From assembly GCA_003116975.1 (NCBI GenBank), contig BGKB01000187.1:1-64000 (forward strand): a stretch of DNA of 64,000 bases, read 5' to 3'. Position numbers and translations under genes: made by a program. The notes under the pieces were generated by a model that saw only the letters and a list, made by a program, of their open reading frames with translations, was not told the origin of the DNA and did not search any database. Below are positions 1 through 64,000 of this stretch, piece by piece (positions within the stretch are counted from its first letter, which is position 1; each line of letters begins with the position of its first letter). The stretch is from Aurantiochytrium sp. KH105 (lineage: Eukaryota; Sar; Bigyra; Thraustochytrida; Thraustochytriidae).

Positions 1-413
1 TGAACCCTGTGGTGGGTGTGGTGAAAGAAGAAAGCGAGCCACCACACGTCCATGGCAGGTCCACAGCGGAATCCATGCGCTGCGCGCAGCGGCGCGGAGC
101 GTCCATTCTCGCGAACATGATGGTATACATGGACTGCTCGATTCAATTCATTTGCTTCATTTGGAAACGGCATAAGGAATGTATCGTACGAAGGTATAGT
201 GTTCATCACCGTGTCATGTGCAGATCAGCAGCAAAGTTGCAAACCTCGAAAGGGGCGCGTGCGTTTCCGAAGGGTCTCACGCTCGTCCTCATCCCTGCGA
301 AGCCCCAGCTTGTCAATTCCCCTCCGCTTGATCGATCGATCGATCGATCGATCGTTCGTTCGTTCGTGCGTGTGTTCGTTCGTTTGTCTGGGTCGCGAGA
401 TCAATGCGCGAGC
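1..413. other. Upstream region with GATC/GTTC tetranucleotide repeat
   Basis: No gene is supported here. A GATC-type repeat grades into a GTTC-type repeat at about 328-392. The downstream reading frame stays open through this stretch, with in-frame ATGs at 75, 117, 120 and 129. Its translation there is essentially that of the simple repeat, so I read the stretch as promoter and 5' leader rather than protein. Confidence 0.5.
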
Positions 414-1856
414 ATGAAGCGCAATAATAGGCACTCCCTGCTGGCGCGGTTCGCGTCGACGGGGTCGCTGAAGCAGGCGTACATGCAGGACGCAGAGTTG
501 GCCAAGACGCTCTACCTGATCAAGACCCTTCCGGTTTTCGCCATGCGCGCGCAGGAGTTGCCGGACGCGGAGCAGGCGGTGCTGGACGAGATCTTGCACG
601 CGTTGCTGTGGCGCGTGCACCACGCTCGCAAGGGCGGCGGGTGTGGCGCAGGAAGGGCGGCGGCGGCGGCGAATGCTGCGACGAGGACATCGACATCGGC
701 ATCGACACCGACGACGACAACAACGACGAAGACGACGACGACAACGATGACAACAACGACGTCGACGACGCCGCCGCTGCCGACGACGCTGGGCGCCAAG
801 ATGCTCGCGCAGTTCGAGGCGTGGGCGGAGTCGCGACACGGCGTGCGCGCGACGGCGCGCTGCGCGTCTCTGGACCCGCCAAGCGACCTCTCGGCGGCGA
901 TCGCGTGCGAGGCGCTGTGGCGGCTGGGCGCGCGGCAGCCTCTGCTGCGCGTGCTGCACGCGCAGCTCGCGCCGGCGGTCTTCCGCGAGTACCTCTCGCC
1001 CTCGCGCAGCTCCGTGTACACGCTCGAGACGTGGCGCGACGCGGCGCGCAGAGGCACGTGCGTGGACGCGGAGCGCGAGGACCTCCTGCTCGCGGCGTAC
1101 GCGCGCCTGACGACGCGGGCGCGCGGGGTCTTTTTGGCGCGCGTGCTCGCGGACATCGACGCCCAGGACGCGGCGGCGCTGCGGCGCGACGAGAGCCTGC
1201 AGCACCTGCTGCTGGCCGTGCAGGAGCGGCCGCCCGTGGCGCTGCTGGCCTTCATCCTGCAGAGCTGCGACGCCGACCTCGTCGAGGCCGGCCTGCAGGG
1301 CGTCTACTTCTCGCCGCGCATCTCCAAGGTCCTCTCGCGCAGGTCGCTGGTGGACCTCGCCGCGCGCAAGAAGCCCCGCCCGCGCCAGCCCGCGCCGCCC
1401 CCGCCGCGCGAGACCCGCGGATCGGGCACGGCGGGCTCGCTGCGCGCGGCGCACGTCCTGCTCGAGCCGCGCGGCGACGGCGACGGCGACGGCGACAGCG
1501 ACGGCGACAGCGGCAGAGGCAGCGGCGGCGACAGCGGCAGAGGCGGAGGCGGGGCAGCGCCTCGAGCAACAACGGCAGCCCTCCCAGCAAGAGCAGCAAC
1601 AGGAGCACCAGCAGCGGCCAGGATTCCCAAGGCCAACGATAGCAGCGCCCGCGAGAACAGAGACGAGAACGAACACGACGACCCGGAGAGGAAACTCTTC
1701 GAGCTGGTCGAAGACATCGAGGACGTCGACGCACTCGTGGGTGCCCTCACGCTCGTTGCTCGGAAATTAGCGAGCGCTGAGCAAGGTCCCGCCCGTGCGC
1801 GGCGGTCGATCTCACTTGCAGCAGCCCTGAGCTCGCTCTTGGACTCCGCCCAGTGA
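414..1856 (+). CDS. Uncharacterised protein with helical core and low-complexity tracts
   Basis: I do not recognise this 480-residue protein. The N-terminal 70 residues are helical and leucine-rich. A Thr-rich low-complexity stretch follows, encoded by ACG/ACA runs at about 690-790. Next comes a long Arg/Ala/Leu-rich helical region (about residues 120-320), a proline-rich segment, a Gly-Asp/Ser repeat (about 1470-1550), and an acidic C-terminal tail with a predicted amphipathic helix. GC content is very high throughout. I chose the ATG at 414 because residues encoded from the earlier ATG at 75 are translated simple repeats; the longer start cannot be excluded. A poly(A) signal AATAAA sits at 1889-1894, 33 bp after the stop. 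Long frames on the opposite strand here are GC-driven shadows. Existence of the gene is moderately likely; function is unknown. Confidence 0.55.
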   Translation: MKRNNRHSLLARFASTGSLKQAYMQDAELAKTLYLIKTLPVFAMRAQELPDAEQAVLDEILHALLWRVHHARKGGGCGAGRAAAAANAATRTSTSASTPTTTTTTKTTTTTMTTTTSTTPPLPTTLGAKMLAQFEAWAESRHGVRATARCASLDPPSDLSAAIACEALWRLGARQPLLRVLHAQLAPAVFREYLSPSRSSVYTLETWRDAARRGTCVDAEREDLLLAAYARLTTRARGVFLARVLADIDAQDAAALRRDESLQHLLLAVQERPPVALLAFILQSCDADLVEAGLQGVYFSPRISKVLSRRSLVDLAARKKPRPRQPAPPPPRETRGSGTAGSLRAAHVLLEPRGDGDGDGDSDGDSGRGSGGDSGRGGGGAAPRATTAALPARAATGAPAAARIPKANDSSARENRDENEHDDPERKLFELVEDIEDVDALVGALTLVARKLASAEQGPARARRSISLAAALSSLLDSAQ

Positions 1857-1888
1857 GGGACCAGCACGTGTACATTGTCAGCTTGTAT

Positions 1889-1894
1889 AATAAA
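1889..1894 (+). terminator. Poly(A) signal AATAAA
   Basis: AATAAA lies 33 bp after the stop of the gene at 414-1856 and only 43 bp before the start codon of the next gene. Cleavage of the upstream transcript and promoter function for the downstream gene must therefore overlap. Confidence 0.5.
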
Positions 1895-1936
1895 AACCAA
1901 GGCCGCGCACCGTAGTTGATCACTTGTAGCGGTCAG

Positions 1937-2803
1937 ATGCGGCGCGCCGACTATAACAAGATCGAGAGCAGGCTCCTCAAGGCGATTGCGCAAGGGTCTA
2001 CGCTGGAAGATGTTGTCTCAGATCTTGATCTCGAAACCTGGGGCACGAGCTGGAATGCCGTAGGGAGCATTTACTCGCATCTGTATACGCTATACATTAA
2101 GCGAACGACGCCCGGGGTGCGTCGGCGTCTCGACAAGCTTGTCCGTAGCTATACGCAGACGGCACGGCGGTCTGACCGGGACAGCATTATTTATGAGCTC
2201 GCACAATCGGTCTCGTTTTCTCCGTTCCTCCTGGCGCGGCTCATCGTTGGGTCGATCTGTAAAATTGCCAAGAAAGAGCTCGCCCGTGCAATGCGTGAGC
2301 CCGAAAAGGGAATTGCGGACCCTATCTTACGTCGCAACGTGGAGTTTTGCAAAGCAAAGGACACCCAATACTCGCCCCAGCATGACAAATACCGTGAGAT
2401 CGCGGGCCAGGAGCACGAGTATGTACTGAGCCGCAAATTGGGCGCTCTTCGTATTCCCTTTGTAGCCGAGGACGCCCTGCGCGATTTAGGTTTTGCCAAG
2501 ACGGTTGACTTTTTGCTCGAGACCCCAATCGCCGTCTATGGGCCGGAAGGCGAGGTGCGGACAATCTTTTGGATTGACTCGAAGGCTATGTTCGGCGATC
2601 CTGTTACCCATCGAGAAAACATGCCTCAACTCGAGGCATATGTTCATCGCTTTGGGCCTGGTTTGGTGATTTACTGGTCAGGCTTTGTGGAGGACCTCAA
2701 TGTGCATGCTGAGATTTTATTGGCTCAGGATATGCCTACTCTCTTTTCGAGTCTCCCAAGGCTTGCCGATAGCGCCTCGCTATCGATTGAGTTAGAGGCC
2801 TAG
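1937..2803 (+). CDS. CDIN1: CDIN1 (C15orf41)-like PD-(D/E)xK-type nuclease
   Basis: This 288-residue protein matches the CDAN1-interacting nuclease 1 family, whose human member binds codanin-1 and is linked to congenital dyserythropoietic anaemia type I. The family's C-terminal nuclease core is recognisable. It has a helix ending in IPF.AEDALRDLG.AKT, then VDFLLETP (about residues 190-197), IDSKAMFGD (about 213-221) and the signature RFGPGLVIYWSGF (about 237-249). Human CDIN1 has PDF and ESK at the active-site positions; here they read VDF and DSK, so the acidic residues and the lysine are kept. The N-terminal half is a helical DNA-binding-like region, as in the family. The frame opens 7 codons earlier at a TTG; the first ATG is at 1937. 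Length agrees with the family (about 280 residues). Only 80 bp separate it from the upstream stop. Role in the nucleus is inferred from the family. Confidence 0.88.
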   Translation: MRRADYNKIESRLLKAIAQGSTLEDVVSDLDLETWGTSWNAVGSIYSHLYTLYIKRTTPGVRRRLDKLVRSYTQTARRSDRDSIIYELAQSVSFSPFLLARLIVGSICKIAKKELARAMREPEKGIADPILRRNVEFCKAKDTQYSPQHDKYREIAGQEHEYVLSRKLGALRIPFVAEDALRDLGFAKTVDFLLETPIAVYGPEGEVRTIFWIDSKAMFGDPVTHRENMPQLEAYVHRFGPGLVIYWSGFVEDLNVHAEILLAQDMPTLFSSLPRLADSASLSIELEA

Positions 2804-3009
2804 ACAAGGGAACAAGATTGGCTTCAATAGAGCTTCCGCAGCATTTCTTTTGCAGATGAGAGCAAAAATATAATTATAAATCCCCCCCCCACTTGATGTG
2901 AACGATGTCAGCTTTTGCTTGCTTTTGGGCTTGCTTTTGGGCTTGCTTTGGCTTGCACTACTTGCTTCTTTGCTGATGAGAACACGTTGCTCCATTCTCT
3001 GCTCGTTCT

Positions 3010-3029
3010 CCCCCCCCCCCCCCCCCCCC
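3010..3029. repeat. Homopolymer C20 tract
   Basis: Twenty consecutive cytosines are present. Length is likely unstable, both in the genome and in sequencing. Confidence 0.95.
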
Positions 3030-3970
3030 TCCTCTCCCCCTTTCCAGAAAGCCACCTGCAAGTGATACAAGATGCTGGCCCGCGTCAGCCACCATGGCCA
3101 GCCAACTCGCGGCCACTGACAAGGGGGGAGGTGGTCTTGTGGTGGCTGGCTGGTCGTGGCCACGAGCCTCAAACTCTCGGGGAACGAGCTGGCCACGCCA
3201 AAGGAAAAAGTAAAGGTAAAAGAAAAGGTATACTCACAGTCACAGTCCCAGTCAGACCTCTGCAAAGAGAAGACAAGAATAGCACCAGCAGAGAACGAGA
3301 GAAAGGAAAAGGGGGGCGAACGGAGAATGGAGGAGAGTGCAGTGCAGTGTGGCCGCCGCCGATCGCCTCCTGCCTCTCGCACGAACGTTTGCCCCGGGTT
3401 CCGCACGCGGTCCCAAAGTGCGAGACGCACGCTGGGTATCTGCGCAACCCCTTGCACGCGGCCCGAAAGGGGCACACGGCACATCGTCTGGTGCGGTCTC
3501 GAGCCTCGCGGTCGCTCCCTCTCTGTTTCATACCCCCGCACGCTGGAATGTCCCGCGTGTCCAGGTGTGCGCCTTATGTTTTTACTAACGTATTCCATAG
3601 ATTGGTACCAGTACCCAGCAGACTTTAGGGGTAAAGTAGAATAGACTGCGAAGGCCTGCAATGTAGTGGATGTTTCGAGACTCTCAGCGTGCCCCCTACT
3701 GTTCTCCTCGTCATCGCGCGAGCGCGTCGAGGCGCGGTCGTAGGCGCCAGCTAGTGCAAACTCTAGTCCGGAGCACGCGTGCAGCAGCAGCGAGCGAGTC
3801 TTCGTGTTCGCTTGCACAGACCCGAAACTAGCGAGCCTCGAGGCGCGGCCACTCTCCGTGCGCGAGTCCGGCGACAACCACGGCCACGGTGACGGCAGGC
3901 GCCTGCCCCGGTGCAACGCGGCGGCAGCGGCGCGCGAGGTGCGGCGTGGCGTGGCGTGGCGTGGCGCCGT

Positions 3971-4001
3971 GCGTGCGTGCGTGCGTGCGAGCGAGCGAGC
4001 G
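3971..4001. repeat. Compound GTGC/GAGC tetranucleotide repeat
   Basis: Tandem GTGC units switch to tandem GAGC units. The same compound repeat in the same order recurs at about 36175-36226, upstream of the RBR ligase gene. Confidence 0.9.
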
Positions 4002-4377
4002 GCGAGGTTTGAAAGTTTGAGAATTCGAGAGCGAGCCCGCGCGATACCGTACAGGACGCGGCACGGTATCAAGCGCTGTCCGCGCGCGCGAGAAAGGCAA
4101 ACCAGAGCGAGAAAAGACGCACGTGGCGCAGCCAGCCCAGCCCGGTTGGCTGGGTAGGCTGCTTGAGCGTGAGCGGGGGAGGGGGCGAGCGACACGCAGG
4201 AAGGGAGAGGGGGGAGTGAAAGCTCGAGGTTGTGCGAAAGGGAAGGGTGGTGAAGAACGAGCATCTTTCTGCCCCACTTTGCAATAACAATACGTAGGCA
4301 GGTTGTGCCTACGTGCGTCAAAGAAATCAGCGACCAGCGAGCAAGAACGCGCACAGAGCAAAAGCGAGCAAAAGCGA

Positions 4378-4450
4378 GCAGAGCGAAGCAGAGCGAAGCA
4401 GAGCAGTACAGTGTAGTGCAGAGCAGAGCAGAGCAGAGCAGAGCAGAGCA
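4378..4450. repeat. AGAGC pentanucleotide repeat in the giant gene's leader
   Basis: Perfect and imperfect AGAGC/GCAGA units run up to about 45 bp before the ATG at 4498. Similar units recur before the ATG at 47200 and upstream of the gene at 61063. Confidence 0.9.
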
Positions 4451-4497
4451 AGTAAGAAGAGAAGCACTTGTCGAAGGATAAGCAAGTCCGAGCCAAG

Positions 4498-7400
4498 ATG
4501 CCCGGCGAACAAGAGGTGCAAGACCTCGAGGACGACTATGACAACTTCGCCCAGGACGTGCTCTGGGAGGACCCGGGCGAGGCCGCCAATTCCGAGGATG
4601 AAGATTCCGACATGGAGGAACGCTTCCGTCGTGTTCCGGGACTTCGCACAAAGCATGGACGTAAAAAGACCAAGGAACCCAAGACCCTGGCCGCTACCTT
4701 CGATTTTAGAAGGGGAAGGACCCGGTGGCCCGAAGGCGTCGAGCTCATCGACGAAAAGAAAGCCGAAGAACTCATCAAAAAGGCTGAGCAACGCGCTGCT
4801 GATACCAAGACTACTACTGGTTCAGCCGTCGCCGATGATCCCTGGGCCGCGCAAAGCATGTACCCCTCGCTGAGCGGGAATCCCGGCGGTTCTTCCTCGC
4901 TCGCCGCGCACGATCATGGAAGCAGCACCGGCGCTGGATACTCTGGTGCCGGACCTGGAGCTGGCATGGCTCCGGGTGACTCCCAACAAGCTGCTTTGCA
5001 GGGGCCCGTGGGACCGTGGGGAGGCCAGGTCGCACCCACCTCGGCCCCTATGACATCCTATTCCTCTGCGGCAGCTGCATCGTCAGCCGCTGGAGGAAGC
5101 GCAGGCGCTACTGCAAATGCCGCCAAGGCAAGCGCACCGCTTGACGACAAGAACTTGGATGACCCGCTGTTCAATCTTGCGCCAAATGCAGCCAAGTTCG
5201 AAACCCTCAAGGATCATAGCACCGCGCTTGTCCTTCTCCCCGGCCAAAGACTCAAGCTCGATCTGGAGGAACTTACGACTTACGGTGCGAGCTCCAAAGC
5301 GCGCGCACGTACCCGGAAAGAGGTAAAGCGCCGCGAGGCGATTCACAAACGCGGCTTGAAAAAGCAGGCTGAAATGGCGCGCGCCGCAGCCGCCTCTCTC
5401 GCCGGCGGCAATATCGGGGCCGTCGACGCTGCCGTGGCCAAAGCCGAGGCGGAGGTGGACAATTATTATGCCAAGCACGGTCGCGACGACGACGACGACG
5501 ACGACGATGACAAGAAAGGAGGCTTTCTCGACAGCGACGATGAGGATTTCGAAGTCGATGCCGACGACCTCTTTGACGATGATGATCTTGACGATGACGA
5601 CAGCGATGGCGCCTTGGGGCGCGGCCGGTCGCGCGGTCGCACGGATGGCCTCGGTGGGGGTCGGGACTCGAGCCCTGGCGGTGATTCACTTGTCATGGTG
5701 GGCGGCGGCGGCGGCGTGCGCTGGAGTGATGATGTCGCCACGGGAACTGCCGCTGGAACCAGCTATGGCTTTGGCATGGGAACCGGGACCGGGACCGGCG
5801 CGAGCGGAGGTTTCGGCGACAGTTTTGGCGGCTATGGAGGCTTTGGCGGCTATGGAGGCTTTGAGTCCATGTACAAGACGTACGTGAACCAGTATACCAT
5901 CACGATGGACGTCAAATTCGAGGTTGATCCGCCTCGCAACGGACTGTCTCTCTTTCAGACGCGTCTGGTCCACGTCGAGGAGAATCAGCGCACGGGCAAG
6001 AAGCGAATCAAGCAGTCGGATGGCGAATGCATGGTGAATAGCGAAGGCGGGGTAGGCATTCTTGGATCCTTTGGCGATGTGACCAAGGCAAAGGTGAAAA
6101 AGGGCAAGTGGCACCGCATCGTGATCGCCGTCGGCTGCAGCGAAGAAGGCAAGGGCCAAATTCGAACGTGGGTCGACTCGGTCCCCTGTGCGACCATTAA
6201 CCACGAAGAAGTAGTTCGTGACGGCCGCTTTGCCATTGATCCGGATGCTCTCTATCTCTTTTCCTCGAAGAACGCTAGCATGATGCCCGGCCAGATTTCC
6301 GTGCGGCACATCCGCATCGAGTCCGTCTTTTCCGACAACAGAATGGTGCGCGAGCAACGCGCGCGCGACAAGCTCATTTCCATGTACGAAGAAGAGCGAA
6401 AGGATGAAATCACGGAGCAGCGCAAGGAACTCAGCTTGGCTGTACTTTTCCCCAAAGCGCGGCCTATTTGGGTCGCGCCGGCTCTCACGGGTACCTTTGG
6501 TGACGCTTACATTGAAGGCACAATGCTCGAGGCATCGAGCCTTCTCAGCTGGTCACACACGGTGCTCAATTACACGCTCTCGCGCGCCTTGCACGAGATG
6601 GGGCCTTTTCTCGGCGCACTGTCGAGCCTTGAACGAGGATTTGTCAGCGATGCTGCCTATATCTTCTCGCGGAGCGGCGTAATGATGCGACAAATGATGA
6701 AGCTCTTGCGTCATCGTAACAAGACCCAGCTCATGGCTTTTCTCCGCAAGCTGCGCTCTGTGCTGGGCGACCTCGAAGTCGGGGATACCATTCTGCTGCC
6801 CGTTCTCGTGGAAACAAACGAGATTGTCATTGTCATGACGCGCGTCGATGATCAGCGCTTTCGCTTTGTCATCGTCAACACGGACCCGCTCAGCGGCCTT
6901 CGGTACCATGCGGTGTCCCCTGTGGCAGGCCCGCCCAAGCTCAAGTATCGCACCTGCATGGTCCTCAACAATGTGCCCAAGAAGAACGCTCTCGACAACG
7001 TTTTTTGGATGGCCGTTTACAATTTGAGTGTCCACAACCACAAGCGCGACACGGAGCGTTTCTACGACATCCTCTTGCCCTTTCTTACGGGAAAGCCACT
7101 CGAAACATCTTTGGTGGAGGCCGAAATGGAGGCTGCACACGGCAAGAGCGACGGCGTCGGTGCCGGTGCCTATCGTTCACCGCAGCGATCGCAGACAGCG
7201 TATGTGCGCTGTCTTCTCGAGGCTCTTCACTTTGTGCTGCGGGAAAAGGGGCTCAACGAGCTCCGTGCCAAGCTTGTCACGCTCGCACTGCGCGCTCAGT
7301 TTGTGAAGATGATCTCTAACGACATGGACCATATGCATCCTTCCGAGAATGGCGTCCGTGTTTGTCGCATGGCGTGCTCGCAGCTTGCGTACACCACGGT

Positions 7401-10400
7401 CAAGCTCGCAGACCGTCTTCGCGCCGAGGCCCAAAATGCCGACGACGCACGTCCAGAGGATGAGGCCGACATTAAAGAAGAAGAAGAGGAAGAAGAAGAA
7501 AACGCCAAAGAGGGCGCGGACATTCCAAAGAGTCCCAAGCCGGCTGGTGCCGCTTCTTCTTCTGACCCAGCGTCCTCGACGCCGGGCATGCAAAAGCGCC
7601 TTGCGAAGCGAAGGCTTCGTGCCGAAGCTTGCCGCCAAATCATGCTCGAGGAGTGCAAGCGACTTGCCTTTGACGTGCTGGACAAGGTCAAAGCCTGTGA
7701 GGAGGAATCTGTGGAGCTTCCTGCCATTCTTGAGCTAAGCAAGACACTTTTCGAGACGCCCAAGGCCTCGGGAGGCGCTCTCGCTCTGTCTGGGCCCGAG
7801 ATGTCTTCTCCTGTTCTCAGCGAGGGCAATGAGGAAGTCCGTGCCGCCGCCGAGGCGAACCCGGAGACGGCCCGGCATGCCCCGCAAGCCTTGCCTCGCA
7901 TTGGTGCCGATGACGAGAACGCGATCACACTAAAAGTCAAGCACACCTTGCCGCGTCGCGACCGCCTTCCGTTCGAGTTTGTCGTGGACCGCACGGGCCT
8001 TGTTTCGCAGCTCTTTGCCCTCGTAGAGGACAAGTCCGGTGTACCCGCCAGCAAGCAGCGACTCATTTTCATGGGCAAGATTCTCGACTCGACCAAGCTG
8101 CTCTCCGACTACAAGCTCAACACATCGGGCAAGGTCATTCATCTCGCTGTGCAAAAGGTCGTAGGCAAGGAAGGTGGTTCAGACGCCGGCGCGCAAAGCA
8201 AGGCCAAGCTCCGGAGTGGCACAAGCTCTGGCACTGCTCTCACGGCAGAAGGCGAATCGGAGGAAGTTGCGCGCGAGCGCGTCCGGCAGAACGTCCAATT
8301 TTGTGACATGCCTGTCATGTCCGCAGTCATGAACATTCCGAATCCAGGGCAAGCAGCAGCTTTGAAAAAGTATGTGGCCGTGGACTTTTTGCAGCTCCCC
8401 GAAAAAATCTTGAATCGGGCCGAGGCCGTAGACACGCTTCGCATGACGGACAAGCTCTGCACGCTCATGGACAATCAGAACCACTGCATTAAAAACGACA
8501 AGCTGCTTATCCTCAACTTGATCCAGTATGTCGTCACGCAGCTCATTCCACTTCCCGCACCGCGCGAAGTCACGCAGGACCCCGTCACACGCCTTCGTTC
8601 TGGGCGCGCGTACCGCCGACAGAAGCGTCGCCAACGTGCTCGCGACGAGCTTGCCGCCGAAGCGGCAGCTAAACAAGAGGCCGAAGAAGATCTTGAGGCC
8701 GACGGCGCCGCCGCGGCGGCGGCTGCTCGGGAAGAAGAAGAGGAAGATTCAGATTGGAATGAGGCTTCCAACTCGAGCGGATACTCTGACGAAGAGTGGG
8801 ATTCTGATCTCGAGGAGTACGTTCGTCGGCACCGCGGTGGAAGAAATGGGGGCGGAAAGGACGGGGAAGGCGAAGACGACGATGCGGAGGTCCGGGCCAA
8901 AGATGATAGTTCCGAAGACGAGGATGGTGAGGCCGGCATGGATGACGAGCTGCTTGACGCCACGAATATTGATGCGGAGATCGCCAAGAAGATGGGCATC
9001 TCAAGCATGCACGAAGCTGATCTGGCTAGAGTCAAGCAATTCTTGGAGGAGATGCCCACTACGCGCAAGCAAGCCATTGCTGAAATCGAGAGCCACGGAA
9101 ATTCGGACGCCGACGAGCTCACTGTGGACTTCCTCGACGACGAGCGCTTCCAGCCGAGCCTCGGCCAGCGCGTTCGCGTCCGCTTTCAGGGCGAGTATGG
9201 CATTTGGTACAACGGTACGGTGTCACGCCTCAATGACGATGGTTCCTTCTTTATCGTCTATGATGACGGCGATACCGAGGACGAGGTGCCGCGCTCGGCG
9301 GTTCGAAGCATCTTTGCTCCGCGCTTGCATCGTACCAAGGAAGAGCGTATCCGTGCAACTAACCGTCTCCATAATCGCATGGAGGCTTCTTTGGAGGCTC
9401 TCGTGGCGACCTTGGAAGCCAAGGGCGAGGGCAAGGATGCATTGGAAAAGGAAAGTGCAGGAACCGATGCAGGTGCTGCCGGAGCAAACGGCAAGTCAAC
9501 CTCGGAGGAGGAGCCGCAGCGGCCCGATCTTGACAATGGGCGACGCGCAGAAGCAGAGGCGACCGCTCGTGCGTGTATTTGGGATGAGGAGCCAATTGAT
9601 TACGCGTTGCAGGTCGAGATCATGCTCGTCTTGCAGCGTTTGATGGAGCATTTTGCCGCGGCAGCTTTCTCGCTGCAGCAGTCCCGTCCTCTTGACGCAG
9701 TTTGCGTAGTTGTACCCGGATGTATTGCAGCCATTGCCGACGCCATCATGCGACAGGTCGCCTTTGACACGCCCTCGGAAGCCTGCACACATCTTTTGGG
9801 TCAAACGCGCAGTGGCCGACAGCTGGGCATTCCCGGATTTGGATTGAGTGTGTCGACATTTGCAGACCAAACGGAGACGCTCGAGATTCATACGCCTGAG
9901 CTGAGCCTTGCGAGGACCTCTGTGCTCGACTACTTTGAAAGTCCCGCGCAACGTCGACTCTTTAAGATTTTCACCTGGGAGTCCGCACCGACCGTGAAGC
10001 CAAACCCTTCGCTCGTCAAGTACCTCCGTAACATTTGCCGCGAGACGGCCGCAACGGAGGCGAGTATGCCGCACACACTGCTTCTGGACCGACATCCCAA
10101 GTCTTCGCGCTTGCTCAAAAACTACCCCGAGCTCGAGGCCTATCGTGATATTGCCTTTTACTGGAAGCACTTTTTGAATCCAGACATTACGGCCTTTGTC
10201 AACTACGGAGGTCGCGAGGGCCGCGATGTGGGCCGTCTCGACCGCATGATCGCCCAGCTCAACTGGAAGTGGAACGCAGACATCCTCGCGTACGAGGTTC
10301 GGGCATTTTCCAACCGCGTGCTCACGTGCCGCCCGTTCCCGGACATGAACTACGCTGGGGTGTCGTACGAAAAGGACCACCAGCCACCGAAACACCGTTT

Positions 10401-13400
10401 CGCGTCCACTGCCGCACCTTCTTTCTACCTGACTCCGCCCTCGGTCCGCACGGAGGACGACATCATTTACCGGCCAAGCCTTCCAGCATTTGAGGAGACG
10501 GTGGAGCATCATGCCGCCCCCACAGATCTCGAGGATCGGGGCACGGACAACGCTTCGAAGCGACGCCAGCGCGACGAAGGCGAAACGGCAACGAAGCGCA
10601 AGGGACGCAACGGCACCGACGCCGGAACGACAACGACCAAGACGCAAGTTCTCGGCCAGCATGACTCGGAACTACTTCTTTCGTATCTCACCGTGCCCTA
10701 CATCCGGCTTCCGCTTGTGCTGACCTTTTTCGCGAGCGATGACCGTCTGCACAAACTGCAGAGTGAGCGTCTGCGCGACATTCTCGACTCTGTCACCTTT
10801 GAGCCTGGCCGGTACCTCTCATTGGGCCTCCGAGGCGTGGAGCCTGTGCTCGTACCCACGCCCTACAAGGAGCTCTTGGCCACGCCATATGGCGCACTCA
10901 TTAATGATATGTGCTCTAGCCCGGAGTCTGTGTCGCGCCCAGCAACCGCGCTCATCCGAGACGCTCTCGCTCTTGACACGGGTTCTGTCTGTGATATTGG
11001 CGCCGAGGACTTCAACACCAGCGTTTTGATCATTCTGTACACGGCACGCCTTGCGTCTCGTCTGGACAACTACCTCTCGTGGCTTGTGCGACGTGCCAGG
11101 ACCACCAAGGCAAATGCTCGTCGCGGTGGAGTTCTTCGTGACACGACATTGACGCCCGAGTGCGTCGACAAGCTGGAGCAGGCCATGAACGAGATTCGGG
11201 ATATGATGCTTGGGCCCTTGAGCACCCTTTTCCGCGATTACCTACAAAAGCTCGAAGACCAGACCCGCAAGGACCCTACCGATGAGGATCTCATTCGTCG
11301 CAACTCCAAGTTGGCCTGCGATCTGCATGCCCACTTGCTGCTTATGTGCCGCAACGTGTCTGTGGAGACGATGAAGACCCGTGTGGCGCAGACACTCGTG
11401 GGCAGCTTCATTTACCTCACAACGCGTCACACGTGGAACAGGCCCATCCGAGAGGAAGGACGTTTGCTCATTCCTGAGTTCGAGCTGTATGAGGTTCTCC
11501 AAGTGCAGCGTCGTACACTGGTCAATTGGTGCCGGAACTTGCGTCAAGGTCAACTTGATCGCGTCATGCAATATTCGCTCGAGGTGTCCACGAGCACAAG
11601 TGGAAGCATGGGAACAACGGAGGAATTCCTTTCGTCTTCCAACCGCTGGAGCCGTATCTCTGGAGTCCGCTCTGTGGGACGATATGCCGTGGCTTCGACT
11701 CGCCTCGCCGCCGGTTCCTCGCAAGGAGGGGCCACCTCTGGCGGCGATGCCGACGGGGATGCTGACACTTCGGACGAAGGGAGCGCCGCAGGAGGAGCGA
11801 CTGATGGAAACGCGAGCAGTGGGGGAAGCGGGGCGTCCCCGGCGCGTCTCAAGCTTTTGCGCGAAAAGTCGTTCAACACCTCGGTTGAGGAGATTTCTGA
11901 TCAGGAAATGTTTGGCGTCGAGATGGACTTGCAAATCGGGCAAATGACCCTGCGCAGCAGGCACTTGAGCGCGCTCGTTTCTGAGATTAGCAATCATCCG
12001 GACATGAAGGACCTCTTTGGCAATGGAACGCTGCAGGTTTCCCTCCTTGAACGCGCCGAGCACCGTGATCGCTACCGTCTCGTGGGTCTTCAGCACGACA
12101 TTGAGTATTGGATCACGCCGCACGACGAGTGCCCGCCTCTCAGCGACGAGTGGGGACGTCACTACGATCCATCCGAGCTTTTCCCTTCGGAAAGCTGGAT
12201 TGTCTCGCTCTTTGAGCCTGTGCGTCGTCAATTCTTTGACGGACCGATGCCGCCCGCCATGCAATTTCTTATGCCCGAATGCGCACTTCCCGAGGACGCC
12301 GAGGTGGCCATCCTTATGGGCCTGCACCCGCAAATGGGTGGACCATTCAAGCTGGTGTATCTCTTTCGCCGTCTGCGATGCGTCCACGTCTACGAGTGTC
12401 TTTCGCATGGGCGACAGTGGTATTGGTCGTTGCACCTTACGACTGATTCGCGCTACTGTCTGCGCGAGTTGCAGCAGAGCACGGAAGCGCGCATGTACCC
12501 GTCCCCCAAGTGGTGGACCCAGGGTGCCGGCGTCGCGTATCCGAACGGCAATACACCTTGCCTAATGAACCGCGTTCAGGGTGGACGCTACATCAGTCAC
12601 GCGGATCGCTCTGTGGTAATCATTCGCGAAGCGGGGCACGCAGAGAATCTGAGTGGTGGCAAAGAGACCTACCTTCCTGCGCGCCTTCTTTTTGGCCTCA
12701 TTCCACAATGTCTACTTGAAACGCATCGCTTCTGGCTTGACGAGTCGTCGAGTGGTTCCTTGCAGGTCCCTTGCAATCTTTTTCGAGGAGAATCTGACGC
12801 GAGTGGCGAGGACAAGGCCACTGGTGCGGGCGGCAAGAGCGCCCCATATGATGGCGAGAAAGGCGCAACCAACAATAATGAGGCGGCATGGGCAGCCAAG
12901 GAAGCGCGCAGGCGGCGGCAGGATGCACGTGAGGGATACCGTTCGATCCAGATCATGCGCGGATATCCGATCGAAGAGGATGGTGAGCATGTGATCGTTG
13001 CCGAATTCCAGGGCGTGGGTTCCTGGTTGGATATTATCCGTCGCAAGTCCGGTGAAGCCGGTGCTGGAAGTGACACCGGCATCGAGTGTGTGGGCGGACT
13101 CCCAGGCGTGATTCTTCGCATCATGCGCTACGACAAGGCCGCATACTCAAAGCGCTTTCTCGACAAGCAGGCGGTTGCGCTCTGCCTCGAGTCGCTACAT
13201 CTTATCAAGGACCAATCGAATGATCCTTTTCTTCTAAAGGTCAAAGCGCGTCGCGAGCGAGAGCAGCGCAAGGCGGCGAACCGTCTCAAGAAGCGAGCGA
13301 CGAAGCGCTCCAAGGCCGCCGACGCCGCCGCTGCGCTTGCGCGATCAGGCGAAGCGTCGCACCGTGGTCATGGAGCCACAGAAGGTGCGAGCTTGCTGGC

Positions 13401-16400
13401 CACGGAGTATGACGTGAATCCCTCGGGACACAAGTACGAGGTGAATGTCGGCGATCACGTCAAGTACATGGTGAAGAAGGGGCGGTTCATCGATGTGGTG
13501 GTGCTCGCGAAGAACCCGGATGGGACCTTTGATGTGCAAGGCGTAAGTAAGTCTTTGGCGGGAATGGTGTTGGAGCGGATCGAAGGTCACGACCTACACA
13601 AGACGCGCCCGCACAACGTGGACCGCGGCGAGGAAATTTGGCACTGGCAAGGGCTCAGCGACTCGGAAGACGAGGATTGGGCTTCGGGCCAGTCCTCGGA
13701 CGAGGATGATGACATCTCCGACGATGACAATGCCGGGGCAATTGACGGCAGCGAGCTTCGTGGTGCCCGTGCAGTTGGAGGCAGCCTTGAGCGAAATAAG
13801 GGCGAGAAGAGGCGACGCCGACGGGCCGGTCGAGGCGACGGCGATGCGGACGATGAAATGGAAGAGGCCAAGAAGCGCGAGGACGAGGACGGAAACAAAA
13901 GTCGTGCCTCCTTGTCATTCCAGCAGTTCTTCCTGCTCGACCTTGTGCTCGAAGCGGCCGACCGTGACGTGAACCTATGCATGGATCTTCTCTATCGGTT
14001 GTCGGCTGTGCCGGGCGTCAGTTTTGCTGACGTTGAATCTGTGGCTGTGGCGGTGAAAGCTGCGCGCGCCGATCACCTCGCCTTCGCGATTGACAAGAAT
14101 GGCGAGCGTGTGGCGCGTTCGACGGAGGAAATCCGCGAATTTGAAGCCAAGTCTGGCGAATTGCTCGCCATCGAGACCAAGGTCGGCGAGGGAGGAACAG
14201 TGATTCCCGATCTGGAAGACTCTTGCATGGTCATGCTGAATCTCATGTATGCACCACGAGGCTCGCGCCTGTTTTCCATTGCGCGAACGCTTTCAAGGGT
14301 GGAGAATCTGGCACATATCTGCGCCTGGACCAAGAAGTCGAACCTAGCTGTCTGGGAGAGCGAGCTTGCTCTTCGCTACGGCGCTAGTATGGTGCCACGG
14401 CTGCCTCTTCGTGGGTGTGTCCCGGTGGATCTCGTGGAGATGCCGCGGCTCAAATTGGGCTTTACCGTTCGCAAAGACTTTGAAGGGGAACTGCGCATGT
14501 ACAGCATGGACCACGCAGACCTCTACGTTTGTAATGAACGAGATCCGTCGACGACCAAGATGTTGCGCGGCATTCCGCACTCTCTCCTCATGAGCAATAC
14601 GCAGGGAGACCTTCAAGTTCTTGTTCCTCTCGTGGCGCCTGTGCGCCCTCAGATCAAGACGCAGCCATTTTCGACGCATCTCGTGCTGGATCGGACAAAC
14701 GGGTCCTGGAACAACCGCATCTCGCAGCGGTACTTTTTGTATCCTGTCCACGTGTCCCTGTCCTTTCTAGAGACGCGTGGTCTAGAATCTGCGTTGTACT
14801 TGATGCTGTTGCGCTTCCTTCACCGGGATTACGATGAGGTCTTTCGTCTCACGGACTCTGTTGCAACCGACACGCACCTCGGGGAAACTGCTTCCACGAT
14901 CTTTGACTACTTTGAGTACGCCAACGATGACTGGCATCCTGATGCTCACGCGTGCCGTCTGAAAATTTCTCTCGTGACTGTGGACTCGGGGATCCTCTTG
15001 CCCTGGGATCTTACGACGCAATGCGCTCGCTATGCTGTCAAGCTGCCGCACGTTTGCGTGAGCTGCCGTCTTTCGCTCGAAGAGGAGCTCGAGGTGCTGC
15101 AGACGGAACGTCTGATTGTCACCAGCAAGAAACACGCCTTGTACGTCAATACCGTGCACAAAGACTATATCATGACCCTGGTGAAGAACCGACAGCACGC
15201 GCTGCAAGCTCAATTTGGCCTCGGCGCGGAGGAAACGAACGGGGATGACGCCAGCAAAACCGCGTACGGGGTGACAGTGGAGGCCGGCGTTCTCTCCACA
15301 AGTGAGACCAAAGACGGAGGAGATTCGGACGAGGAGGCCTTGAAGAACAACAAGGTTCTCACGGTGAGAGCGCCTTGCTGGGTTCCGCCGCGCGGACCAT
15401 CGACAAGCTGGCCGTATTACCTTGACAAGACCGTCTTTGGTGAGACGTACCAGGAAGTGACCAGCGTAAAAGACCCAGAGCACTGGGCGACGCTGCGTAC
15501 CGGTGGTGTCGAACAAGTCGTCCGTGCGCGTGCGATGGGCGACGACGAAGACGAGGACGATGAAGCTGAGGGCGAGGCCGGCAATGGTGGTGCAGGCAAG
15601 TCGAGTGGCGCCTCTGCTGGCATCAACTTTCCTGCGGTAAAGGCGCCTCCGGGTGGCTGGCTTGTGGTCGCGTGTTTTCATGTTCTATGGAAGGCGTCCT
15701 GTGTCAAGGCCATGCAGCGTATCGCGGAGGTGGCGCCTGTCTTCCCGAGCTGTGCCTTTTTAAGCGTGCGGTCAGATTCGCTCGAACTGAGCACGCTTGC
15801 ACGGGACATGAAGGTTTCTACCTTCCCTACGTTCATTATTATGCGCGGTGGCGAAGAGGTCCCCGATGGTCGCATCACCGCCGAAGATCGCATCACTGAG
15901 TCCCTTGTCAGCTTGCTTAAGGAGCATGTGACGAAAGAAGACGAGGCTCAGTTTGCCGAAGTGTTGCGCGCAGAACGCCGTGTAATGCGCGAGAGGTTGC
16001 AGGTCACGCTCGACAACTTTGTCCCTGACGCAGATGATGCCGACGGGAAGCAGCGCATGTCGGACAAGGCTGGAAACAAGAAGCGCGCAAACAAGAAGCG
16101 CGCGGGCAGCTCTGCAGACAACGAGAAGGCTGGCGCTGAGGCATCGGATGCTCGCAAAAAGGCGATCGAGATGCAGCTCGCACAACTCGATTCAGACAAC
16201 GATGAGAGTGATTATGATGACGAAGACCTGCAATGGACGTGGGACGACGAGACGGCGCAGTCGATGGTCATTGAAAAGCTCGGCATGCGAGTCGTGCTGC
16301 GCCCCGAGGACCTTGACGCGTCAGATGCTACATGGGAATGGTCGTTAGAGTACGATGGCCGCAATTGGACAAAGTTCGCCGATGACCAAAACAAGAAGAT

Positions 16401-19400
16401 TGAAATGCACTACATTGCGGGTGATCTTTACCGCGGGAGCTCGATCACGATCGATCGCGGGGACCAAGGTGGCCGCAAGGTCGACATCTGGGACAATAAT
16501 GTCCAGATTGCCTCGTATGAGCTTACCGGATTTCGCGGACGTTTCTTGGAGCCTTACCGCGAATACCTGGTGATTCGGAGGCGCGGTCAGCGTCTTCCCG
16601 TGCCTGGGGAGCCAGAGGTCTCTCCGGAGCGTAAGATGCGCGATGAGCAATTGCGACGCGATCGTGAAGTGCGTGACCGCATGCGGGCGGAAGCCCTTGC
16701 GAGTCGTCGAGGCAAGGACAACGAGGGCATTCGTGGCTCGATGGGCTTTGTGCCGTCGAGTGGCGTGCACGAGTGGACGCTTGTCTGGTCGCACGAGCCG
16801 AGCCGCAACGGCGAGGGCGACGCTGTTGGTATTTGCTCGGAAAATTGCGAGAAAATGGGGCCCGGCCCGGCGCCGCTCCTGGGCAATGCCAGCGACTCTT
16901 CTAGTCTGGCCCTTTACGCGAACGGAAAGCTTTACCATCGCGGCAAACTTCTCGCCGAAGTTGCACCGCGACTGCGTGCGTCGCAAGCTGCTCTCAAGCC
17001 GCTTGAGGATGATGCCGCTGATGCAGCCGAGAAGAAAAAGTTGGCTCGGGAAGATCTGGATGAACAGATGCAAGAGCTCGTTGCCAAGCTTGACGAGAAC
17101 GGCCTCGAAGAAGTTGCTGATAAGTTCATCATCAATGGATACACAACAGCAGAGAGCTTTAATAAGCTATCCGAGGAAGATTTCAAGAGCTTCGACATCG
17201 ACGATGAACTGCTCGACAAGTTCACCCAGTTTTTGGCCGGGGAAATGGAGAAAGAGTCTGGATCGGAATCCGGCTCCGACGGCGAGGACGACGAGAGCGA
17301 AGGCGATGATCCGGACGAGGACGTAGACGCAGATGCGGACGAAGGCAAAGACGATAACAAGAAGGAAAAGAGTGGCAAGGGCGTCCGACAGCTTCGTCAA
17401 CGAAAAGGCGATAACAAGATCCTCCCTGTTCTTGCCAAGGCTGAAGGTCTTCTCGGTACCATGGCCCGTCTCACGCAGGGCGATGCGGTGAATTTATGGG
17501 GCAGCGGCTCCCGGGTCACGTGCATCCTCGATACGGATCGCGAGGACGGTCTTCTCCGATTCCAGGTCGATGGCACGCCTCTGGAATGCGAAGTTCGCGG
17601 CATCTTTAGTATCCTTGGCGCGCACTGCGTGTATCCCTGTATTTCTCTTGCTCCTTATGATATTCCTCAGCAGGATTGGAAGAAATCTGCGAATGAGCGC
17701 AAGGCCGGCATGGGAGCTACTGAGGACGAGGACGAGCGAGCCGATGGAGAGAGCAAGAACGCTGACGCTGAGGATAAGAAGAGCAAGAAGACAGCGAGTA
17801 AGAAGTCGGCAAAGAAAAACAAATCCAAGTCTGCAAATGGTGACGGTGACGACAACGATGATGCAAACTCGCAAGGCGATGGAGAGAGAGACGAGCAAGA
17901 AGACGAAGAGGAAGACGAAGAGCGTAAGGCAATTGTCAAGGGTCTTGTGGGCCTGACGAAACTCGACGAGACCGACTTTAAGAAATTCGGTACGAGCGAG
18001 CTGCAAAAGCTTGTCAAACGCGCGGAAGAGCTCGTGAAGAACCAAGCTGTCGAGCCTGCCGTGACTCTTCTTGCCGAGGACGAGGTCGAAGATGCCGCCG
18101 CTGCAGATAAAGCTGCTGCTGCTGCTGCGGCTGGTACCGAGGACGGCGCCAAGAGCGCGTCAAAACGTCGCGGCAAGGAGCGCAAGTCCTCTTCTTCTGA
18201 GTCTTCCGGGTCAGAGTCAGGAGAATCCTCCTCCTCTTCCGAAGAAGAAGAGTCCGACGAAGGCGAAGAGTCCGATGAGTCTGGTTCGGAGTCTGGTTCG
18301 GAGTCTGACGAGGACTCTCCTGGACGCGGACGCAAGGGTGGTAAGGACGCCAAGGAGGATGCCGCAAAGAAGGTCCCCATCAAACGCTGCGTTTGGATGT
18401 ACCAAGAGCAAAATCGCTGGATCCGATACGACACGGACACTGCCGTGACCCTGGAGCGAGCTCGGCGGTCAGGCTCAAAAGAGTGCGAGGTGACCGTGGG
18501 AGGCGAGCGCATGCTTGTTCGCTTCAGGAAGATGGACAACTCGTCTGCGCAGGACGTTGGCGAGCAAAATCGCAGCGGCTCTGGAGGCGAAAAGATGCGT
18601 GTGCGGCGTCAGGTCATTGGCAAGGGCATTAGTGCTGGCTGGGAGACGCTTAGCATGACTTACGATGCGCCTCTTAGCCTGTACGGCAACATGGCCCTCG
18701 ATGTCTTGGACCGCGTGTGGTCCAAGGGCGAGACGATGGATGGCGCCAAGTGCGGCTACGGCTTTCTTTTCCTGTACGGCTTGCTGCAGGGCAAACTGCG
18801 CTGTCGAATCGGCGGAAGCAGTGGATTTGGCGGCTTTGGAGGTTTTGGTGGCTTTGGAGGATTCGGCGGCTTTGGCGGCTTTGGCGACTTTGGCGGCTGG
18901 GGCGGCTGGGGCTCGACGACCTCGGGCAAGTCTGATTCGCACCGTTTCGCAACGCTACTGGCACAGCTGTACACGGACAGGCGTTTCAAGTCGGTTCCGG
19001 CTTCCATTATCAACGTTTTGATCCGCAATCGCCAGCTGTGCTCGCGCATGCCCGAGTTCCGCGACACGCGCAAAAACAAGCGAAATAAGGTCTTCAACGG
19101 CTGGGCCGACGAGCGCGAGGCTCAATCTCCTCTCGCGGCTCTGTTTTCGCAGGTTGTGCCGTCACTCCAGTCGCTCAAACGCAAGCGTGGCGCGATGCAG
19201 TTCCCGCCTGCACCGCCGTACCCAGAGCTGGATCCGGCTCCAAAGGACTACGCTGTGCGGCGTATCCTTACCACCACCAGCGACGATGAAGTCGCCACGT
19301 CGCGACTCTCCAATCGACCGGAGCTCACTGATCTGTCATGCTCGAAGCGCCAGCTGCGTCCCGTCTCTGATCACGAGGTGACGGCTCTTGCAAATGCGGT

Positions 19401-22400
19401 TGGCATGCGTCTCGCGGGAGAAGACGTGCGCTTTCGCATCGAAGCGCCGCTAGATATTGAGGACGAAGACCATTTCGACCGCGTCATGGAAGCCCTTGCT
19501 CGCGAGAACCGTCTCGTGGTGGTCCAGTTTCACGCCACGTGGTGCCAACCCTGCAAGGCGGTGTCACCAACTCTTCTCGCGTTGAGCCGCCGAACGCCCG
19601 GCGTCCGATTTCTTCGCGTTGATGTTGACGATTGCGACATGCTGAGCGAGCGGTACGAGATCGAGAAGCTTCCAGCACTTGCGATCTTCCGCGGTGGCGC
19701 AACGCCCGAACACCGTGTGAGTTCCATTGTCGGTGTCAGCTCGGACTTTTCCACCACGGTGGAGACCACAATTGACGGGCTTTTGACAGACGAGGAGAAG
19801 GCCGCGATCAAGCGCTTCCGACGCGAACAGAGCCGTCATCGTGATGAGACGATGCCGGCTTCAAATTCTGCACGTGCGCAACTCGAGAGCCAAGGCGAAG
19901 GTGGCGATGACGAGGGTGAACAAGAATCGAAGGACAATCACGTACCTCTGGAGCAAGAGAACGCCAAGACTCACCTGGGCACAGACAGCGAAGAACTTCG
20001 CATTCTCGCGCAATCACCCCTGGCTTCGCTGCAAAAGTACCTTCTGTGGTCGACGCGTGGGGAACTGGGCCTGTCCGATGTCCAGGATCAGATTCCGTTC
20101 AAGGTGAACAAGCATGAGGCGGCCGGAAATGCGGTGGCCAAGTCGATGCTTGGGCGCATGGAAGAGGACGTTCGCTCGTGGTCATCGACGGCCAATGCCA
20201 AGGCCTCTGTTGGATTGCGAGTGCTCCCTCGCAAGGTGCTTGCAGGCTTTTGCTCACCCGGCGGAGATACGGCTCCCATCGAGGCTGCTCTGGCAGGTAT
20301 CTCGGACTTGACCAAGGAACTGCGCGATCTTCGCGGACAGGACAGCGCCGTCGTAGAGAAGATGCTCCCCTTGCTTACGCAAGCGGCGAACCACATTGAG
20401 CTTGGGCGACAAAGCGGGCCAACGCGGAACGAGAAGATTGTGCATCTTTTGCGCCGAGAGGCGGGGCAGGAGACCTACATTTGGATCGAGTTCCTTTTCG
20501 GGGCTCTCTTGTCGACGCGAGCGGAGGAAGATATTCTCCGTTTGAACCCGTACCTCTCGCCAGAAAACGCGCGCACCTTGCTCAACATCGTCACCGTGGT
20601 ACTCTTGCGCGCAAACCGCATGGGCCACACCAATCGCTGCATCGGGCTGAGCATTCGTTTGCGCGCAAAGCTGCAATCCTTGCTTGCGCTGCCACCTGCG
20701 GACCGGATTGCGCGGCGCAACGAGCTGGTTCTTTCCCTCTCACAAATGAGCGAGTCGCTCGGCGAGGCTCTCTCTGACGGGCGCCACTTTGTCGATGCAA
20801 AGGACCTCAGCTTCGATCCGAGATTCCTGCTCTTTGAGTTCACGTGGAACCTCTTGTTGCGCGAAAAACAGGTTGAGATCGTCAACATGTTCATGAACAA
20901 TCTGGCGCAAGACACAAGCAAGGTGAAGCAGATGATCATGGGTGCAGGCAAGACTACGGTCGTGGCTCCTCTTTTGGCGCTCATGCTTGCGGATGGCAAG
21001 AGCTTGGTGATGAGCGTCGTCCCCAAGGCGCTCTTGGAGATGTCACGTACTCGTATGCGGGAAACCTTTGCCACGATTATGCAAAAACGCATCTACACGC
21101 TTCAGTTCGACCGCGGTACCTCGGTGCAGCGGGCAATGCGTCGAGGGCTCGAAAACGCCGTGCGCAATCGCGGTATTGTCGTGGCCACTCCGACGACAGT
21201 CAAGAGCATCATGTTGGCGTACATTGAGACGCTCAACAAGATCACCTTGGCCAAGGAGCAGGGGATGAGTCTTCGCACTGCGGCTGCTGCCTTGGGCGAG
21301 GGGCCGGTTGCGGCTGGAAAGAGTGATCCGGATGCAGCAGTGAATGCCGACCCACGAAGCAGCCCTGCGGAGGGTGACTCCAAGTCGGCGCTCAAGACGT
21401 CCACCGCAGCAACGGCGCTTCCACTTGACGAGCAGGCGGCAGAGCTACAAAAGATTCTGACGATCTTCCGTCAGGGATCGATTCTCCTCGACGAGGTTGA
21501 TCTGATCCTGCACCCGCTCAAGAGCGAGTTGAACTTTCCCATGGGTGAAAAGTTCGATCTCGACGCATCTCAGCAAGGCGAGCGCTGGAGTTTGCCGACG
21601 CACATGCTCGATGCGATCTTCTTTACAGAGCGGGGCAAGGTTTCGACCTTTGAGCAGCGCGGACAGGCACTTGATATTCTGAAACGCCTCAGTGCGATTA
21701 TCGACGAAGGCTACAAATGCCGCGCTCTGCAGCAGCTTCCACATATCACATTGCTGAACCTGACGTTCTACCAGAACGAGCTTCGTCCCATCCTCGCCGA
21801 GTGGGCATACCTTTGGTTGCAAAAACATCACCTCCACGGTATCGATCACGCGGAAGCAATTCGTTACATCGTGGACGGCGGCGAGTCACGCTCGCACGCG
21901 CGACTCTTCCTCGAAGGCTTTGAGGAGAATGGCACAACGTCGGAATCAATGATATCGGGTGCGGCCGAGGCGGCAACTGCACGAGCGCGTAAAGTCCATG
22001 ACCTTACAGAGGAGCTTTATGAAAACGAGGCAGCGCTTGTGGAGCACATTTCGCAGAGCAGTGATCTTCTGAGCCAGCTGCAGGAGCACATTGCCCGTCT
22101 GACCAAGCGCGTGGAAGAAGCGCAGTACCCGCGCGATGACTCGCTCGACAACAATATTGTTGTTTGGCTTTCCGTGGCCTTTGACTCACAGCAAGGGGCT
22201 GCACGTGCTGTCCATCAGGGTTCGGTCCTGTCGCAATGCGCCAAATTGGAGGAGACGGGTCTCACAGTGAAGCGATGCGAAGACGAAGATGAGACGGTGC
22301 GACGCGCCAAGGATCTCTACGGAGCCAAACAGCTGCGCTGTGTGATCATTGGTGGCGACGAATCGAGGGTGGGTTGCTCCGCAGATTGTGAGAATCATCA

Positions 22401-25400
22401 CAGCACGATTTGTCTTCGATGCAACAAGGACTGGGGCAACCATTCGGGCCACACATGTGGGCGCGGACAGGGAAGTCGCGGATCGTTTCCACCTGAAGAT
22501 TCCGAAGAGGTGTACCAGCTCGTGGACATGGTCACGGACCTTGTCGAAGGCGAGCGGACCTTGAAGGTTCCAGCCAAGCGCATCATCATTTTTGCTGCGC
22601 ACTGCAATATCCACGAGGAAGAGCGCATGGCTCTGTGGGAGCTTGGCGTCACAGTCGTGGACTCGACCGAGGATCTTGCCAAGGTTGTGGACGAGATCGA
22701 GGACTACGACCGAGGCTCGCGATCGAGGCGCGCTGCCACGGAAGACGGCGGTGAAGGGGGCCAAGGCGATGAAGGCGAGGAAGAGCGAAAGGCCGAGGAT
22801 GAGAACGAGGACGCGGAGCAGCAAACGTCTTTGTCAATCACTCAGGATGATGATGATGTTGTCTTTCTGCGCACGGTGTTGGGCCGCGGTCCGGATGGTC
22901 GAAAGATCGGCGGAAGAAGCACCGCCAAAGGCTCGACATTGACCGAGGACGACGAACCTGCTGGTGGCGAAAGCGAGACGCTGACGATCCCGCCTCCATT
23001 GCCTCTGGAACGCGTGTCGAGTTCGACATCCAAAGAGCTGCAGGTGCTGCGGCAGCGGCTCGAGGCGCTCGAGGTGGCCAAGGGCGAAGTCACTGAGGAT
23101 GACGAAGAGGAGCGCCAGAGGCTCCGAGAGCACATTAACTCCTCGCGCAACAAGCTACAGACCGAAATCGACGGCATGCGTACAGACACCAAAGTGGCTT
23201 TGCAGCGCATCCCCAAAGAGTTTCTGAGCGCCGAGGCCCTCGAGGTGCGCAAATCCGGCACTTTTCTCCAGGGACAATCGTACGAGATCCATTCACGGCG
23301 GCTGGGCACGCGACTGGTGCAGGCACTGCAATGGATCGATAAGGTTGCGCCTGAGCGGACAACAACAACCGCTGCGAAGACGGTGTCCGGGGAAACCAAG
23401 ACCGAGGGTGAGTCTTCCGACAGGACGATTGGCGATGAGGCCTTTGTGAGTCTGGTAGCGAACCTGCAGTCGCTGGAGCGGCAGAGCCTAGCAGCCAAAA
23501 TTGTAGCGCGGGTTTCCCCTCAACACAAGAAGCTGCTCAACCTAACTCGTGACTGGCTTCGCACGTTCTTGCCCCACTGTCTGGGCAAGATTAACCGCGT
23601 CTCCTTTGGTTTGCTAAATGACGATGACTGCAAGCGCGCACTCGAAGAGGACCCGCTCATGCCGCGTTCGCGTCTCAAGCTGGCCGTTCCATTTGTAGGC
23701 AAGGATGTGCCAAGCTCCTCGTCAGAGTTCGCCCATCCGGACATTACCATCGGATTGACGATTCTTGGGTATCGCTACAGCGGTCTCCGCGAGTCAGACT
23801 TTGAGACGGTCGTGGACGAGATGACCACGGAGTTTGCCCGCGAAATCGGACCTGCGCGCGAACGCAAATCGAGTCAGCGCTACGAGCAGTGGGTCTCCGA
23901 ATCTGGTGGAACACTGCGCGGAATTCGCGATCGCTCCGGCGCCGCAACGCCGGCAACCGGGGCGGCCTCTGGCATTGGTTTTGGGACCGGTGGAGCAACA
24001 TTTGGATCTGCATTTGCGGAGCCTCGTGGGGGTGGACCTGAAGCGACATCTGAGAAAGCGAGGGCAACAGCAACGGTTGCTGCCGCACGAGATCGCCTCG
24101 AGGCGGAAGAAAAGGAGGTGGTCCAGCTCAAATACCTTCAAAAGAGCAACCGCGAGCAGATGCAAAAGCTTTACAAGCTTTGGAAGTTCGAGCCGCTTGT
24201 AATCCACCACTACTTGAGCCACACGGTGCTTCCTGCGCACATGCGTTCGCAAAAGGTGAAGATCTCCGCCTCGGGCCAAGCCGTTGGCGGCGAAATGCTT
24301 TTCGGTCGTCGTGTCGGCTTCAGTGGAACCCCGAGTGACCTTCTTCCAAAAGAACTTGGGCGCTGCGACTACGAGACGGGAGACGACGGCAAGATGCTCA
24401 GTACAGTTTTGGATGGGGGCACGACGAGCTTTGAGTACATCAAGTCAAATTGGAATGTGGAGGATCTCCTCAAGGGTATTGCTCAAGCCGAGTCTCCGCG
24501 GTACCACGCGCTCATCGACACGGGCGCTCTTATCACGGGCTACTCGAACAAGCAAGTTGCGCGTGCTCTGCTGAACTTGGGTCTCTCATGGTGCGATGGC
24601 GTGGTATTCCTGGACGATGACGACAAGCAGCAGGTGCTTGTGCGCGCAACGGGTCGTGTGATCAGCGCCGACCAGTGCGGTGTGCCGCTCGAGCGTCGCT
24701 TTGCTTTTTATGACCAGATCCATACCACCGGTATGGATATCAAGCACGTTGTCAATGCGCGTGCGGTGATTACACTCGGTAAAGACATGGTCTTTCGCGA
24801 CTATGTGCAGGGCGCCTTTCGCATGCGTGGTATCGGCAAGGGTCAAACAATCTGCGCGTACATTATCCCCGAGGTCCAGGAGCTAATGAAGCGCGAGCTG
24901 CAAGCGGCTGGGGTCACAACCGGCACCTATTCGAGCACGGACGAAGACAAGACGCTGGTGGATATCGTGGCATGGCTCGTCATCAACTCGATGCGGTCCG
25001 AGCAGGTGCAGTGGAGCATGTTATGCATGCAGAACATTTCCAATGTGTATCGCAAGAACGCACTCAAGCAGCTCATGCGCAAACAGGCTGTGAAGCTGGA
25101 GTCTGCAGACGATTCGCGGCAAGCGCTCAATGTATTCCGAGAGAGCGTGGACTTTGACCTCGAAGGGAATGTCCCAGATCCACTTCCTTTTAGCAAACGA
25201 CTCGAGAACATGATCGAAGAGCACGACGACTTCATTCTCTCTGAAACAGAGCGCCAGATTGGTCGCAACGTCTTGCACGAGGTGAAGCAGTATTCGGGGA
25301 CCTCGCAAGAAACTTCGGAGCAAAAGCTGGAGTCTGAGCAAGAGCGCGAGCAGGAGCAGGAGCAAGAAAAGGAAGTCCGCGCCAAGCGTGACCAGCAAAT

Positions 25401-28400
25401 TGAGGTAGAAAAGTTCGTGGACCGCGAGTACTCGCGCGCCGATGAGCATCCACGATCTTGGCCGTTTCGGCTGCTTTCGCGCGACCCCGCGCGCATCAAG
25501 AATGCCGACGCCTTTGATCCCAAGGCGCGCGCAGCGGCACGCGCAGCTGCCGTGGATGAGGACTATCCTTTCTATCCGCTCTCAGACTTTAAGCTCCGCC
25601 ACCAGGAGCCGCTCGAGTTCCCGGACTTTATGTACTTTTCGCGCAACTACTTTAACCCGAACTGGAACGGTCTGCGGCGCGTGAAGAACGTGGTCATGGT
25701 GCTCGAATGGGCCCCTTCTGTGGCCAAGATCACGCCTCTTGGGCCCGAAGAAAGCGCTGCATTGCACCCCATTGAGGGGGAGGCGGAGCGCTCGCTGAAA
25801 AAGGCTTACGAGCTGTTGTCGGTTCGCACGGGCGAGTTGAGTGCTGAAGACGTCATCCAGGCCGTGCGTGCAGCCACGGACATTCGACTGTCCGAGGTCG
25901 AAGTCGCGGATGTGATGGCAGAGTTCGGGACGGGCCGCAGCACTCTGACGCTCGCGAATCTGCGCCGTCTGCTCACGCGCGGCCGTCTGCGCTCTGTGGA
26001 GCATGGGCGTAATTATGTCATTGTCTCGCTGGCAGAAGCCGAGACGATCCGTCGCATTCTTCATTTGCGTGCCGCGCAGGAGGATGTGCTCATCACAGGA
26101 AGCGACACGGAAATTGCGCTGCGATACACCCCTCTTTCGACGATGGGGTCCTCCGAAGCTGCGAAGCGAGCCGAGCTCGCCGGCGCAGACGGCGACGGAA
26201 GCAGCAGTCTCGATGGCCTCGACGAGGCGATGACGTTGACAGTTCCAGCGAGCGGGAATTCGAGCGGCAGGCTGGGCAGCGTCGGCGAGGCAAGCCCCAG
26301 CGATCCAGCTTCCGCCGCGGAAGCCGCTCAAGTAGAGTATGGCATGGTTCTGGACGCTTCGCGGCGATGGCGCGTGGCCGATGGCGTTGCATTTGACACG
26401 CTCGCGCCGAACTTTCAGGCCGCCATGGCTCACACATGCGCGCGCTTCCTTGACTGCAACATGCACTTTCGCTCTGTGGATCTCAACGTCTTGCTGTGCG
26501 CTTTGCAGCGCAATTCGGTACATGCTCGTGAGCTCTTCTTCCTGCAAACGATGGGATGCAAGCGACGCATGGATCGCAAGTGGAGCGAAACGCCGCTCGC
26601 CAAGATCTTCTCCGTCCCGGACGAGTGGTGCGCCTTCAAGCAGCGTGCCCAGGCGGTCTTTGTGCGGGAGTCAATTCGCAGCAAGCGGCTGACCGAGTGG
26701 GAGGCCTTTACGGCCTTTGACTCGGACGACAATGGCCTGCTTGGACCTGCAGAGTTTTATGGCGCACTGCGCTGGCTCGGGGTTCCCAACTTGACGCCCG
26801 ACGATGTGGTGGACATGTTTAGCGTTGCGGATCGCAATGGCGACGGGATGATCGACTACAAGGAGTACATTGTCTTTTTGGAAGGCGAGGAGGAGGCCGC
26901 AGGCATCGTCGAAGAAGATGAGGAGGAGCGCGAGCTGGTCCCACAGGTGGACGGAAGCCTGCCGCACGCAAAGCCTTTAGTTGAGCCTTACGGCGCCGAC
27001 GTGCTGCGCGAGGTGATGGTGAAGCGTGCTCGCGAAGAAATGCAGCGTCTGGAAGAAGAGCGTATCCGTCGCGAGGCTTATAACCGCGCCTTTGACATTA
27101 AAGTCTTTGAGGAGGAGCTCGAGGCCAGCAAGTCGCGCGAAGGAGGAGCCAACCCGCTCTTGCGGCCCTTGTCCTCTTCGACCAGCGATGGCGGTGAAGG
27201 GTCCCAAACCAAGGATGAGAACGCCATGCTCTGCGAGTACTCTTTTGTATCTAATGAGCGGCCGCTGCGCATGACAGCGTCGGGCCACGGGCGCTTTGTT
27301 CAGGAGCTCACACATGTCACCACCGAGCGTGCTTCGGATGCAATCACTGCAAACAAGCAGCGCTGCCGCTTTGGCCACGAGTTGCGGACGACGTGGTACT
27401 CTTGGCGGAAGTGCAGCACTTGCGGTGTCCGTAACAATGTGCGCTACGAGTGCTCAAACTACGAATGCAGCTATTATCTGTGCTCGCGCTGCCATGCGTC
27501 CGCGAGCGAGGAGAAGAAGCGCGCGCGAGAGGACCTTTCCAAGCAAACAACCTTTTTCAACTGCGCTGCAGGCGGCAGCGTCTCGCTGCAGGTTCCCACC
27601 GCTATCACGGAAAGCTCCCTCGTCTCTGAGGAGGAAAAGGAGACGAAGGAGAACGGGGAGACGACGACGACGAAGGATTCTGTGAAGGACACCACGACTG
27701 TTTCTCCTGGTCGTGCGTCGGGCCCTGCAAATTTCACGATCATGTTTGATGTGCGCATTGACAGTCTTCCTGCCAAGGGCGGCAAGCACGCGCTTGCCAA
27801 ATTTTCTGCTTCTGCCCCGCAAACGGGACGCCATCACAACCGGAAACGAAACAAGGCCAATGTCTTTATTGACGAGACCGGTAGGGTGACGAACGGAAGT
27901 GCTGCAATGCCAAAACTTGACCCCGTCACGCCCAAGGATTCCGAGGAGTCCGCCACCGGGACAACCGAGATTGCAAGGGACGAGAAAACGGAAGCGACGT
28001 CGACGCAGGCAACTACAGAAACGGCCACTACGCAGGAGGACGGCGCCGTCAAGCAGGACGAAGAGGAGGATGTCGCCAAGAGCAAAGACACAGTCAAGGA
28101 GGAAGACACAGTCAAGGATGCCGCTGTTGCAGCTGGCGAAGGACTCTCCGAGGGCGTTGCGGAGGCCTCTTCCAAGTCAAAGGATGACGACAGCGCTAAG
28201 GTTGTTGATTCATGCGCCACAGAATCATCAGGCAAGGATGAGGAAGCAGAGCCAGCAGACGACGTCAAAGATGGCGACACCGAAAAGGCAGAGAAGCAGG
28301 AGGACTCGGCTGTGGTTGAGAAGGAAGACGTGAAGAAGGGAAAGAAGCCGAAGAAAGCTCCGCGGAAAAAGGAGGAGCCAGCAAAGAGGAGGAAGAGGGC

Positions 28401-29523
28401 AACCAAGAAGAAGAAGAAGAAGCCAGAGTACAGCGATGACGATCACTCTGAGAACGAAGAGGACGATGATGACGAGGACTTGGACGCTCTGGATGACGAC
28501 GGCGATCAAGACGAGAAGAGCCAAAAGTCTGCCAAGGATGCAGAGCCGTGGCAAGGCGCTATGACGGGTGGCTCTTGGCACGTGGTGACAATTGTCGTGA
28601 ATGGAAGCGAGCGCTCGATGACGACCTACGTGGACGGCGTCAGCTCGTGCAAGTTCACAGACCTGAACACCGATGAACTGGAGCTCCAGCATCAGGTATC
28701 TCTGTTTGGCGGCGCGCAACAAAGAAGCATGCGCGGTGGCTCAGTTCGAAGGCTCGTGATCGCAAACCGCGCGCTGAACGAGGGCAAAGTCCGTGAGTTG
28801 TCGAAGGAGCTGCGCTCCAAGTCCGAGAAACGCATCTTGTGGTACCGCATTCAACCTGCGTCTAGAGAGGAGAAGAAGGTTATTTCAAACATGCGCAAGA
28901 CCGGGGTTTGTGTAAAGCTCGTCACGTCCGAGGAAGACGCCCTTGCGGCGCTCAAGTCCGAGTCTAACTTCAACAGCATCGTTACGCAACTGTGGGCCCC
29001 TGAAAAGGAGGACGAAGACGGCGTGATGCGTGTGCCGGGCTTTGACAAGGATGGTCTAGGCAAGCCACCAGGCTTGTCTTTTGCCGACCGGGTCCGTCAA
29101 GTCGACAAGAATGCGCCCATCTTTATGGATCTGACCAAGCCGCCGCAAAAGGCCAAGGAGTACATTGTCGGCGAGCTCATTAAAGCTCGATACCACGGTG
29201 GATCGTTTTACCCTGGACGTATCTCGCGCGTGCACGATGTGAGAATGGTCAAGGGCAAGCCGAAGCGAGTTTATGACATTGACTACGATGACGGTGATGA
29301 GGAGTCCGAGGTCGAGGACCACAACATCAAGCCACGGCGGCAAAAGGATCGCAAGGGAAGCCAGAAGACGGCCCAGTATCAGTGGAGAGACGAATGGAAC
29401 CGCGAGCTTCGCCGCAAGGCAATCAGCGTATATCAGAGCGGTGACCATGCCGAGGAGATGCTCTGCTTTGCCGTTTGTCTGCGAATCAAATCGACGTCTT
29501 CGCCGACGGACAATAAGCGCTAG
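4498..29523 (+). CDS. Giant 8,341-aa DUF3638/DUF3645 ATPase with UBL, thioredoxin, WWE, Tudor and LamG domains
   Basis: One uninterrupted frame of 25,026 bp starts at the first ATG. Domains in order, with approximate residues: acidic N-terminus; LamG/ConA-like fold 458-616; ubiquitin-like 1143-1220; Tudor-like 1551-1604; Tudor-like 2978-3030; thioredoxin-like 3717-3810 with WKASC in place of WCxxC; WWE-like 3944-4010; SAM-like 4190-4250; WWE 4630-4705; GFG repeats 4776-4805; thioredoxin 4989-5067 with an intact WCQPC (C5016, C5019); DUF3638 P-loop core about 5439-5690 with Walker A GAGKTT (5482-5487) and Walker B LLDEVD (D5665, E5666); Cys/His cluster 5948-5987; DUF3645 6393-6437; motor C-terminal half about 6590-6790 with FRMRGIGKGQ (R6775, R6777); EF-hands 7408-7419 and 7445-7456; ZZ-like zinc motif 7623-7670; second LamG-like fold 7742-8100, split by an acidic/Lys insert; Tudor-like 8222-8281. 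DUF3638 function is not established. Ubiquitin or ADP-ribose signalling is inferred from the accessory domains only. Confidence 0.9.
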   Translation: MPGEQEVQDLEDDYDNFAQDVLWEDPGEAANSEDEDSDMEERFRRVPGLRTKHGRKKTKEPKTLAATFDFRRGRTRWPEGVELIDEKKAEELIKKAEQRAADTKTTTGSAVADDPWAAQSMYPSLSGNPGGSSSLAAHDHGSSTGAGYSGAGPGAGMAPGDSQQAALQGPVGPWGGQVAPTSAPMTSYSSAAAASSAAGGSAGATANAAKASAPLDDKNLDDPLFNLAPNAAKFETLKDHSTALVLLPGQRLKLDLEELTTYGASSKARARTRKEVKRREAIHKRGLKKQAEMARAAAASLAGGNIGAVDAAVAKAEAEVDNYYAKHGRDDDDDDDDDKKGGFLDSDDEDFEVDADDLFDDDDLDDDDSDGALGRGRSRGRTDGLGGGRDSSPGGDSLVMVGGGGGVRWSDDVATGTAAGTSYGFGMGTGTGTGASGGFGDSFGGYGGFGGYGGFESMYKTYVNQYTITMDVKFEVDPPRNGLSLFQTRLVHVEENQRTGKKRIKQSDGECMVNSEGGVGILGSFGDVTKAKVKKGKWHRIVIAVGCSEEGKGQIRTWVDSVPCATINHEEVVRDGRFAIDPDALYLFSSKNASMMPGQISVRHIRIESVFSDNRMVREQRARDKLISMYEEERKDEITEQRKELSLAVLFPKARPIWVAPALTGTFGDAYIEGTMLEASSLLSWSHTVLNYTLSRALHEMGPFLGALSSLERGFVSDAAYIFSRSGVMMRQMMKLLRHRNKTQLMAFLRKLRSVLGDLEVGDTILLPVLVETNEIVIVMTRVDDQRFRFVIVNTDPLSGLRYHAVSPVAGPPKLKYRTCMVLNNVPKKNALDNVFWMAVYNLSVHNHKRDTERFYDILLPFLTGKPLETSLVEAEMEAAHGKSDGVGAGAYRSPQRSQTAYVRCLLEALHFVLREKGLNELRAKLVTLALRAQFVKMISNDMDHMHPSENGVRVCRMACSQLAYTTVKLADRLRAEAQNADDARPEDEADIKEEEEEEEENAKEGADIPKSPKPAGAASSSDPASSTPGMQKRLAKRRLRAEACRQIMLEECKRLAFDVLDKVKACEEESVELPAILELSKTLFETPKASGGALALSGPEMSSPVLSEGNEEVRAAAEANPETARHAPQALPRIGADDENAITLKVKHTLPRRDRLPFEFVVDRTGLVSQLFALVEDKSGVPASKQRLIFMGKILDSTKLLSDYKLNTSGKVIHLAVQKVVGKEGGSDAGAQSKAKLRSGTSSGTALTAEGESEEVARERVRQNVQFCDMPVMSAVMNIPNPGQAAALKKYVAVDFLQLPEKILNRAEAVDTLRMTDKLCTLMDNQNHCIKNDKLLILNLIQYVVTQLIPLPAPREVTQDPVTRLRSGRAYRRQKRRQRARDELAAEAAAKQEAEEDLEADGAAAAAAAREEEEEDSDWNEASNSSGYSDEEWDSDLEEYVRRHRGGRNGGGKDGEGEDDDAEVRAKDDSSEDEDGEAGMDDELLDATNIDAEIAKKMGISSMHEADLARVKQFLEEMPTTRKQAIAEIESHGNSDADELTVDFLDDERFQPSLGQRVRVRFQGEYGIWYNGTVSRLNDDGSFFIVYDDGDTEDEVPRSAVRSIFAPRLHRTKEERIRATNRLHNRMEASLEALVATLEAKGEGKDALEKESAGTDAGAAGANGKSTSEEEPQRPDLDNGRRAEAEATARACIWDEEPIDYALQVEIMLVLQRLMEHFAAAAFSLQQSRPLDAVCVVVPGCIAAIADAIMRQVAFDTPSEACTHLLGQTRSGRQLGIPGFGLSVSTFADQTETLEIHTPELSLARTSVLDYFESPAQRRLFKIFTWESAPTVKPNPSLVKYLRNICRETAATEASMPHTLLLDRHPKSSRLLKNYPELEAYRDIAFYWKHFLNPDITAFVNYGGREGRDVGRLDRMIAQLNWKWNADILAYEVRAFSNRVLTCRPFPDMNYAGVSYEKDHQPPKHRFASTAAPSFYLTPPSVRTEDDIIYRPSLPAFEETVEHHAAPTDLEDRGTDNASKRRQRDEGETATKRKGRNGTDAGTTTTKTQVLGQHDSELLLSYLTVPYIRLPLVLTFFASDDRLHKLQSERLRDILDSVTFEPGRYLSLGLRGVEPVLVPTPYKELLATPYGALINDMCSSPESVSRPATALIRDALALDTGSVCDIGAEDFNTSVLIILYTARLASRLDNYLSWLVRRARTTKANARRGGVLRDTTLTPECVDKLEQAMNEIRDMMLGPLSTLFRDYLQKLEDQTRKDPTDEDLIRRNSKLACDLHAHLLLMCRNVSVETMKTRVAQTLVGSFIYLTTRHTWNRPIREEGRLLIPEFELYEVLQVQRRTLVNWCRNLRQGQLDRVMQYSLEVSTSTSGSMGTTEEFLSSSNRWSRISGVRSVGRYAVASTRLAAGSSQGGATSGGDADGDADTSDEGSAAGGATDGNASSGGSGASPARLKLLREKSFNTSVEEISDQEMFGVEMDLQIGQMTLRSRHLSALVSEISNHPDMKDLFGNGTLQVSLLERAEHRDRYRLVGLQHDIEYWITPHDECPPLSDEWGRHYDPSELFPSESWIVSLFEPVRRQFFDGPMPPAMQFLMPECALPEDAEVAILMGLHPQMGGPFKLVYLFRRLRCVHVYECLSHGRQWYWSLHLTTDSRYCLRELQQSTEARMYPSPKWWTQGAGVAYPNGNTPCLMNRVQGGRYISHADRSVVIIREAGHAENLSGGKETYLPARLLFGLIPQCLLETHRFWLDESSSGSLQVPCNLFRGESDASGEDKATGAGGKSAPYDGEKGATNNNEAAWAAKEARRRRQDAREGYRSIQIMRGYPIEEDGEHVIVAEFQGVGSWLDIIRRKSGEAGAGSDTGIECVGGLPGVILRIMRYDKAAYSKRFLDKQAVALCLESLHLIKDQSNDPFLLKVKARREREQRKAANRLKKRATKRSKAADAAAALARSGEASHRGHGATEGASLLATEYDVNPSGHKYEVNVGDHVKYMVKKGRFIDVVVLAKNPDGTFDVQGVSKSLAGMVLERIEGHDLHKTRPHNVDRGEEIWHWQGLSDSEDEDWASGQSSDEDDDISDDDNAGAIDGSELRGARAVGGSLERNKGEKRRRRRAGRGDGDADDEMEEAKKREDEDGNKSRASLSFQQFFLLDLVLEAADRDVNLCMDLLYRLSAVPGVSFADVESVAVAVKAARADHLAFAIDKNGERVARSTEEIREFEAKSGELLAIETKVGEGGTVIPDLEDSCMVMLNLMYAPRGSRLFSIARTLSRVENLAHICAWTKKSNLAVWESELALRYGASMVPRLPLRGCVPVDLVEMPRLKLGFTVRKDFEGELRMYSMDHADLYVCNERDPSTTKMLRGIPHSLLMSNTQGDLQVLVPLVAPVRPQIKTQPFSTHLVLDRTNGSWNNRISQRYFLYPVHVSLSFLETRGLESALYLMLLRFLHRDYDEVFRLTDSVATDTHLGETASTIFDYFEYANDDWHPDAHACRLKISLVTVDSGILLPWDLTTQCARYAVKLPHVCVSCRLSLEEELEVLQTERLIVTSKKHALYVNTVHKDYIMTLVKNRQHALQAQFGLGAEETNGDDASKTAYGVTVEAGVLSTSETKDGGDSDEEALKNNKVLTVRAPCWVPPRGPSTSWPYYLDKTVFGETYQEVTSVKDPEHWATLRTGGVEQVVRARAMGDDEDEDDEAEGEAGNGGAGKSSGASAGINFPAVKAPPGGWLVVACFHVLWKASCVKAMQRIAEVAPVFPSCAFLSVRSDSLELSTLARDMKVSTFPTFIIMRGGEEVPDGRITAEDRITESLVSLLKEHVTKEDEAQFAEVLRAERRVMRERLQVTLDNFVPDADDADGKQRMSDKAGNKKRANKKRAGSSADNEKAGAEASDARKKAIEMQLAQLDSDNDESDYDDEDLQWTWDDETAQSMVIEKLGMRVVLRPEDLDASDATWEWSLEYDGRNWTKFADDQNKKIEMHYIAGDLYRGSSITIDRGDQGGRKVDIWDNNVQIASYELTGFRGRFLEPYREYLVIRRRGQRLPVPGEPEVSPERKMRDEQLRRDREVRDRMRAEALASRRGKDNEGIRGSMGFVPSSGVHEWTLVWSHEPSRNGEGDAVGICSENCEKMGPGPAPLLGNASDSSSLALYANGKLYHRGKLLAEVAPRLRASQAALKPLEDDAADAAEKKKLAREDLDEQMQELVAKLDENGLEEVADKFIINGYTTAESFNKLSEEDFKSFDIDDELLDKFTQFLAGEMEKESGSESGSDGEDDESEGDDPDEDVDADADEGKDDNKKEKSGKGVRQLRQRKGDNKILPVLAKAEGLLGTMARLTQGDAVNLWGSGSRVTCILDTDREDGLLRFQVDGTPLECEVRGIFSILGAHCVYPCISLAPYDIPQQDWKKSANERKAGMGATEDEDERADGESKNADAEDKKSKKTASKKSAKKNKSKSANGDGDDNDDANSQGDGERDEQEDEEEDEERKAIVKGLVGLTKLDETDFKKFGTSELQKLVKRAEELVKNQAVEPAVTLLAEDEVEDAAAADKAAAAAAAGTEDGAKSASKRRGKERKSSSSESSGSESGESSSSSEEEESDEGEESDESGSESGSESDEDSPGRGRKGGKDAKEDAAKKVPIKRCVWMYQEQNRWIRYDTDTAVTLERARRSGSKECEVTVGGERMLVRFRKMDNSSAQDVGEQNRSGSGGEKMRVRRQVIGKGISAGWETLSMTYDAPLSLYGNMALDVLDRVWSKGETMDGAKCGYGFLFLYGLLQGKLRCRIGGSSGFGGFGGFGGFGGFGGFGGFGDFGGWGGWGSTTSGKSDSHRFATLLAQLYTDRRFKSVPASIINVLIRNRQLCSRMPEFRDTRKNKRNKVFNGWADEREAQSPLAALFSQVVPSLQSLKRKRGAMQFPPAPPYPELDPAPKDYAVRRILTTTSDDEVATSRLSNRPELTDLSCSKRQLRPVSDHEVTALANAVGMRLAGEDVRFRIEAPLDIEDEDHFDRVMEALARENRLVVVQFHATWCQPCKAVSPTLLALSRRTPGVRFLRVDVDDCDMLSERYEIEKLPALAIFRGGATPEHRVSSIVGVSSDFSTTVETTIDGLLTDEEKAAIKRFRREQSRHRDETMPASNSARAQLESQGEGGDDEGEQESKDNHVPLEQENAKTHLGTDSEELRILAQSPLASLQKYLLWSTRGELGLSDVQDQIPFKVNKHEAAGNAVAKSMLGRMEEDVRSWSSTANAKASVGLRVLPRKVLAGFCSPGGDTAPIEAALAGISDLTKELRDLRGQDSAVVEKMLPLLTQAANHIELGRQSGPTRNEKIVHLLRREAGQETYIWIEFLFGALLSTRAEEDILRLNPYLSPENARTLLNIVTVVLLRANRMGHTNRCIGLSIRLRAKLQSLLALPPADRIARRNELVLSLSQMSESLGEALSDGRHFVDAKDLSFDPRFLLFEFTWNLLLREKQVEIVNMFMNNLAQDTSKVKQMIMGAGKTTVVAPLLALMLADGKSLVMSVVPKALLEMSRTRMRETFATIMQKRIYTLQFDRGTSVQRAMRRGLENAVRNRGIVVATPTTVKSIMLAYIETLNKITLAKEQGMSLRTAAAALGEGPVAAGKSDPDAAVNADPRSSPAEGDSKSALKTSTAATALPLDEQAAELQKILTIFRQGSILLDEVDLILHPLKSELNFPMGEKFDLDASQQGERWSLPTHMLDAIFFTERGKVSTFEQRGQALDILKRLSAIIDEGYKCRALQQLPHITLLNLTFYQNELRPILAEWAYLWLQKHHLHGIDHAEAIRYIVDGGESRSHARLFLEGFEENGTTSESMISGAAEAATARARKVHDLTEELYENEAALVEHISQSSDLLSQLQEHIARLTKRVEEAQYPRDDSLDNNIVVWLSVAFDSQQGAARAVHQGSVLSQCAKLEETGLTVKRCEDEDETVRRAKDLYGAKQLRCVIIGGDESRVGCSADCENHHSTICLRCNKDWGNHSGHTCGRGQGSRGSFPPEDSEEVYQLVDMVTDLVEGERTLKVPAKRIIIFAAHCNIHEEERMALWELGVTVVDSTEDLAKVVDEIEDYDRGSRSRRAATEDGGEGGQGDEGEEERKAEDENEDAEQQTSLSITQDDDDVVFLRTVLGRGPDGRKIGGRSTAKGSTLTEDDEPAGGESETLTIPPPLPLERVSSSTSKELQVLRQRLEALEVAKGEVTEDDEEERQRLREHINSSRNKLQTEIDGMRTDTKVALQRIPKEFLSAEALEVRKSGTFLQGQSYEIHSRRLGTRLVQALQWIDKVAPERTTTTAAKTVSGETKTEGESSDRTIGDEAFVSLVANLQSLERQSLAAKIVARVSPQHKKLLNLTRDWLRTFLPHCLGKINRVSFGLLNDDDCKRALEEDPLMPRSRLKLAVPFVGKDVPSSSSEFAHPDITIGLTILGYRYSGLRESDFETVVDEMTTEFAREIGPARERKSSQRYEQWVSESGGTLRGIRDRSGAATPATGAASGIGFGTGGATFGSAFAEPRGGGPEATSEKARATATVAAARDRLEAEEKEVVQLKYLQKSNREQMQKLYKLWKFEPLVIHHYLSHTVLPAHMRSQKVKISASGQAVGGEMLFGRRVGFSGTPSDLLPKELGRCDYETGDDGKMLSTVLDGGTTSFEYIKSNWNVEDLLKGIAQAESPRYHALIDTGALITGYSNKQVARALLNLGLSWCDGVVFLDDDDKQQVLVRATGRVISADQCGVPLERRFAFYDQIHTTGMDIKHVVNARAVITLGKDMVFRDYVQGAFRMRGIGKGQTICAYIIPEVQELMKRELQAAGVTTGTYSSTDEDKTLVDIVAWLVINSMRSEQVQWSMLCMQNISNVYRKNALKQLMRKQAVKLESADDSRQALNVFRESVDFDLEGNVPDPLPFSKRLENMIEEHDDFILSETERQIGRNVLHEVKQYSGTSQETSEQKLESEQEREQEQEQEKEVRAKRDQQIEVEKFVDREYSRADEHPRSWPFRLLSRDPARIKNADAFDPKARAAARAAAVDEDYPFYPLSDFKLRHQEPLEFPDFMYFSRNYFNPNWNGLRRVKNVVMVLEWAPSVAKITPLGPEESAALHPIEGEAERSLKKAYELLSVRTGELSAEDVIQAVRAATDIRLSEVEVADVMAEFGTGRSTLTLANLRRLLTRGRLRSVEHGRNYVIVSLAEAETIRRILHLRAAQEDVLITGSDTEIALRYTPLSTMGSSEAAKRAELAGADGDGSSSLDGLDEAMTLTVPASGNSSGRLGSVGEASPSDPASAAEAAQVEYGMVLDASRRWRVADGVAFDTLAPNFQAAMAHTCARFLDCNMHFRSVDLNVLLCALQRNSVHARELFFLQTMGCKRRMDRKWSETPLAKIFSVPDEWCAFKQRAQAVFVRESIRSKRLTEWEAFTAFDSDDNGLLGPAEFYGALRWLGVPNLTPDDVVDMFSVADRNGDGMIDYKEYIVFLEGEEEAAGIVEEDEEERELVPQVDGSLPHAKPLVEPYGADVLREVMVKRAREEMQRLEEERIRREAYNRAFDIKVFEEELEASKSREGGANPLLRPLSSSTSDGGEGSQTKDENAMLCEYSFVSNERPLRMTASGHGRFVQELTHVTTERASDAITANKQRCRFGHELRTTWYSWRKCSTCGVRNNVRYECSNYECSYYLCSRCHASASEEKKRAREDLSKQTTFFNCAAGGSVSLQVPTAITESSLVSEEEKETKENGETTTTKDSVKDTTTVSPGRASGPANFTIMFDVRIDSLPAKGGKHALAKFSASAPQTGRHHNRKRNKANVFIDETGRVTNGSAAMPKLDPVTPKDSEESATGTTEIARDEKTEATSTQATTETATTQEDGAVKQDEEEDVAKSKDTVKEEDTVKDAAVAAGEGLSEGVAEASSKSKDDDSAKVVDSCATESSGKDEEAEPADDVKDGDTEKAEKQEDSAVVEKEDVKKGKKPKKAPRKKEEPAKRRKRATKKKKKKPEYSDDDHSENEEDDDDEDLDALDDDGDQDEKSQKSAKDAEPWQGAMTGGSWHVVTIVVNGSERSMTTYVDGVSSCKFTDLNTDELELQHQVSLFGGAQQRSMRGGSVRRLVIANRALNEGKVRELSKELRSKSEKRILWYRIQPASREEKKVISNMRKTGVCVKLVTSEEDALAALKSESNFNSIVTQLWAPEKEDEDGVMRVPGFDKDGLGKPPGLSFADRVRQVDKNAPIFMDLTKPPQKAKEYIVGELIKARYHGGSFYPGRISRVHDVRMVKGKPKRVYDIDYDDGDEESEVEDHNIKPRRQKDRKGSQKTAQYQWRDEWNRELRRKAISVYQSGDHAEEMLCFAVCLRIKSTSSPTDNKR

Positions 29524-29568
29524 ACGTGATCTCAATTTTAAGTTTTTTAACCAAAAACAAGCCTAAAG

Positions 29569-29599
29569 AATAAATCAAATCAAATCAAATCAAATCAAA
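29569..29599 (+). terminator. Poly(A) signal AATAAA running into an AAATC repeat
   Basis: AATAAA at 29569-29574 lies 46 bp after the giant gene's stop and merges with about five AAATC repeats. It is the likely transcript 3' end. Confidence 0.5.
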
Positions 29600-30136
29600 C
29601 AGCTCCAACCGCAACCGAGACCGGTGATGCCCATTCACGAGAAAAAAGATTTTACATTTGGGAAGAACTTCTTGTGCCTGTGAATCTTTTTCTGCTCTCC
29701 CACTTCATTTTTACGATCCTACCTGGTATGCCAATCATAATTCCAAATTTGGCAATCATCCATCATTCGTGTGTCGGTCGGTCAGTCGGTCGGTCGGACG
29801 AGTAGGGCCATTTTTGCCGTGAGGCTCTTCGGACTCTGAGGATTATTTCTTTTTTTTTTGTTTCGTGAGCTCATCCGTCGACGCTCCAAGTCCCTCTCCA
29901 ATGCTTGGGATGGAATGTCGCGGACCTTTGGGAGCTTATACGAGTCTAAACCGATTCCTATTTACGTCGCGCCGCCGCCGGCGTGCCATTACCACGGGGA
30001 CTGCCCGTGCCAATGAGACTGGCCGAGTCGCGAAGTCCTGTAACGGCTATCGTTTGACTAGCCAGCTGCTACGGGAGGTGGTGATGTCCAAGTCGCGAAT
30101 GAACAAACGAGGAATAACTTGCACGGCGCTCGCTCG
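29575..30136. other. Spacer between the giant gene and the next gene
   Basis: No recognisable gene is present. It has short GGTC/CGGT repeats at about 29776-29796 and a T-run near 29850. A short frame at 29865-30146 opens on a GTG and is not convincing, though it could be an upstream exon of the following gene. Confidence 0.4.
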
Positions 30137-31099
30137 ATGCGACTGACTGCGCGGCCACGTGCCTTTGGTTCCGCAGTCGAGCGGGAAACGACGAAGGTCG
30201 CCGCTGCGGACGCGAACGCGCACGCTGCGCTGGGAGCAAGGAATGCTGGAGAGCACGCGGAGGACGTGACGCGGTCAAAACTAGACCGGCAGAGGAGAAC
30301 ATCTAGAGAGGTGGCGCGCCAGCGCAAATACAGACAGCCGAGGCAACCTCGCGCGCGTAGAACGCCACAAGCTAGCACAGCAATAGACGATGAGATTTCC
30401 GACGAAGAATTGGAGCGAGAGCTCGGCATAGCACCGCGCCGGCAACGTGGAATCCTTGGGAGACCACTCAAAACTTTAATGGCAAACAGCAAGCGTCGAA
30501 ACAAAGGCATACACATGAACATCGAAGAGGAGAGGCAAGGATATATACCCGAGTTCAGGCCGCCGCCGAGCCGTGCTGAGCGGGAGGAAATGATCGAGAA
30601 GTTTCTTTCCCGACTCGCGACATTTCAAGAAATCAAGCGCAAGAAGAACGCTCTCGATTCACAAATTGCAGAGGTGTTTGTCGACGGAGCCAGCGTCGAT
30701 GTGACGAGCGCTGCAGCAGCCCGTAGCAAGGCGGTGTCTTCCAAGTATAAGAGCGAGCGACTTGCGAGATGCCCGCACTGCTACGGGCCATCTGTTTGGT
30801 GCCCGTTCCACGCAACGAAGAGCCACAACGAGGCATCGAAATTTGAAAGTATTCCACCACCAAAGGTTGACATCCCTAAACCTGATGAAGACCTTATCTC
30901 AGCGGGAGACGCCAAGGACCATATGGCACCAGCACGCTCAATGCAGGCTCCGCCGTCACCGCCGACGGTGAAGAAACATAATGACTTATTACTGGCACAT
31001 GAACAAGACATGGATGAAGATGTAGGGGAAGATTCTTTCTTCATGTCACTCGATGATTTCCGAAACCAGCTAGGCCTAGGCCTACCGCAAGATAAATAA
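30137..31099 (+). CDS. Uncharacterised protein with C-x2-C / C-x2-H motif
   Basis: I do not recognise this 320-residue protein. The first 100 residues are Arg/Ala-rich. A conserved-looking central part (about residues 95-210) contains an acidic helix (DDEISDEELERELGI), a basic stretch and a charged coiled-coil-like helix around PPSRAEREEMIEKFLSRL. A compact C-x2-C-x6-C-x2-H motif (CPHC...CPFH, about residues 212-223) may bind one zinc ion. A proline-rich linker follows, and the tail ends in a short acidic and amphipathic helix. The frame opens 6 codons upstream at a TTG; the first ATG is 30137, but the Arg-rich N-terminus leaves the true start open. The stop codon overlaps a poly(A) signal. 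It converges on the SEL1L-like gene with only 54 bp between stops. Confidence 0.7.
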   Translation: MRLTARPRAFGSAVERETTKVAAADANAHAALGARNAGEHAEDVTRSKLDRQRRTSREVARQRKYRQPRQPRARRTPQASTAIDDEISDEELERELGIAPRRQRGILGRPLKTLMANSKRRNKGIHMNIEEERQGYIPEFRPPPSRAEREEMIEKFLSRLATFQEIKRKKNALDSQIAEVFVDGASVDVTSAAAARSKAVSSKYKSERLARCPHCYGPSVWCPFHATKSHNEASKFESIPPPKVDIPKPDEDLISAGDAKDHMAPARSMQAPPSPPTVKKHNDLLLAHEQDMDEDVGEDSFFMSLDDFRNQLGLGLPQDK

Positions 31100-31103
31100 T
31101 AAA
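31098..31103 (+). terminator. Poly(A) signal overlapping the stop codon
   Basis: AATAAA begins at the second base of the TAA stop, leaving almost no 3' UTR before the signal. Confidence 0.4.
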
Positions 31104-31153
31104 CAAAAGAAAAGATTCTGGTAGTTTTTTTTTGTTTCTTTTCACAGCTTACA

Positions 31154-33601
31154 TCAGTCCTGGTGTGGGTGTTGAACTGATGCCGCAGCGGCCTGACGAA
31201 GGCGCCTGTGTAAGGCCCTGCGCTGCTGATCGCGAGATCGAAGCATGAGAACAATGACCAGTAAAATGGAGAGAACAATGGCAACGACAGTATCGTCCTC
31301 AAGTTCCGCAAGCGTGGCCAGCGCATCAAAGGCTTGCGAGGACAGAGGCGCGGCAGGAGTTTCACCGTGCTGCGCAGCTTGTTGTGACGAAGACGAGGAC
31401 GTCGAGGCAGAAACTTCTGCTGTGTCTGGTGACGCCGAGGACGCACCATGGTGTGGCGCAGGGCTGCCTTGCAGAAAGGCGTACCATTGAGCGAGCGTTG
31501 GAACTACAGCTGGGAGATTTGTCGAACTCTCCCCAAAGACGATCGCACGATAGATTCGATGCATCCAGAGTCCACTAAGAGCCAATGAAACAGGGATCTT
31601 GGCGTCGGCGTCAGCAGTTTCTGCAAGGTCATAATAACGCTTTGCGAGATGAAAGTCCCGATCGAGGCCTATGCCGTGTTGATGCATAAAGCCAAGATTG
31701 AACATGGCCTGCGCATTGCGTCGTTTCGATGCCAATTTGTAATGAAAAGCAGCCAACTCAAAGTCTGGGCCATCCATACCCCCGAGTCCATAGTAATAGT
31801 AGTCACCAATTTTGAGGCGCGCATCGACGTTTTCCTGCTCGGCCGCGAGCTCGTAGAGACGCAGTGCGTCTAATGACCTGTTGGAGGGCTCTTTAAATCG
31901 TAGGAACTGGTCCACGATGTCAATAATATCTTGAATGACGGAAAGGGGGAAGGGAAGAACTCCTCCATGAGAGCCTGTCGAGAAGAAATCATTGACTTGT
32001 CCTGACGTTGCAGTCGATGACTGCTGCGCGGAAGGACTTTGTTTTACTAGGGAAGATGCACCCGGCCGCTGGACGCTACCGCGAATGTCGGCGCCATAGT
32101 CAAGTAGCCACGCAGCATTACTTTGTGCAACCTCATATCCGAGCTCGGACGCGACTAGATAAATGTGAAGAGCACTGTCAATGTCATCATACGAATTCCA
32201 GAGCACAAAAGCACGCGAGAGAAGCTGAACAGGATCACCACGCTCCGCGACCGCCTTGAAGAGATGCATGGCATTCTCACACTGGCGAGGCGTTCCAATG
32301 CCGTGGAGGTTCATTTGCGCAAGCTTGTGCATGGCCAGCGTATGCCCCTTTTGAACAGCCACTTGAAAGTAGTTGAGGGCCATTGGGTAATTCCTGCGAC
32401 GCGCCCCGGTGCCTGTGGCGAAAAGGGCACCAGCATTGTAAAGAGCTTCTGCGTTCCCCATTTCGGCAGCTTCCTCGAACAGCTTTGTGGCCCGCGAACG
32501 GTCTTGCTTCACGTGCAAGCCATAAAGGTACATGTACCCAAGGCCATTTTTGCCAGCGGCGGAGTGTGCTTCGGCCGCAGCGCTAAAGTTCTCATAGGCG
32601 GCCTTGAGGTCCCGCTCCACCGCCATGCCCTTGACGAGCATATGGCCAAGCGTCGCCTGCGCGAGCGGGTCTCCGCTCGCAGCAGCACGCCGGAAAAACA
32701 TGGCCGCGGTTTCATGGTCACGCTCGACGCCGCGCGCGCCGTAAAAGTAAATTTGGCCAAGCGCCACGAGCGCGGCAAGGTCTCCCTTCTCGGCGGCGTG
32801 CTTATAGTAGTCGACAATCTCTTCGTCTTCGCTGCGGACCGCGCGACGCCCGGTGTACGAGTGTGACTTTTGATCGAGGCTGAGGCGCTCGCGTTCATTG
32901 AGGGGGCCGACGCCATCGCTTTCGATTTGGTCAGCAGCCGTGTTAGCGGCAAGTTCGTAGTAGAGCACTGCTGTCTTGCAATCTCTGGGCACGCCGAGAC
33001 CAATGCTATGGCGAAAGCCAAGAGCCATTTGGGCGTGTATGCTGCCACCCACGGCGGCAAAGTAGTAGTGCAGCGCCATTTTCACTTGGTCTTGCTCGAC
33101 GCCTAGGGCGCCGGACGCATATAGAGTTCCCATGCGAAACTGCGCAGTCTCGTTGCCGAGCTCGGCGCCGAGCTCATACAGCTCGACAGCCCTTGTGCGG
33201 TTTAATAGGGGATGGTCTGCGTCACTGATGATGATGCGACCCGTGGCAAGTTTCCAGGGCCCTGACTGGTCTTCCTGCGCACTTCTCGTGGCATACGAGG
33301 GCCATACGTTTTCATATGCAATGGCAAGCTCTGTAGCTGCGGCGCCCCGTACAGCAGCAGGTAAGGAGGTATCGCTTGCCGTCTGTTCGAGAATCCTCGT
33401 GGTTTCGAGTACGGACTGCGCCTTGGCCCTTGCCGCCATGAATGTCTTTCGCGCGCTCGCCACAGCCGTCGACGCGAGCGGAGTTGCGGGGAATCTCGGC
33501 TCTTGCGTCTCACCTGCGCGAGTTGCTGCGGATGCTAGTAGAAGCAGCAAGCTCGTGAGGATCAGCTGCAGAACCGGCAGCAAGCTCGGCCTTGTGGTCA
33601 T
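31154..33601 (-). CDS. SEL1L: SEL1L/HRD3-like Sel1-repeat protein (ERAD)
   Basis: The 815-residue product has an N-terminal hydrophobic signal sequence (about residues 5-27) and then roughly ten Sel1-like repeats in two or three blocks. Typical units read A..YY..AA..G...A...LG..Y..G. A single C-terminal transmembrane helix (about 769-786, VVAIVLSILLVIVLM) is followed by a short basic tail. Signal sequence, lumenal Sel1 repeats and a C-terminal anchor are the architecture of SEL1L/Hrd3, the ER-membrane partner of the HRD1 ubiquitin ligase that recruits misfolded lumenal substrates for ER-associated degradation. Ser/Gly-rich linkers separate the last repeat block, as in animal SEL1L. The start codon is the first ATG after upstream stops. 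SEL1L assignment over another Sel1-repeat protein rests on topology and length. Confidence 0.82.
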   Translation of the reverse strand: MTTRPSLLPVLQLILTSLLLLLASAATRAGETQEPRFPATPLASTAVASARKTFMAARAKAQSVLETTRILEQTASDTSLPAAVRGAAATELAIAYENVWPSYATRSAQEDQSGPWKLATGRIIISDADHPLLNRTRAVELYELGAELGNETAQFRMGTLYASGALGVEQDQVKMALHYYFAAVGGSIHAQMALGFRHSIGLGVPRDCKTAVLYYELAANTAADQIESDGVGPLNERERLSLDQKSHSYTGRRAVRSEDEEIVDYYKHAAEKGDLAALVALGQIYFYGARGVERDHETAAMFFRRAAASGDPLAQATLGHMLVKGMAVERDLKAAYENFSAAAEAHSAAGKNGLGYMYLYGLHVKQDRSRATKLFEEAAEMGNAEALYNAGALFATGTGARRRNYPMALNYFQVAVQKGHTLAMHKLAQMNLHGIGTPRQCENAMHLFKAVAERGDPVQLLSRAFVLWNSYDDIDSALHIYLVASELGYEVAQSNAAWLLDYGADIRGSVQRPGASSLVKQSPSAQQSSTATSGQVNDFFSTGSHGGVLPFPLSVIQDIIDIVDQFLRFKEPSNRSLDALRLYELAAEQENVDARLKIGDYYYYGLGGMDGPDFELAAFHYKLASKRRNAQAMFNLGFMHQHGIGLDRDFHLAKRYYDLAETADADAKIPVSLALSGLWMHRIYRAIVFGESSTNLPAVVPTLAQWYAFLQGSPAPHHGASSASPDTAEVSASTSSSSSQQAAQHGETPAAPLSSQAFDALATLAELEDDTVVAIVLSILLVIVLMLRSRDQQRRALHRRLRQAAAASVQHPHQD

Positions 33602-34565
33602 CTTTAATCAATTTGTCAAGCGGATTTTTTGCTTCCGGCCCGCGAGGAGCCGTCGGCGCGTGGGAAGCCGCGCACAGAGCTTTACGCTAGCTCTGGGCGT
33701 GCGATCTGTACAAAGTGGCCCACGTTAGACACGCGCTCAGCCTTTGGGCCGCGCCTCCTACCCCGGGACGACGGGCGCGGCGTCGTCTCCCCCACGGTGC
33801 ACGTAGTATACGTATGTACTCTGCGCCGGAAGCCTCTACGAGCACGGCCGCGTGGCCTCGCCAGGTCTCCCTGACCAGGGTGATGGCGGCGCCGTCTTTC
33901 CGCCAATGGCAGCCGCCGCCGCCGCCGCCGCCGGGCTCCGCCGCGCGCCCTGCGCTCTGCCACGCCGAGACCTCGCGAGCGGAGTTCGCGCTTTGGTCCT
34001 TGCTCTCCTCGCGCGCAGTGCGTGAGTGAGTTGAGTGCCTCTTCTTCGCTCTGTGAGTTAGCCCGAGGCCGCGGGCTCCTCTGGATCTTGTGGAGCGCTG
34101 GGAACCTGCCCCGGTCCGCTGCGATGTCGCGCGCGAGAACGAGGCCCGGCGCTTCGTTACGCGGGACTTGAGACGACTTGCGCAGACGCGAGCCTTGGCG
34201 GGGCGAAGGGAGACGGCCCTCGAAGCCGGGGACGAGGCGGAGACTCGATTTGGAGCTGTACGGCTGCCACTGTGAGAGCCGTGGTGAGCAGTGGAAGCAG
34301 CGTTCTCATGCGCATGGTAAGGATAGTGTGTACCGGCGCCACCGACTGGCCCTGCTGCTGGAGAAAAGACGAGAGCAAGCAAAGCCCGAGCAGAGCGCGC
34401 GACGGGAGGAGAGGCGAGGGTTTAGCGAGGCCAGGCGAGGGTTTAGCGAGGCCGAGGTACGAGCTGTGCACGTATATTCGGGGGTTTTTCATCTAGACTC
34501 GTCTCTGTGTTTGTGACGCGCTGGCTCGCTGACTTGCTCGCTAGCTCCGTTTCTGAGGACGCACG
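33602..34565. other. Divergent intergenic region with possible small minus-strand gene
   Basis: This 964-bp region separates the divergently transcribed SEL1L-like and YchF genes and must hold both promoters. On the minus strand an ATG at 34315 opens a 52-codon frame (to 34157) beginning with a signal-peptide-like hydrophobic stretch (MRMRTLLPLLTTALTVAAV). Another minus-strand frame near 33690-33960 also looks mildly protein-like. Joining them would need introns I cannot place, so I do not annotate a gene. A GAGGGTTTAGCGAGGCC unit is tandemly repeated at about 34415-34455. Confidence 0.35.
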
Positions 34566-35705
34566 ATGGCGGGCGTCCGTGCGGCTTGCGGTATTGTGGG
34601 CTTGCCGAACGTGGGCAAATCAACGCTGTGCAACGCGCTCTCGCGCAGCGAAGTCGCTCTGGCCTCGAACTTTCCATTCTGCACGATTGAGCCTAATGTC
34701 GCGCGCGTGGCTGTGCCAGATCCGCGACTCGCGCGGCTGGCGGCGCTCGCCAAGTCGGAGCGCGTGGTGCCGCAAATGCTGGAGCTGCACGATATTGCGG
34801 GACTTATCAAGGGCGCGAGCGAGGGCGAAGGTCTGGGCAACAAGTTTTTGGCCAACATCCGCAGCGTTTCAATGATTGTGCACGTCCTTCGCTGCTTTCA
34901 CAATGTGGACATTCTGCACGTCAGCGCCGACGAGCGCGGGATCACCAACCCAGTCGACGACCTCGAGGTGGTGGAGACGGAGCTGATGCTCGCCGATTTA
35001 GCTTCCGTGGAGAAACGTTTGCAAAAGAAGAAAATCTCTCCGGGCGACAAGATCCTCTTGGAGGAAGTGCGAGACTGCCTTGCGGAAGGACGGCCTGCCC
35101 GTGATGTGCTCAAGGGCAAGGGACCCGACGCGGGGGAAAGCGTCGAAGCCGGAAAGGGTCTCACGCTGCGTCAGGAGCTACAACAGCAACTTCTTTCTTT
35201 CAAGCCAGTGCTTCCTGTTTGCAATGTGGATGAGGACACTGTGCGCGAGGGGCGAAACGAGATGACCGACATGGTCAAGGAGGTATTTAGTGGGCGCGGT
35301 GGAGTTGAGCCGGTTGTTCTTTGCGCCTCGTTGGAGGAAGAAGCGCTCTCATTATCGCCTGAGGAGCGCGATGAATACTTTGCCGAGTTCGGTCTGCGCG
35401 AGACGGGTCTCGACAAGGTTGCTAGCGGCGCGGCAAAGCTGCTGGATCTCGATGTGTTTTACACCGTGGGCCCGGCCGAAGCACACGCTTGGAGCATTCC
35501 CGTGGGCGCAACTGCGCAAGAAGCGGCAGGCAAGATCCACACGGACATGTCGCGCGGATTCATTGCCGCCGATACAATTGCGTACGATGACTTTGTCAAC
35601 CTCGGTGGCGAAAAGCAGGCCAAGGATGCTGGCAAGCTCCGCTCCGAGGGGCGCGACTACATTGTCCAGTCCGGCGACATCATGAACTTCAAGTTCAACG
35701 TGTAA
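34566..35705 (+). CDS. ychF: YchF/OLA1-type Obg-like ATPase, bacterial-like sequence type
   Basis: The 379-residue protein is a complete Obg-family P-loop ATPase. The G1 loop is GLPNVGKS (residues 11-18) and NFPFCTIEPN forms switch I. DIAGLIKGASEGEGLGNKF carries G3 and the family signature. The altered G4 NVDE (about N220) is the change that makes this subfamily prefer ATP. A helical coiled-coil insert and a C-terminal TGS domain (YTVGPAEAHAWS through the terminal FKFNV) complete it. YchF/OLA1 proteins bind ribosomes and act in translation and stress responses. Several diagnostic stretches (IEPN, GEGLGNKFLANIR, ADLASVEKRLQ) follow bacterial YchF rather than cytosolic eukaryotic OLA1, which has IDPN and GLGNAFLSHI. 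A role in mitochondria or a copy of bacterial origin is therefore possible, though no clear targeting presequence precedes the core. Start is the first ATG. Confidence 0.93.
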   Translation: MAGVRAACGIVGLPNVGKSTLCNALSRSEVALASNFPFCTIEPNVARVAVPDPRLARLAALAKSERVVPQMLELHDIAGLIKGASEGEGLGNKFLANIRSVSMIVHVLRCFHNVDILHVSADERGITNPVDDLEVVETELMLADLASVEKRLQKKKISPGDKILLEEVRDCLAEGRPARDVLKGKGPDAGESVEAGKGLTLRQELQQQLLSFKPVLPVCNVDEDTVREGRNEMTDMVKEVFSGRGGVEPVVLCASLEEEALSLSPEERDEYFAEFGLRETGLDKVASGAAKLLDLDVFYTVGPAEAHAWSIPVGATAQEAAGKIHTDMSRGFIAADTIAYDDFVNLGGEKQAKDAGKLRSEGRDYIVQSGDIMNFKFNV

Positions 35706-36174
35706 AAGCCAAATAGAATTGATCATGAGACTGTCACCGAGACCAATCTTGCATGAATGCATGCATGCATGCAATGCATACATTCATCTACCATCGCTTC
35801 GCCTTGTGTCCGCCTTGACCATTTTATCCTACAAGCTGGCTTTTGCGGGAATCCGCACCCGACGAAGGCTCTCTCGCACATCCTCCCCCTTTCAATTCTC
35901 GCCCTTGCAGCGCGTGCATACGAGCAAGAAAACCCGCGTCAAGCCGGCCGGCCTGCCGGCAAAAAGCGGCTACAAGCGGCTCAGCTGCAGCGGGCGGCTT
36001 TCTTCCAGTACAAAAGCGAGGATATCCGCGTTTATCTAGACGGTCTTTTTCCGAAGAAAAGAAAGAAAGTAAGAAACAAAGAAGGCGGAAAAAAGCAGCC
36101 AGATTGTCGTTCGATCTCTCTCTTTCTCTCTTTCTCTGTCTGTGTCTGTCTCCGGCAAACAGAGAAAGAGCCGC

Positions 36175-36226
36175 GTGCGTGCGTGCGTGCGTGCGTGCGA
36201 GCGAGCGAGCGAGCGAGCGCGCGCGC
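36175..36226. repeat. Compound GTGC/GAGC tetranucleotide repeat
   Basis: Tandem GTGC units switch to GAGC units, the same arrangement as at 3971-4001. Confidence 0.9.
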
Positions 36227-36612
36227 GTGCGCGCAAGCGGGAGAGCGCCCCCGCGGCCCCTCGCGCGCCGGCGGCCCCTTGCGCCCCCTCGTCTCCCGCG
36301 CCGCAGACGATCGGCCGGGCGGGGCCTCGCTCGGAAAGTGCTGCGAGCGAGGACCGGGCGCGGCTCATCCTCAGCGTCGGTCTCTCTCGTCCGTCTCGTC
36401 TCGTCTCGTCTGTCTGTCTGCTGCGGCGCCGGAGCCGCCACGGCGCGCCCGTCGCCCGCGAGCCGCGCGAAGCCGCAGCGCTCCACTGCACGCGCGCGCG
36501 CGCGAAGGCGAGGTCGCGAACACAGAGAAGCCGAAGAGCGCAGCCGGCGACGAAACGGAGAAAACCCGGAACGCGCGCCTCACTCTCCGGCCCGACGCCT
36601 TCGCTCTCTCGC

Positions 36613-36615
36613 AGC

Positions 36616-36664
<49 letters not shown>
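36613..36664. repeat. GCCA tetranucleotide repeat
   Basis: About twelve tandem copies of GCCA are present. The complementary GGCT repeat recurs at 39031-39056 and 40296-40322. Confidence 0.95.
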
Positions 36665-36665
<1 letters not shown>

Positions 36666-36953
36666 TAGCACCCTGCCCTCTCGCTAGACTTCCGTCGCTC
36701 ACTCTCTCGCTCGCTAGACTTCGTTGCCGCCGCCAGCTCGTCAGACCGTCGGCAAGAGGCGCAAAACAAATCAAAGCGTGAGCAACAAGAGCAAAGAGCA
36801 ATAGCTTGACCATCTCTTTGTTTACTCATTCCTTCACACGTTCACGCGCAATTCAAGTGGGCCATCGGTTGGGCGATCGGACTTTGACGAGTTCGTTGCT
36901 GCACAGAAAGTAGGAAACAGGTAGTGCAATCTCGAGCGCGTCCCGTCGAGACC

Positions 36954-38831
36954 ATGGACAGCGACGAGGAGTACTACTACTACAGCGACGAGGATCAGTA
37001 CATTGATGAAGATGATGGATCCGGCATGAAGCCCGAAGGACAACGAGGTGATAGCTCGAGCGCAAGCGCGCATGCGGACGAGTCCAAGGAAGCGACCGCG
37101 GAATACTCGCGCATGTCCGTGGACGAGGAGAACAAGAACTCAGAAAACCTCTTGCCAGGTAGCAGTAACAGCGGCAGGAGCGAAGGCAGCGCCTCCACCA
37201 GCGACAAGGTGCGCACCGCCGCGGCACAGCAAGACGAGTACACGGTCATGACGCCCGCAATGCTGCGCGCCGAGCAAGAGAAACTAATCAAGAACGTATC
37301 AGATGTTCTGGACACTTCGTACGACATAAGCAACGTGCTCCTGCTCCACTTTAAGTGGAACAAGGAGCGACTCTTTGATGCATATTATGCGGACCCGGAA
37401 AAGGCGTGTCGAGATGCTGGCGCCGTTCCGCTCGTCGAAAATGCACGCGTCGGCACGGATGCGGACGCAGCGGGCGGAAGCAAGGAACAAGGCGTGTTCA
37501 TGTGTCAGATTCTGTACATGGAGGTGCCTTACAAGTACACCTTTTCGCTGGGATGCTCGGGCGAAGATGGCACGGAGCACCGTTTCTCGCTGGACGCCTG
37601 GCAAAAGTACCTGTGCACCAAAGTTGGTGAGGGCAAGGACTGTATCTTTACGCGCTGCCCAGCAGACAAGTGCCAGGCAATGGTGAGCCCCAAGGTCTGG
37701 GAGGACATTCTCACACGCGAGCTGGATGAGCCTCTGGACGAAAAGACGAGGCAGCGTCACGCTGAGACCCTGCGGGTCTACCAGCGTCATCTGGCGACCT
37801 CGTTCGTGGACATTAACCGAAACATCAGATGGTGTCCTGGCAAGCACTGTGAGTGCGCTGTTCTCGCGTCCGGAGCGGTGAAAGAGGTGCGCTGCACAGG
37901 ATGCGACCAACTCTTTTGCTTCAAGTGCGGTGCAGATGCACATGCCCCTGTCTCTTGCAAGGGGCTCGCGGCTTGGCAGGAAAAGTGCCTCAACGAAAGT
38001 GAGACGGCGAACTGGATTTTGGCGCACACCAAGGTATGCCCCAAGTGCTCGACGCGCATCGAAAAGAACCAGGGCTGCAATCACATGACGTGCCGCATGT
38101 GCCGGCATGACTTTTGCTGGATTTGCCTGCAGCCCTGGAGCGAGCACGGCACGACCACCGGAGGATACTACAACTGCAACAAGTTCGAAGGGGGTACCTC
38201 TGACGGTAATGAGGACACGGCGGCGCGCGCCAAGAAGGAGCTCGATCGCTACTTGCACTACTACAAGCGGTTTGCCACGCACCAGCAGGCAGGCAAGTTC
38301 GCCACGGAACAACGCAAGCAGGCGGAGCAGCGCATGATTGACATGCAGAGCAAGGACCAGGAGCAGAGCTGGGTGGACGTTCAGTTCTTGCAGCAGGCCG
38401 TGGAGCAGCTCATTGAGTGCCGCCGCGTGCTCATGTATACATATGCCTTTGCCTACTTTCTACCCGATGGCGCCAAGAAGGAACTTTTTGAGTACAACCA
38501 AAGCATGTTGGAGCGCAACACGGAGCACCTGAGCGAGCTGAGCGAGATGGAACTTGGAAAGATGAACCGCTCTGAGGTGATCAATTACACGCGCGTTACG
38601 GGCAAGTTTCTTCGTTCTCTGCTTGAGCAGGTTGAAAGCGAAGGCCTCAGCATGGAGCTTCCGCGTGATGGCACAGCCCCTTCCTCCTCCTCCTCGTCGT
38701 CGTCATCGTCTGCGGGCGCCAACGCCAAGCGCGCTGGCTCGGGCGCTCCATCTGCCGGCAAGACTCAGGTGCGTAGCGGCACCACCTCGTCTGGGAGCAG
38801 GCCCAGCCGCACTACTTCTAGGCGTCGTTAA
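36954..38831 (+). CDS. Ariadne-family RBR E3 ubiquitin ligase with degenerate RING1
   Basis: The 625-residue protein has the Ariadne (ARIH1/ARI) layout. It begins with an acidic Tyr-rich N-terminus (DSDEEYYYYSDEDQY). A UBA-like helix (NVLLLHFKWNKERLFDAYY, about residues 127-145) follows, then RING1 (about 184-245), IBR (about 293-346) and RING2 (about 361-393). A C-terminal Ariadne helical region with the EQLIECRRVL.YTYAFAYF signature completes it. RBR ligases take ubiquitin from an E2 docked on RING1 onto a RING2 cysteine; that cysteine is C375 (QGCNHMTC). RING1 looks incomplete: where ARIH1 has CQIC the protein has CQIL, and the CGHKFCMQCW equivalent reads C..SGEDGTEHRFSLDAW, so three of eight zinc cysteines are missing. 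The frame opens 10 codons earlier on a non-ATG; the first ATG is 36954. A Ser-rich, basic tail follows the Ariadne domain. Confidence 0.93.
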   Translation: MDSDEEYYYYSDEDQYIDEDDGSGMKPEGQRGDSSSASAHADESKEATAEYSRMSVDEENKNSENLLPGSSNSGRSEGSASTSDKVRTAAAQQDEYTVMTPAMLRAEQEKLIKNVSDVLDTSYDISNVLLLHFKWNKERLFDAYYADPEKACRDAGAVPLVENARVGTDADAAGGSKEQGVFMCQILYMEVPYKYTFSLGCSGEDGTEHRFSLDAWQKYLCTKVGEGKDCIFTRCPADKCQAMVSPKVWEDILTRELDEPLDEKTRQRHAETLRVYQRHLATSFVDINRNIRWCPGKHCECAVLASGAVKEVRCTGCDQLFCFKCGADAHAPVSCKGLAAWQEKCLNESETANWILAHTKVCPKCSTRIEKNQGCNHMTCRMCRHDFCWICLQPWSEHGTTTGGYYNCNKFEGGTSDGNEDTAARAKKELDRYLHYYKRFATHQQAGKFATEQRKQAEQRMIDMQSKDQEQSWVDVQFLQQAVEQLIECRRVLMYTYAFAYFLPDGAKKELFEYNQSMLERNTEHLSELSEMELGKMNRSEVINYTRVTGKFLRSLLEQVESEGLSMELPRDGTAPSSSSSSSSSSAGANAKRAGSGAPSAGKTQVRSGTTSSGSRPSRTTSRRR

Positions 38832-41800
38832 AAATATCAATGTATCATCCATGCCGAGTCCTTGAATTTCATTTCTCAACTGCCTGCGAGCGTAGCTACA
38901 TGAATCAGATGTCTTCCGTTGTGAAGAGCACATGGGGATCGTGAGCTAGATGCGTGGCAGGTCGCTTAGCACATGTTTAGCCAGAGCATCCTCGCGGTGA
39001 TGCATGTCGTGTAGGTCTTGAGCTTTGTGCTAGCTGGCTGGCTGGCTGGCTGGCTGCTCGGTCAGTGGCCGCGCAAATCACGCTTCTGGGGTGGCTGTCG
39101 CCAAGAATGAGACATAGAAAGAACCAAATTCTCATCCATCCTGTGTACCCTTCGCGAAGAAGTTGCGCTTGGCTCGTCTCTCGCCGTCGCTTGCGGCCCA
39201 GGGTGGAACCGCACTAGCTTCGGACTTGCCGTAAGTCAATGTGTCGTGTGGCAGCAGCGTCGTTGAACTTGCCAAGTGGGGGGGGCTTTATAATGCGCAT
39301 CCCCGTCCCACGTCGTCCGCGTTTTCTTAACATGTGGCTCGCCACCAACACCACTGGCAATCGAGGCTTGCCATGAAGTGCCGGTGGCGACATATCTGGC
39401 TGCAGCCAACCAGCCTGGCAGCTGCCAATTGGCTGCTGCTGCCACCCATCAGCCAGATGCGTGGTAATCGTCCAGAACAACCTGCAGAGACGGTGGCGAT
39501 CGATCGATTCGTCGCTGCTTCCCAAGGCCCGGCAGTTCCGCGCTCGTGCCCTCCCCTCGAGGAACTCCCGAAGAAGCGTCCTACCCCACACCTGGCCGTC
39601 CTTGGAATCCAAGCTACCAGCTTCTCCTTTTGTGGGCGAGATAACCCGCAGCTGATATTATTCCCGCACCAGGCACACTACCCGGGACGGTTGATGGCAA
39701 CGACGATCTTCAAGATGGCAATCCGAGGCAAGCCAAGGCAAGCCGCCAGAGGCAAGCCGAGGCAAGCTCAGGCCAGGCCAGGCCTGGGCCCAATCTTTCG
39801 CCTGCCAGGCGGCTGAGGCGCCTGCCATGGCTGACCTTGGCGCGAGCGCATGAGGTCGCCGCGCCGAGCGGTTTGCGTGTGTGTGTTGCGCGCATGCATG
39901 CATGCGTGCATGCACAGTTCGCGCGTCCGCTTTCGCGTCCGCCGATTCCGTCCAGGGTGCGGCCCTGCGCCAGGCTCCTCCTGCGCCGCCCTCTGCGGCG
40001 TGGCCTCGCCTCGCCTCGCCTCGCCTCGCCTCGCCTCGCCTCGCCTCGCCTCGCCTCGCGTCTTCCTCTTCTGTCCCTGCTTCCTATGCACTTGGCGCGA
40101 TCGGGGCCTGCGACTTCCCTGAAGCGGGGACGCTGTCCGCAGCCGCACACGCATGCATGCAAAGAGAGAAGCAAGAAAGAAAGAAGCTGCCAGGGCTGAT
40201 CTGTCTCCTGGTTCCAAGGCGCAGGCATGCGGAGATGAGGTGGGGGAGATGAGAGCCTCCTGGCGGCGGGGTCATTCGAGGTGTCCGGCCAAAGCATGGC
40301 TGGCTGGCTGGCTGGCTGGCTGCAGATAGCCGGTGGCCCGTGGCGGCCAGGCAGCCACAGGCAGATGGCGTGTGTCTTGCTCGGCCTCCGAGGCTCGACT
40401 GCGAGTCGCCATCCACGCCGGAAGGATGGCCACAGCCAGCCAGGGCATTTCTTCGCGATCCCCGACTGCGAGTTCCTTCCTGATTTCGTTGTTTGAACGG
40501 TGGTCGATCCGTGCGAGGGCGGTGCGGCATGGACGCTGCTCGTCTGGCTGGCTGTTGTAGCGATGATTTGTCTGATCGGCCATAGTTCGATATGTCTGTT
40601 TGCTTGCTGCAGAGCTTGGCCGTTTGACGCAAGCGCAGCGTCCTCTGCCATACCGTCGACGCAGAGGCCCCATCACCGCGCGCTCGCTGCGGGACGAAGC
40701 TTCGTGTCTGTCCGCGCCGCCCCCTCCCTCGCGCCCCTGACTGTGAGTCCTAGAAACACTGGCGGTGGCCGCGCCCCCCCCGCCTGCGAGCTCCGCCCTG
40801 CCCAGGTCTCCCACAGTGATCGCGGGACAGCTGCGGGGATAAGAAAGACCGTCTGACTGCCAAGTGCAGGACGTGTGTGAGTGTGGTGTGAGCGTGTGTA
40901 CGGAGCCTCGCGTCCCTCTTGCGGGCTGCGCGCGCGGTCATGGCAACTGGCTGCCGCCCAAGCTTTGATCGGTCTGCAGCCGCAGCTGCAGCAGCAACCT
41001 GGCTGGCTGAAGACGCCGACGCCGACGCCGACGCCGACGTCGACACCGAGGTCGACACCGAGGTCGGCCGGGCGCACGCGTCAGCGGCACCGCGAAAGGG
41101 CGTCGGGCTGACGCATCACATGGCCGGGCGCTCGCCACGTCGATCGACTGGCGATTGATCCATCGTTTGATCGACCGACCGACCGACCGACCTACCGGCC
41201 GGCCGGTCGGCCGATCGTCCGTCCACGACCGACCGCGGCCTGCCAGTCTGCAGCTGCCACTGCTGCTGCCAGTGAGAGGGCGAGCGAGCAAGCGGCCCGA
41301 AGGCGGGCTCTGGACGCAACGCGGAGACTTGGCCTGTGTTGGCCGCTTTACGTCGCGCTGCGTCACGTCGCGTCCCGTCCGCCCCCCTACCTGCCCCGCG
41401 CTTGCCTCTGCGTCAGTCCAACATTTGCCAGGACCCAGCCCGCGCAGGCGAGGTTTCGCCGCTTCTCTGCTGCTGGCCTGCCTGACGCTGCTAGAAAGTC
41501 CAGACCTCGACCTGGACGCGGACACCGCCCTCTCCCCGGCCAGGCGCAGGCCGCCACGTTGATTCGGCGGGCTGGCTGTCGGCCGGCCAGGCGACGGCGC
41601 GAGAACCGGAGCCTGCGCGTCCAGGCTGGCTGGGACTCCGGCTTCCTGACTGCGCCTCCTGGCCGTTCTGTCCGGACGGTGCCATGGTATGGCAAGGCAG
41701 GATGCTATTTCTTCATACGTTCGATCGTTCAATCAATCATTCATTCAATCATTCATTCATTCGTTTCTGCGCTGGTTTCTCGATTGATCGATCGATCCCG

Positions 41801-43237
41801 GTCTTCCCAGGTCGCCCGGCTTGCTTGAAATGAGAAGCTAGCTGAAGCTGGCTGCTTGACGCACGGCAGTTTCGTCTGCCGAGCGTCCGTGCGCATGGGG
41901 AAAGAGGGGGAGGGTGACTAGGTCGGAGGGCCGCGCTTGTCATTGCTTGCCTGCCCGCCACGGCTGGCTGGCGGGCTGGCCAGCAGCCAGCAGCCATGAG
42001 GACGCCGGCGGGATAGCTTGGTCGAGCGCGGCTGATCTGCTCTGCGCTGCTCTGTTCTGCGCTGCACTACGCTGAGGCCGCTTGCCGTGCGAGGCGCGTC
42101 GCCGGCCAGCCAGCCACGGCCAGCCGCCCAGTGTGGGCGGTCCCCTCGTGCTGGGAAAGCTGCGTTGCCCGCAGCTCACCGCTCTCCGCTACAGCTTCTG
42201 GAATTCGCCGCGAGCTGCGGGCTGGAAAAGCCTCCAGGCTTTCGAAAAGCGGCGAGGCCCCGCATCCCAGACTGACATGCCAAGCTAGCAGCTTTAGTGT
42301 AGGCAAATGGGGGGGGGTCCGCCTCACAAACAGCTTGGCGGCCTCCGCCTCCGGCCAGCGGCTGTCCCCGCAGTTGGAGAAGCCTCGCGCTCCTAGCTGC
42401 TTGCTGCGGTGGAAGGCGGGCGAGCAGGCGCAGGCGGCGAAAAGAATAGGAAGAAAGCAGGAGGAGAGCTGCCGCGGAGGGCGGGCGAGGTCCTCAAGTT
42501 GGCAACCAAACAGAAGACTCGCGCCGACCGGCTGGCCGCCAGCGCCGAGGGCCCCGCGGCGCCGGAGCCGGGGTTGCGTCGCGGGAATTTACAGCCCCGC
42601 ACGAAGGCGCGTCGCCGCCCCCACCAGGCCGACGTGGGGGCGTGTCCGAACGAGTTCGCGGCAGAGCAAGATTGGACGAGCAGAGACGCCGCCGGCAGTC
42701 GCTCGCTCCTTGCCGTTTGCCTGCCAGCCACTCTGCTTGCCTGCCTGCCTGCCTGCCAGACGCAGGTGCAAGTCAGGGCTGGTGGCAAAGCCCTTTGCGC
42801 GCGGCTCAGGCCAGCGCACAGTGTCGGTCACGAGCGCAGGCTGACGCAGCGCAAGCGCAGCGCAGCGGGTGGGTGGCTTGCTCTTGCGATCTCTCGATTG
42901 CTGAAAAAGCACCGTTCGTCCTTCTTTCCTCTTTTCCGTCGCCCAGACCTGCTAGCAGTGCTCCTGCTGCTACTCCACAGGGCCCGTGGTCTTGCCGGTT
43001 CATCCAGCTTGTCAGGCAGGCTGGCGGGAAGCGAGTTAGGGAGAGTAGGGAGCGAAAGAGGTCTAACCGGGGTCTCCCTGCTAGTGTCAGACAAGCCTTG
43101 GAAAAGGACAACGTGGTTCTCCGTCTGCCTTTCGCCTTTGCATTTGAAGTCGCAAGAGCCGAGACATTCATCGTGAGCATCAGCTTCGGGCAAAACAAGG
43201 ACAGCCTCTTTGGAAAAAAGGCTGATACAGGTGCGTC
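38832..43237. other. 4.4-kb repeat-rich gene desert
   Basis: I find no credible gene on either strand. The region is packed with short tandem repeats: GGCT (39031-39056, 40296-40322), AGGCAAGCC-like units (39724-39790), ATGC (39892-39915), CCTCG (about 40003-40059), GACGCC (about 41010-41040), GACC/GGCC palindromic tracts (41168-41220) and TTCA/ATCA (about 41724-41762). Frames of 100-315 codons overlap on both strands and translate these repeats. The last few hundred bases are probably the promoter of the gene at 43238. A possible splice donor CAG|GTGCGT lies at about 43230, so an upstream non-coding or coding exon of that gene is conceivable. Confidence 0.5.
40003..40059. repeat. CCTCG pentanucleotide repeat
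   Basis: About eleven tandem copies of a five-base CTCGC/CCTCG unit are present. Confidence 0.95.
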
Positions 43238-45685
43238 ATGCCAAAGAGGCAAAGACCTACAGCACATCTTCATGCCAAAGAAGTACAAGACTCGGGTAAC
43301 ACGACTTCATCATTTCACAGTCAAGATCAACATCAGAGAGACAAATTGAGTGGTCCCGGGCGAGAAGGAAACGTGCATCTTGAGCGCCAACTATCTCCAA
43401 GATCTTTGGGTACTTCCTTGGCTACATCGAACTTTGACAATACTTTTCCAGATTCGTTGAACAACGACTTGAGTTCGGAGACGCCCATGGAGGGCTCACA
43501 GCAAGGTCGAGGAACCGCACACTCTGCGACAACAAGATCCTCGTCCTCATCATCGTCTTCGGCTTCGGCACCTTCGAATTTTCAGTCTCTCGGATCCCAT
43601 CCACATTCACATACCCTTCCGGTGGGAGGATCAAATCAAGGCCAGGGACATGTGCTCGTCGGGACTTCGCAGTCCACATTCCTGGGGCCTCCCGGAGGAG
43701 AATCAGCGCTTGTATCGCCGCCCTCCGCCTTTCATCCAGTGTCGACATCGACCCATGGCTCCCATCAGCCAGGTCGCCCAGACATGGATGCGCAGGGAAT
43801 GCAACGTTTTCCTCCTTCGCAGCCAACGCAGTCTCAAGCTGCCCCTTCCTATGAAGAGTCACGCATGCACCCATCAACGCGCGCCTTTCCACCGTTCAAC
43901 TCGGCACAGCAAGTCCAGATGCGTCGCTCAGAGTCCACGACCTCGTCACAGATTACAGAAGGCCTACATACCTCGCTCGAGATCTTCTTGCGCTTCGTAC
44001 AAAGATTTCCAGACGGCACAGTGAGCGCAGAAGGGGTCATCAGTCCGGCATGCTACAACGAATGGGTTCGCACACGAAGAAATAAGCTCAAGGCGCCGCA
44101 AGAGTCGTTTCGACGCACACTCACGGCACACGTGACTGGCCTCGATGGTAGGAAGCCGTTTCCACCTGACGTGGAAAGGGTCCTGCTCGTCGAGCTTCGC
44201 AAACAACGTATTTGGCCATGCTTTCAAGGGCAGCTCGTCAAGGGACGACCAAGCAATATTGGCTTGCAGGGCTTTCGCACGCTCGGCTGGCATGAGAGAA
44301 GGGCAAGCGGCTTGGAGCCAAGATCCTCGACAACAAAGCGCCGCCGAAGAGAGAAGTCTCTCAAAAGTGTCGCATCTCATTCCTCACCCTCGCTGCACTC
44401 TCGCAACAATGCACTCACCGCATCCTCTCCAGGAAATGAGCGCCGCCGCCGCCGCCGCCGCTCCCACAAGAATAGTCCGAGCAATGCAGACGAGGACGAT
44501 AGCGATAGCAGCGGCAATTCTCTTGTCGACGTCTCAATGTCTGAGATCGGAGGAAATCAACAGCACAATAGTAGCGAGCGGAGAAGGCGACGCAAGAGGA
44601 ATCGTAAAAGGCATCGCGGCGTCTCAGCCGACGGACAGAGCCAACGAGACCGCCGTTTAGAAGAGGACGAAGGCCTCGCGGGCAACTTCGACGCCGATGA
44701 AGAAAGCGAAGACTTGGACCACCTTGGAAGTGACCAGGATCGAGAAGAAGAAGATGATGATGATGAGGAAGAGGACGATGACGACGACGACGATGGCAAT
44801 GACAATGACGATGAAGACTCGAGACATAATGCGGATAGAACAAGGGACAAAAAAGAGTCGACATACCGGCATGGCAAGCGCAAGAAGCATGGAAGCAACG
44901 TTCGTAGGCGTGGCCCTCCTCAACCCGTGAGCGCTCCGCCTTCGCAGAATCTGGCCATCGGTCACCCTCCTCAAATCCAGGACTCGCGTGCGGCAGTTGT
45001 TCAGGCGGCACCAAATCAGGCCATTACATCGCGATGGATGGAGAACCGAACCGTCCTGGACCTCATTTTGCGGATCTTTGCGATTCACGTCTCCGAGTAT
45101 GCTCCGGGTATGAATATTCAAGATCCTCTTCAGCACCCAGTCTTCTTGCTCAATTCAGCAGCCATGCCGACAACGCTTCGTGCGCAGCTCGCTTATAATG
45201 TTGTTCGCAGCATTGCGCCACACGTTTTTTGCGCGTGCTACGGCGCAGTTGTGGGACTCAATCCAGGTGCCTTACATCCAGGAGTCGTGGCGGCGCTCGC
45301 GCAACCGAACGATCCTTTCACGGTACAACGCACCAGCTGGTTTGTGCCGCCCTCCATGCAGCAATTCAATCCTAACATTGCGATTGCGAACATGCTCGTG
45401 TGTGGTCTCACACTTGTCGTCACAGGGGCAGATGCGGCGACCATGCATCTCGTTGGGGCCAACGCAGTAGGAGCGCACATGTCGCAATTTCTCGATCCCT
45501 TTTACTTTTGGGCTGGCCTCATGAACTTTGCTCCTGTTCTCTATTCGTCTACAGCATCTGTGTGGGCACTCTTGCAGATACGTCCACCGCACGCAACTAC
45601 TCCGTCGCAAGCCGCGGTGACTCGCTGGACCTGGCAGGGTCACAATCTATTGGTCGAGATGCAGGTCGTCTCCTCGAGACAGTGA
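43238..45685 (+). CDS. Uncharacterised protein with basic/acidic nuclear-type region and hydrophobic C-terminal domain
   Basis: I do not recognise this 815-residue protein. Residues 1-240 are Ser/Gln/Pro/His-rich and probably disordered. A compact region (about 245-350) reads TSLEIFLRFVQRFPDG through a basic tract and could be a small helical, possibly DNA-binding module. Arg-rich clusters near 400 and 455 resemble nuclear localisation signals, and a long Asp/Glu run (about 505-530) follows. A folded C-terminal domain (about 605-815) begins RTVLDLILRIFAIHVSEYAPG and contains several hydrophobic helices without clear membrane-span pattern. Start is the first ATG in the frame; upstream sequence is repeat-like. 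Nuclear location is inferred from composition only. No intron is needed to read the frame. Confidence 0.7.
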   Translation: MPKRQRPTAHLHAKEVQDSGNTTSSFHSQDQHQRDKLSGPGREGNVHLERQLSPRSLGTSLATSNFDNTFPDSLNNDLSSETPMEGSQQGRGTAHSATTRSSSSSSSSASAPSNFQSLGSHPHSHTLPVGGSNQGQGHVLVGTSQSTFLGPPGGESALVSPPSAFHPVSTSTHGSHQPGRPDMDAQGMQRFPPSQPTQSQAAPSYEESRMHPSTRAFPPFNSAQQVQMRRSESTTSSQITEGLHTSLEIFLRFVQRFPDGTVSAEGVISPACYNEWVRTRRNKLKAPQESFRRTLTAHVTGLDGRKPFPPDVERVLLVELRKQRIWPCFQGQLVKGRPSNIGLQGFRTLGWHERRASGLEPRSSTTKRRRREKSLKSVASHSSPSLHSRNNALTASSPGNERRRRRRRSHKNSPSNADEDDSDSSGNSLVDVSMSEIGGNQQHNSSERRRRRKRNRKRHRGVSADGQSQRDRRLEEDEGLAGNFDADEESEDLDHLGSDQDREEEDDDDEEEDDDDDDDGNDNDDEDSRHNADRTRDKKESTYRHGKRKKHGSNVRRRGPPQPVSAPPSQNLAIGHPPQIQDSRAAVVQAAPNQAITSRWMENRTVLDLILRIFAIHVSEYAPGMNIQDPLQHPVFLLNSAAMPTTLRAQLAYNVVRSIAPHVFCACYGAVVGLNPGALHPGVVAALAQPNDPFTVQRTSWFVPPSMQQFNPNIAIANMLVCGLTLVVTGADAATMHLVGANAVGAHMSQFLDPFYFWAGLMNFAPVLYSSTASVWALLQIRPPHATTPSQAAVTRWTWQGHNLLVEMQVVSSRQ

Positions 45686-45959
45686 GCTGTGCCATCAAGG
45701 GCAGGTTCGCGCCGTGCTCAGACTCCGTTTCCTGTCAGTGTGCCACCGGCTTACAGTGTCCGAAGTCCGCTATTTATTGAGCGGTCGAAGATCCCTTCCT
45801 TTTCCAGAAAACCGCCCGTAGGCCTATATCCCGGACTTTTGGCGAATAGCAAACAAAAATAGGAGTCAAAACTAGGCTCCGAACTATAGTATCAATTAGT
45901 TGTTGCGAAAAATCTCGCATTCTTCAATTTTTCTTTGTTTTATACCTGTTGAGAACTTT

Positions 45960-46850
45960 TTAGTTCGCTGCCGGCTTAACTTGCGAGTACACGTCAGTGC
46001 GCACCTGCTTGCTGATGGGAATGTTGGTGCGCACCTCGTCAGCGCGGCCAAGGTCAATTTCAGCGTAAACGATGTCAGCGTCGTGCTCCGTTGTGGCCAA
46101 GACCTCGCCCCACGGCGAAATGATCGACGAATGGCCCCACGCCTGATACTTGGAGTCCGGGTTGCGAGCAGGGGACGCAGTGGCGCAAAAGAGCTGGTTG
46201 TCCACGGCGCGGGCGCGCTGGAGAAGCTCCCAGTGCGCAGGCCCCGTCGTAGTGTTGAAGGCTCCGGGCCACACAATGAGCTTGCAGCCCTGCTGGCGGA
46301 GGAGCATGGCATATTCGGCGAAGCGAATATCGTAGCAAATGCCCACGCCCACCTTGCAGTACGGCGTGTCAAAGACAGTCACCTGGTCGCCCGCAGAGAG
46401 CGTGTCGGACTCCTTGAAGGTGACGCCGCCGGGGACGTCAATATCGAAAAGGTGCACCTTGCGGTGCTTGGCCAAGACTTCGCCCTCGGGGCTGATGACG
46501 AGGCACGTGTTGTAAACTTTGCCCTCGGCGTCCTTCTCCGGAAAGGATCCTCCCACGAGAAACACCTTGGACTCCTTGGCGGCCTCGACAAGCATGGCGG
46601 TGGAGGGGTGTTTCTCGGCGTCGAGCTCCGAGGCCGACGCCGGGATCTCCTCGGCGTACACGGGGAACTGATCCGTGGCATACGGGCTGTTGAAGCACTC
46701 CGGGAGCGAGATGAGCTGCGCGCCCTTGCTGGCGGCCTCCTGCACGGCCTTGCGCGCCGACGCCAGGTTGGCGACCTTATCCGTGCCCACCATCACCTGG
46801 CACATGGCCAGCTTCAGCAGCTTCTTGCCTGCATCCGCGGCGACGGACAT
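45960..46850 (-). CDS. NIT2: NIT2-like omega-amidase (carbon-nitrogen hydrolase)
   Basis: The 296-residue protein is a full nitrilase-superfamily enzyme. The catalytic triad is visible as E51 (LPECFNSPY), K131 (RKVHLFDID) and C172 (GICYDIRF). Overall length and the FNSPY, HLFDIDVPGG and WPGAFN motifs are those of the NIT2/omega-amidase group. NIT2 hydrolyses alpha-ketoglutaramate and alpha-ketosuccinamate to the keto acids and ammonia, closing the glutamine and asparagine transaminase pathways. No targeting presequence is obvious, so cytosol is likely. The frame stays open far upstream, antisense to the next gene, but the ATG at 46850 gives the family-length protein. It is divergent from the methyltransferase gene, with 349 bp between start codons. 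Confidence 0.93.
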   Translation of the reverse strand: MSVAADAGKKLLKLAMCQVMVGTDKVANLASARKAVQEAASKGAQLISLPECFNSPYATDQFPVYAEEIPASASELDAEKHPSTAMLVEAAKESKVFLVGGSFPEKDAEGKVYNTCLVISPEGEVLAKHRKVHLFDIDVPGGVTFKESDTLSAGDQVTVFDTPYCKVGVGICYDIRFAEYAMLLRQQGCKLIVWPGAFNTTTGPAHWELLQRARAVDNQLFCATASPARNPDSKYQAWGHSSIISPWGEVLATTEHDADIVYAEIDLGRADEVRTNIPISKQVRTDVYSQVKPAAN

Positions 46851-47199
46851 CGTGCCGCTCGCTCGCTCGCTCGCTCGCTCGCTCGCTCGCTCGGCCTCTC
46901 TGCTTCCTCCGCGCGCGTCTCCGCGTCTGCCCGCGCCGTGCGCTCCGCTCGCTCCCTCCCTCGCCGTGCGAAGCGGCTCTGCCCTGCCCGCTCCGCAAGC
47001 AAGCTGAGCCAGCTTTGTTTTGTTTCGTCGCCTTGTTCTCGCGCCCTTCCTCCTCCTCCTCCGCCTTGGATTCGCTTGCACGTATAGCAGCGACAGCACG
47101 CACAGCAGCGAGGGCACGTCGCTATTCAGAGCGAGCAGAGCAAGGCAGAGCAAGGCAGAGCAAGGCAGAGCAGAGCAGGAGTGGCTGGCGGAGAGCGCC
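46851..47199. promoter_or_regulatory. Shared divergent promoter region, repeat-rich
   Basis: This 349-bp stretch lies between the start codons of the divergent NIT2-like and methyltransferase genes and must carry both promoters and leaders. Next to the NIT2 start is a GCTC tetranucleotide repeat (about 46857-46892). Next to the methyltransferase start is a GCAGA/GCAAG pentanucleotide repeat (about 47127-47180). No TATA box is evident. Confidence 0.55.
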
Positions 47200-48273
47200 A
47201 TGGCGGAGAGCGCGGGAGACGCGGCCGCGGCGCAGGGCCAGGGCCGCGAGCACGGCGAGGCGAAGGTGCCTGTGCAGGAGGCGACCTTGAAAGATGCCGG
47301 CGAGTTTGGGGACAGCGATCGCGAGGTCGCCATGGTGGCCAGCTCGCTCAATTCCACGCAGGTCGAGGGCGGCGGCGACGCGGCCTCCCCGGGCGTCGGC
47401 CGAGGCGAGGAACGAAGCGGCGCGCAAGACGCAAAGAAGGCTGCACGCTCGGGTGGAGGGCAGAATGACGAGTCCGATGATGGTGACGAGTCTGAAGATG
47501 AGGACGATGGAGGATTTGGCTTTTTCAACCCAGACCTCTTCACGAGCAACGTCGAGTATGAGTTGAGCGAATTCCGCTTCTCGCGCAAATCAGAAGACGG
47601 GTGTACCGCTGATGCCAAAGAGGCGGAGGAAGACTTGATCATCAAGCTCTCGTACTTGCATGCGAGCAACCAGCTGATTGAAAAATTCGTCTCGCGGGTC
47701 GTCTGGCCTTCTGCCGAGGAGATGGCGCGTTATTTTACGGCGAACCCTTCCCTTGTACGCGGCAAGCGAATCTTGGAGCTGGGAAGTGGAACAGGTCTCT
47801 GCGGCATCACGATGGCGCGTCTTGGGGCCGCTAGCGTTGTCCTCACGGACTATAACGAGGCCTCGGTAGAGCTCCTTCAGGAAAACATTGACTTGAACAG
47901 TGCAGGTGGTGTCTGTTCGACGGCTCGCCTCGTCTGGGGAGACGACGCGGCATGTGTTGAAATTCTTGAGGGCATGGGCTTGGAGCACTTTGACCTCGTC
48001 GTTGGCACTGATGTCGTTTACGAACCCGAATGCATTCAGCCATTGCTTCAGAGCGCACGAGCTTTTCTCAATGGCAGCAAATCCAGTCGATTTTTTCTTG
48101 CAAACCACACGCACCGCTATGGGACCTACGCGGAGCTTGTTCACACGACTGCGGCAAGTCTTGGCTTTTCTGAGAGTGTGCAGACGCCCATCACATGCGA
48201 AGAGGGTCAGATTGACTTTTCTATATTCTCACTCCTTGGCGCTGGTGCCGCTGATGCTGCGGCTTCGTCATGA
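47200..48273 (+). CDS. METTL21-like class I SAM-dependent (protein-lysine) methyltransferase
   Basis: The 357-residue protein has a disordered acidic N-terminal third, then a seven-beta-strand methyltransferase fold. VVWPSAEEMARYF (about residue 167) is the METTL21/EEF2KMT-type lead-in. LELGSGTGLCG (about 191-201) is SAM-binding motif I, followed by TDYNEASVELLQENI, and VVGTDVVYEPE (about 267-277) resembles the D-x-x-Y motif of lysine methyltransferases. Family members methylate lysines of chaperones, elongation factors or other cytosolic proteins; the substrate here cannot be told. The frame opens upstream on a non-ATG, and 47200 is the first ATG, just after a pentanucleotide repeat. Confidence 0.87.
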   Translation: MAESAGDAAAAQGQGREHGEAKVPVQEATLKDAGEFGDSDREVAMVASSLNSTQVEGGGDAASPGVGRGEERSGAQDAKKAARSGGGQNDESDDGDESEDEDDGGFGFFNPDLFTSNVEYELSEFRFSRKSEDGCTADAKEAEEDLIIKLSYLHASNQLIEKFVSRVVWPSAEEMARYFTANPSLVRGKRILELGSGTGLCGITMARLGAASVVLTDYNEASVELLQENIDLNSAGGVCSTARLVWGDDAACVEILEGMGLEHFDLVVGTDVVYEPECIQPLLQSARAFLNGSKSSRFFLANHTHRYGTYAELVHTTAASLGFSESVQTPITCEEGQIDFSIFSLLGAGAADAAASS

Positions 48274-48817
48274 CAGTCTGATTCCAAACGTAAATAATTC
48301 CAAACGTACGTAACACTGTGATTGATCATCTGCATTCTCGTTGTGTCAATCTCGGTTATAAAAGAGAACCTTGTTCAAGAGCAGGCACGAGCAAAACTGG
48401 AATGTCCATTGCGCCAAAGAGAAAATTGCTCCTCAACTACGAGACTCAACCCAAGTGCAAGTCGTCGAGGCCATGCAGCCACAAAGCTGAAGGTCAAAGG
48501 CCCGAAACGAAGTGCAGGTCCTCGTCCATGATGTACGAAGGAGAAAAAAAAAAAGATGAAGAACGCGAAAGAAAAGAACGACAGAATAATAAGTTGTCCT
48601 TGACAAGTTCTCCTCCCCTCTCACAGTTGATGTGCAGCGAGCGGCACGTGCAGCAGACCGCCAACTCGCAGCCTGATCGAGGCTACGAGCGAGTAAGCGA
48701 GCGGACAGTTGAGGGAGAGAGGGGAGGACGCACGCGAAGCGTACTCCGACTGCGACTGGCCTGGGGACAGCGGGCCGGCGTGCAAGCCCGGGGAAGTAAA
48801 CTTTGACGGTCGGGACT
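48274..48817. other. Intergenic region with candidate TATA element
   Basis: A direct repeat ATTCCAAACGTA occurs twice at about 48281-48308. A TATAAAAG sequence at about 48356-48363 is a possible promoter element for the downstream membrane-protein gene, although it lies about 455 bp before the ATG, so the leader would be long. No gene is seen. Confidence 0.35.
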
Positions 48818-49756
48818 ATGATGGAGTTGGCGGTGTGGCAGGGGGTACTCCTTGCTGCGACGGCGTCCTTGACCGCCGTGGCCTCGGCTGTGCTTGCCGT
48901 CTCGGCATATTTGGTTGTCTTCCCGGTGCTCGTAAGCGCGCTAGAGATGGACGCTATCCAGGCCGTCTTTGTGTGTTTTATTATCGACCTCTGGAACGGC
49001 CTCGTCATTTGCTTCTGGTACCGACGAAGTTTTGCAGACACGGAGCCTATCGCAATTGTCGTTGGTCTCGTGGCATGTCTCGTTGCTGCCGTCGCCTGCG
49101 CTGCAACCTATGGTATTGATTTTATCAAATCGAATGGTGGTTCGCTTGGAGTGGGCGTGAGTGCCGTGGTTATTTTCATGGGTCTTATGTTTCTACGAAG
49201 GGCACATCGGTTGCCAAAATCAGGCGCATCGAGCGAGGGGCCAGCTGGCCTTGAAATCGTCGCAGACTCCGGTGTCAAGCCGGAATTGAAATCTGATGAT
49301 GTAGAGAAAGCCTCCAATTCTGAATTAGATCAGGGGCCTACAAGAAGCGCAGAGAACGCCGCATCAAAGAGTGGAGTGCGATGGGTCTTGTTTGCGCTCG
49401 TCTTTGCTTGGGGCGGAGTAGCCATGGGCACTTTTGGATTTGGAGGTGGAAACTTTATTGCGCTTTGCTTCATCATCATTAAAAAATGGGGATTGCTGCC
49501 AAGCACGGCCGCGGGTGGCCTCATCTCCTTTCTTACACTTTTCTCTCTCGCGGCTCTTTTCATTTACCGCCAAGAGGTGGACTGGAATGCTCTCAAGGTG
49601 CCACTTTCTGTAGTTCTGCCATTTGACGGGGTTTTGGTGGTTTTTGCGACTTCTTTTGCAAAGAAACTACCGGAGCGGGAGATGACCTTTGCCGTTGGAA
49701 TCATGCTTGCTTTGCTGGGCTCCTTTGCAGTAATCTATGGCGCTGTGGTGAAGTAA
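48818..49756 (+). CDS. TauE/SafE-like membrane transporter
   Basis: The 312-residue protein is a polytopic membrane protein of the TauE/SafE (sulfite/anion exporter) type. Two blocks of hydrophobic helices flank a soluble, charged linker of about 60 residues (about 130-190). The second block contains the Gly-rich motif GTFGFGGGNFIAL, typical of the repeated TauE half, followed by AAGGLISFLTLFSLAALF. Helices are predicted at about 5-35, 40-60, 70-95, 102-120, 192-215, 218-235, 245-265, 270-290 and 295-311. The frame opens 5 codons earlier on TTG; ATGs at 48818 and 48821 are equally plausible. Bacterial relatives export organosulfur or sulfite anions; the substrate here is unknown. Confidence 0.8.
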   Translation: MMELAVWQGVLLAATASLTAVASAVLAVSAYLVVFPVLVSALEMDAIQAVFVCFIIDLWNGLVICFWYRRSFADTEPIAIVVGLVACLVAAVACAATYGIDFIKSNGGSLGVGVSAVVIFMGLMFLRRAHRLPKSGASSEGPAGLEIVADSGVKPELKSDDVEKASNSELDQGPTRSAENAASKSGVRWVLFALVFAWGGVAMGTFGFGGGNFIALCFIIIKKWGLLPSTAAGGLISFLTLFSLAALFIYRQEVDWNALKVPLSVVLPFDGVLVVFATSFAKKLPEREMTFAVGIMLALLGSFAVIYGAVVK

Positions 49757-50564
49757 GAAAAGGGTAATGTAGTTACAGTCAGTAGACTGGACCAACTAGG
49801 CGAGTGCCTGCCTATGCATCGCCTAGGGATATATTGGACAGGAAACAAGATTGTTGTGTATTAGCTATGAATGTTTTGAGCGGGAAAAAAAAAACGATGA
49901 TGACTATGTGTGACATTGCAAATACGAACTGGGTGCTGCGCTGCAAGAGATGAATTTAAAAATGAGAGAATGCGAGAGAGCAATTGTTAACAGCTGCTAG
50001 AATTGCGCACGAGACATAGAGAAATAAAAGTGTGGCAGCCTCAAGAGATAGAAGGGGAAAATGTGCAGGCTTCTGCGGACCTGATGCCGTGCGACCGACA
50101 AAGTAAAAGAGGGCTGCGTCACTTGGATTTCTACTCTGTTTCCATGGGTCACACATCAAAGCGGCTTGTTTCTAGTTTAGAGCGGCGAGACGAAACAATA
50201 CAATGTCGACGCAAGACAGAAACAGCACGTCTGCTGCATGGAGGAGAACTCGGAACCACAGCTTCAAACTGGTGTGGACTCTTTTCAGATGAATGAGGCG
50301 ACCACGCGGCTCACTCGACGCCAATGTGCATGTGCGGATGAAATGAAAAGGGCCTCATGCAAGACACGCAAGCTTATCCCGCACTACTACACCACGCAGG
50401 GCGCTCGGTATATAACCCACAGCAGACAACGAGGACGTAACAGAAAAGCTGACAGGAAGACAGCTTGAAGACAGAGAACAGACAAAGGGAAAAGCGGGAG
50501 TGAGACAGCGGGAAGAGAGCGAGAGAGAAAGAGCCCAGAGACCTTTCTGTGGGGGGCAATTGGG
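49757..50564. other. Convergent intergenic region
   Basis: This 808-bp stretch separates the 3' ends of two convergent genes. It is A-rich (A-run near 49889) with short frames that look random. A TATATAACC sequence at about 50409 has no gene to serve. Nothing else is seen. Confidence 0.45.
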
Positions 50565-52236
50565 TTAAAAGTCTGGATCCTCTGTAAAATCGACGTTGCT
50601 GTTTTCGAGATCACAATGGTATTTTTTTCGGAGCTGCTTGTTGATGGCAGCGCGACCATTCCGAATTCCCCATCGTAGAATTGCGTCAACACCGCCGTTT
50701 GTGAGCTTGGAGGGGTCGTAGACTGCGTAGAACTCTTCGAGATCGAGACGCAGCTTGTTCATGCGGTCCGCGAACTCGGTGAGATCCTCGAGGTATTTTA
50801 CCTTGAGTTGCTTGTTGAGCGCTGGCAGTCCATGCTTGCAGGTCCAAAGATAGATGGACTGCACGCCACCCGTGTTAATTTTCCGTTGATCGTATTTGGA
50901 GTAAAAGAGCTCGAGAAGCGGTCTGACAAAAACCGGGACTCGACCATGTGCTGCACGCTCTTCCTTATCGCGAAAAGATCGCCGCAAAAGCGACCGAATG
51001 GAGATGCGCCTCGACGGCTCCGGCGTGGGGCTCGCCGTGGATGCACTGGACGCCGGAATAGGTCTCTCGACCCCATGCTCGAATTCTTCGAGGGTGACGC
51101 CGTATTTTTGTACGAGCTTTTCGTTCAGCGATCCAAGACCCTTGCGCCGGACATAGTCAACAAGGTCATCGACTCCTTTTCGTAGCCGGTCGGTGTCGTA
51201 TTTGGAGTAAAACGCGAGGAGGCGCTCTCTGATCGTGGCGGCACCGCTGCCGTGTGTGCTCACCGAGGACGCTCCCATGGAGGCCACGGAGCGTTGATCG
51301 CTCTGGTACCCGGACTGTCCGTGGTGCGCCATGAAGGACTCTGCAGGCGCCATTCTCCCGCCCTGCTCGGCTGCCTCGGCAGCGAGGAGCTCCTCGTACA
51401 TGCGCTGCTCAAATTCGGGCAAAGACTCGCCGTACTTTTCAAAGAGGCGGTCATTGAGCTCGTCTTCGCCATGGGTCATGGCCCCTGTGCAATTCATCCA
51501 AGACAGAAGAAAAAAGAAAAAAAGCAAGTGTTAGCGAGGCACTTTACGATAACGCGCGCGTCCCCCGTCGCACCCACGCCGCTACCATCCTCCATTCTCC
51601 AACCCACTCGGCTCCCACTCTCAACTCCGACCCAGGCCACATCTTTATCAACCTGCAGAGTACGCAAGGTTTCCTTTTCTCTTCCCGTCTCCCATTCTCT
51701 TTTTCCTTCATTGTCGTCCCCTTGCTCTGCTCTACATTGTTCTGGCCAGCGCCGCGGTCGAAGGTCTGTCTACCCAGCCAGAAGGGGATGCCAATCTAGA
51801 ACCAGACCGGTCGGCCACCGCATCGCAACCTTTCTCGACCTCGACGCACGGCCCAAGACATCACGTCACATCGCATGAAATCTTTTATGACATCACATCT
51901 TGTGACATCACATCCCAACACAGCCAGCCTCTCAACCCCCGGAACTCAACTCGCCTGGGACCGCAAGCGAGTCCTCGGGAACGTACAATCGACGATGTGG
52001 CCGATGCCCTGGTTGACGCGCTCGGACTCGTAGACGAGGTAGAACTGCTGCAGGCGCTCGAAGAGCTCCGTGCGCGCGTCCTCGTCGACCTTCTCCTCGT
52101 CCACGCCGAGGGGCGACAGCGATGCCGCGGAGTGGACTCTGGTAATGTCCTCCGGCGAGAGCCCCGGCGGCGGCGCGAGGCCATCCCCGCGCCGCACGCG
52201 CGGCGGCGGGACCGGCGGCGTGCGCTGCGCCTGCAT
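50565..52236 (-). CDS. Two-exon protein with four FYxKYD-type repeats
   Basis: I infer complement(join(50565..51484,51987..52236)), 389 residues. Exon 1 starts at the ATG at 52236 and ends with the donor T|GTACGT. The intron is 51485-51986 (502 bp) and ends in a pyrimidine-containing tract and CACAG. Splicing creates a TGG codon (W84) and restores a complete first repeat. Four repeats lie at about 61-109, 170-219, 270-321 and 328-377, with the pattern L..FY..Y(D/E)..(K/R)...G(V/I)..I/L..W/Y....G...LN..L..KYG..L.EF. N-terminal and linker segments are Pro/Ser-rich. I do not recognise a named domain; short FYxKH/NP..L..LF..L..KYG repeats occur in other protist proteins, from memory. Function is unknown. 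The exon join rests on reading frame, splice consensus and repeat symmetry together. Confidence 0.82.
51485..51986 (-). other. Intron of the FYxKYD-repeat gene
   Basis: It has a GTACGT donor, a CACAG acceptor and a T-rich tract (TTTTTTTCTTTTTTCTTCTG) about 25 bases upstream of the acceptor. It interrupts the first repeat after the first base of a Trp codon. Confidence 0.8.
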
Positions 52237-53167
52237 GCTCGCTAAGCTCGCTCCCTCGCTCTTGCTCTTGCTCGCGCCCTCGCTCGCGTGCTCGCCTCGG
52301 CGTCGCGTCGCGTCGCGTCGCGTGCGGAGCTTGCGTTTTTGCCCTGCGAGCTCGCGCCTCTTTCTCTGTGCGCCTGCTGGGCGCGCCGCAAGTGCGGAGT
52401 TTCCGCGCCGCAAGTGGCGCAAAGCCGGGGGTGCACTTGCGCCGGCCGCGCCGCAAGTGCGCCAAGGCGCGGCCGCGCAGCCTTCCCTGCTCGCTTGCTT
52501 CCTTCTGAAACCTACTTCCTCTTCATGTTTGTTTGGTGTTCCCCCATTGCCGATGAAATGAGCTAGCTCAGGCCGCACAACTTGAAGCTCGCTCGCTTGA
52601 GTGCGTGCGTGCTTGCTTGCTTGCTTGCACTCGGTCTGGCAGCTTGAGCTCGTCGAGGCTTGCTTGCCTGCCTGCCTACTCGCGGCGGCTGGGCGCGTGG
52701 GCTTGTGCTGGCGACCGCTGACGAGTTGGAAAGAAAATGGAAAAAAGGCGAGGGTCACTTCCCTGCGCAGCGCAGTGACCCGGCCCAGCCCAGCACCAGA
52801 GCGAACAAGCTTCAAGCTTGCCAAACCCGACGGAGCGAGCGAGCAAGCAAGCACGCGAGCGAGCGGGCGAGCGAGCGAAGGCGCGCGGGCCGGCCGGTCG
52901 GCGCGACGGCCGAAGACAGGGAATGAAATGATGAAAGAATAAGAAGGCTGCGCAAGACGCGGCCGGTGGGCGTCTCACTCGTTTAGGCCATTACATTTGA
53001 AGACTTGATGGGTTTAGTCTATCCAATGCCTAGAACTTCCTATTAAATCGCGGTCGCAGCGCCACGTGCAGGAGATAGGCCGTGACACTGCGGTAAATTT
53101 TTGTGCAGCTAACTTTGAAAATTTATCCGTTGAAGACCCGTTTATCTTATGGTGTGAGCATTGAAGG
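52237..53167. other. Promoter side of the repeat-protein gene and spacer
   Basis: The frame of exon 1 stays open upstream to about 52854, but this translates CTCGC, GCGTC and GCTT repeats and is not taken as coding. A GCGCCGCAAGTG-type unit recurs three to four times at about 52380-52460. GCTT (52610-52628) and GAGC (about 52835-52880) repeats follow. No gene is seen. Confidence 0.4.
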
Positions 53168-54240
53168 TCATTGATGAGACATCTGCTCTTGCGATTGGTC
53201 TATTTGGGTTTGAAATGGCACATTGGAAGAAATGCTATCAAGGAAGAGTTCAGCAAGACCGATCTGGGCAGCTAAACGCTTCTGCGGGATCGCACTGCTG
53301 CCCGCCTCAGGTGTCAATGCCATGTCAAGCTCAGTCTCACCGTGCCCAGCTGCAAGCCCTGCCATCATCATCATCACGTAAATACCACAGTCAAACCCGT
53401 TTCTTTGAGACTTTGAGCGGTAACATGGCTCCGCCCAATTCTCAGTTTTGAAGAGTCCCGAAGTAGTTGGCGACAACAAAGGCTTTGTCTTCTCTCCTCT
53501 TCGGATCCGACACTTACGCTCTTTCAGGCTCTTTGACCTGCCTCAGACCCTGCCACACTCTCCACCTCACGATTTCCTTGGTTTGAGTCTATCATGTCAA
53601 CCGTTCGTGCATGCTCCTGCTCTTTGCAAGCTCCCGAGGGAGATGGAAGTGAGCTGAAGCAATTTTGAGTCCCATAGCGCCAGCGAAGCTTCTCAGCTCT
53701 GTGGTAAATGCACTCGAGGACGAGAACCCTGCTGTTGGGCCGAAAAGGACCAAGCGGCCCTTTATCATGTCGAGATACATTGACATCCAGTGAGCATTGT
53801 AGCAGGCGGGCATGAACACAAAGAGAAGATTGCTCGGAACGCAAGTCTCATATCTCTTCAGCTCCTCTCAAGATCTACGGTTATGAGAAGCTTGTATGGT
53901 AACTGAGGCTTCCCGATGCAATGAACGATCCAGTCTCCCAGAGTGTGTACATACAAACGCACAGCCGTCCTTGTGAGTCCCGTTATTTTCTTGAAGGATC
54001 TCCACGAAGACTTTCATCACAAAAGAGGTCAAGCATCAGCAGTTGACAGTTGGTGAAGCTCTTTGAAACTAGCTTGCAGTCGAAGTCCAATTTTGCTGTG
54101 CCGCCGCCCGCATCGATGGCTTCTGTGAACGAATTTGAACTGAGCCCTAACGTTCCTCTCAAATGCTTTCTCGAGCAGGCTCAAGTAGGAGTTCATGAGA
54201 ACTCCGTCCTTACTTGAAACTTTGCAAAGAGGGCTCAAGA
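53168..54240 (-). pseudogene. Decayed Ulp1/C48-type cysteine protease, probably from a mobile element
   Basis: Three minus-strand frames in order resemble pieces of one Ulp1 (C48) protease. At 54029-54238, SKDGVLMNSYLSLLEKAF matches the W..D..IN.YL.LL start of the fold. At 53592-53870, FMPACYNAHWMSMYLDMIKG carries the catalytic His (codon 53790-53792) and Asp. At 53168-53479, SQRNGFDCGIYV carries the QxNGxDCG motif with the catalytic Cys (codon 53387-53389). Stops and frame changes separate the pieces, and the His-to-Cys distance is longer than usual, so I call it broken; introns could explain part of it. Stand-alone Ulp1-like proteases of this kind are commonly encoded by Mutator-like and other eukaryotic transposons. 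Confidence 0.6.
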
Positions 54241-56395
54241 CCCACGGTACAGAGACATTTTTGAAGTGACTTCAACGTAGCACCCTGANCCCGCGGGCCA
54301 GAAGGTGTGTACCGGATCTGGGACTATAATTGGACCGGCTGTGGGGAGACTGCAGTCGAAAGGCGGGGCTGTGGGCGGCTGGAAGGGCTGCTGCGGGGCT
54401 GGGCGCGCGCCATTAGGGGACGAGGCGCCGCCAGCAGCCTGCAAAGGAAAGGAGAGCGCCGCGCGAGCAAGCCTCCTCCCGCCGCTTGTCTTGTGCTTAT
54501 CTTGTCTTGGCTTGTCTTTGCTTGCTTTGGCCTGTCTTGGCTTGGCTTGCTTTGGCGTGGTGTGGCGTGCCAGGAGACGACGGGCGTGCACGACCAATCG
54601 CCCTCATTCGCAGGCGCAGCGTGTGCGTGCGCGCGTGGGTGCTGCGCATGATAAAGTGCGCGTTTAGGGGTGTGGCCTCTGATGACGATGACATGCCTCA
54701 TCCCCCGCTCCAACGCGCCGCGCTCTGCGACGGGAAAAAGCGAAGAAACAGACACGAGAAGGAGGACGAGCGAGCCCAAGCCCCAGCGCAAGCGCAAGCT
54801 AAAAAGCACGAGCGAGGCTTGACCGCCAAACAAGATGAACCGGAGGCGAGGCATGCGTCCGGGCGTGCGTCTTTCGAGGACCGAAGGCGGGCATGCATGC
54901 CCTAGCCAGCGGCAGCGGCGCATGCCATCAGAGCCGATACAGAGGGCATTGTCAAGGCAGGACTTGTCGCGTGCAGCGCCCGTCGTTACGTTGCAACCTT
55001 TGGCGGCGGGATGTAGTATGTACGTGACTACACTTCGCAAGTGCCAGTGGCATGGGCATGCGTTAGATACGGGCCCGAGGGGACAGCGCTTGCGGCTGAG
55101 TGCAAGTCTTCAAGCACGTCGGCGGGTGGAATCGGTTGGAGTTACTCCCAGTTCGGGGAGAGAACGTAGTGCGGAAGAGCTGGTCGGCTGCCAGGAAGAT
55201 GGACAAGTGCGGCGCCTGAACGAGCATTGAGAGAAAGGTTGGTGCGGGCAGACCCATTTCGCAACCAAGATACTGTCGCGTGCGGTACCTTCCTCCCTTC
55301 CGAGACTTGTTCTCGCCTCACGGTAATCTAGATGGGACAATAACGTCATCCAGATTGCTGTTCCGTGCACGAAAGGAAACAACAGTTCTTTGTTTTGGTC
55401 CACTCGTTACGATCTGCCGATGGCTGTTTGACAATCAATGCGGGCTCATCTGACCCTTTGGATGATTCGGTTGGAATGTTACGCCGATCGGCCAACATGC
55501 TCTTGACTGAACAAGTCTTTCAGGCTCCCCGCGGCCGCGATCGCAGAGGCTAAAAGAGAGCATGGGTAGTACAATTAGCCAGGCGAAATGATCGCGAATC
55601 AGCAAGCTTCATCGGGCTTCATGAACAAGTGTCCATGCTCGCGTTGCGCAACGCCATTGCGTTGAACTTCTTGCTGTAGGCTGAAATACCATTTCTGACC
55701 CTTCAAAGGATTGTATCTGCATGTTAGCGTGCACGACTTGGCCAACGTGAGATCTCGAGACCACCATGAGGATAATCGACGATGCCCGTCACGATGAGCT
55801 AGCCACCACCTTAACACCAGGTGGTAAATTGCTGTAGCTGGTCCGGTGAGGATAGCGAACGTGCCGGTCCTTCAGAGGACGACGTTTTGCTCAGCTCTTA
55901 CGGAAGATTTTGGATGCTTTTTCGATTGATAAATCTCCTGTACTGCTAATCTTCTCTGAAAGCTGATTCCTTGGCTCGAGAGTTTGATTTGCTGCTTCGA
56001 GTGACAGCAAATTTCCCCCCTTCGCCTCGCCATCCCTCCCCAAAAATAATGCATCTCTGCGACCGCTATTCAGGAAACCACATTTGCGTGGCGAGCTCGT
56101 ATCTCGTCGTGCAGCAGCGGTCCTCCCTTCGTGTTCGTTTCCCCCCCTCCTCCACCGAATACGACCATGCTTTGCTTACCAGTGATATCCCCCTTCTCCC
56201 CCGATGTTTTTCCGGTGACACCACCAACGATGACGGCGCAAAGAATTCGACGCGGCTGTTGAGCATACATAGCAAGAGAGCGATCGCGCGAGGGCGGGGG
56301 CGGGGGCGGGCAGCGGGCCAAAGACCATTGTGGGCGGGCCCAGCCCCAGTTCCCGGTCCCTGGAGACCGCTGGCCACAAGGTCGGAGGACTGCCC
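54241..56395. other. Degraded region, likely mobile-element remains, plus promoter of the NIPA-like gene
   Basis: There is one ambiguous base (n) at 54289. GGCTTG/CTTGT repeats lie at about 54480-54560. Minus-strand fragments at 55063-55257, 55110-55403 and 55599-55817 look mildly protein-like (for example YNPLKGQKWYFSLQQEV) but are in different frames with stops. They may be the 5' part of the same element as the Ulp1 relic. From about 55950 the sequence is promoter-like for the plus-strand gene at 56396, with a GGGGGC repeat near 56293-56311. No intact gene is supported. Confidence 0.4.
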
Positions 56396-58222
56396 ATGTT
56401 GGGCGCGAGCAAAGACGATGGCGGAGCCGGCAGCGGCAGTGACGATGCCGGCGAGCTTCGCGTGCCAATCTCGTCGCTGTCGCAGCTGGAATTAGATCGT
56501 GCGAGAGACCTCGAGGACAGAAGACGCGAGCTTCATCCCGAAGACGCTCGCAGTCAGCCTCGCTCGCGGTCGTCCCGCGGCAAGAGCAAGACTGTCGGAA
56601 ATGAGACGCTCTTCAAAGTGCTTGTAGCTTTCGTTATCGTCACCTATGTCATTTTCTTCACGGTGGCTGTGGCGCGCATGACGACAATCCCACTCGAAGG
56701 CTCTGCAGCTTCTGTGGTGCGTCGCGTTAAGGCGCCGAGTCTGCGCCCAAAGGTCTCTTGGCTTGAACCAATTTCGGAAATGGCCGGTGGAATGATCAAC
56801 AAAATTTTCCACTTTCACTGGATGGGCCTCTTTGGACGCTACCACGGCTATGGTGGAGCGCAAGGTCTTCAGCGAAGTGCCGCGGTCCTTGCAGAAGAAC
56901 GCTATGCTGCCCAGGTTGCGCGAGAAGCCGTTCAGGCTGCCAAAGATCGTGCGAATGCCGCCGCATTCTCCAAAGGTCGCCTCGAAGCGGAGCTCGCTGA
57001 TACATTGCCCGAGGCAGATCACGACGACACCGCTGAATCCTTGAATAGAGAGGGAGAAGGCGAAAAGGAGGATCAAGAGGAAGGGGGGGAAGAGGAGGAA
57101 GAGGAGGAGGACCTTTGGTACGTGGGCGTACTTTTGGCTCTCTTCGGAACGATGGTTGCTGCTGTCGGCAACCATCTCGTGACACTCGCGCACAAAATGT
57201 CTGTCGACGAGGAGTCCCGTCACCGCGTTGTCAAATTCCCCCCTCCAGCGCAATGGGCTCGGGCAATGCTTCCTCGAAATAAGGTTGCACGCCGTCAGGT
57301 GTTGGCTTACACGTCGCGGCCGTCCGTCATGTGTTGGCTGGGCGGCAACGTGGCCATCACCATCCTTGGTACACTCTTGACGCTCATGAGTCTCGCACTT
57401 GCTTCGCAGTCGCTCCTGGCGCCGCTTTCGGGACTGACAATTGTCTGGAATGCACTCCTTGCCACCACAAAATGGTTTGGCGGCGTTACCTTGACGCACA
57501 AGGACATATTTGCCACTTTGCTAACACTCATGGGGTGCGTGCTCATCGTGGGTGGTGGGCCTCGCGTTACCAAGCACTACCAGCTCGAAGAGCTGGTATT
57601 GATGTTTGGCGGCCGACCTTTTCAAATCTACTCGATCGCAGCAATCGCCGGCATTGCCTACCTTCGCGCACTCGCAGGTCAACCCGACGTCAATAAGCGA
57701 CAGCTAGCAAGAGGCATGATGCCTGGCATCATGGGTGGCTTCAACAACGTACTGGCCAAGGCGGCCGTGGAGCTGATTGGTCAATTTACAATATTCAGCT
57801 CTGCCTCGAGCATCACGCTCTTTGTGGTGTGGATTGCTGTGGCATTCTGCCAGCTTAATTGGATCAACTTTGCGCTGGAGCAGTTTGAGCCACTCTTCAT
57901 TGTTCCCGTGTACCAGGCGACACTCTTGTTATCGTCGACTCTCTGTGGGGCGTTGTACTACGGCGACTTCGCCAACCTTTCCTTTCGCCAGTACGTCACG
58001 TTTGGAGCGGGCGTGCTTGCGATTGTTGTTGGTGTTGGTCTTTTGGCTTCTGCTTCGGCAAAGCAGGATAAAAGTGCGAGTTCTCCTGCGCAATCTCCAG
58101 TCTTCAAAGAGGCCAATGCCAAGAAGCGTGAGCAAGTCGGTCGACAGCCTTGGTCGAGACGCTCCGCCTTTCAACAAACGCCCAAGCGGCGCGACATTTC
58201 GAATCACCAGCACCAAGGTTAA
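56396..58222 (+). CDS. NIPA-like (DMT superfamily) membrane transporter
   Basis: The 608-residue protein has a hydrophilic N-terminus and a transmembrane helix at about residues 73-97. A long loop with a Glu-rich stretch (GEGEKEDQEEGG and following) comes next, then about eight more helices. The core follows the NIPA/DUF803 magnesium-transporter pattern. A first helix WYVGVLLALFGTMVAAVGNHL leads in, and LGTLLTLMSLALASQSLLAPLSGLTIVWNALL-type sequence (split here) matches the NIPA APLGALSVV.NALL helix. The pair of helices around LTLMGCVLIVGGGP and the C-terminal helix pair follow. NIPA proteins are linked to Mg2+ transport; the substrate here is inferred. The extra N-terminal helix and acidic loop are not usual for the family. 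The frame opens upstream on GTG; the first ATG is 56396. The stop codon overlaps an AATAAA signal. Confidence 0.8.
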   Translation: MLGASKDDGGAGSGSDDAGELRVPISSLSQLELDRARDLEDRRRELHPEDARSQPRSRSSRGKSKTVGNETLFKVLVAFVIVTYVIFFTVAVARMTTIPLEGSAASVVRRVKAPSLRPKVSWLEPISEMAGGMINKIFHFHWMGLFGRYHGYGGAQGLQRSAAVLAEERYAAQVAREAVQAAKDRANAAAFSKGRLEAELADTLPEADHDDTAESLNREGEGEKEDQEEGGEEEEEEEDLWYVGVLLALFGTMVAAVGNHLVTLAHKMSVDEESRHRVVKFPPPAQWARAMLPRNKVARRQVLAYTSRPSVMCWLGGNVAITILGTLLTLMSLALASQSLLAPLSGLTIVWNALLATTKWFGGVTLTHKDIFATLLTLMGCVLIVGGGPRVTKHYQLEELVLMFGGRPFQIYSIAAIAGIAYLRALAGQPDVNKRQLARGMMPGIMGGFNNVLAKAAVELIGQFTIFSSASSITLFVVWIAVAFCQLNWINFALEQFEPLFIVPVYQATLLLSSTLCGALYYGDFANLSFRQYVTFGAGVLAIVVGVGLLASASAKQDKSASSPAQSPVFKEANAKKREQVGRQPWSRRSAFQQTPKRRDISNHQHQG

Positions 58223-58226
58223 TAAA
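58221..58226 (+). terminator. Poly(A) signal overlapping the stop codon
   Basis: AATAAA starts at the second base of the TAA stop, as in the gene ending at 31099. Confidence 0.4.
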
Positions 58227-58640
58227 AAAGACCATTGCGAGCGGATCTCCAGCAACTTCATTGTGGATGTTTTTGTGCATTTGATCTTTTTCTGTAGACT
58301 TTAAGTTTGAAATTGATGGAGCTTCACAAGCATGTGATCTATGAAGTGTTGCTGGCTTTTTGAACTTTTTTTTTTCTTTGTCGCCCGCCCGCCCGCTCGC
58401 TCGCTCGCTCGCCAGAACCTCTTTCTCCGCAAAGTGAAAGTGCGACCATCAACTTGTTTTTTTTATAAAAAAAAATGTGGGAAACCAAAGACCAGAGTTC
58501 TGCCTACTATTCATCAGCATTCGCAGCATCCAAGGATTGCGAAATGTACCTTGCAAAGCAAAAGCTACGCATGAAAAAGGACCAACGTCAGAAAAGATAA
58601 CAAGGACACGCAGAACTCATTGCCAAGATATCATAACTTT
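58223..58640. other. Convergent spacer
   Basis: This 418-bp stretch lies between the ends of the NIPA-like gene and the eL36 gene. It holds CCCG/GCTC repeats (about 58383-58412) and T- and A-runs. No gene is seen. Confidence 0.45.
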
Positions 58641-59446
58641 TTAGTGCTGACCCCGGGCACGCATGGTGGCGGCGAGGTTCTTGAGCTCGTCGCGCTTGAG
58701 GATGGCGCGGCGGTGCGAGCCGAGCCGGGCCTTGGCAACCTTGTAGATCTTCTTGTCGGCGCTGCCACCCATAACCTTGATCACATCGATAATACGCTTC
58801 TCATAGGGGGCGAGACCGGCGACCTCGCGGATGAGGCCGCGGACCTGCTGGACACGCTTGCTCTTGCGCTGTATTAAGTTCGTCGCAAGATCATTCGAAC
58901 ATTTTCGAATTGGCGAGAAAAGTTAGTCATCTCCGTTTTTTATTCCTCGTACACGCACGCCCGCCTCTCTCTCAATTTCTCTTCCTCAAAAAGACTACAA
59001 AGCATCGTCATTTTGGCTTGCGGAGAAAGGTAAACCGCTCGGCGTAGGCCTGGCGACGAACGTCGGCCGCGATACCAGTATCGCGGGCGCGAAGGTCGCT
59101 CGCCTTTTCATCCCTTCCGAGGCTCAATTAGAGCGGTCTCCTTTCACAGCAATCTCTCTCTCTCGCTCTCCACTCGAACGCGCGCTGCTCGAGAGACCGA
59201 CCGCCTTGTGCTGGGCGTACTCCTTGTCGCCAGCGACGTCGGTGTCGGTCTCCGAGAGCAAGCAAGCGAGCACGCAAGTGAGCGAGAGGTTGGTCGGCGC
59301 TCTCTCCGCGCGCATGCATCCATGCATGCCCGCACGCAGGCAATACTTACGCCAACTCGCCGGGAGGGCCTGGACGAGGAAGCGTTGGGGCGCTTCTCCA
59401 CGATGTGGCCCTTGTTCGGGCCGCGCACGATGCCGGACGCAGACAT
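58641..59446 (-). CDS. RPL36: Cytosolic ribosomal protein eL36 (two exons)
   Basis: complement(join(58641..58868,59351..59446)) gives 107 residues. Exon 1 encodes 32 residues starting [18 protein letters not shown], matching the eL36 GLNKGHKVTK start, and ends SRRVG before a GTAAGT donor. Exon 2 begins [16 protein letters not shown] after an ATACAG acceptor and contains the family hallmark [12 protein letters not shown] (family: REVCGFAPYERR). It continues with [19 protein letters not shown] and ends at TAA. The join is phase 0 and restores the SRRxGRxxK stretch of the family. Length is normal (about 100-105 residues in other eukaryotes). The protein is a component of the large cytosolic ribosomal subunit. 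Confidence 0.95.
58869..59350 (-). other. Intron of eL36 with an internal coding-like frame
   Basis: The 482-bp intron has a GTAAGT donor and ATACAG acceptor. Inside it, on the coding strand, codons at 59008-59103 form a coding-like 31-residue frame ([15 protein letters not shown].. to FTFLRKPK and TGA). It directly follows a GAAAAG acceptor-like sequence in the same phase as exon 1. It may be an alternative 3' exon or chance. Confidence 0.6.
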
Positions 59447-61062
59447 GGTCGCGGGGATGTGTCGGGCGGCGGCGGTCACCTGTCCTTCAATTGCTCTTCT
59501 GCTCTCCTTCCCTCCTTCTGCCCCCTCCTTCTTCCCTCTGCTTAGCAGCGACTGGAGCGAGGAATGTATGGCACCGACCGGGCCGCGGCGCCGCCGCACT
59601 TTGCTGCCGATTCCGCAGCAAAAGGGCCCGGCCAACCAAGAGCGGCGCAAGGGCTGGGGTTGCGGGACTTCGGCGCGGGAGAGCGCCGGGAGAGCGCCGG
59701 GAGAGAAGGGGGGCGGGGTGGAGGCGCGGGGGGAAGAAAGGAAGGGGAGATACAGGACTCGGGAGCAGGTCGGGGAAGGCGGGCTTGGAGCGGAGGTATG
59801 GGCGAGAGGGAAGAGAGGTCTACTGTGCCCCCGTTGGGGGGTGAGGTACGAGTTTTGTGATAGAGTCGGAGTCGGGAGCCAGATTTGGAGCATGGAGATG
59901 GCGAGAGAAGGGAGACAAACGTCTGCGAAAACCCCTAGGCCGGAGAGGGGGCGAAAACGAGAATAGGCGGGACTCGGTGCACGCGCCGGCACCCCATGAC
60001 TCCACCACGACAAGCATGGCAACACGATTTGCACGACAGTCTGTGCGACCAGATAGCAAGCATGGCAAGTCACAGCCAAGGCCATTGTTCAAGAAGGAAA
60101 ACAACAACCACAACAGCAGCGCCAACAGCCAGCAACAAACGACACCAAGAACATCATCCACAATCGACCGACCACAGCCCGTGCAATGATATTTAGACTA
60201 TACGCGTGTGCACCGGAGCGCGTGCCGGAAAAGCAAGCAGTTGCAGGCAAGCAAGCCCAGCCGCGCTGGCGCGAGCGACACGACTGCGAGTCCAGACGCG
60301 CAGCGACACGCGCGAGCAGCTGCAGCAGGTCGCGGGCGGGCGCCGTCGGCGGCGAGGAGCCGCTGTTTCTGCTGCTGCTGCTGCGCGCCTGGGGCCGCAG
60401 GAGCGAGCGAGCGAGGGAGGCGAGCGGGTAGGCAGGCAGTAGGTGGGACGGGCGACTTGGGTCGGCGTACATCGCTGCCACGCGCGCGGACCTGGCTGGC
60501 AAGGTGGCGAGGGTCGGGGCCTGTGCTTGCGACGCCGGCAAACACAAGCCAGCACCAGCGAGGGATCGCGAGCAGCAGCAGAGCAGAGCAGAGCAGAGCA
60601 GAGCTGCACCGCGCTGGAGAATCGTCTGCACGGGAAGGTGTGCTGGGCGGGAGGGGATACGTACGTACGCACGCGCAGCAGCAGCAGCAGCAGCGCGTAC
60701 TGCTCTCAGGCAGAGGCTGCTCGCTTGCGCGCTCGCTCTGAACGACGCGGAGAGTCGCTGACCTGGCAGCGCGCGCAAAGGGCGAGCGAGCTCGGTCGCA
60801 GAGCGGGTATTTTCCGCACCTCGACGCGGGTGTACTTCCGGAGCAACTGGTAAAGTCGAGGCGAACGAGGAGCTTTGTTTGGGCCGTCGCAGGCACGCGT
60901 CGATCAATCAGTTGACCGAGCCGGGCGTGCGGGTGTGCGTGTGCGTGCGTGGTAAAGCCTTTTCACGCTCAAGTCGCAGACCGTTCGGCATTGACTGTGA
61001 GGGTCGTGGGGACTGTCTGCTTCTGCTGTGCTGCAAACTTGTAGCGGCAAACGCGCGACACG
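59447..61062. other. 1.6-kb divergent intergenic region
   Basis: This is the promoter region for eL36 (minus) and the PH-domain gene (plus). It contains GAGAGCGCCGG tandem units (about 59685-59708), a GCAGA repeat (about 60573-60603) and a CAG repeat (about 60677-60693). A 57-codon plus-strand frame at 60016-60189, Gln/Asn-rich at its end, could be a small gene or part of a leader, with weak support. Other frames are overlapping shadows. Confidence 0.4.
60573..60603. repeat. GCAGA pentanucleotide repeat
   Basis: About six copies of GCAGA are present, the same unit as in the leaders at 4378-4450 and 47127-47180. Confidence 0.9.
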
Positions 61063-62553
61063 ATGCAGGGCGAGGAGCACGATGCAATCGTCCACGGCGG
61101 CTACGTGCAAATGCACGGCAAGATGGGACTCGTGAAGCAGCGACGTTTCTTTGCGCTGGATGAGGACATCTTGGCCCTGCGAATTTGCCGCAACGACAAG
61201 GATCTAGCGAGCCGGCAGACCTTGCCTCTCGATGAGATCTCCTTCGTCGAGCTCGATGGCGCCCGCTTCACGATTCACTTTTTGGACACGGCCACGCCCC
61301 CGAATAATGGACGCAAGTACACAGCCCTGTGCAAAACGCCAGAAGAAGCTGCCGAATGGGTTTCCGCCATCGAATCTTTGCGACCTCTACCGGACGCAGA
61401 CGGCCACGAGGAAGAAGAGCTCGAGGAGCACGACCCAGAGGCAGGACACGACGACGACGACGATGTTCATGACGAAGAAGAGGACTTTGATGTCGCTGAC
61501 GAATTGCACACCGACGACGACGAGGATCTGTATGCTGACGAGGTCGAGATGGAACCTGAGGCCCTGGCAGCAGCCGACTTTGACAATGGAGATGGCTACA
61601 TTGCGGACTTGACCTTTTTTGAGTTTCTTGGCGGCATCGTGCCTGACCCGACAAAACTTCTCTGGATTGGTGCGCTACCGAAACCAGTGAAAAAGAGCGC
61701 ACTCGGACGACTGCGTGACTCCTTGCGCAAGAGTCTTTCTCGATCCCGGAAGTCTATGCGCGTCAGCACGGACAGCCGTCAGGCCACGAAAAAAGCAGAA
61801 AAAGTCAAACCAAGCAAGGCCGAAAAGTCGCGCAAAGAAGGCAAGTTCAAGAAGAAGACGAAAAAGGACAAAGCGAGCGCAAAAAAGACCCATGAGGAAT
61901 TTGACGGCGAGGAGGAGCAGCACGAGGCGGGGCAGGAAGAGGAGGAGGAGGAGGAAGAGGACCCGGACAAGGCGGCCCTTAGCAAGCTGATTGCCAAGAA
62001 CCTCGCAGCCAAATCAAGCAAAGGTGCCCCCAAGTATGCCACGCGGCCGCCGAAGGGCGGCCGGAGAATGCAGAGTCTCGGTCGAGGCCTCTTTTCTAAA
62101 AAGACCGGCGCCGGCAAGGCGCAAAACGTGGTTGGTGCACCTCCGGAGGGAACTGCGGCAAAGCCTCTTAGCAAAGACGAAATTACGGAGAAAATTGCGC
62201 GCCAAGCCCGCCAAGCGGGCGGCGGCATTTACTTGACGGGCGCGGCAACCGTCGGACTTGCAGAGGACATTTCCAAGTCTAAATTAGCCATGTCCCTCGC
62301 CAAGCGAAAAGAAGAGAATGAGCGCCGTAAGGCCAAGGAAGCCAAGGCAGAAGCCAAGGTTAAGGCAGCGGAAGAGCGCGCCAAGGTCAAACAGCCGCCC
62401 GAGCAGCCACCGGGGAAGGACAAGCTTGCCGCTTTTCTCTCCCAGAACCCGGGCCATCGGCCGCCCCAAGATGAAGACCTTGACGAGCTCAGCGAGGATG
62501 AGCACCAGTATAGCGAGGACGACCAGGACGATGAGTCAGCTCATCGTCTGTGA
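61063..62553 (+). CDS. PH-domain protein with acidic and basic low-complexity regions
   Basis: The 496-residue protein begins with a pleckstrin-homology domain (about residues 8-107). Strand 1 is GGYVQMHGKMGLVKQRRFFAL, split here from the following ILALRI. FTIHFL and KYTALC form later strands, and the C-terminal helix EEAAEWVSAIESL has the conserved Trp. A long Glu/Asp/His-rich acidic segment follows (about 113-175), then a short hydrophobic stretch (DLTFFEFLGGIVPDPTKLLW). The rest is Lys/Ala/Glu-rich charged helix, with a Ser/Arg cluster (SLRKSLSRSRKSMR) that looks phosphorylatable. PH domains bind phosphoinositides or proteins; the role here is unknown. Start is the first ATG after upstream stops. 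Confidence 0.82.
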   Translation: MQGEEHDAIVHGGYVQMHGKMGLVKQRRFFALDEDILALRICRNDKDLASRQTLPLDEISFVELDGARFTIHFLDTATPPNNGRKYTALCKTPEEAAEWVSAIESLRPLPDADGHEEEELEEHDPEAGHDDDDDVHDEEEDFDVADELHTDDDEDLYADEVEMEPEALAAADFDNGDGYIADLTFFEFLGGIVPDPTKLLWIGALPKPVKKSALGRLRDSLRKSLSRSRKSMRVSTDSRQATKKAEKVKPSKAEKSRKEGKFKKKTKKDKASAKKTHEEFDGEEEQHEAGQEEEEEEEEDPDKAALSKLIAKNLAAKSSKGAPKYATRPPKGGRRMQSLGRGLFSKKTGAGKAQNVVGAPPEGTAAKPLSKDEITEKIARQARQAGGGIYLTGAATVGLAEDISKSKLAMSLAKRKEENERRKAKEAKAEAKVKAAEERAKVKQPPEQPPGKDKLAAFLSQNPGHRPPQDEDLDELSEDEHQYSEDDQDDESAHRL

Positions 62554-63063
62554 GCGAATGTGTGTTTCCAATTGTCTCGTCCAACCATTTGTAGATCACT
62601 TTTGTTGTTTCCTTTTTTCTCAACAGAGGCCTGCTCTCGACCTTTTTCCGAGGCCTATAGAATATTGGATCATCTTGTGCGTCTCTTGATAAATTTCCCA
62701 GTCCACGATGAGGGAAATTTCAAAACCAAAGTGTCTACAGCCGTAGGCCCTACTTGTGTCTTTCCGTTCTCCCCGTGCGTGCGTGAAGCTGGTCTCAGAA
62801 GTTGTCGCTGTACCCAAGAAGGCGCCTTCAACAAGCCCAAACATCGACGAGGAGGAAAAATAAAATAAAATAAAACAAAAGCAAAGCAGAAAAATGAAAG
62901 CAGCAAACAACAAACAAGCAACAAGAGAGCAAGGCGGAGCAGCGTGCTGTTCTCTTCGCCAAGCCGCCGCGCAGCTCGTGGTGTCGAGAGCGCGAGAGGT
63001 CGCGCACACCCTCTTTCCGCCGAGTCAGTCTCGGTCAGCGAAGAGGGGCGACAAACAGTCAGC
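62554..63063. other. Spacer and MED10 leader
   Basis: No gene is seen. An AAATA repeat at about 62859-62879 lies midway, followed by AACAA-rich sequence and the presumed leader of MED10. Confidence 0.45.
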
Positions 63064-63600
63064 ATGGCGGCCGAGCGGGCGCAGCCAGTAATGAAGGCTA
63101 TCCAGGACGCCCTCGCCGAGCTCGACGAGACGGCACGCCTGGTGGGCGAGTTTTACGACGACGACAAGGGAACAGCACAAAAGGAAATGTTTGAGCGCGT
63201 CAATAACCTGATTGGTCACTTTGAAAAGGTTGACGGGATGCGGACGCAACTTGACGGCCTTCGCGTACCCGTTGACTTTCTCGACCATCTTGATCAGGTT
63301 GAAAATGCCAATCCGGAACTCTACACGCGCTACAAGGCCGACTACCTTCTCGAGGAGAAGGAGCGAAAACGTCGCGTCGCCAAAGACATGCAGACCATCA
63401 AGGAGGAAATCTCTGCAGAGATGGCCAAGGGTCTCGACAAAGCTCCAAGCGCTGCGGAAACGGCCGATGCGCCTCTTGATGCCGCGAGTGGGGCGCCCGC
63501 GACAGGAAACGCTGCTGAAGCAGCATCAGCCCCGCCTTCGGCCGTCGCTGCTGCCGCTGCTGCTGCTGCTGCTGCGTCCAGCTCGGGAGCTTCGTCATAG
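63064..63600 (+). CDS. MED10: Mediator complex subunit 10 (MED10/NUT2)
   Basis: The 178-residue protein matches MED10 over residues 8-120. A first helix ELDETARLVGEFYDD is followed by MFERVNNLIGHFEKVDGMR, then the signature LRVPVDFLDHLDQVENANPE and LYTRYKADYLLEEKER. Human MED10 has VQVPLEVLEYIDQGKNPQLYT at that place. MED10 sits in the middle module of Mediator and links activators to RNA polymerase II. The last 55 residues are Ala/Pro/Ser-rich with a poly-Ala run encoded by GCT/GCC repeats and are absent from typical MED10. Start is the first ATG with a family-like N-terminus. Confidence 0.92.
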   Translation: MAAERAQPVMKAIQDALAELDETARLVGEFYDDDKGTAQKEMFERVNNLIGHFEKVDGMRTQLDGLRVPVDFLDHLDQVENANPELYTRYKADYLLEEKERKRRVAKDMQTIKEEISAEMAKGLDKAPSAAETADAPLDAASGAPATGNAAEAASAPPSAVAAAAAAAAAASSSGASS

Positions 63601-64000
63601 AATTCGTCCATGATGCGCAATTCTGGGGAAGCTTTTGAAAGCGATCATCAGAAAAGAAGCGCTCAAGAATAGCCCCATCACTGTGCTCTGAATACAGCCA
63701 AGCTTTCCGAATCAAGTTCGACCACTCGCTAGGATCAGCACCCCGAAGGACCAACCTTGCCGGCAACATTGACTCGCTGCTACTGTCTCGAATTTTTCTG
63801 GGGGGCTAGGGAGCTGGGAGAGGCCGTCTTTACGCCAAGCAAGGACACATGCGCGTGGGGCACTTCTGGCTTTGCGGTCTTTCCGCATGTATTATCAATC
63901 TCCCAAAGCATTATGTGCGCTGCGCTCTCGCGTCCGCTGCTCCGACCGAGAATCGACCCACGACAATCAAGTTCGTAGTGCAGCGAAGGCATTACCCGTC
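63601..64000 (-). other. Possible partial minus-strand gene or relic at window end
   Basis: Two minus-strand frames look somewhat protein-like. One is at 63780-63992 (ending VKTASPSSLAPQKNSRQ); the other is at about 63602-63790 (ADPSEWSNLIRKAWLYSEHS). They are in different frames and the second runs on, antisense, into MED10. They could be exons of a convergent gene extending beyond the window or mobile-element remains. I do not recognise the sequence. Confidence 0.25.

What the first reader, a model, noticed from the sequence alone, without database searches (positions are those of the whole stretch)
4498..29523. 8,341-residue multidomain protein built around a DUF3638/DUF3645 ATPase
The frame shows an intact P-loop (GAGKTT), DEVD Walker B, the DUF3645 signature and an FRMRGIGKGQ arginine motif like a helicase/SecA-type second half. 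It is fused to UBL, two thioredoxin folds, two WWE-like domains, SAM, Tudor, EF-hand, zinc and LamG-like parts. DUF3638 proteins are known as large proteins of unknown function. I know of no described protein with this combination. It could be a giant ATP-driven remodeller reading ubiquitin, ADP-ribose and methyl marks, but that role is inference.
Basis: partly seen in the sequence, partly recalled or inferred. Interest (0 to 1): 0.88.

Follow-up and report, generated by a model that had tools for sequence, protein, structure and literature searches.

The report
Giant SecA-like ATPase with tag-reading domains
A giant protist protein is built around an ATP-driven motor whose predicted shape resembles a bacterial protein-pushing machine but belongs to an almost unstudied family, with parts that may recognise ubiquitin and ADP-ribose tags; what it pulls on is not yet known.

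Summary
The 8,341-residue frame is real: open without a stop and present in the second haplotype (97.1% identity, dN/dS 0.144). Relatives of 7,997, 7,379 and 6,815 aa exist. UBL, one WWE, one thioredoxin, DUF3638, DUF3645 and EF-hands pass Pfam cut-offs. The second thioredoxin is supported by relatives; Tudor and LamG are weaker; SAM is not supported.

The architecture is not unique: it marks a 23-member group (support 1.0), and the genome has four more giant paralogues with other inserts.

Best reading: an ATP-driven remodeller or translocase of ubiquitin- or ADP-ribose-linked proteins. The substrate is inferred, not shown.

The parts
4498..29523 (+). single open frame, 8,341 aa, giant DUF3638/DUF3645 protein
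5905..6327 (+). N-terminal concanavalin/LamG-like part (residues 470-610)
   Evidence: sub-cutoff Polysacc_lyase 3.3e-5 at 529-571; aligned in 13 of 15 relatives (P0130 and P0135 start later); LamG name by eye
6460..7707 (+). cysteine-protease-like (clan CE-type) domain with helical cap, residues 655-1070; putative catalytic His and Cys columns read Glu775 and Thr900
7912..8163 (+). ubiquitin-like domain (residues 1139-1222)
8347..8583 (+). conserved block 1284-1362
   Evidence: shared with paralogues C68 and C99; in 15 of 15 relatives
9145..9327 (+). Tudor-like part 1 (residues 1550-1610)
   Evidence: PTM_DIR17_Tudor 5.6e-4, below cut-off; among 15 relatives conserved in P0121 and P0122 only; pairwise alignment also places it in paralogue C68 at 30% identity, without a Pfam hit there
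9502..12741 (+). conserved block 1669-2748, function unknown
   Evidence: match to paralogue C99 about 1e-65; 15 of 15 relatives
14164..15102 (+). conserved block 3223-3535, function unknown
   Evidence: paralogue C99 40.8% identity, 1e-59; 15 of 15 relatives
15610..15942 (+). thioredoxin-like domain 1; first Cys of the usual WCxxC replaced (WKASC, by eye)
   Evidence: 0.023 in window; two thioredoxin stretches in P0135, P0008, P0107, P0010
16225..16587 (+). WWE-like stretch a (residues 3910-4030)
   Evidence: by eye; aligned in 15 of 15 relatives; no Pfam hit
16735..17667 (+). split SPRY-like region (4080-4150 and 4310-4390) with a variable middle (the SAM call)
   Evidence: by eye; weak SPRY in P0008, 0.067; flanks aligned in 15 of 15, middle not
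18391..18609 (+). WWE domain (residues 4632-4704)
   Evidence: Pfam 6.4e-10; over cut-off in P0135, P0008, P0107, just under in P0010
19450..19752 (+). thioredoxin domain 2 with WCQPC active site
   Evidence: Pfam 2.9e-16; PDB thioredoxins 2.3e-14; motif
20815..21879 (+). DUF3638 = RecA1 of the SF2 motor (residues 5440-5794)
   Evidence: Pfam 7.2e-31; model of homologue P0064
20938..20958 (+). motif I (Walker A) MGAGKTT, residues 5481-5487
21490..21501 (+). motif II (Walker B) DEVD, residues 5665-5668
22285..22677 (+). insert with Cys/His zinc patch CxxxC..CxxC..HxxHxC (5960-5987), between motifs II and III
   Evidence: pattern in 28 of 149 fetched proteins, in none of the other four paralogues; in 19 of 23 members of the window's tree group and 0 of 97 others in the tree
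23662..23760 (+). DUF3645 signature (residues 6389-6421)
   Evidence: Pfam 4.1e-14
24205..24897 (+). RecA2 of the SF2 motor with motifs III FSGTP (24319-24333), V TGMDI (24727-24741), VI QGAFRMRGIGKGQ (24808-24846)
24943..25101 (+). long helix after RecA2 (P0064 1005-1057), position of SecA's helical scaffold
   Evidence: model, alignment, fold match
26698..26871 (+). EF-hand pair with two canonical 12-residue loops
   Evidence: Pfam 3.3e-9; loops
27355..27513 (+). C-terminal zinc-binding (ZZ/treble-clef-like) part
   Evidence: zf-tcix 0.69; ZZ 0.019 and C3HC4 0.089 in P0020, all below cut-off
28555..28812 (+). C-terminal LamG-like part
   Evidence: 5.0e-4; 4.2e-8 in P0020
29161..29343 (+). 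C-terminal Tudor-like part 2
   Evidence: 0.11; 2.7e-6 in P0020, below cut-off; conserved in P0121, P0122

Best explanation
The gene encodes one giant polypeptide whose engine is a superfamily-2 ATPase with SecA-like architecture. ATP binding and hydrolysis between two RecA domains (DUF3638 side and DUF3645/C-terminal side) would drive a large helical insertion, placed between motifs II and III as SecA's clamp domain is, against a long scaffold helix. This would move an extended chain stepwise. Around the motor sit modules that suggest protein substrates: UBL, WWE (ADP-ribose or ubiquitin-ligase context), a SPRY-like region, one intact and one degenerate thioredoxin, EF-hands and zinc modules, and a cysteine-protease-like platform at the N-terminus that lacks the expected catalytic residues. 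The most likely job is ATP-driven remodelling or unfolding of ubiquitin- or ADP-ribose-marked proteins or complexes, with calcium and thiol state as possible inputs. Shown here: the frame, its conservation, the SF2 motifs, the SecA-like predicted fold of a homologue, and the Pfam-level domains. Inferred: translocation, a polypeptide substrate, tag reading, and regulation.
Confidence: 0.42

Rival explanations
1. It is a nucleic-acid SF2 helicase or RNP remodeller that uses the tag-reading modules for recruitment, comparable in logic to giant antiviral helicases (HELZ2, ZNFX1: recalled).
Against: The best SecA outranks all of them by about 4.6 Z units and about 120 aligned residues; no nucleic-acid-binding domain passed a cut-off in the window.
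Confidence: 0.3
2. It is a giant ubiquitin-ligase-type scaffold in which the ATPase is regulatory, as in RNF213 (recalled).
For: UBL and WWE in the window; RING in P0129 at the place where the window has its UBL (placement by eye), and a C-terminal RING in P0009; UBA and RanBP zinc ribbon in paralogue C70.
Against: No RING, HECT or RBR domain in the window protein by Pfam at E up to 1 over tiles covering the whole protein; the motor is SF2, not AAA+.
Confidence: 0.15
3. It is a deubiquitinase, as the UniRef name 'ubiquitinyl hydrolase 1' of several relatives says.
For: Names in the listings; the N-terminal domain has a clan-CE-like cysteine-protease fold; one relative, P0137, keeps His/Asn/Cys-like residues.
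Against: His and Cys columns read Glu and Thr/Ser in 14 of 14 window-type proteins with the domain; no deubiquitinase Pfam domain at E up to 1.
Confidence: 0.04
4. Several adjacent genes or a read-through artefact, not one protein.
For: No transcript from this organism was available; the frame is extreme in length.
Against: Same frame in both haplotypes with purifying selection along it; relatives of 7,997, 7,379 and 6,815 aa with the same domain order.
Confidence: 0.02

Closest known systems
DUF3638/DUF3645 proteins (PF12340, PF12359) of stramenopiles, alveolates, fungi and others
   Same: Both Pfam domains over cut-off; P0121 and P0122 are full-length relatives; named sources include Ditylum, Peronospora, Chrysophaeum and Chromera and Aspergillus (PMC6237848, passage)
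   Different: The window's group adds thioredoxins, WWE, SPRY-like and a zinc insert; the four paralogues have no Pfam hit for thioredoxin, WWE or UBL and carry SH3, UBA, RanBP zinc ribbon or Vps62 instead
SecA preprotein translocase ATPase
   Different: No sequence-level similarity detected; the insertion is nearly all helical and larger; no membrane partner known
AnkH and LegA15/AnkD of Legionella (cysteine-protease-like domain)
   Different: No ankyrin Pfam hit in the window protein; putative His and Cys columns replaced in window-type proteins
RNF213 and giant antiviral helicases (HELZ2, ZNFX1)
   Same: Giant ATPase combined with ubiquitin-related modules (recalled)
   Different: RNF213's motor is AAA+ and it has a RING (recalled); the window has an SF2 motor and no RING hit

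Membership tests
DUF3638/DUF3645 family | PF12340 over cut-off | tested here: met
   107.7 bits against 31
DUF3638/DUF3645 family | PF12359 over cut-off | tested here: met
   52.1 bits against 25
SF2 helicase/translocase superfamily | motifs I, II, III, V, VI in order | tested here: met
   window and 103 of 115 well-covered fetched cores
SF2 helicase/translocase superfamily | two RecA-like domains | tested here: met
   predicted model of homologue P0064
SF2 helicase/translocase superfamily | sequence similarity to a named SF2 family | tested here: inconclusive
   ResIII in 13 of 21 homologues, below the curated cut-off where the score was shown; DEAD in 1 of 21 at 3.3e-4; none in the window itself
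SecA | overall SecA fold | tested here: met
SecA | insertion between motifs II and III and long helix after RecA2 | tested here: met
   secondary structure of model; the same insertion position also occurs in DinG/XPD (recalled)
SecA | sequence homology to SecA | tested here: inconclusive
   hhalign probability 1.5% at best with a narrow SecA alignment; PF07517 not among window hits
SecA | polypeptide translocation | not testable with these tools
   needs biochemistry
Clan CE cysteine protease (Ulp1/AnkH type) | fold | tested here: met
Clan CE cysteine protease (Ulp1/AnkH type) | catalytic His and Cys | tested here: not met
   Glu and Thr/Ser in 14 of 14 window-type proteins with the domain; columns assigned by motif and secondary structure
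Ubiquitinyl hydrolase | a deubiquitinase catalytic domain | tested here: not met
   none at E up to 1 in tiles covering the whole protein (HMMER's filters drop most matches above about 0.1)
RING/HECT/RBR ubiquitin ligase | catalytic ligase domain | tested here: not met
   none at E up to 1 in the window protein; RING present in relatives P0129 and P0009

The most novel reading that the evidence does not exclude
DUF3638/DUF3645 giants are a eukaryotic, non-AAA+ class of protein unfoldase or translocase: a SecA-like SF2 motor turned to ubiquitin- and ADP-ribose-marked proteins, carrying a dead protease platform and thioredoxins. Chlamydiota, many of which live inside protists (recalled), share and have multiplied the same motor.
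Probability: 0.3. Interest if true: 0.92.

Novelty: new variant of a known kind. Interest (0 to 1): 0.72.

Why it matters
Four held papers name this family; the passages I read in three of them give no mechanism (further searches). One of them calls the domain widely distributed among eukaryotic proteins (PMC12615304). It recurs as five giant genes in this genome and is over the Pfam cut-off in 47 of 116 Chlamydiota genomes searched. A SecA-like motor outside bacteria and plastids, tied to ubiquitin and ADP-ribose modules, would be a new type of eukaryotic protein-remodelling machine. It would also show that the database name 'ubiquitinyl hydrolase 1' misleads.

Tried and rejected
Deubiquitinase reading: set aside for this class because both putative catalytic columns are replaced and no deubiquitinase domain was found. 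A sub-cutoff Peptidase_M29 hit (0.0014) lies in a charged helical stretch and I take it as chance.

SAM domain: rejected as unsupported (0.25; at most 15% identity in 14 of 15 relatives; dN/dS of 0.49 in 4160-4300, from about 4 synonymous and 8 non-synonymous changes).

Uniqueness of the architecture: rejected.

Sequence link to SecA: tried with hhalign against eight chlamydial SecA sequences, no signal. Two of the ten SecA loci (L038, L047) gave no frame that passed my motif filter and were dropped. A profile search of PDB sequences with A1 gave ten weak matches (best 2.8e-4), which I take as chance from acidic or glutamine-rich stretches.

Other libraries: no NCBIfam or PADLOC hit for the core. 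No DUF3638 relative in the viral contigs. No tRNA or Rfam family in the window.

Paralogue check: pairwise alignment lays paralogue C12 over the WWE, SPRY and thioredoxin-2 stretches at 14-25% identity, and C68 and C99 over the UBL at 15-24%. Pfam finds no thioredoxin, WWE, UBL or SPRY in any of the four (a few residues at the joins between loci were left out, and C12 is cut by the contig end).

Tree: 120 sequences with over 80% core coverage out of the 156 with a core match; C4 and C102 left out as second haplotype copies; the chlamydial sequence was not retained, so the tree is unrooted. One inner node of the window's group has support 0.483.

Of the 15 giants compared, P0131, P0133 and P0135 stop inside the core, and P0130 and P0135 begin after the N-terminal domain.

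The N-terminal Foldseek rows shown are ubiquitin matches to the UBL, so the rest of that model was barely tested; the protease-like match rests on four VIA-align rows.

Papers. Passages only: PMC12615304, PMC5423893, PMC6237848, PMC3482391, PMC8195603, PMC6712400, PMC9757750. Search listing only: all others, PMC6627653 among them. Statements on RNF213, HELZ2, ZNFX1, XPD, SecA domain names and the life style of Chlamydiota are recalled.

Full report
Observation. The reading frame is real and coding along its length. ORF 4468..29523 (+) has no stop; the ATG at 4498 gives 8,341 residues. GC by codon position is even over nine segments of the frame. The assembly (76 Mb, 367 contigs) holds ten DUF3638 matches that fall into five near-equal pairs. 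Two of the pairs were checked by alignment: window/C4 97.1% and C99/C102 98.6% identical. The assembly therefore looks diploid. Against its second haplotype the window frame has dS 0.083, dN 0.012 and dN/dS 0.144 over 8,326 codons, with 41 gap columns and both frames open. Low ratios are in folded blocks, the six highest (0.37-0.85) in linkers, some from few changes. This argues for one long protein under selection. It does not exclude introns removed in frame, and no transcript from this organism was available.

Relatives. A search with the core returned 163 proteins at E up to 0.001 among the 7,979 best candidates scored, of which 120 were listed. A search with residues 640-5600 of the whole protein returned 29 among 4,370 candidates. 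P0121 (7,997 aa, 60% identity over 72%) and P0122 (7,379 aa) are full-length counterparts. P0123 (6,815 aa) is a frame called complete in a record named GEZN01000002.1, by its name a transcriptome assembly (inferred); P0001 and P0005, which hold the core, are MMETSP transcripts. In an unrooted tree of 120 core sequences the window falls in a 23-member group with support 1.0; its four paralogues lie outside. Among the 15 giants P0121-P0135, thioredoxin 1, the first WWE-like stretch, the SPRY-like flanks, WWE, thioredoxin 2 and the unknown blocks 1284-1362, 1669-2748, 3223-3535 and 4720-4904 align in 15 of 15. The UBL and both Tudor-like parts are clear only in P0121 and P0122; weak partial overlaps occur elsewhere, for example 17% over the UBL in P0129.

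The paralogues (frames of 3,231 aa cut at a contig end, 4,032, 4,833 and 5,258 aa) match the window colinearly at blocks 655-970, 1284-1362, 1669-2748, 3223-3535, 4720-4904, 5160-5794, 6328-7202 and 7316-7457, not every paralogue at every block; the cut one matches only near 2052-2103, 5440-5774 and 6333-6895. Pfam finds no thioredoxin, WWE or UBL in them. Instead C70 has a RanBP-type zinc ribbon (2.5e-6) and a UBA domain (8.4e-6), C99 has two SH3 stretches (2.7e-29), C68 has Vps62 over cut-off (5e-6; in C99 just under), and C70, C99 and C68 have EF-hand matches (in C70 below cut-off). The family looks like a fixed giant backbone with interchangeable inserts, several of them ubiquitin-linked.

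Accessory parts. Thioredoxin 2 keeps WCQPC and both EF-hand loops are canonical; thioredoxin 1 has WKASC (by eye). A Cys/His patch at 5960-5987 lies in the insert inside the motor. Its pattern occurs in 28 of 149 fetched proteins, and in the tree in 19 of 23 members of the window's group and 0 of 97 others. P0129 has a RING-H2 at the place where the window has its UBL, and P0009 has a C-terminal RING (precomputed domains; sequences; placement by eye). With the UBA and zinc ribbon of C70, these swaps are the best hint that the family works with ubiquitin.

Mechanism. Shown: sequence, conservation, SF2 motifs, predicted SecA-like fold of a homologue, named domains. Inferred: that ATP hydrolysis moves a chain through the core, that the chain is polypeptide, and that UBL/WWE modules bring in marked proteins. 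I put 0.42 on the protein-remodeller reading, 0.30 on a nucleic-acid or RNP remodeller, and 0.15 on a ligase scaffold with a regulatory ATPase.

Literature. Searches for DUF3638, DUF3645, DUF6606, PF12340, IPR022099, IPR022105 and spelled-out forms found four papers, with DUF3638 in passing in the three whose passages I read. PMC12615304 (one passage) states that its molecular mechanisms remain undefined. PMC3482391 (passages) mentions SecA-like helicase-related domains among effectors of the amoeba symbiont Amoebophilus; whether those are DUF3638 proteins I could not test. My searches for a SecA-like protein with ubiquitin and eukaryotes found no description of such a eukaryotic giant in the titles, abstract starts and passages seen, but most subscription papers are not held.

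Noticed in passing
L026-L037; genomes G001-G116: DUF3638 occurs over the Pfam cut-off in 47 of 116 genomes of the phylum of G001 (a Chlamydiae assembly), 61 of 116 at E up to 0.001, commonly in frames of about 2,300-4,700 aa, with up to 13 matches per genome (G053). The origin and direction of transfer between eukaryotes and these bacteria are open.
   Followed up: partly
G000 contigs C12/C166, C70/C274, C99/C102, C68/C21: Four further giant DUF3638 paralogues in the same genome, each on two contigs, with their own inserts: UBA and RanBP zinc ribbon (C70), two SH3 (C99), Vps62 (C68; just under cut-off in C99).
   Followed up: partly
genomes of about 1.0-1.3 Mb: Weak DUF3638 matches (E 4e-4 to 1e-3, below cut-off) in frames of 1,084-1,145 aa around the Walker A region; perhaps the SF2 protein Mfd. 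Not checked.
   Followed up: no
window 31154-33601 (-): 815-aa Sel1-repeat protein with a hydrophobic N-terminus, reminiscent of the ERAD factor SEL1L/Hrd3 (recalled), next to the giant gene.
   Followed up: no
window 36924-38831 (+): Ariadne-type RBR ubiquitin ligase (IBR, Ariadne, UBA_ARI1 domains).
   Followed up: no
window 34566-35705, 48803-49756, 56330-58222, 61063-62553 (+): YchF/OLA1-type GTPase, TauE/SafE exporter, NIPA-type magnesium transporter and a weak (sub-cutoff) PH-domain protein.
   Followed up: no
P0129, P0009; A4 members: Relatives carry RING fingers, and 1 of 21 core homologues each carries AZUL or a RanBP zinc ribbon, so ubiquitin-system modules recur around this motor.
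   Followed up: partly
P0137: A relative whose N-terminal protease-like domain keeps GNHA, CNTG and SCYF, i.e. a possible intact His/Asn/Cys set.
   Followed up: no
window residues 1669-2748 and 3223-3535 (9502-12741, 14164-15102): Two blocks found in paralogues C68, C99 and C70 (at most weakly in the cut C12) with no Pfam family over cut-off; the second is 36-41% identical to them. Fold unknown.
   Followed up: no
P0147 (7,637 aa): Another giant protein (EF-hand, kinase, WD40 and Tudor-like domains by precomputed Pfam) that matches only the window's first Tudor-like stretch.
   Followed up: no
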